IMG/VR virus record: IMGVR_UViG_3300010370_000261 | Coordinates: 1-22,853 of that record | Reading direction: 5' to 3' (one strand) | Length of the DNA stretch: 22,853 nt | DNA from: a virus | In this document: in pieces, positions 1-22,853 of the stretch | How the letters are laid out: each line of letters begins with the position of its first letter | How positions within the stretch are numbered: position 1 is the first letter of the stretch | The notes under the pieces: generated by a model | What the model was told of the DNA's origin: nothing | The model's input: only the letters and a program-made list of their open reading frames with translations | Databases searched by the model: none | Position numbers and translations under genes: made by a program

Positions 1-249
1 AGCACAATAGCACGTCAATGGTTAGAAACAACACAAAAAGCAAAGAACCCAATTACAGGAATTGAAGAAATTTTAACCCAAGAAGATTTAGGAACTTTAG
101 CAATGGTTAAGAAAATGCGAGAGGGTGATGTTTCAGCTTATAAAGAGTTAATGAACTCAGCATACGGTGCGCCATTACAACAAATAGAACAAACAATTTT
201 AGAACAGCCATTATTTCCTGATGTTTCAGAGAACGACAGCAACGAATAA
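1..249 (+). CDS. Terminase small subunit-like protein, 3' part only
   Basis: An open frame enters from the left edge in frame 1 and stops with TAA at 247-249, giving the last 82 residues of a protein. It is charged and mostly helical, with a GDVSAYKELMNSAYGAP segment and an acidic end (FPDVSENDSNE). Its stop lies 29 bases inside the start of the terminase large subunit. That position and overlap are typical of the small terminase subunit, which recognises packaging DNA and delivers it to the large subunit. The DNA-binding part would be upstream of the window. The family assignment rests mainly on position and general character, because no diagnostic motif is present in this fragment. Confidence 0.7.
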   Translation, partial: STIARQWLETTQKAKNPITGIEEILTQEDLGTLAMVKKMREGDVSAYKELMNSAYGAPLQQIEQTILEQPLFPDVSENDSNE

Positions 250-1381
250 AGTACTTGCATTAAAAAGACGAACTAAAATAATACAAGGGGGTACGGCAGC
301 TTCAAAAACGTATTCTATTTTAGCAGTATTAATAAACAAAGCAATACAACAGCCTAATTTAGAAATAAGCGTAGTAGCTGAGTCAATACCACACTTAAGA
401 CGTGGAGCATTAAAAGACTTTATTAAAATACTTAAATGGACTAATCGTTTTAACGATGAGCAGTTCAATAAATCTTTATTAACCTATAACTTTAAAAATG
501 GAAGTGTTTTTGAATTTTTTAGTGCGGATGATAGTAGTAAGTTACGTGGTGCTCGCCGTGATATTCTTTATATTAACGAATGCAATAATGTTACCTTTGA
601 ATCTTATAATGAACTTTCTATACGGACTAAAAAAGAAGTATTTTTAGACTTTAACCCTGCTAATGAGTTTTGGGTGCATACGGAACTAAAAGACGAACCC
701 GATGCAGACTTTATAATACTTACTTACAAGGATAACGAAGCCTTAGATAACTCAATAGTTGAACAAATAGAAAAGAACCGCTTAAAAGCAGAAACAAGCG
801 CATATTGGGGTAATTGGTGGAGAGTTTATGGGTTAGGTGAAATAGGAATGTTAGAAGGCGTAATATTTAGTAACTGGAAGCAGATTGATACAATACCAAA
901 AGAAGCAAAGTTAATAGGGATCGGGTTAGACTTTGGTTATACAAACGACCCAACAGCAGCAGTTGAAATTTACAATTATAACGGAACACGAATCTTAAAC
1001 GAATTAGTTTATCGTACAGGAATGTTAAACTCAGACATAGCTAAAACACTTCCTAATAATTGTCCGATATATGCTGATAGTTCCGAACCTAAATCAATAG
1101 ACGAAATAAGACGCTACGGAAAGACGATTAAAGGAGTTACAAAAGGCAAGGACTCAATTAACTACGGAATTGATGTTATGCAAAGCCAAGAATATTTAGT
1201 TACGTCAAACAGCGTTAATTTAATCAAAGAACTTCGGGCTTATTGCTGGGATGTTGATAAACAAGGCACACGATTAAACAAACCTATTGACACAAATAAC
1301 CACGCTATTGATGCTTTACGTTATCACGAAATGGAAACATTAGGATTAAAGCGCAATTACGGAACATATAATATACGTTAA
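221..1381 (+). CDS. terL: Terminase large subunit (packaging ATPase and nuclease)
   Basis: This 386-residue protein has the full terminase layout. A Walker A motif GGTAASKT lies at residues 23-30. A Walker B-like stretch ILYINEC lies at 115-121, with E120 as the probable catalytic carboxylate. A coupling motif-like FNPANEFW follows near 144. The C-terminal RNase H-fold nuclease shows its acidic residues in GIGLDFGY (D237), YADSSEP (D286) and NHAIDALRY (D364). The protein docks on the portal, pumps DNA into the prohead and cuts concatemers. It resembles the PBSX/Terminase_3 type. The ATG at 221 overlaps the preceding gene by 29 bases, and the stop overlaps the next start (TAATG). The portal gene is not next to it but about 12 kb downstream, which is unusual. 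Confidence 0.96.
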   Translation: MFQRTTATNKVLALKRRTKIIQGGTAASKTYSILAVLINKAIQQPNLEISVVAESIPHLRRGALKDFIKILKWTNRFNDEQFNKSLLTYNFKNGSVFEFFSADDSSKLRGARRDILYINECNNVTFESYNELSIRTKKEVFLDFNPANEFWVHTELKDEPDADFIILTYKDNEALDNSIVEQIEKNRLKAETSAYWGNWWRVYGLGEIGMLEGVIFSNWKQIDTIPKEAKLIGIGLDFGYTNDPTAAVEIYNYNGTRILNELVYRTGMLNSDIAKTLPNNCPIYADSSEPKSIDEIRRYGKTIKGVTKGKDSINYGIDVMQSQEYLVTSNSVNLIKELRAYCWDVDKQGTRLNKPIDTNNHAIDALRYHEMETLGLKRNYGTYNIR

Positions 1382-1560
1382 TGACAGATGATACAGCGGT
1401 AATGACCCAAGAAGTTGAGAACTATGTGTATATTAGAACGGGTAAGCGTGTAAAGATAGTTTTTAACGACTCAATGAATTTAAGAAAGCATTTAATATTA
1501 CTTGGCGAAGCGTATGCAGTTGCCGTGTACTACAATAAACAAAATAAAACGTTTAAATAA
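1381..1560 (+). CDS. Small conserved-looking protein, 59 aa
   Basis: This short gene starts at the A of the terminase stop (TAATG overlap) and ends with TAA one base before the next gene's ATG at 1562. This tight coupling on both sides is the main reason to call it. The product contains YVYIRTGKRVKIVFNDSMNLRKHLILLGEAYAVAVYY, a pattern of alternating hydrophobic residues that suggests a small alpha/beta fold. There is no signal peptide or membrane segment. I do not recognise the family. The context suggests a minor structural or assembly role, but no function can be assigned. Confidence 0.6.
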   Translation: MTDDTAVMTQEVENYVYIRTGKRVKIVFNDSMNLRKHLILLGEAYAVAVYYNKQNKTFK

Positions 1561-1561
1561 T

Positions 1562-2305
1562 ATGAAGTTAGAATTAATCGTTCCAACAAAACTTAGTGAG
1601 ATACCTTTAAAGCATTACCAGAAGTTTTTAGGTATTGCCAAAAACACGAACGACGAAGTTTTTTTAGCTGAGAAAATGATACAATGTTTTTGCGGTATCG
1701 AACTAAAAGAAGTAGTTAAAATTCAGTTTAAAGAAATAGAAGCATTAAGCCACCATTTTGCAGCGATGTTCAAACAAAAGCCTGAATTTAAAAACAGGTT
1801 TAAGATTGCAGGAGTTGAATTTGGGTTTATTCCTAACTTAGAAACTATGACTTGGGGAGAATATATAGACCTCGAGGCCAATATAAGCGATATAGAGACG
1901 TTTCACAAGGCAATGGCTGTTATGTATCGCCCTATCGTAGAAAAACACGGAGACAAGTATAAAATAGAACCTTACGAAAGTGCTGCTAATTATTCTGAAA
2001 TAATGGAAAACGTTAGTTTAGATATAGCATTAGGAGCAAAGGTTTTTTTTTACAATTTAGAGAACGAGTTATTAGGGGCTACTCTGTCTTATTTGGAGAC
2101 GGAGATAATGAAGGAGAAGGAGATAGCAACGACTTTAGCGAAAGAGCTCAATTTAGCAAACAATGGGGCTGGTATCAAAGCATATATGCAGCAGCTAAAG
2201 GAGACGTCACAAAGTTTGAAGAAGTTACCCGACTTCAGCTTACAACAGCACTTACCTTCCTTACTTTCGAAAAGCAAAAAATCGAAATTGAGCAACGTGA
2301 ATTAA
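1562..2305 (+). CDS. Tail assembly chaperone-like protein, 0-frame product
   Basis: The 247-residue 0-frame product starts at ATG 1562 (MKLELIVPTKLSEIPLKHYQKFL), directly after the preceding stop. A longer reading from TTG at 1502 would overlap the preceding gene by about 60 bases and is less likely. The middle part (FGFIPNLETMTWGEYIDLE, FHKAMAVMYRPIVEKHGDKYKIEPYE) is of a type I associate with Bacteroidetes phage structural operons. After a run of nine T (2043-2051) the frame continues for 84 residues. This tail is rich in Lys, Ser and Leu, and I suspect that it is the less constrained of two overlapping frames. The -1 frame has its own well-formed sequence and ends on the next gene's start, so the gene probably makes two products, as G/GT chaperones do. 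The position, well upstream of the tape-measure gene, is not classical. Confidence 0.75.
   Translation: MKLELIVPTKLSEIPLKHYQKFLGIAKNTNDEVFLAEKMIQCFCGIELKEVVKIQFKEIEALSHHFAAMFKQKPEFKNRFKIAGVEFGFIPNLETMTWGEYIDLEANISDIETFHKAMAVMYRPIVEKHGDKYKIEPYESAANYSEIMENVSLDIALGAKVFFYNLENELLGATLSYLETEIMKEKEIATTLAKELNLANNGAGIKAYMQQLKETSQSLKKLPDFSLQQHLPSLLSKSKKSKLSNVN
2043..2104 (+). promoter_or_regulatory. Candidate frameshift site: T9 slippery run and downstream hairpin
   Basis: Nine T (2043-2051) are read in the 0-frame as GTT TTT TTT TAC. The heptamer T TTT TTT (2044-2050) allows both tRNAs to re-pair one base back, after which reading continues TTA CAA. Downstream, 2082-2089 (CTCTGTCT) pairs with 2097-2104 (AGACGGAG) in an 8-bp stem with one G-U pair and a 7-base loop. 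The spacing from the slip site to the stem is about 31 bases, longer than the usual 5-9, so the stem may not be the stimulator. RNA-polymerase slippage on the T run is an alternative mechanism. Confidence 0.6.
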
Positions 2306-2331
2306 ACAGACAATTTAAAAAAGGACTATGA
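2050..2331 (+). CDS. -1 frame extension of the chaperone-like gene (frameshift product)
   Basis: In the -1 frame the sequence is open from 2017 to a TGA at 2329-2331, with no start codon of its own that fits. It reads QWGWYQSIYAAAKGDVTKF, then EEVTRLQLTTALTFLTFE, then a charged helix KQKIEIEQRELNRQFKKGL. This looks like a compact helical domain of the kind seen at the end of G-T tail chaperones. The stop overlaps the ATG of the next gene as ATGA (2328-2331), the coupling used throughout this operon, which supports this frame as the translated one. Slipping back one base on the T run would fuse residues 1-163 to 93 further residues, 256 in all. An alternative is a homopolymer error: ten Ts instead of nine would make one continuous gene. 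Confidence 0.7.
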   Translation, partial: LQFRERVIRGYSVLFGDGDNEGEGDSNDFSERAQFSKQWGWYQSIYAAAKGDVTKFEEVTRLQLTTALTFLTFEKQKIEIEQRELNRQFKKGL

Positions 2332-2786
2332 GTTATTACGGAATATTAAACATAATTAAGGCGGAGTTAGAAGACACGCAATTAGTGAACACGGTAACGC
2401 AAGGAGATATATTTAGAATCGACTTAGCTAAACAGACTATATTTCCTTTGGCTCATATCATTGTAAATAATGCAACGTTTGAAAGCAATGTTATTCGTTA
2501 TAACATATCGATTATTGCTATGGATGTTGTAGATATATCAAAAGACGAAACAACGGACATTTTTATAGGCAACGATAACGAGCAGGACGTATTAAACACT
2601 CAGATAACAATGTTAAATCGTGTTTACGATAGATTAACTCGTGGTGATTACTTTACTAATTTAGGAATCATTGACGGCAACCCAACTTGTGAACCATTTA
2701 TAGAAAGGTTTGAAAATAACTTAGCAGGGTGGACGATGACATTTGATTATTTGATAGGCAACGAAATGACTGTTTGTGATGGATAG
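2328..2786 (+). CDS. Putative tail-completion or neck protein, 152 aa
   Basis: This 152-residue protein has an alpha-helical start (MSYYGILNIIKAELEDTQLVNTVTQGD), a beta-rich middle (FPLAHIIVNNATFESNVIRYNISIIAMDVVD) and a C-terminal segment FENNLAGWTMTFDYLIGNEMTVCDG. An N-terminal helix followed by strands reporting on a measured quantity is the layout of small tail-terminator or neck proteins, and in this position such a role is plausible. The identification comes from context and shape, not from a signature motif. The start overlaps the frameshift stop as ATGA, and the end overlaps the next gene by eight bases. Confidence 0.6.
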   Translation: MSYYGILNIIKAELEDTQLVNTVTQGDIFRIDLAKQTIFPLAHIIVNNATFESNVIRYNISIIAMDVVDISKDETTDIFIGNDNEQDVLNTQITMLNRVYDRLTRGDYFTNLGIIDGNPTCEPFIERFENNLAGWTMTFDYLIGNEMTVCDG

Positions 2787-3348
2787 ACAAAAAGTTTTAG
2801 ACCGATTTATTAAGCACGTTGTTAGTCAAGCTAAAAAGAATTTAACGACTACAAATAAAAACGCATCCAAAAAATTATACAACTCAATTAAGGGCGAAGC
2901 AAAAGCATTTCCGAACTCAATAGGTATTTATTTCGATATGGAAGAATATGGGTTCTTTCAAGACCAAGGAGTTAGGGGGGCAAACCCAAGTAAAGTTTCA
3001 AAAAATGCAAGAATACGAGTACAGCAAGCACCAAACAGCCGTTTTAAATTTGGCTCAGGAAGTAGCAGCGGAACGTGGAGTACTTTTGTTAGGGGAATTG
3101 AAAAATGGGCAAAAAGACGGAATATAAGATTACGAGATGAAGCAGGAAAATTTAAAAAAGGAAATTATAAAACAATAGCCCAAATAATAGCAAGTAATAT
3201 TTATGCACGAGGGTTAGAGCCTACATTCTTTTTTACCAAACCATTTGAAGCAGCTTTTAAAAACCTACCTGATGACTTAATAGAAAGTTATGGGTTTGAG
3301 GTTGAAGATTTATTTAATGACATAATGAACCAAACATTTAAAAAATGA
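2779..3348 (+). CDS. HK97 gp10-like head-tail joining or neck protein
   Basis: The 189-residue product is basic and contains YGFFQDQGVRGANPS at about residues 54-68, followed by a Ser/Gly-rich loop (FKFGSGSSSGTWS). Next come WAKRRNIRLRDEAGKFKKGNY and the C-terminal RGLEPTFFFTKPFEAAFKNLP. The EYGFFQDQGVRG element and the 'IA..I...GLEPTFFF.KPFE' ending are typical of HK97 gp10-like minor proteins that join head and tail. I chose ATG 2779 over GTG 2776, which lies one codon upstream in the same frame. The gene overlaps its predecessor by eight bases and ends in an ATGA overlap with the next start at 3345. Confidence 0.8.
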   Translation: MDRQKVLDRFIKHVVSQAKKNLTTTNKNASKKLYNSIKGEAKAFPNSIGIYFDMEEYGFFQDQGVRGANPSKVSKNARIRVQQAPNSRFKFGSGSSSGTWSTFVRGIEKWAKRRNIRLRDEAGKFKKGNYKTIAQIIASNIYARGLEPTFFFTKPFEAAFKNLPDDLIESYGFEVEDLFNDIMNQTFKK

Positions 3349-4430
3349 TATTTGCACGAAACCCATATATTGTAACGATTGACGAACTTGCTCAAGAAAG
3401 CACCCGATTAGAATTGTTTTTATGGAACGGAACAGGCTCAGCACCTGCAGCTCCTACTTATTCACTTAGTAAAAAAATTCCAAGTTCAAATCAAACAGAA
3501 ACTTTTTATAATATCGCTCCTTTCATTCGTGAGTTTTTTGACTTTTCGCAATCAAACTCAGATGTTACGGGTACTGATGACTTAACAAATGATTATGCGT
3601 ATTGTAATGTAGAATATAAAACTTATTACACTTTAAACGGGGTAGAAAGTTTAATAGCTACTTATACAGACAAAGCGTTTGACGGCTTCGGTTATTATGA
3701 AGACGGTTATAATTATTCAGGGCAACAAATTTTATTAACTGATTTAAGTAATTATGGCGGTTCAAATATTTACTATTACCCTTGTGATGTTGACCCCGAA
3801 GGCTTTACAATAGTAACAGGCTCAGCAAGTTTAAATAACTATTGGAGCGTAGTTTATACGAATTTAGAAACTGGAAGCACGCAAGGTTTTAATATCCCAG
3901 TTGACTCAGTAGTTAATGTTATTAAAGTTTGGGCAAGTTGGTTAAGTCAAGGAAATAAAGTAGAAATATTAGACGCAGACGAAAATATAGTAGGAACTTA
4001 TTATTTTGTTCCTCAATGCGAATGTAAATATGAAGTAGTTACTATTGATTTTGTAAACCGATGGGGTGCTTGGCAACGTGAGTTCTTTTTTAAGGCTTCG
4101 ACTGAAAATGTTGAAATGGAAAACAATAAATACAAATTAAACCCTTTAGTGTTTCCTGATTATAATCTTCGACAAGGTCAATACAAAAACTTTAACACGA
4201 ACGCAAAAAGAATTATAAAAGTTAACACGGGTTGGGTTAATGAAAACTATAAACAAGTAATTGAAGAACTTTTATTAAGTGAAACAATTAGAGTTGGATA
4301 TTCAAATCGTCCCTTCCCTGCAGTTTTAAAAACTAAATCGATTGAGAAGTTTAAATCTATAAACACGAAAACAATTAATTATCAAATGGAATTTGAGTTA
4401 GCTTACGATATTATTAATTCAATTAGTTAA
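3345..4430 (+). CDS. Tail-tip or distal-tail-like structural protein, 361 aa
   Basis: This 361-residue, beta-rich protein starts at an ATGA overlap. Its first part (FARNPYIVTIDELAQESTRLELFLWNGTG, then FYNIAPFIREFFDF) has alternating hydrophobic residues as in stacked beta sheets. A Cys pair (PQCECKYEVVTIDFVNRWGAWQREFFFKAS) sits at about 225-250. The C-terminal segment (ELLLSETIRVGYSNRPFPAVLKTKSIEKF) fits a tail-tip domain. Proteins of this type regularly pair with the next, larger tail protein in Bacteroidetes phages and have been left as hypothetical or minor tail. A distal-tail role at the end of the tube is an inference from position between neck genes and a hub-like protein. There is no signal peptide. 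Confidence 0.65.
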   Translation: MIFARNPYIVTIDELAQESTRLELFLWNGTGSAPAAPTYSLSKKIPSSNQTETFYNIAPFIREFFDFSQSNSDVTGTDDLTNDYAYCNVEYKTYYTLNGVESLIATYTDKAFDGFGYYEDGYNYSGQQILLTDLSNYGGSNIYYYPCDVDPEGFTIVTGSASLNNYWSVVYTNLETGSTQGFNIPVDSVVNVIKVWASWLSQGNKVEILDADENIVGTYYFVPQCECKYEVVTIDFVNRWGAWQREFFFKASTENVEMENNKYKLNPLVFPDYNLRQGQYKNFNTNAKRIIKVNTGWVNENYKQVIEELLLSETIRVGYSNRPFPAVLKTKSIEKFKSINTKTINYQMEFELAYDIINSIS

Positions 4431-7132
4431 TGAGAACGGTACAAATATACATAGGAAGACAAGTAACGGATATTGATTGCATTCGTGTAACTTTTACAGT
4501 TGACGGGCAGTCGCAAACTGTTGACGTTCCAAGAATTGATTTTTTAAACGGCAGACCCGAGTATGAATATAACGCAGGGTTAACAGAAGGAGATTACATT
4601 GTAACGGAAGACGGAGACTACATAACAACGGAAGACGGCGATTATTTAATAACTGAACAATCTTATTTTACTCCTTCAATTTATATTTATTGGGACGGTA
4701 CTCAATGGGTAATAGAAATTACAATAAACGGAGTTACTTATACTTATTTTTCTTCAAGTGATGTTTACTACCCTTATTTAACTGATTGGGAAGTTTTCGG
4801 GGAAAGCGCAGAACTTGAATATTTAGTTACGGCACCTTGTACCGATTTACAATATGAACGACTTGAATTATTTGACGATGAAAAAATAAACATAACATTA
4901 AACGTTCAAAACCTCAGCGATATTTCAAAAACATTTACTGATTTCAGTCAAAGTTTCACCGTGCCGGGAAGCATAGTTAATAACAGAATATTCGAACATT
5001 TTTATCAAAACGATGTTGACGGAACTTTAGACCATAATTTAAAAAGACCTGCTTACATTGAAATAGATTTTATTCCGTTTAGAACTGGAGTTATATCGCT
5101 CGAAAAGGCGAATATGAAGAACGGGTTAATAGACAACTACTCAATAACTTTTTATGGGCAGTTGACAAGCCTTAAAGATATATTCGGAGAAACAAAGATT
5201 AATCAATTAGATTTAAGTTCCTTAGCATTTACTTATACAGGTTCAAACGTATACGACAGAATAACGGACACGGCTACCGATTATGATGTTAGATTTCCTT
5301 TAATTGCAAATAGCAGATTATGGACTTATGCAGACGGAACGGCTAACGATATTACTACTATTATTGGTGGTTTAAATTATGGGGAGTTATTTCCAGCGGT
5401 TAAAGTTGCACGTTTGTTTGATGCAATACAAAACGACTTTGATTTAAATTTTGTAGGTGACTTTTTTACTGATGAACGTTTTACTAAATTATTTTTAGAA
5501 GCAAAGAACGCTCAATTAATGAGTTTTGTAACTCAAGTTTCTAACGTAACATTTGACACGGTTTCAACGACAACGGTTCCTGAAAATAATTACAACCCAC
5601 AAAATTACGTTGATATTCCAAATAGCACTATTACAATTAATTCAAGTGATGCGCTTAACTCACAAATATTTCAAATAAATTTAAATTTAGTAGTAAATAC
5701 TAAGTCAAGTGCTGAAACGGCTTATTTAGATGTATATAAAAACGGAACTTTCTTTTCAACTATTAATATTACAACTGTTGGAACTTACCCTATATTAGTT
5801 TACGGCGGTATTTTGTCAACAAACATAGTTCCGATTCCTAACAATAACGAAACGTTTAGCTTTAAGTTAAAATCTAATTTCGTTATGACTATTGATATGG
5901 ATATTACTTATTCAGCAAGTTTCTTTAACCCTGTTGACATATTTGGAAGTTATATAAACACTTCAACCATAAACACGAATTTAAACGTTTTAACGGCAAA
6001 TTTAGATATTCGTAATTATTTACCTGATATGAAGATAACAGACTTCTTTACAGGAATAATGCGGCAATTTAATATGACTTGCGTAGGTTTAGCAGAACGA
6101 CAATTTCAAGTGTTACCTTTGGAAGATTGGTACAATAACGGAGCAACTATTGATGTAACAAAATACACGGATGCTGAAACGGCAGACATAGGCAGAGTTC
6201 CTTTATTTAGAAATATTAATTTTAGGTATCAAAAAAGCGAATCATTCGCAAATAGAAATTATTTTGCTATTTCTAACTCAGAGTATGGAGATACAGACAA
6301 CGTTTATAACTATGACGGCGGAGATTATAAAATAGAAAGCCCGTTTGAAAATTTATTGTTTGTTGAGGCCGTAGGAACTATAACAACGAACACGGCTATT
6401 TTAGGTTATTTTTTAAATCAAAACTACCAAAGCTATATACCTAAACCAACTTTGCTTTATTTGTACGGAAACACGGGAACACTACCAGTTAATATAAAGT
6501 TTTACAACGGAACAACAAACGTAAATATAACTAACTATACTTTGTTCGGTCAAGATGTTGTAGCAGGGGGTAACAACTTTTCTTTAAACTTTGGCGCTGA
6601 CAATTCAATAATTACTAAAAACACGGAACAAAACGGCTTATTTGCTACTTATTATTTTAATTATCTATCAAATTTATATAACCTAAAACAAAGATTGACA
6701 ACGATTAAAGCGATGTTACCTTTAAGCATAATCACGAACCTTCAATTAAACGATAGGTTAATTATTCGTGACAAGCGTTATATTATTAATGACATAAAAT
6801 TAGAGTTAACAAGCGGAGAAGCTACATTAACACTTTACAATGACTTTAGAGATATTAATTTAGGAAACATTGACTTAGTAGATAATGGATTAAATTTTGT
6901 TAGCCTACGAGTTCCGTATAGAGAAGGCAATCAAAGTGCTGTAATAACAAGTGACCCAGTAACTTTAGGTATTATTGTACCTAATCAAACGTGGGCAGTT
7001 GGAAACGTAGACACAAAACAAGTAACGTTAGTAGTTCCAGTAAATACAACGGGCTTAGATAGACAATGGATAGTGACGGTTACTTATGTAAATGGAACGA
7101 CTCAAACATTAACAGTAATACAATCAGCATAA
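4430..7132 (+). CDS. Large tail protein, baseplate hub or tip-like, with C-terminal Ig-like domain
   Basis: The 900-residue product is the largest in the window. Residues 1-110 include three tandem repeats with core DYIVTEDG (55-78), separated by no linker. A conserved-looking region follows (NISKTFTDFSQSFTVPGS-like at about 165-182), then long beta-rich stretches. A hub-like section MKITDFFTGIMRQFNMTC near 535-552 is followed by LPLEDWYNNG. The last ~65 residues (VPNQTWAVGNV ... WIVTVTYVNGTTQTLTVIQ) look like an Ig-like or BACON-type beta sandwich, a fold often used for carbohydrate binding. The gene lies between the distal-tail-like protein and the tape measure, which suits a hub or tip role. 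The stop overlaps the next ATG (TAATG at 7130-7134). Confidence 0.7.
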   Translation: MRTVQIYIGRQVTDIDCIRVTFTVDGQSQTVDVPRIDFLNGRPEYEYNAGLTEGDYIVTEDGDYITTEDGDYLITEQSYFTPSIYIYWDGTQWVIEITINGVTYTYFSSSDVYYPYLTDWEVFGESAELEYLVTAPCTDLQYERLELFDDEKINITLNVQNLSDISKTFTDFSQSFTVPGSIVNNRIFEHFYQNDVDGTLDHNLKRPAYIEIDFIPFRTGVISLEKANMKNGLIDNYSITFYGQLTSLKDIFGETKINQLDLSSLAFTYTGSNVYDRITDTATDYDVRFPLIANSRLWTYADGTANDITTIIGGLNYGELFPAVKVARLFDAIQNDFDLNFVGDFFTDERFTKLFLEAKNAQLMSFVTQVSNVTFDTVSTTTVPENNYNPQNYVDIPNSTITINSSDALNSQIFQINLNLVVNTKSSAETAYLDVYKNGTFFSTINITTVGTYPILVYGGILSTNIVPIPNNNETFSFKLKSNFVMTIDMDITYSASFFNPVDIFGSYINTSTINTNLNVLTANLDIRNYLPDMKITDFFTGIMRQFNMTCVGLAERQFQVLPLEDWYNNGATIDVTKYTDAETADIGRVPLFRNINFRYQKSESFANRNYFAISNSEYGDTDNVYNYDGGDYKIESPFENLLFVEAVGTITTNTAILGYFLNQNYQSYIPKPTLLYLYGNTGTLPVNIKFYNGTTNVNITNYTLFGQDVVAGGNNFSLNFGADNSIITKNTEQNGLFATYYFNYLSNLYNLKQRLTTIKAMLPLSIITNLQLNDRLIIRDKRYIINDIKLELTSGEATLTLYNDFRDINLGNIDLVDNGLNFVSLRVPYREGNQSAVITSDPVTLGIIVPNQTWAVGNVDTKQVTLVVPVNTTGLDRQWIVTVTYVNGTTQTLTVIQSA
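4592..4663 (+). repeat. Three tandem 24-bp repeats inside the large tail gene
   Basis: Units at 4592-4615, 4616-4639 and 4640-4663 encode DYIVTEDG, DYITTEDG and DYLITEQS. The first two differ at few bases. The third is more diverged at both DNA and protein level, which suggests ageing of an internal duplication. The unit is acidic and beta-compatible. Confidence 0.85.
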
Positions 7133-7302
7133 TGGTAAAAGCAATAATTGATATGTTAAAAATTAGCGATTTCGTAGGTGTTTCAGAAAACATCGAAATA
7201 GCTAAAGGAAAACACGAAGTAAAAAACAGCGTTCGAGAAATTTGGAAACAAGCGTATAGAGAATTTAAAGTAAAATACAATGGCAGAAAAAAGGGTAATT
7301 GA
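7132..7302 (+). CDS. Small protein between tail hub and tape measure, 56 aa
   Basis: The most likely start is ATG 7132, which overlaps the stop of the preceding gene by one base. A longer reading from 7066 would overlap it by 67 bases. The product (MVKAIIDMLKISDFVGVSENIEIAKGKHEVKNSVREIWKQ..., ending in a basic RRKKGN-like tail) is small, basic and helical, with no membrane segment. Its end overlaps the tape-measure start by 23 bases. In many siphophages the position before the tape measure is taken by chaperone or tail-initiation proteins, but nothing in the sequence identifies this one as such. Confidence 0.6.
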   Translation: MVKAIIDMLKISDFVGVSENIEIAKGKHEVKNSVREIWKQAYREFKVKYNGRKKGN

Positions 7303-9280
7303 ATTAGAAATTCAAGATAATAGTAAAAGTTTAAAGGCTCAATATAAAGAAGCGGTTGCAGAACTTCAAAAGGTTTCAGCTCAATACGGCGAAACTTCTC
7401 AACAAGCTATTAATGCAGCAAAAGCAGCCGCAGAATTAAAAGACCAAATAGGTTTTACAAAAGATTTAGTAGGAGCATTTAATCCTGACGCCAAATTTAA
7501 CGCATTAAGTAAATCTGTAGGCGGTGTTTTAGACGGTTTTCAAGCGTTTGAAGGTGCATTAGGTTTAATTGGAGTAGAAAGTAAATCACTTCAAGCAACA
7601 ATGGTTAGGCTTCAATCCGTTATGGCACTTTCACAAGGGCTACAGGGGTTAATGGAAGCCAAAGACTCTTTTAAACAATTAGGAACGGTAGCACTTGACG
7701 CATTAAAAGGAATTAGAACGGGTTTAGCAGCAACTGGTATCGGTTTATTTTTAGTTGCGTTAGGAACTGTTGTAGCTTATTGGGATGATATTAAAGCTGC
7801 AGTTAGTGGTGTAACAGCAGAACAACAAAAGTTAAACGAAGAAAGCCATAAAAACTTTGAAACTTCAAAGGAGCAATTATCGACATTAGACGCTCAAGAT
7901 AATATTCTAAAATTACAAGGTAAAAGCGAACGTGAAATTTTAAATTTAAAAATTGCCAAAGTAAACTCAGCCATTGAGTTAGGAAAAATCGAACTACAAA
8001 ATGTAATTAAAACAAGTAAGGCAGAAGAAGAAGCAGCAATAAAAAATTACAACCTAACAAAAAAGATAGTTGACTTTACTTTAGATGCTGCGTTATTCCT
8101 ACCTAAATTAATGTTAATGCCTATTGATATGGCTATTAAAGGGGCTAACAAAGTTTCTGAGGCGTTAGGGTTAGGTAAGTTAGTTAGTTTCGATTTAAGC
8201 AAAACGTTGGACGATATGCAAAGCCAGTTTAGTGGGTTTATTGCAGGTTCAATATTCAATGCAGAAGAAGTAAAAGCCGAAGGAGAAAAAACACGAAAGG
8301 GACTTGAAAAAGAATTAAAAGACTTAGAAAACCAAAAAGCAGGTTTTCAACTTTCCATTAAAGAAATGGATAAAGCAAATTCTCAAAAATCAATAGATGC
8401 TCAAAAAGAAGAACAAGACAAAAAATTACAAGCTGAAAAAGAATATAACGATAAATTACGAGCGTATTATGATGCAATAGAACAAGAAAGGCAATCTCAA
8501 ATAACAGACGCAAAAGAAAAAGAATTACAAGCGTTAGACAATAAATTCGAAGAACTTTATAAAAAGGCGGATGAAGCAAACCAAAGTGATAAAGAATTAT
8601 TAATACAGCACCAACAGGAAATAGCTGACATAAATACAAAGTTTGATTTATTAGCACAAGAAGAAGCCAAGAAAACAGCAGATGAATTAGCTAAAATAGA
8701 AAAGGAAAAATTAGATGAGATTGAAAAAGCTAATAAAGAAGCAGCAGAAAAAGACGAAGCACTTAAAAAACGCAATAAAGAGTTTGGTATTGAAATGGCG
8801 TTATCAGGTTTAAGCACGATTGCAAACTTAACTGAATTGTTTGGTAAGAAATCTGAAAAGGCAGCACGCAGAGCATTTCAAATTCAAAAGGCTGCAAATA
8901 TAGCAACGGCAATTATTTCGACCTATCAAAGTGCTACGGCTGCTTACGCTTCTCAATTTGTGCCAGTTCCTGACCCAAGTTCACCCGTTCGAGGTGGTAT
9001 TGCTGCAGGTATGGCAATCGCTGCAGGTTTAGTAAACGTAGCTAAAATTGCATCGCAAAAATTCGAAGGCGGTGGTTCTTCGGGTGGTGGTTCTACTCCA
9101 GCAGGTGGCGGTGGTGGTGGTGGTGGTATGGTTGCACCTAACTTTAATGTTATCGGAAGTTCGGGAGTTAATCAATTAGCACAAATTCAACAACAACCGA
9201 CAAGGGCTTATGTAGTAAGTGGCGACGTAGCAAATGGGTTAAGTCTTGAAAGAAATAGGTTACAAAATGCAACTTTATAA
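7280..9280 (+). CDS. Tail tape-measure protein
   Basis: This 666-residue protein has the general build of a tape measure. The N-terminal third is helical and Ala/Gln-rich. A hydrophobic segment GIGLFLVALGTVVAYW lies at about 153-168. A long charged coiled coil at about 345-510 is dense in Glu, Lys and Ala. An Ala-rich hydrophobic segment with a GGIAAGMAIAAGLVNVAKIA-type stretch follows near 570-600, and then a Gly-rich tract encoded by GGTGGTGG runs (9069-9128). Tape measures fill the tail tube and set its length; at about 1.5 angstrom per residue this would give roughly 100 nm, an estimate only. The hydrophobic parts may help the genome cross the inner membrane. The start overlaps the preceding gene by 23 bases, and a 12-base gap leads to the protease. 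Confidence 0.9.
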   Translation: MAEKRVIELEIQDNSKSLKAQYKEAVAELQKVSAQYGETSQQAINAAKAAAELKDQIGFTKDLVGAFNPDAKFNALSKSVGGVLDGFQAFEGALGLIGVESKSLQATMVRLQSVMALSQGLQGLMEAKDSFKQLGTVALDALKGIRTGLAATGIGLFLVALGTVVAYWDDIKAAVSGVTAEQQKLNEESHKNFETSKEQLSTLDAQDNILKLQGKSEREILNLKIAKVNSAIELGKIELQNVIKTSKAEEEAAIKNYNLTKKIVDFTLDAALFLPKLMLMPIDMAIKGANKVSEALGLGKLVSFDLSKTLDDMQSQFSGFIAGSIFNAEEVKAEGEKTRKGLEKELKDLENQKAGFQLSIKEMDKANSQKSIDAQKEEQDKKLQAEKEYNDKLRAYYDAIEQERQSQITDAKEKELQALDNKFEELYKKADEANQSDKELLIQHQQEIADINTKFDLLAQEEAKKTADELAKIEKEKLDEIEKANKEAAEKDEALKKRNKEFGIEMALSGLSTIANLTELFGKKSEKAARRAFQIQKAANIATAIISTYQSATAAYASQFVPVPDPSSPVRGGIAAGMAIAAGLVNVAKIASQKFEGGGSSGGGSTPAGGGGGGGGMVAPNFNVIGSSGVNQLAQIQQQPTRAYVVSGDVANGLSLERNRLQNATL

Positions 9281-9292
9281 CGTTTAAAAATT

Positions 9293-9874
9293 ATGGATAA
9301 GAAAATAATCGAGTTAATCATTGACGAAAACGATTTACAAACAGGCATCCACGCAGTTTCGGTAGTTCATTCACCTGCTATCGAAGAAAATTTTATAGCC
9401 CTTGCAAAACACGAAATAGAACTAAAAGAAGTAGACGCAGAAAAGAAAATCTTAATGGGTGCTGCTTTAGTTCCTAATAAACAAATTTTAAGGGCAGATA
9501 AAGACGGAAAGGCTTATTACATATATTTCAGCGAAGATACTGTTAAAAAGGCTTCTGAATTGTTCTTAATGCGCTCTAATCAAAACAATGCTACCTACGA
9601 ACATAACCAAAAGTTAAAAGGAATGAGTGTTGTAGAAAGTTGGTTAATCGAAGATGAGGTTCACGACAAATCTGTAAAGTACGGGTTTAATTTACCGAAA
9701 GGAACTTGGATGATTTCAATGAAGGTAAATAACGATGATGTTTGGAAGGACGTAAAAGACGGAAAAGTAAAAGGTTTTTCAATAGAGGGATATTTTGCGG
9801 ATAGATACGAAATGAGCCAAGAGAAAGACGAACGGGAAGAAATAATTAATCAGCTTAAACAACTTTTAAAATAA
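9293..9874 (+). CDS. Prohead protease, XkdF-like
   Basis: The 193-residue product matches the pattern of XkdF-type phage serine proteases. It has an N-terminal GIHAVSVVHSPAIEENFIAL segment, then LMGAALVPNKQILRAD, the motif YEHNQ with probable catalytic His104, and VVESWLIEDEVHDKS. PKGTWMISMKVNNDDVW follows, and then GFSIEGYF with probable nucleophile Ser163. These enzymes process scaffold and capsid proteins during prohead maturation. The neighbouring genes support this: a scaffold-like protein and the major capsid protein follow within 2 kb. The leader before its ATG is A-rich, as elsewhere in this genome. Confidence 0.9.
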   Translation: MDKKIIELIIDENDLQTGIHAVSVVHSPAIEENFIALAKHEIELKEVDAEKKILMGAALVPNKQILRADKDGKAYYIYFSEDTVKKASELFLMRSNQNNATYEHNQKLKGMSVVESWLIEDEVHDKSVKYGFNLPKGTWMISMKVNNDDVWKDVKDGKVKGFSIEGYFADRYEMSQEKDEREEIINQLKQLLK

Positions 9875-9880
9875 ATAACA

Positions 9881-10081
9881 ATGGCAGAAAGAACAGTTAG
9901 CAAAGCAAGTCCTAAGGGAGGTCGTAGGGGTTGCCTATGTGATGACGGAACTTACTCAAAAAAATGTTGTGACGGAACTTTACACGCTCAAGGAATTGGA
10001 AAAACAGCAAGTGTAACCCCTCAACAAGTAACGACAACTGACGTAAACGGAGTAAGAACTACAATACGTCAAAACGGATAA
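9881..10081 (+). CDS. Small Cys-cluster protein in the capsid block, 66 aa
   Basis: This 66-residue basic protein carries the segment RRGCLCDDGTYSKKCCDGTL, with four cysteines at positions 18, 20, 29 and 30, followed by a polar tail (VTTTDVNGVRTTIRQNG). The CxC...CC arrangement could bind a metal ion, but this is not proven from sequence. I recall similar small proteins with the same Cys pattern in structural regions of Bacteroidetes phages, where they have no assigned function. It starts six bases after the protease stop, with an A-rich leader (AAATAACAATG). A minor capsid or decoration role is conceivable from position only. Confidence 0.7.
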   Translation: MAERTVSKASPKGGRRGCLCDDGTYSKKCCDGTLHAQGIGKTASVTPQQVTTTDVNGVRTTIRQNG

Positions 10082-10122
10082 AAAAGTAACAGCATAATTT
10101 ATTAATCGTTTAAAACATAACT

Positions 10123-10518
10123 ATGAACACAAGAAAGACAGTTTACGACAAACTCTTTAAAGAGGAAACTCAATTAGCTAAACACGAAGTTGAATTAGGT
10201 TCAATAGATAACTTGAATAAAGTTTTAGAAGAAATTAAAGGCGCAGGGAGAAATGTTGCAGCAACAGGTAGAAAATCGGTTAGTGCATTAGTAAATACAA
10301 CCTTACCAATAATTGATACAACAAGGAAAAAAATTGAACAAGCCCGAAAAGATTACGATTTAATTTCAAAACAGGCTAAAGATTTAGGAGTTGAAATTCC
10401 TGCAAATGTTACGGCAAATTTAAAAGAAGCAATAGCAGAAGATAGCGACTTGTTTGAACTAAGAAAAGCAATTGAAAAATTCGAATTAAGTTATTTGGAT
10501 TTAACTGATAATTTTTAA
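10123..10518 (+). CDS. Coiled-coil protein of the capsid block, 131 aa
   Basis: The 131-residue product is almost wholly helical and charged (KEETQLAKHEVELGSIDNLNKVLEEIKGAG, then RKKIEQARKDYDLISKQAKDLG and LFELRKAIEKFELSYLDL). No catalytic motif, signal peptide or membrane segment is visible. Its place between the protease and the acidic scaffold-like protein suggests a head-assembly role. The short element LAKHEVEL also resembles LAKHEIEL in the preceding protease (residues 37-44); this may be coincidence or a shared interaction or processing element. Confidence 0.65.
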   Translation: MNTRKTVYDKLFKEETQLAKHEVELGSIDNLNKVLEEIKGAGRNVAATGRKSVSALVNTTLPIIDTTRKKIEQARKDYDLISKQAKDLGVEIPANVTANLKEAIAEDSDLFELRKAIEKFELSYLDLTDNF

Positions 10519-10530
10519 TAAATAAATAAA

Positions 10531-11100
10531 ATGAATACAAATCAAATCTTAAACAAAGTTCGAACACTTTTAGGAATGGAAGTAAAGTTAGAACAAATGA
10601 AATTAGCGGACGGAGTAACAGTTATCGAAGCTGAATCATTTGAACCTGAAATGGAAGTTTTTGTAGTTACCGAAGATGAGCAAAAAATACCTTTGCCAGT
10701 TGGAGAGTATGAAATGGAAGACGGACGTATTTTAGTTATCGAAAACGAAGGTATCGTTAAAGAAGTGAAAGAGAAAATGGAAGAAGAAGTAGAAGTTGAA
10801 GAACCTGAAACAGAAACTGAAATCGAAGTAGAAGCGGAAAAAGAAACTGCAGTACCTAAGAAAACTATTGAAAGCGTAGTTAAAGAAACTTTCTTTTCTG
10901 AAATCGAAGCATTAAAAACTGAAAACGAAACTTTGAAAGCTGAATTAAGCGCATTGAAAAAAACGGAAGTAGAATTAAGCGAAGAGCCAAAGCCTATTTC
11001 ATTTAATCCCGAAAACACGAACCCAGTTGAAAGAGTAAAAATTGCTTCTAAAAGACAACGTTCAATTATGGACTCAGTATTAGAAAAACTAAACAAGTAA
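10531..11100 (+). CDS. Scaffolding-like acidic protein
   Basis: This 189-residue protein is very acidic. Residues about 78-110 are a Glu/Val/Lys tract (VKEKMEEEVEVEEPETETEI), followed by a coiled coil (EIEALKTENETLKAELSALKK, about 123-143) and a basic end (VKIASKRQRSIMDSVLEKLNK). An acidic, coiled-coil protein with a basic C-terminal helix just before the major capsid gene is the usual layout of capsid scaffolds, whose C-terminal helix binds the capsid protein. It would be removed by the XkdF-like protease encoded 1 kb upstream. The family itself I cannot name. A 29-base A/T-rich gap separates it from the capsid gene. Confidence 0.75.
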   Translation: MNTNQILNKVRTLLGMEVKLEQMKLADGVTVIEAESFEPEMEVFVVTEDEQKIPLPVGEYEMEDGRILVIENEGIVKEVKEKMEEEVEVEEPETETEIEVEAEKETAVPKKTIESVVKETFFSEIEALKTENETLKAELSALKKTEVELSEEPKPISFNPENTNPVERVKIASKRQRSIMDSVLEKLNK

Positions 11101-11129
11101 TTATTAATTTTTAAATACATTTTACAAAA

Positions 11130-12065
11130 ATGGCAACAACAACATCAATTACAACTACTTATGCTGGCGAGTTCGCAGGTAAGTATATTGCGGCGGCACT
11201 TTTAAGCTGTCCAACATTAGAAAAAGGCGGAATTACTATTATGCCTAACGTTAAGTACAAGCAAGTTATTAAAAGAGTAGCTACTGACTCAATTATTAAA
11301 AACGGAACTTGTGACTTTGACCCAACTTCAACTGTAACACTTACTGAAAGAATTTTACAGCCTGAAACATTCCAAGTTAACCTACAACTTTGTAAAACTG
11401 ACTTCCGTTCAGATTGGGACGCTATCCAAATGGGTTACTCTGCGTTTGACGTATTGCCAAAATCATTTGCTGATTTCTTAATAGCACACGCTGCTGAGAA
11501 AGTTGCTCAACAAATGGAATTAGTTATCTGGGATGGTAACAACGCTTCTGCTGGTGAGTTCTCAGGAATTATGAGACAATTAGACGTTGACGCTTCATTG
11601 CCTGCAGGTCAAAAAATCGCAGGTACAACTGTTGACGCTACTAACGTAGTTACTGAATTAGGTTTAATCATTGACGCTTTACCTGCTGCATTGTACGGAA
11701 AAGAAGATTTGAAACTTTATGTATCTTCAAACATTTATCGTGCTTACGTTCGTGCATTGGGTGGTTTTGCTGCTAACGGAGTAGGTGCTAATGGTTACGA
11801 TAACAAAGGAACTAACCAAACTTTAAACGACCTTTATTTTGACGGTGTTAAAGTATTCTTAGCTCCAGGTCTTGCAAATAACACGGCTTTATTAACTCAA
11901 ACTTCTAACTTGTTCTTTGCGACAGGTCTGATGAATGATATGAATGAATGCCGAGTTTTGGATATGGGTGATTTGGACGGTTCACAAAATGTTCGTGTAG
12001 TTATGCGATTTACCGCAGACGCTAAGTATGGTTTTGCTTCTGACTGCGTTACTTACGGTATCTAA
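11130..12065 (+). CDS. Major capsid protein
   Basis: The 311-residue protein follows the scaffold-like gene and is followed by a strong terminator. Its N-terminus (MATTTSITTTYAGEFAGKYIAAALLSCPTLEKGGITIMPNV) and core (QPETFQVNLQLCKTDFRSDWDAIQMGYSAFDVLP, then HAAEKVAQQMELVIWDGN) are of a type I recognise as major capsid proteins in Bacteroidetes phages, probably HK97-fold. The region LKLYVSSNIYRAYVRALGG near 192-210 fits the A-domain strand-helix pattern. Codon use is visibly cleaner than in neighbours (more GGT, AAC, GCT and CGT), which suits a highly expressed gene. The leader before ATG is A-rich (TTTTACAAAAATGG). The fold is inferred from family memory and position, not from a motif. Confidence 0.88.
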   Translation: MATTTSITTTYAGEFAGKYIAAALLSCPTLEKGGITIMPNVKYKQVIKRVATDSIIKNGTCDFDPTSTVTLTERILQPETFQVNLQLCKTDFRSDWDAIQMGYSAFDVLPKSFADFLIAHAAEKVAQQMELVIWDGNNASAGEFSGIMRQLDVDASLPAGQKIAGTTVDATNVVTELGLIIDALPAALYGKEDLKLYVSSNIYRAYVRALGGFAANGVGANGYDNKGTNQTLNDLYFDGVKVFLAPGLANNTALLTQTSNLFFATGLMNDMNECRVLDMGDLDGSQNVRVVMRFTADAKYGFASDCVTYGI

Positions 12066-12085
12066 TCAAACTAACAATTAATATG

Positions 12086-12115
12086 AGGGTGGTGAAATAA
12101 ACGCCACCCTTTTTT
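12086..12115 (+). terminator. Intrinsic terminator after the capsid gene
   Basis: AGGGTGG (12086-12092) pairs perfectly with CCACCCT (12104-12110) around an 11-base loop, and the stem runs into six T. It lies 20 bases after the capsid stop and would keep capsid transcript levels above those of downstream late genes. Confidence 0.88.
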
Positions 12116-12139
12116 GTTCAACATTAAAAATATAAAAAT

Positions 12140-12709
12140 ATGAGCTGTGATATAGCAAATGGAAGATTAGAAGCGTGTAAAGACTCGGTAAGTGGACTTG
12201 ACGCTATCTATATTATAAACTACGGGCAATTTAACCCTGATTCTACTACATTGGGTGGTAACGTAACTTATGACGGAACTTATACTGATTTGATTAACGA
12301 AATTGCGAGTGTTTCAACGGTATACAAATTTGAATTGAAAGGTGCTAACTCATTTGAGCAAACTATCCAAACTTCAAGAGATAACGGAACTACTTTCTTT
12401 GAGCAAGTTTTAACTATCCAATTAAAGAAACAAGATGTTGTTACACACAAAACAATTAAATTATTGGCTTACGGACGTCCTCACATTATTGTAAGAACAA
12501 AAGGAAATCAATTTTTTATCGCAGGTTTGCAAAGAGGTTGTGACGTAACTGCTGGAACTGTATCTTCGGGAACTGCAATGGGAGATTTCAATGGTTATAA
12601 TTTGACATTCACGGGGATGGAGAACGTGCCTGCTAATTTCTTGGATTGTTCTTCGGAAGCAGATTTATTGAGTGTAGTTTTAGACGGAGCAAGTGTAGTT
12701 ACAAACTAA
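12140..12709 (+). CDS. Putative major tail (tube) protein, 189 aa
   Basis: This 189-residue, beta-rich protein stands between two terminators, directly after the capsid gene. This fits a second very abundant particle protein. Recognisable stretches are MSCDIANGRLEACKDSVSGLDAIY at the start, VYKFELKGANSFEQTIQTSRDNGTTFFEQVLTIQL in the middle and GTAMGDFNGYNLTFTGMENVPANFL near the end. Tail tube proteins in this phage group typically carry a 'NG.T..FE..L' strand pattern and a late 'G...GD..GY.LT..G.E..PA' segment. The call rests on that recollection and on expression context. It has no membrane or signal segment, and a capsid decoration role is the main alternative. Confidence 0.65.
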   Translation: MSCDIANGRLEACKDSVSGLDAIYIINYGQFNPDSTTLGGNVTYDGTYTDLINEIASVSTVYKFELKGANSFEQTIQTSRDNGTTFFEQVLTIQLKKQDVVTHKTIKLLAYGRPHIIVRTKGNQFFIAGLQRGCDVTAGTVSSGTAMGDFNGYNLTFTGMENVPANFLDCSSEADLLSVVLDGASVVTN

Positions 12710-12734
12710 AATTTCTTTTCTCCAAGCATAGATT

Positions 12735-12768
12735 AACCCTGCCTAAATTGGTGGGGTTTTTCGTTTTT
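12735..12768 (+). terminator. Intrinsic terminator after the tube-like gene
   Basis: AACCCTGCC (12735-12743) pairs with GGTGGGGTT (12750-12758) in nine pairs, two of them G-U, around a six-base loop. T-rich sequence follows (TTTTT at 12757-12761, then CG, then another TTTTT). It lies 25 bases after the stop. Confidence 0.82.
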
Positions 12769-12802
12769 AGAAACAAGAACACGAAACAAACGTTTATAAT
12801 AT

Positions 12803-13135
12803 ATGAACGTATTAACAACAACTTTAAGCCCTCAGCCATTGGTTATCGTGCCACGTTCGACAACGTTTGACACATTGATATTTACGGACGATAGCACAAA
12901 CGACCCAGTTACAATAAACATTGATAGCGTAGTAGACAAAGATTACTACCAAATCTTAAACGTTGAGTGTGCTTTAATAGAAAACAGATTTTATAATGTT
13001 GAATTGTTTAACGACGGAGATTTAATTTATAGGGGTAAGGTATTTTGTACCGACCAACCAATAGTAAGTTTTTCAGTTAACAACGGGCAGTATGTAAGTA
13101 ATTCGACAACAAACACTTTTATAGTTTATGAATAA
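12803..13135 (+). CDS. Small beta-rich structural protein, 110 aa
   Basis: This 110-residue protein (MNVLTTTLSPQPLVIVPRSTTFDTLIFTDDSTNDPVTINID ... RFYNVELFNDGDLIYRGKVFCTDQPIVSFSVNNGQY) shows regular alternating strands and an 'LIYRGKVF' element typical of small phage proteins with an Ig-like or tube-like sandwich. Short proteins of this kind commonly sit next to the portal in Bacteroidetes phages. The role is unassigned. Its end overlaps the portal start by eight bases, so the two are probably translationally coupled. No promoter of the TAnnTTTG type is visible in the 93-base gap before it, so it depends on read-through past the preceding terminator. Confidence 0.65.
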   Translation: MNVLTTTLSPQPLVIVPRSTTFDTLIFTDDSTNDPVTINIDSVVDKDYYQILNVECALIENRFYNVELFNDGDLIYRGKVFCTDQPIVSFSVNNGQYVSNSTTNTFIVYE

Positions 13136-14897
13136 TTTTCACGTTATAAATTTAGCAAAATACGAACCGCCTCAAGTAGTAGAATCAAAGAGGGAAGATT
13201 GGGTTACTTACGGTGACGCAAATTCTTATTTTACTTTTTTGATAGATAGATACAAAAATTCAACAACGAATAACGCAATTATAAACAATATAAGCCGTTT
13301 AATTTACGGACGTGGATTATTTGCTTTAGATGCTAACAGAAAGCCAAATGAGTACGCTCAAATGATGGCTTTATTTAATCAAGATTGCTTACGAAAGTTA
13401 TGTTTTGAATTAAAGGCTTTAGGTCAATGCGCTATACAAATTCATTACGACAAATCGCATAAAAAAATTCTAAAGGCTTACCACATTCCAGTTCAGTTAT
13501 TAGCACCTGAAAAGTGTAATAAAGACGGAGAAATAGAAGCCTATTATTATTCTGATAATTGGGAAGATACAAAAAAGTATGCACCTAAAAGAATAAGTGC
13601 TTTTGGTTTTTCAAACAATGAAATAGAAATACTTTATATTAAGCCTTATTCGTTAGGAATGAAGTATTTTAGTTACGTTGACTATCAAGGGGCTTTAAGC
13701 TATGCGCTATTAGAAGAAGAAGTGTCAAATTATTTGATTAATGAGGTACAAAATTCTTTTTCAGGGACCAAAATCGTGAATTTTTCTAATGGGGTCCCGA
13801 CTCCAGAAATGCAGGACGAAATTAGTCAACAAGTTTTAGGAAAATTAACAGGTTCAAAAGGGCGAAAAGTTATAGTAAGTTTCAACGATAATCCCGAAAA
13901 CAAAACAACGGTTGAAGATATACCATTGAACGATGCACCCGAACATTATACTTATTTAAGTGAGGAATGTTTACGCAAAATTATGTTAGGTCATAACGTA
14001 ACTTCTCCTTTGCTTTTTGGTATTGCTTCAACAACTGGTTTTAGTTCGAATGCTGACGAGTTAAAGAACTCTGCTATATTATTCGACAATATGGTAATTA
14101 AGCCGTTTCAAGACCTTTTAATAGCTTCTTTGGATAGAATATTAGCTTTTAATGGAATATCGCTTAAATTGGCTTTTAAAACGCTACAGCCTTTAGAATT
14201 TACAGACGTAGAAAACGCACAAAACGAAGAACAAGTAGCAGAAGAAACGGGAACTATGTTAAGTAAAGATTCCGTAATTGCTCAAGCGTTAATTGATTTA
14301 GGCGAAGACGCACAAGAAAACTGGGTTTTAATTGACGATTATGTAGTTGATTATGACGCAGAAGAAGAAGCGGATAAAGAAATAGAAACCTTAAACGGAA
14401 AAAAACCGAGTTTATTAAGCAAAATAGTCAATTTAGTTTCAACAGGAACAGCAAACCCACGGGCAAAAAGTGAACAAGACGAAGTAGTAGACGGAATTAA
14501 ATTTATTACCCGATATTCTTACGATGGGCAAATAAAAGAAAATAGCCGTGAGTTTTGTAAAAAAATGATTGGGGCAAATAAACTTTATAGAAAAGAAGAT
14601 ATTATTAGAATGAGTAACCAAGTAGTTAATGAGGGTTGGGGTCCTGAAGGGATAGACCTTTATTCGATTTGGTTATATAAAGGCGGTGGTGATTGCGGTC
14701 ACGTTTGGAGAAGAAAAACGTTTGTAGCGTTTGACGAAAAAACGGGAATCGACCCATTAAGCCCAAAAGCTAAAACAATTTCTACTAATAAAGCTGAAAA
14801 GGCAGGTTATAGAGTTCGTAACCCTAAATTAGTTGCAATGCGTCCTAAGGATATGCCTTACAATGGTTTTTTACCAACTAACAAACGTTTTCAATAA
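13128..14897 (+). CDS. Portal protein with C-terminal extension
   Basis: The 589-residue product has portal hallmarks. The N-terminal part is EDWVTYGDANSYFTFLIDRYKNSTTNNAIINNISRLIYGRGL. A wing region with FELKALGQCAIQIHY follows. The central part is LSEECLRKIMLGHNVTSPLLFGI, then STTGFSSNADELKNSAILFDNMVIKPFQDLL at about 300-330. About 400 residues complete the portal. The remainder (about 460-589) is a separate domain: FITRYSYDGQIKENSREFCKKMIGANKLYRKEDI, GGGDCGHVWRRKTF, and a basic end. This resembles C-terminal parts fused to portals in other Bacteroidetes phages and is somewhat like a MuF-type head-morphogenesis domain. The portal forms the DNA entry ring and the docking site for terminase. 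The gene overlaps both neighbours. It lies far from terL, an unusual order. Confidence 0.85.
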   Translation: MNNFHVINLAKYEPPQVVESKREDWVTYGDANSYFTFLIDRYKNSTTNNAIINNISRLIYGRGLFALDANRKPNEYAQMMALFNQDCLRKLCFELKALGQCAIQIHYDKSHKKILKAYHIPVQLLAPEKCNKDGEIEAYYYSDNWEDTKKYAPKRISAFGFSNNEIEILYIKPYSLGMKYFSYVDYQGALSYALLEEEVSNYLINEVQNSFSGTKIVNFSNGVPTPEMQDEISQQVLGKLTGSKGRKVIVSFNDNPENKTTVEDIPLNDAPEHYTYLSEECLRKIMLGHNVTSPLLFGIASTTGFSSNADELKNSAILFDNMVIKPFQDLLIASLDRILAFNGISLKLAFKTLQPLEFTDVENAQNEEQVAEETGTMLSKDSVIAQALIDLGEDAQENWVLIDDYVVDYDAEEEADKEIETLNGKKPSLLSKIVNLVSTGTANPRAKSEQDEVVDGIKFITRYSYDGQIKENSREFCKKMIGANKLYRKEDIIRMSNQVVNEGWGPEGIDLYSIWLYKGGGDCGHVWRRKTFVAFDEKTGIDPLSPKAKTISTNKAEKAGYRVRNPKLVAMRPKDMPYNGFLPTNKRFQ

Positions 14898-15409
14898 TGG
14901 CTGAAATACTTTTTATAACACGAGATGACATAGTGCGTTACACGGCTTTAAACGGCAATGTAGACACCGATAAATTTATTCAGTTTATTAAGATTGCTCA
15001 AGACGTTCAGATAGAGAATTACTTAGGAACTAAATTAGTTGACAAATTAAAACAATTAATTGAAGATAACGAGGTAAACGATGCTGGAAATGAGAATTAC
15101 AAATTCTTATTAGAAGGTCACGTTAAATGGATGTTGATTTATTGGGCTATGTACGAATATATGCCAAACGCAGCTTATACAATCGCTAACAAAGGGGTTT
15201 ATAAACATTCAAGTGAAAATGCGGAAAACGTAGAAAAAAACGAAGTTGACTACTTGCGTGAATATTACAAAACTTTAGCGGATAGATACACTTCAAGGTA
15301 TTTAGATTACATAACAAACAACTCCGCTTTATTTCCTGAATACGATGCAAACGAACCGGGTGACGTTTACCCAAGTGACAATATTAACTACGGCGGCTGG
15401 ATTTTATGA
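14897..15409 (+). CDS. Head-tail connector-like protein
   Basis: This 170-residue, largely helical protein begins MAEILFITRDDIVRYTALNGNVDTDKFIQFIKIAQDVQIENYLGTKLVDKLKQLI, the layout of gp6/gp15-type head-tail connectors. A conserved-looking part follows (ANKGVYKHSSENAENVEKNEVDYLREYY), and the end is WIL. It is adjacent to the portal (TAATG overlap) as expected for a protein of the neck that bridges portal and tail. I recall the same protein family (DUF6712-like) at this position in Flavobacteriia phages. No enzymatic motif is present. Confidence 0.8.
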   Translation: MAEILFITRDDIVRYTALNGNVDTDKFIQFIKIAQDVQIENYLGTKLVDKLKQLIEDNEVNDAGNENYKFLLEGHVKWMLIYWAMYEYMPNAAYTIANKGVYKHSSENAENVEKNEVDYLREYYKTLADRYTSRYLDYITNNSALFPEYDANEPGDVYPSDNINYGGWIL

Positions 15410-15513
15410 AAACATACAAACCAAAAAAGGAAAATATTAACAAATTACTCGTTTATTTAAAAAAACTCAATGGCAAAGGTAAAGATATCGGAACTAACAG
15501 CAAAGGGAAGTAG
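15406..15513 (+). CDS. Possible short gene, 35 aa, overlapping its neighbours
   Basis: An ATG at 15406 overlaps the connector stop as ATGA and opens a 35-residue, very basic frame (MKTYKPKKENINKLLVYLKKLNGKG...) ending with TAG at 15511-15513. The overlap style matches this operon, but the second half lies inside the next gene's start (15470). It is rich in Lys and Asn, as random A-rich DNA would also be. It may be a real small gene or a chance reading. Confidence 0.35.
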   Translation: MKTYKPKKENINKLLVYLKKLNGKGKDIGTNSKGK

Positions 15514-16105
15514 TTTAGCACAAACTGACTTAATACCTATTGCTGAGGTTTTAGGAGGTGGTTATGTTACTAAAAGAGTAAACGGAAATAACGTTAATTA
15601 TCGTGTTTTTGCTCAAACAGCAAATAGCCCAACAATAACAGCAACTACAACAGAAGGTACTTTGATAGATGGCGGAGTAGGTTCTTTAACAGTCCCTGCA
15701 AACACTTTTCAGGTTGGCGATTCTTTTCGTTTAGATATGGGCGGAGTAATGAGCGCACAAAACGGAAACACGATAACAATAAGATTAAAAACGGGTTCTG
15801 TTTTATTAGGTAGTTCGGGTGCGTTAACAATGCCTTCAATTACTAATCAAGTTTGGTATTTAACAACTACGTTTACGATTAGAGCAATAGGTGCTGCTGG
15901 CACTGCTTCAATAGTTGCCTTGTCACAATTTCACGTTTTAAAAGCTGCTTCGGGAACTCAAGAAGGGTTTGCTTGGAATACGATTAACTCAACAACGTTT
16001 AGTACTACAATCAATAATACTTTAGACATAACGGCACAATTTAGTACTAACAACGCTAATAACTCTATTTATTCAGATATTTTCACATTAAGTAAAACAT
16101 ATTAA
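15470..16105 (+). CDS. Putative tail-fibre or appendage protein
   Basis: This 211-residue protein starts MAKVKISELTAKGSSLAQTDLIPIAEVLGGGYVTKRVNG, an N-terminal module I know from appendage proteins of Bacteroidetes phages ('KISELTA...DLIPIAE...GGYVTK'). The rest is Ser/Thr/Asn-rich beta structure without charges (TITATTTEGTLIDGG, SGALTMPSITNQVWYLTTTFTIRAIG, FSTTINNTLDITAQFST). Such composition is usual for surface-exposed fibre domains. The module probably attaches to the tail and the beta part may bind host surface sugars or proteins. It precedes the DUF1566-type gene by 11 bases and is likely co-transcribed with it. Confidence 0.6.
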   Translation: MAKVKISELTAKGSSLAQTDLIPIAEVLGGGYVTKRVNGNNVNYRVFAQTANSPTITATTTEGTLIDGGVGSLTVPANTFQVGDSFRLDMGGVMSAQNGNTITIRLKTGSVLLGSSGALTMPSITNQVWYLTTTFTIRAIGAAGTASIVALSQFHVLKAASGTQEGFAWNTINSTTFSTTINNTLDITAQFSTNNANNSIYSDIFTLSKTY

Positions 16106-16116
16106 AAAATTAAATT

Positions 16117-16929
16117 ATGGCAAACGAAATAGGATGGGGAGAAGGTGCTTGTAATAACGATATAGGTTGGGGAGTAGCACAAGAATATTTTAGTTGTAGC
16201 GGAGCAGGTGCTAATGCTGCTGTTAAAAACAGTGATGATACTTACAATGTAACAGTTGCGTCTGGAGGTACATTAATATTGCCTGATATTACAATAACTG
16301 ATAGTGACGGAACACCAAACACTGTGCCAGCAGTTCAAAACTTTACTTGCACACCGATTCCTGTCGGTGCAACGTTATTAAAAACAGGTCAAACAACGTC
16401 TTATAGAACTGGAGACGATGGCGACATTGAAGCAGGTAGAGATACAAATTTTACAACATTAGCAAGTAATAACCCATTCGGAAACACAAATCGTTTTACG
16501 GACGAGTTAGGTGGAACTACTTATACAAATAATATAGTAATTGATTGGAGTACTTACAATGGCTCAACTGTCTTAGGTATTTCACGAGTAGCGATAGCAA
16601 CAGGTCAAACTTGGAATAATGCTGTTGATAATTCACTTTCTTATTCAGTTGGAACTTTCACAAGTGGATGGAGATTGGCAAATATGAAAGAGATATTTAA
16701 CTTGCTTAACTATGCCAATAATGAGGCTAATTTATTAAACTATTCTCCATTGAATTTATCTTCAACAGGTCGCATCTATTGGAGTGCAAATACATTATCA
16801 AGTGCAACTACTTCGGCCTATACTTTTAACAATATAGGTAATACTGCAACAATGACAAAAGTCACAAGTGCAAATATGACTTATATAAGAGTAAGAACAT
16901 TTACCGTAACAGGAACAACTTTAACATAA
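16117..16929 (+). CDS. Receptor-binding candidate with DUF1566-type (C-type-lectin-like) domain
   Basis: The 270-residue product begins with a short duplicated motif (MANEIGWGEGACNNDIGWG), a signature of small tail or host-recognition proteins in Bacteroidetes phages. A Ser/Thr/Pro-rich, presumably beta, part follows. The C-terminal part at about residues 130-270 matches the DUF1566 pattern: TSGWRLANMKEIFNLLNYANN, then RIYWSANTLSSATTSAYTF and YIRVRTFTV. This domain has a C-type-lectin-like fold often found at surface-binding sites. With the preceding gene it probably forms the host-recognition device. No reverse transcriptase or template repeat for diversity generation is visible in the window. 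Its role is inferred from fold and position. Confidence 0.7.
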   Translation: MANEIGWGEGACNNDIGWGVAQEYFSCSGAGANAAVKNSDDTYNVTVASGGTLILPDITITDSDGTPNTVPAVQNFTCTPIPVGATLLKTGQTTSYRTGDDGDIEAGRDTNFTTLASNNPFGNTNRFTDELGGTTYTNNIVIDWSTYNGSTVLGISRVAIATGQTWNNAVDNSLSYSVGTFTSGWRLANMKEIFNLLNYANNEANLLNYSPLNLSSTGRIYWSANTLSSATTSAYTFNNIGNTATMTKVTSANMTYIRVRTFTVTGTTLT

Positions 16930-16937
16930 AATAAAAA

Positions 16938-17174
16938 ATGGCAACTTATAAATTTCCGCAATTCAACGTTACAATCACTAACCCTGTTGTAACAGTTACA
17001 ATAGTAACAGATGATATTATTAATAGAGTATGTAGTGCAAACGTTTTGCTAACTACACCTTCTGCAATCTTTGGGATAGATTTTTACGGATATTCTTATA
17101 CGCAAGATTGGAGCGACCAAGATATTATTGACTGGGTTAATAACGTGGAACTTCCAAAATACGAAGTACAATGA
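16938..17174 (+). CDS. Small structural protein of unknown function, 78 aa
   Basis: This 78-residue protein (MATYKFPQFNVTITNPVVTVTIVTDDIINRVCSANVLLTTPSAIFGIDFYGYSYTQDWSDQDIIDWVNNVELPKYEVQ) has a beta-rich first half and an acidic, aromatic second half. It lies eight bases after the receptor-binding candidate and overlaps the holin-like gene as ATGA. A fibre accessory or chaperone role is possible from position, but I see no motif to support it. Confidence 0.6.
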   Translation: MATYKFPQFNVTITNPVVTVTIVTDDIINRVCSANVLLTTPSAIFGIDFYGYSYTQDWSDQDIIDWVNNVELPKYEVQ

Positions 17175-17383
17175 TTGACGTAAGCAAAGTTATAGAAATA
17201 ATCAAAAAGCAGGGAGCAACGGGAGTTTTGGCGATGTGGTTATGGTATACTCATTCCGATGTTCAAGATTTAAAACATCGTTTATATGATTGTTATGGGA
17301 AAAATAATAACACGGCTTCGAAGCCAATTAATGACACTACTCATTTTGCTGTTTTACCGAAAGATGAATTGAACGAAGAATGA
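17171..17383 (+). CDS. Holin-like small membrane protein
   Basis: This 70-residue protein has a short amphipathic start (MIDVSKVIEIIKKQGATG) and one hydrophobic segment (GVLAMWLWY) of only about 13-16 residues. The C-terminal half is polar (SDVQDLKHRLYDCYGKNNN...). It lies directly before the endolysin (ATGA overlap at 17380). This layout of one membrane segment plus a polar tail in front of a lysin is common in Bacteroidetes phage lysis cassettes. Such proteins are called holins by position. The short segment makes insertion as a full transmembrane helix less certain. It could alternatively be a lysis regulator. Confidence 0.55.
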   Translation: MIDVSKVIEIIKKQGATGVLAMWLWYTHSDVQDLKHRLYDCYGKNNNTASKPINDTTHFAVLPKDELNEE

Positions 17384-17898
17384 ATTACGATTGGTTAAAA
17401 GAAGAAAAAGCACCCCGTGTTTTAGTTCAAGCTGTTAAACAACTTGGGGTAACCGAGATTGTAGGCAAAGAACACAATCCTGTTATATTAGGTTGGGCTA
17501 AAGAACTTAAATTAGCAAGTGTTTATAATTCAGACGAGATTCCGTGGTGTGGTTTGTTTATAGCTTATTGCTGTAAAATGGCAGGTCTTGACGTAGTAGA
17601 TAAACCATTATGGGCGTTATCGTGGAGTAATTGGGGTAATGCTGTAAGCGAACCAATGTTAGGCGATATACTAACGTTTAGACGAAACGGAGGAGGACAC
17701 GTTGGAATTTATGTTGGCGAAGACGTGACACATTTTCACGTTTTAGGCGGAAATCAAGGTAACGCAGTTAGTGTTTCTCGTATTGCAAAGAGTAGATTAT
17801 ATAAAGCAAGGCGGACAGCTTGGAAGGTTGCACAACCTACGAATGTTCGAAAAGTAAAATTAGAAGCAAAAGGAGTAATAACAACAAACGAAGCATAA
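17380..17898 (+). CDS. Endolysin, CHAP/NlpC-P60-like cysteine peptidase
   Basis: The 172-residue product has the features of the papain-like TIGR02594-type lysin family. PWCGLFIAYCCKMAGL contains the probable nucleophile Cys57 and LWALSWSNWGN follows. GDILTFRRNGGGHVGIYVGED has the probable catalytic His107, and VLGGNQGNAVSV supplies the usual third polar residue (Asn125). These enzymes cut peptide bonds in peptidoglycan, which releases progeny. There is no signal peptide, so export would depend on a holin, consistent with the holin-like gene just before it. The C-terminal ~25 residues are basic and may help cell-wall binding. The stop overlaps the start of the next small gene (TAATG). Confidence 0.9.
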   Translation: MNYDWLKEEKAPRVLVQAVKQLGVTEIVGKEHNPVILGWAKELKLASVYNSDEIPWCGLFIAYCCKMAGLDVVDKPLWALSWSNWGNAVSEPMLGDILTFRRNGGGHVGIYVGEDVTHFHVLGGNQGNAVSVSRIAKSRLYKARRTAWKVAQPTNVRKVKLEAKGVITTNEA

Positions 17899-18119
17899 TG
17901 GCAAAGAAAAATTTAAACGTAAATGTTGACACGGAAAATATAGATGTTAATGTTGAACGTAAAGACGGAGATTTAAAAGTTAACTACGATTCTAAAAAAC
18001 TTGATGTACAAGTTAATAAAACCGCTGACAACGTTGAGGTGAAAGTCGACGCACAAGGCGGTTTATTAAAACTGGTTGGCAAAGTATTAAAAAAAGTTTT
18101 GCTGAGAAGATTAAAATAG
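17898..18119 (+). CDS. Small lysis-cassette protein with cationic amphipathic C-terminus
   Basis: The start at ATG 17898 overlaps the endolysin stop; a longer frame from 17820 would overlap it by 79 bases and is not likely. The 73-residue product has two parts. Residues 1-52 are polar with repeated V/N/D-rich beta-like units (LNVNVDTENIDVNVERKDGD and NKTADNVEVKVD). Residues 54-73 are GGLLKLVGKVLKKVLLRRLK: seven basic residues, no acidic ones, with Leu/Val spaced as in an amphipathic helix. This is the profile of a membrane-active peptide. Being last in the lysis cassette it may help disrupt the outer membrane, as the cationic peptide proposed for the phiKT phage does in place of spanins. No spanin pair is visible in this window. 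This function is an inference. Confidence 0.65.
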   Translation: MAKKNLNVNVDTENIDVNVERKDGDLKVNYDSKKLDVQVNKTADNVEVKVDAQGGLLKLVGKVLKKVLLRRLK

Positions 18120-18127
18120 TATATTTG
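18098..18127 (+). promoter_or_regulatory. Bacteroidetes-type promoter P1
   Basis: TATATTTG (18120-18127) fits the -7 box TAnnTTTG of Bacteroidetes sigma factors. TTTG (18098-18101) lies 18 bases upstream as the -33 box. It starts inside the last codons of the lysis cassette gene. Transcription would begin near 18134 and would meet the terminator at 18166 after about 60 bases. Confidence 0.65.
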
Positions 18128-18133
18128 CACTAT

Positions 18134-18192
18134 TCTTCATAATTGATAGGTTAATTGTTAACGAGAAACCCTTACTTCGGTAGGGGTTTTTT
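18134..18192 (+). ncRNA. Possible short RNA between promoter P1 and its terminator
   Basis: Only about 59 bases separate the likely start of transcription from P1 and the end of the terminator's T run. They contain a perfect 13-base inverted repeat with a three-base centre (GTTAATTGTTAAC, 18150-18162), the weak pair CTAT/ATAG around it, and the terminator stem. No reading frame is present. A short stable RNA is one reading. The inverted repeat could instead be an operator for a repressor, and the terminator may simply end late transcription. Confidence 0.4.
18166..18192 (+). terminator. Intrinsic terminator with UUCG tetraloop
   Basis: AAACCCTTAC (18166-18175) pairs with GTAGGGGTTT (18180-18189) in ten pairs, one of them G-U, closed by a C(UUCG)G tetraloop, followed by six T (18187-18192). 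It lies 47 bases after the last lysis gene and separates late from early transcription. Confidence 0.92.
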
Positions 18193-18245
18193 AGTTTATA
18201 GAAAAAATATTTGTTAAAAATGTAACATTATATTTAAAAGTATAG

Positions 18246-18253
18246 TATATTTG
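18246..18253 (+). promoter_or_regulatory. Bacteroidetes-type promoter P2 (-7 box), start of the early operon
   Basis: TATATTTG at 18246-18253 is a perfect TAnnTTTG box located 25 bases before the ATG at 18278. No clear TTTG -33 box lies at the usual distance; the nearest lies at 18210-18213, 32 bases upstream. The bases around it (AAAAGTATAGTATATTTG) resemble P1. It probably starts transcription of the small early genes with a short A/T-rich leader. Confidence 0.6.
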
Positions 18254-18277
18254 TACCAAACAATTAATATTTAAGTT

Positions 18278-18424
18278 ATGAAAAATTACTTTTTAGACTT
18301 GTTAGACCAAGTCACACCTGCGAATGAAGAACACAAAGAGTTTTTAAGGGTCATTTCGTTCGGTTTAACGCTGTTTATCGGCACGTTTGGTATGTTACTA
18401 TCACTTTTTATTTTAATACGATGA
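18278..18424 (+). CDS. Small tail-anchored membrane protein, 48 aa
   Basis: This is the first gene after promoter P2. The frame ATG 18278 to TGA 18422-18424 encodes 48 residues. The first half is polar (MKNYFLDLLDQVTPANEEHKEFLR). The second half is one strongly hydrophobic helix of about 20 residues (VISFGLTLFIGTFGMLLSLFILI) ending in a single Arg. This suggests a protein anchored in the inner membrane by its C-terminus with its N-terminus in the cytoplasm. The stop overlaps the next start as ATGA, supporting translation. Early small membrane proteins in phages often interfere with host membranes or exclude other phages; this role is only a suggestion here. Confidence 0.7.
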   Translation: MKNYFLDLLDQVTPANEEHKEFLRVISFGLTLFIGTFGMLLSLFILIR

Positions 18425-18603
18425 GAAAGCCTAAAAAAGCGTCCCCGACTTTGATTGAAATAATTGATTATTGGTTGGAGCAAAAGAAGAATAATACGGG
18501 AAGGATGGATATTCAACATTATATGAAGGTTTGCCACGCAAAAGCACGAACGTTAAGATGGAATGAGAACGATAAAACTTGGAGTTATGTGGGTAAAAAA
18601 TAG
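18421..18603 (+). CDS. Small basic early protein, 60 aa
   Basis: The gene starts at the ATGA overlap with the membrane-protein gene. The 60-residue product (MRKPKKASPTLIEIIDYWLEQKKNNTGRMDIQHYMKVCHAKARTLRWNENDKTWSYVGKK) is basic and helical with aromatic residues, and could bind nucleic acid, but no defined motif is visible. It overlaps the next gene. Function unknown. Confidence 0.6.
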   Translation: MRKPKKASPTLIEIIDYWLEQKKNNTGRMDIQHYMKVCHAKARTLRWNENDKTWSYVGKK

Positions 18604-18976
18604 AGATGGTTATACTTTGTTGCTAAGTAATGACCCTTGTGAAGTATTTTATTATTTTAATATAAAAGAAATGCACGGGTTAAACATAACGGATTGTAGG
18701 TTGCATCAAAACACGAAACAAAGTAGTTATATTGCAGGGTGGTGTAATTTCATTCCTAAAGTAAATAATCAGTATGGTGAAAAGGATAAGCGATTCGTGT
18801 TTATTAACTTGTCACAATGTACGGATGAGGTTAAAACAACGGGTTTAATTATGCACGAACTTTGTCATCAGTCGTTATTCAGGTTTAATTACGATATGGA
18901 AAAAGAAGAAGAAATAATTACTTGGGCAGAAAATGAAACCTACGAAATTTATGAATACGTTAAAACATTGATATGA
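18587..18976 (+). CDS. Small zinc metallopeptidase-like protein (HExxH)
   Basis: The 129-residue product contains LIMHELCHQSLFRF, an HExxH zinc-binding motif at residues 90-94 (H90, E91, H94). It sits after a strand (RFVFINLSQC) and helix (EVKTTGLIMHELCHQS) in the usual metzincin-like layout. A candidate third ligand lies in the following acidic helix (EKEEEIITWAENETYEI, around E107-E115). Starting at ATG 18587 gives 129 residues with a 17-base overlap; ATG 18563 would add eight residues and a larger overlap. The size and HELCH motif resemble ImmA/IrrE- or SprT-like phage and host peptidases. It may cut a host or phage regulator early in infection, but the substrate is unknown. It ends in an ATGA overlap with the next gene. 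Confidence 0.7.
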   Translation: MWVKNRDGYTLLLSNDPCEVFYYFNIKEMHGLNITDCRLHQNTKQSSYIAGWCNFIPKVNNQYGEKDKRFVFINLSQCTDEVKTTGLIMHELCHQSLFRFNYDMEKEEEIITWAENETYEIYEYVKTLI

Positions 18977-19179
18977 AATACAGGTGGATTAGAAAAATAA
19001 CTCAAACGTATAAGGGTAGAACTTATTTAAGTTATGCGGTAAGTATTAACGACAAGCATCTTTATAGTTCGTCCGTGTTAGAGTATTGCGAAGAATACGT
19101 TTTGAAGTACGCACAAAAACACGGAATCAAAGAAGAAGATATATTAAGAAATGGAAAACATAAAAGAATTAAATTATGA
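18973..19179 (+). CDS. Small early protein, 68 aa
   Basis: The product (MKYRWIRKITQTYKGRTYLSYAVSINDKHLYSSSVLEYCEEYVLKYAQKHGIKEEDILRNGKHKRIKL) starts with a basic strand-like part and continues as a charged helix. ATGA overlaps on both sides (18973-18976 and 19176-19179) support it as a translated gene in the early operon. There is no recognisable domain. Confidence 0.65.
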   Translation: MKYRWIRKITQTYKGRTYLSYAVSINDKHLYSSSVLEYCEEYVLKYAQKHGIKEEDILRNGKHKRIKL

Positions 19180-19391
19180 AAACAAAAGAAGTTACAGCGG
19201 TATTCGAATGGACGAATAAAGCTATTTTGTTGCAGCAACTGGATAGGTTAAAAGAATTAATTTTACAAGGTAAAGAATATCACGAGGACGTTTATAATCA
19301 AGTTAGTTTACAATTTATGCAGAAATACGAACGAACTCGGGGTTTTAAGATAGTAAGTGAAAATGAAGTAATAGTAAAATCTAAAGTATGA
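19176..19391 (+). CDS. Small early protein, 71 aa
   Basis: The 71-residue product (MKTKEVTAVFEWTNKAILLQQLDRLKELILQGKEYHEDVYNQVSLQFMQKYERTRGFKIVSENEVIVKSKV) is helical in its middle and basic near the end. It is joined to both neighbours by ATGA overlaps. Function unknown. Confidence 0.65.
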   Translation: MKTKEVTAVFEWTNKAILLQQLDRLKELILQGKEYHEDVYNQVSLQFMQKYERTRGFKIVSENEVIVKSKV

Positions 19392-19624
19392 CACCAAAAG
19401 AAAAAGCATTTGAATTATTTACAAAATTTGCAGACATTGAACATTTAGGTGTTTATGGGGATTATAACGGAACTTGGGAATGGAGTTCGTCTTTATGGAG
19501 AAAACAAGCTAAAGAAAGTGCTATAATTGCAGTAGATGAAATTATTAGTTCTAATAAAATATATAATCATAATTATTCTAATATATTTTGGAACGAAGTT
19601 AAACACGAAATAGAAAACCTATGA
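19388..19624 (+). CDS. Small early protein, MTPKE family copy 1, 78 aa
   Basis: The product begins MTPKEKAFELFTKFADI and contains AKESAIIAVDEIISSNK and WNEVKHEIENL near its end. The pattern 'MTPKE.A.EL..KF ... CA..A...I ... E....LE.L' is familiar from small proteins repeated in Flavobacteriia phage early regions. The following gene shares this start and end, so the two look like a tandem duplication. The role is unknown. Confidence 0.7.
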   Translation: MTPKEKAFELFTKFADIEHLGVYGDYNGTWEWSSSLWRKQAKESAIIAVDEIISSNKIYNHNYSNIFWNEVKHEIENL

Positions 19625-19803
19625 CACCTAAAGAATTTGCAATAGAATTAATAGACAAGTTTTACATAGGTCTTGAAATAAAAGACTACCGGGTAGCAAG
19701 AAATTGCGCTATATTTACTTGTCACCAAAGAATACAGGAAACAACTACGTTAACACGAATTAAATTTTTAAAAGAAGCAGTAACCCAATTAGAAAAGCTA
19801 TGA
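19621..19803 (+). CDS. Small early protein, MTPKE family copy 2, 60 aa
   Basis: This 60-residue product (MTPKEFAIELIDKFYIGLEIKDYRVARNCAIFTCHQRIQETTTLTRIKFLKEAVTQLEKL) shares the MTPKExAxELxxKF start, a central 'CAI' segment and the 'E...QLE.L' end with its neighbour, but is shorter. The ATGA overlaps on both sides support translation. It probably arose by duplication and divergence from the preceding gene or from a common source. Confidence 0.7.
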   Translation: MTPKEFAIELIDKFYIGLEIKDYRVARNCAIFTCHQRIQETTTLTRIKFLKEAVTQLEKL

Positions 19804-19889
19804 GAAATTATTTAGGATGCGCCGTTTACTTTTTTTTAGGTGGTTTATTTTGGTACATTGTTATTCACTTTATAATTAAGTTTTGGTGA
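19800..19889 (+). CDS. Very small membrane peptide, 29 aa
   Basis: The frame ATG 19800 to TGA 19887-19889 encodes 29 residues (MRNYLGCAVYFFLGGLFWYIVIHFIIKFW), almost all of which form one hydrophobic helix. It is coupled by ATGA to the gene before it and by an ATG at 19889 to the gene after it. This coupling is the main support for a real gene at this size. The product would insert in the inner membrane. Function unknown. Confidence 0.55.
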   Translation: MRNYLGCAVYFFLGGLFWYIVIHFIIKFW

Positions 19890-20005
19890 TGAGAGTTCTT
19901 GGATTATGGGATGGAAAGCAAAAGATTGACTATCGAAAGTTAAGGCGATGGAAGGTAAAAGTTAACATATCGAATAATTTTTATAAGAATTTTGAAGAAG
20001 ATTAA
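19889..20005 (+). CDS. Small basic protein, 38 aa
   Basis: The frame starts on the last base of the preceding stop and gives 38 residues (MRVLGLWDGKQKIDYRKLRRWKVKVNISNNFYKNFEED), with a basic centre and acidic end. Promoter P3 overlaps its 3' end. It is the last gene of the small-gene cluster. Function unknown. Confidence 0.5.
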   Translation: MRVLGLWDGKQKIDYRKLRRWKVKVNISNNFYKNFEED

Positions 20006-20024
20006 AAAATAGTTCGTATATTTG
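19991..20024 (+). promoter_or_regulatory. Bacteroidetes-type promoter P3
   Basis: TTTG (19991-19994) and TATATTTG (20017-20024) are separated by 22 bases, within the spacing reported for Flavobacterium -33/-7 boxes. The sequence TTAAAAAATAGTTCGTATATTTG resembles P1 and other Flavobacteriia promoters. Transcription would start near 20030, exactly at the first hairpin of the element downstream. Confidence 0.7.
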
Positions 20025-20029
20025 TAAAA

Positions 20030-20109
20030 CCTGTGCAGAGGTAAATTAAGGAAATTATTATAAACTCTTTAGTTAGTAGGCTGCACCCGAACGCTAAAGG
20101 GTTTTTTTT
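20030..20109 (+). ncRNA. Structured leader or small RNA with a possible kissing loop
   Basis: The RNA from P3 could form hairpin 1, ACCT (20029-20032) with AGGT (20039-20042), whose six-base loop is GTGCAG (20033-20038). Hairpin 2 is the terminator, whose loop contains CTGCAC (20081-20086), fully complementary to the first loop. No coding frame is present. It is either a free RNA of about 80 bases or an attenuator in front of the replication genes that start at 20153. Confidence 0.55.
20062..20109 (+). terminator. Intrinsic terminator of the structured leader
   Basis: AAACTCTTTAG (20062-20072) pairs with CTAAAGGGTTT (20094-20104) in eleven pairs with one G-U, around a 21-base loop. Eight T follow or overlap the stem (20102-20109). 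The loop is much longer than usual. Confidence 0.85.
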
Positions 20110-20152
20110 ATGACTAAAGTTTACTTGTTTTCTGAAAACATTTATAATCAAA

Positions 20153-20365
20153 ATGGTACAATTAGTTTTTTATGGTTCGGTAAAGTCTGAAACAACCGAA
20201 CACGAGTTGCGATGTTTTTGTAATACTCATCACGAAATTTATGTTGGAATTGAAATGCATCAGGGAATTGAGCATTTTATTTGCTTAGATAAAGCTACAG
20301 CAATAAAATTTAGCAAAGAATTACGTAAACAAATAGCACTTATAGAAGATGAGAAAGGGGTTTAA
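20153..20365 (+). CDS. Small conserved-looking protein before the replication genes, 70 aa
   Basis: The 70-residue product (MVQLVFYGSVKSETTEHELRCFCNTHHEIYVGIEMHQGIEHFICLDKATAIKFSKELRKQIALIEDEKGV) starts with a strand, has an NTHHEIYVGIEM element and ends with a charged helix. The segment FICLDKATAIKFSKELRKQI is one I have seen in small proteins of Flavobacteriia phages next to replication genes. It overlaps the next gene by 17 bases. No function is known to me. Confidence 0.65.
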   Translation: MVQLVFYGSVKSETTEHELRCFCNTHHEIYVGIEMHQGIEHFICLDKATAIKFSKELRKQIALIEDEKGV

Positions 20366-20963
20366 ATTTTATCGCAGTTATTATGATGTAGCTTCGGAAC
20401 TAAACGACAAAGATAGGTTAGCTTTTTACGATGCGCTATTAAAAAGACAATTTACAGGAGTGGAAGTTGAATTAACGGGGTTAGCAAAGTTTGCTTATAT
20501 TAGCCAAAAGCATTCAATAGACGCACAAGTTAAAGGTTATGAAGATAAAACAAACACCCCTTTAATAGACCCTGCACAAGGGGGTGCGCAAGGGGGTATT
20601 GAAGCCCCTTCGGTACAAGAGAAAGAGAAAGAGAAAGAGAAAGAACAACTTGTTATAGTTCCTTTTCAGGAACGTGTAAATAGTTTTTTGAATTGGTTTA
20701 ACTCAGAATTTACAAAACACGAAAAACAACAAGGTAAATTTAGAACCCTAAACAATCAAACTGAAAGTAACCTAAAAAAACTTTTGGATAAATATTCTTC
20801 TGAAGAATGGAGTTATGCATTTTTTAATATGATTCAAAATGAATGGGTAATAGAAAGTAAGAATGCAACACCCGACCATTTTTTAAGACCTGCTAACTTT
20901 GAGAAATATTTAAACCAACCTAAACAACAAGAAGAAAAATTTAACCTACCCCATTTACGATGA
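20349..20963 (+). CDS. Replisome organizer or helicase-loader-like protein
   Basis: The 204-residue product begins MRKGFKFYRSYYDVASELNDKDRLAFYDALLKRQFTGVEVELTGLAKFAY, the DUF6291-like module found at the start of phage replication proteins. A linker of low complexity follows (QGGAQGG, then EKEKEKEKE, about residues 77-98). The C-terminal part (QERVNSFLNWFNSEFTKHEKQQGKF ... EWVIESKNATPDHFLRPANFEKYLN) resembles the ending of phage replication initiators and helicase loaders. The domain order suggests origin binding by the N-terminal part and contact with the helicase encoded next by the C-terminal part, with which it overlaps as ATGA. The linker is a simple-repeat region. Confidence 0.7.
   Translation: MRKGFKFYRSYYDVASELNDKDRLAFYDALLKRQFTGVEVELTGLAKFAYISQKHSIDAQVKGYEDKTNTPLIDPAQGGAQGGIEAPSVQEKEKEKEKEQLVIVPFQERVNSFLNWFNSEFTKHEKQQGKFRTLNNQTESNLKKLLDKYSSEEWSYAFFNMIQNEWVIESKNATPDHFLRPANFEKYLNQPKQQEEKFNLPHLR
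20573..20642 (+). repeat. Direct and simple repeats inside the replication gene
   Basis: Two neighbouring 12-base units, TGCACAAGGGGG (20573-20584) and TGCGCAAGGGGG (20585-20596), differ at one base. CCCCTTCGG follows and can pair with the G runs. Four copies of GAGAAA (20619-20642) encode EKEKEKEKE. Phage origins often lie inside initiator genes, so this may be an origin. It may also be only a flexible linker. Confidence 0.6.
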
Positions 20964-22015
20964 ACGGATTTAAAATAACTGAACAAGGCGATATTGTAGA
21001 TAAGATTTACAAGCACCGTGATAACTACCATAAAAAAGGAATGTTTTTAGGTTGGGAACAATTACACAAACATTACTCGATGACCTTAGGTAATTGCACC
21101 GATTGGACGGGTTACCCAATGAGCGGTAAAACTCAAGTTCTTATGGAGTTACTTGTAAACACTTCTAAATTTTACGGATGGAAGCATTTAGTTTATTTTC
21201 CTGATGTAGGTAATAACGTTGAAATCGTAGCAGATTTAATCCATAAAAAGACGGGCAAAAGTTTTAATCCTAATTCAGAAAACGTAATAACGGATATTGA
21301 AATAACGCACGCTATGGAATGGGTATTTAGACACTTTCATATCGTTACACGAAGCGAAACAAAAGGGAAATTAAGTCCGCAGGATTTTTGGGAATGGGCT
21401 GTTAAATTAAAAAACACGGACGAAGGATTGCACACAGCTTCCATTGATAGTTGGAAGGATATGAGCCACGATTACGAAAAACACGGAGGATATGCACAAT
21501 ATTTGGAGTATATTTTACCATTAAGAAATCATATTGCGGAACAAAACGATTTGCATTTACACACAATTATTCATCCTAAGTTAACTGAAAAGGAAAACGG
21601 CAAAAGACCCGCTCCAAGTCCTTACGATTTAAAAGGTGGTAGTGAATGGTTTAACTCGGGTAAATCAATGATAACCGTGCATCGTGAAAATATTTTAAGC
21701 AATGAAGTTATAATTTACTTTAACAAAATTAAACCCCGTTCAATAGGTGAAGTCGGAAGCATTAAAATGTATTTTGACAAAGACCGATTAACTTACTATT
21801 TTCAGGATGCAGAAAACAACAATTACACGAAATATTACGCAAGTGAACAGCGCAGCCCGTTACAATCTGTAACCAACTCAAATAGCTTCCCAACTAAACT
21901 ACAATTAAACGAACCCGATATAGTTAACGGAAAAGAATTACTTTCGTTTAGCGAAAAGATGAAACAAAGTAACTTACCAAAGAGTAACTTACCAAATAGT
22001 GATGTTCCTTTTTGA
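20960..22015 (+). CDS. DnaB/RecA-like replicative helicase-type ATPase
   Basis: The 351-residue protein carries a Walker A motif GYPMSGKT at residues 51-58, a Walker B-like SIDSWKDM (about 161-168, D163) and HTIIHPK at about 201-207. A conserved-looking KGGSEWFNSGKSMITVHRE follows at about 225-243. This matches the RecA-fold core of SF4 helicases (DnaB, gp4, Twinkle). No N-terminal primase or DnaG-binding part is present, so a separate primase is likely elsewhere. The C-terminus is disordered, with SNLPKSNLPNSDVPF, ending like the tip of single-strand binding proteins. It overlaps the replisome-organizer-like gene as ATGA. The 28-base gap after the stop shows no signal. Confidence 0.75.
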   Translation: MNGFKITEQGDIVDKIYKHRDNYHKKGMFLGWEQLHKHYSMTLGNCTDWTGYPMSGKTQVLMELLVNTSKFYGWKHLVYFPDVGNNVEIVADLIHKKTGKSFNPNSENVITDIEITHAMEWVFRHFHIVTRSETKGKLSPQDFWEWAVKLKNTDEGLHTASIDSWKDMSHDYEKHGGYAQYLEYILPLRNHIAEQNDLHLHTIIHPKLTEKENGKRPAPSPYDLKGGSEWFNSGKSMITVHRENILSNEVIIYFNKIKPRSIGEVGSIKMYFDKDRLTYYFQDAENNNYTKYYASEQRSPLQSVTNSNSFPTKLQLNEPDIVNGKELLSFSEKMKQSNLPKSNLPNSDVPF

Positions 22016-22043
22016 TTATTATAACAAGCAAAAACACGAATAA

Positions 22044-22337
22044 ATGGACGAACTGACAATTATAAAAGGCAAAGTGTTATTAGACACTACTTATTTAAAG
22101 ATTAAAATAAGCCTTGAAGAAATCAAACAAAAACACGAACACAGAAACGATTTAATTAACTCAATGGAACGTACTTTAGCAGACTTACAAGAAGTAAAGA
22201 TTAGTTACGATGCTATGGAAAAAGAACTAAGAGCAGCAGTTCAATCGTGTTTTCGTTTAGAGCGATTGCTTCAGGAAGAAAAATTTAAAATAAAGGATTT
22301 AGAAATGCAATTAAAAACCAAAAATTATGAAATATAA
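22044..22337 (+). CDS. Coiled-coil protein, 97 aa
   Basis: The 97-residue product (MDELTIIKGKVLLDTTYLKIKISLEEIKQKHEHRNDLINSMERTLADLQEVKISYDAMEKELRAAVQSCFRLERLLQEEKFKIKDLEMQLKTKNYEI) is one long charged coiled coil with an 'L..L...L' pattern in its second half. There is no other feature. Its end overlaps the methyltransferase start by 11 bases. It may be a structural partner in replication or regulation, but the sequence gives no function. Confidence 0.65.
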   Translation: MDELTIIKGKVLLDTTYLKIKISLEEIKQKHEHRNDLINSMERTLADLQEVKISYDAMEKELRAAVQSCFRLERLLQEEKFKIKDLEMQLKTKNYEI

Positions 22338-22853
22338 AATATTAAATTTATACGCTTGTTTAGGTGGCAATCGTTACAAATGGGATGAGGTTGCTGATAA
22401 TTTAGAAATAACAGCTGTTGAACTTGACCCTGAAGCAGCACGTTTATACCAAGAGCGTTTTCCAAATGACAAAGTAATAGTTGCAGACGCACACCAATAT
22501 TTACTTGACCATTACAAAGAGTTCGATTTTATTTGGAGTTCACCGCCTTGCCCTACTCATTCACGAGCAAGGTATGCAAGAAGAAATACTACAACACCTG
22601 TTTATCCTGATTTAAAATTATATGAAGAGATTTTATTTTTAGCAAATTATTTTGAAGGTAAATATTGTGTTGAAAATGTTATTCCGTATTATGAGCCTTT
22701 AATACACGCACAAAAACGTGGAAGGCATTTATATTGGACTAATTTTATTTTACCTAATGATTTAAATGAACGTAAATCTTCAATTAAGGAAGGTAAAGAT
22801 GAGGTAAATAAATGGTGTGACTTTCACAATTACGATTTTAGGAAATATAAAGG
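22327..22853 (+). CDS. DNA cytosine-5 methyltransferase, 5' part (runs off the end)
   Basis: The frame begins at ATG 22327 and is open to the end of the window (175 residues plus two bases). It has motif IV PPCPTHS (P73, P74, C75; C75 is the probable nucleophile) and motif VI CVENV (E116, N117, V118). The motif II-like ELDPEAA is also present. Motif I is divergent: NLYACLGGNRYKW instead of the usual DLFAGIGG, with the GG retained. Target-recognition and C-terminal motifs lie outside the window, so its site cannot be read. It may protect phage DNA from host restriction or replace a host pattern. It overlaps the coiled-coil gene by 11 bases and is probably in the same replication transcript. 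Confidence 0.85.
   Translation, partial: MKYKILNLYACLGGNRYKWDEVADNLEITAVELDPEAARLYQERFPNDKVIVADAHQYLLDHYKEFDFIWSSPPCPTHSRARYARRNTTTPVYPDLKLYEEILFLANYFEGKYCVENVIPYYEPLIHAQKRGRHLYWTNFILPNDLNERKSSIKEGKDEVNKWCDFHNYDFRKYK

Follow-up and report, generated by a model that had tools for sequence, protein, structure and literature searches.

The stretch of DNA analysed here in full, which we call the window, is a 22,853-base IMG/VR virus record of 34% G+C and a fragment of the genome of an uncultured tailed dsDNA phage, in which at least six 4-bp palindromes (CTAG, CATG, GATC, CGCG, CCGG, and GGCC) and some 6-bp ones are depleted. Very probably, this depletion is explained by classical avoidance of type II restriction sites, with several specificities involved over time. 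By this mechanism, unmethylated incoming phage DNA carrying a site would be cut, which would select against the site, and the lineage would purge orthodox type II recognition sequences by single, often synonymous, substitutions. In view of the number of avoided words, no fewer than six 4-bp palindromes plus some of 6 bp, the selective agents would be several restriction specificities encountered over time, and not two.

The plus strand of the window carries the gene of the terminase large subunit (221..1381; PF04466 and PF17288), which was the query for relatives and for the tree, a gene for a putative major capsid protein (11130..12065), also used as a query for relatives, and a C5-cytosine DNA methyltransferase gene truncated by the contig end (22327..22851; PF00145); a portal and a tape measure protein are encoded in the window as well. 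The product of 11130..12065, putatively named, is probably the major capsid protein; it weakly matches a virion structural family, and in the isolate collection it matched only Nonlabens phages, with 30% identity. Given that the terminase is 52% identical to that of phages of Flavobacterium psychrophilum and that the capsid match is to Nonlabens phages, the host is likely Flavobacteriia-like, as judged from sequence similarity. The phage belongs to a large aquatic family, probably a flavobacterial one.

An exact recount agreed with the initial annotation in finding no CATG and a single GATC (919..922) in the window. That tens of each would be expected by chance was also borne out, with expectations, derived from trinucleotide counts (Markov), of 32.5 for CATG (z -6.6) and 28.4 for GATC (z -5.9). 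The further claim that the loss was specific to these two sites, which low Markov scores for them alone would have supported, did not hold, since CTAG (0 vs. 44.3 expected, z -7.8) shows the strongest depletion among all 256 tetramers, and CGCG (0 vs. 16.5), CCGG (3 vs. 19.7), GGCC (3 vs. 14.8), and some 6-mers are depleted too; GTAC, which served there as an example of an unaffected palindrome, also falls somewhat below expectation (36 vs. 56). When both strands are counted, the six depleted 4-bp palindromes rank below all other tetramers (observed/expected, O/E, 0.00–0.18), with the seventh lowest at 0.54, and the near-zero words are palindromes only. All six are of the type II enzyme kind, and enzymes for them are BfaI and MjaI (CTAG), NlaIII (CATG), DpnII and Sau3AI (GATC), FnuDII (CGCG), HpaII (CCGG), and HaeIII (GGCC).

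As a second null, synonymous codons were permuted over 34 ORFs in 300 draws, keeping the proteins and the codon usage. The depletion persisted for CATG (0 vs. a mean of 39.9, with a minimum of 25 in the draws), GATC (1 vs. 30.9, minimum 18), and CTAG (0 vs. 30.8, minimum 20); the signal was milder for CGCG (0 vs. 11.6) and CCGG (3 vs. 12.3) and weak for GGCC (3 vs. 8.0). The sole GATC lies in the terminase gene, in the codons GGG ATC (Gly-Ile), where a synonymous change could remove it. Among the 6-bp palindromes, AAGCTT (0 vs. 10.0 expected, minimum 3), CAATTG (1 vs. 10.2), and CATATG (0 vs. 5.6) are low in the window, and several stand at 0.4–0.6 of expectation in 106 relatives pooled; in Flavobacteriales DNA, 6-bp palindromes are mostly at 0.7–1.0. 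Separately, ACNGT occurs in the window at about half of its synonymous-permutation count (38 vs. 72.5, with a minimum of 59 in 200 draws), unlike ACGT, which is normal, and the non-palindromic CTTA/TAAG is low (199 vs. 300, both strands).

It may be objected that these tetramers could be lost through an A+T-rich composition, a mutational bias, or codon usage, with no selection by restriction, given that numerous palindromes fall a little short of the Markov expectation in the window and that CATG, GATC, and CTAG are modestly reduced in every Flavobacteriales sample. However, the synonymous and Markov nulls predict 25–45 copies, and close relatives of equal G+C do carry the sites: L013, whose capsid protein is 95.7% identical to that of the window, has 25 CATG of 34 expected, L007 has 19 GATC of 20 expected, and in L022 both are near normal. 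We therefore regard compositional bias as a very improbable cause. The 20 pieces of host-side DNA (from Flavobacteriales, plus one Sphingobacterium), in samples of up to 20 kb, gave pooled O/E values of 0.70 for GATC, 0.70 for CATG, and 0.73 for CTAG, and thus the depletion of the phage is not a general trait of such DNA. Equal depletion in host DNA, which the initial annotation had set against a restriction effect, was not seen in the pooled samples, although individual genomes do show such a loss.

The depletion is also specific to lineages. A search of IMG/VR with the terminase, the capsid, and the methyltransferase yielded 233 deduplicated virus contigs, 4 cultured phages among them, in which elimination was scored as an O/E under 0.15 in contigs with at least 8 expected copies. 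By this measure, CTAG was eliminated in 71% of the scored contigs, GGCC in 49%, CCGG in 45%, GATC in 40%, CATG in 34%, and CGCG in 25%, and the remaining ten of the sixteen 4-bp palindromes were eliminated in 0–1%. In a tree built from the terminases of 51 contigs, the minimum number of changes in absence was 7 for CATG, 6 for GATC, and 3 for CTAG. We tentatively suggest the possibility that the eliminated set, which is almost confined to six of the sixteen palindromes, shifts fast among close relatives and may record the recent hosts of these lineages and their restriction systems. One methyltransferase-bearing contig, L186, shows an odd set of its own (AGCT 2/54, CGCG 1/72, GATC 1/79, and GGCC 110/108).

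These contigs also bear on the proposal of the initial annotation that two host systems, for GATC and CATG, were involved. Both sites are missing together in 14 of the 27 scored contigs, which speaks for the proposal, but the two losses are also found separately, with CATG at 0/49 (observed/expected) and GATC at 31/44 in L290, and GATC at 0/32 and CATG at 43/60 in L237. The number of independent tree pairs, only 6, was too few to assess a linkage between the two losses. The avoidance of CTAG, absent from the window, of CGCG, CCGG, and GGCC, and of some 6-mers leaves an explanation by two systems with hardly any likelihood.

Somewhat less improbable is a different origin for CTAG alone: mismatch repair or DNA structure could have removed it, while restriction accounted for the rest. 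Many bacterial genomes contain few CTAG sites, and CTAG is missing in most of this phage family, being absent in 42 of the 51 tree rows, an absence that could have an ancient or a non-restriction cause. Nevertheless, some close relatives have kept it, namely L005 (10 of 17 expected), which adjoins the window in the tree, L066 (19 of 31), and L237 (51 of 58), and the frequency of CTAG in Flavobacteriales DNA is only slightly reduced, so that we consider a separate loss of CTAG unlikely.

How the sites were lost can be read from aligned coding sequence of 21 relatives (84 kb), in a comparison that is descriptive, given that the relatives are not independent. The window kept 0 of the 76 CATG sites and 0 of the 54 GATC sites of its relatives, and 465 of 1542 (30%) of the spared palindromes (GCGC, GTAC, TGCA, AGCT, ACGT, and TCGA). 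One-step differences prevail at the homologous sites: 69 of the 76 CATG sites are one base away in the window, and at 57 CATG sites the amino acids are unchanged, a pattern that fits site loss via single, mostly synonymous substitutions. With relatives differing site by site and Flavobacteriales DNA not generally depleted, restriction avoidance, which the initial annotation had already put forward as the cause, is the best explanation.

The methyltransferases of the family were considered as well. The C5 enzyme of the window matches only the N-terminal part of the PF00145 profile (2.4e-8), and its full-length relative, of 217 aa, matches known C5 enzymes only N-terminally. Contigs with relatives of this enzyme avoid the same palindromes as the other contigs, and no palindrome stands out as spared only in the 69 contigs with it when compared with the whole set. 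A 214 aa N6/N4 DNA methyltransferase is encoded in L013 (2319-2963) by a gene absent from the window fragment, and enzymes of this type, of 214–220 aa, occur in the records of L013, L144, and L143, all three of which keep CATG; as a protector of CATG it was nonetheless rejected, given that among the 75 contigs with relatives of the gene CATG is missing in 35% of those scored. The phage Dam-type family PF05869 had no matches in 50 records.

The phage might, alternatively, encode a nuclease of matching sequence specificity with which it breaks down the DNA of its host, its own genome avoiding the targets. Nuclease genes are common in phages, and the window is only a genome fragment, whose missing part may hold such a gene; against this, the window proteins that were searched revealed none, six different targets would take several enzymes, and the losses are patchy across relatives, all of which makes a phage nuclease a most unlikely agent.

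Turning back to restriction by the host, selection of this kind, a Flavobacteriia-like host, and the identity of the acting enzymes are what we infer from these data. Families known for GATC, CATG, and CTAG enzymes are present in some Flavobacteriales genomes, which supports avoidance, while their rarity, at 1 to 8 of 296 genomes each, counts against it: MutH/Sau3AI-type proteins were found in 8, ICEA in 2, MjaI in 1–2, and DpnII in 1–2. The ICEA, Sau3AI, DpnII, and MjaI families have known members that act on CATG, GATC, GATC, and CTAG, respectively, and the proteins matched here are candidates for these specificities. The genome G074 encodes a full-length ICEA-family (NlaIII-like) protein (L364:249-2203) adjoining a C5 methyltransferase gene, and has 17 CATG of 189 expected and 6 GATC of 140; it is also low in GCGC. 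Among the carriers of Sau3AI-type proteins, GATC is low in G085 (9/68) and G099 (13/47) and normal in G342 (92/90), and thus carriage alone is no predictor of avoidance in the host genome. Another Flavobacteriales genome, G060 (L338, L360, and L366), has GATC at 1/166 and GCGC at 4/78 in 60 kb, and a search of it for PF04556 and PF02976 gave no match. G171 (L346 and L365) was rejected as a candidate host carrying an enzyme for GATC, its protein being closer to BanI than to DpnII.

Restriction-site avoidance is, of course, already known, and the window is a new and well-resolved example of it. Among nearly 4000 viral genomes surveyed earlier, (almost) complete site elimination was found in about a tenth and was linked to recognition sites of the orthodox type II class (Rusinov et al. 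2018, PMC6286503). Like the dsDNA phages surveyed there, the window has its short palindromic type II sites almost entirely eliminated; unlike in that survey, many sites are avoided at once, and the turnover can be traced through close uncultured relatives. Two Flavobacterium phages share part of the profile of the window, FPSV-S2 (MK764443) avoiding CATG (2/131) and CGCG (0/62), and hattifnatt9-1 (MN812207) avoiding GATC (1/62), CTAG (2/77), and CGCG (0/25), but their terminases are 52% or 28% identical to that of the window, and each avoids a different subset. A literature search on Flavobacterium phages with GATC, CATG, and methylation found no paper.

In summary, the window offers a clear-cut instance of restriction avoidance within a family of uncultured phages, whose many close relatives let the gain and loss of single sites be traced, and such avoidance profiles could help to match uncultured phages to hosts with the corresponding restriction systems.
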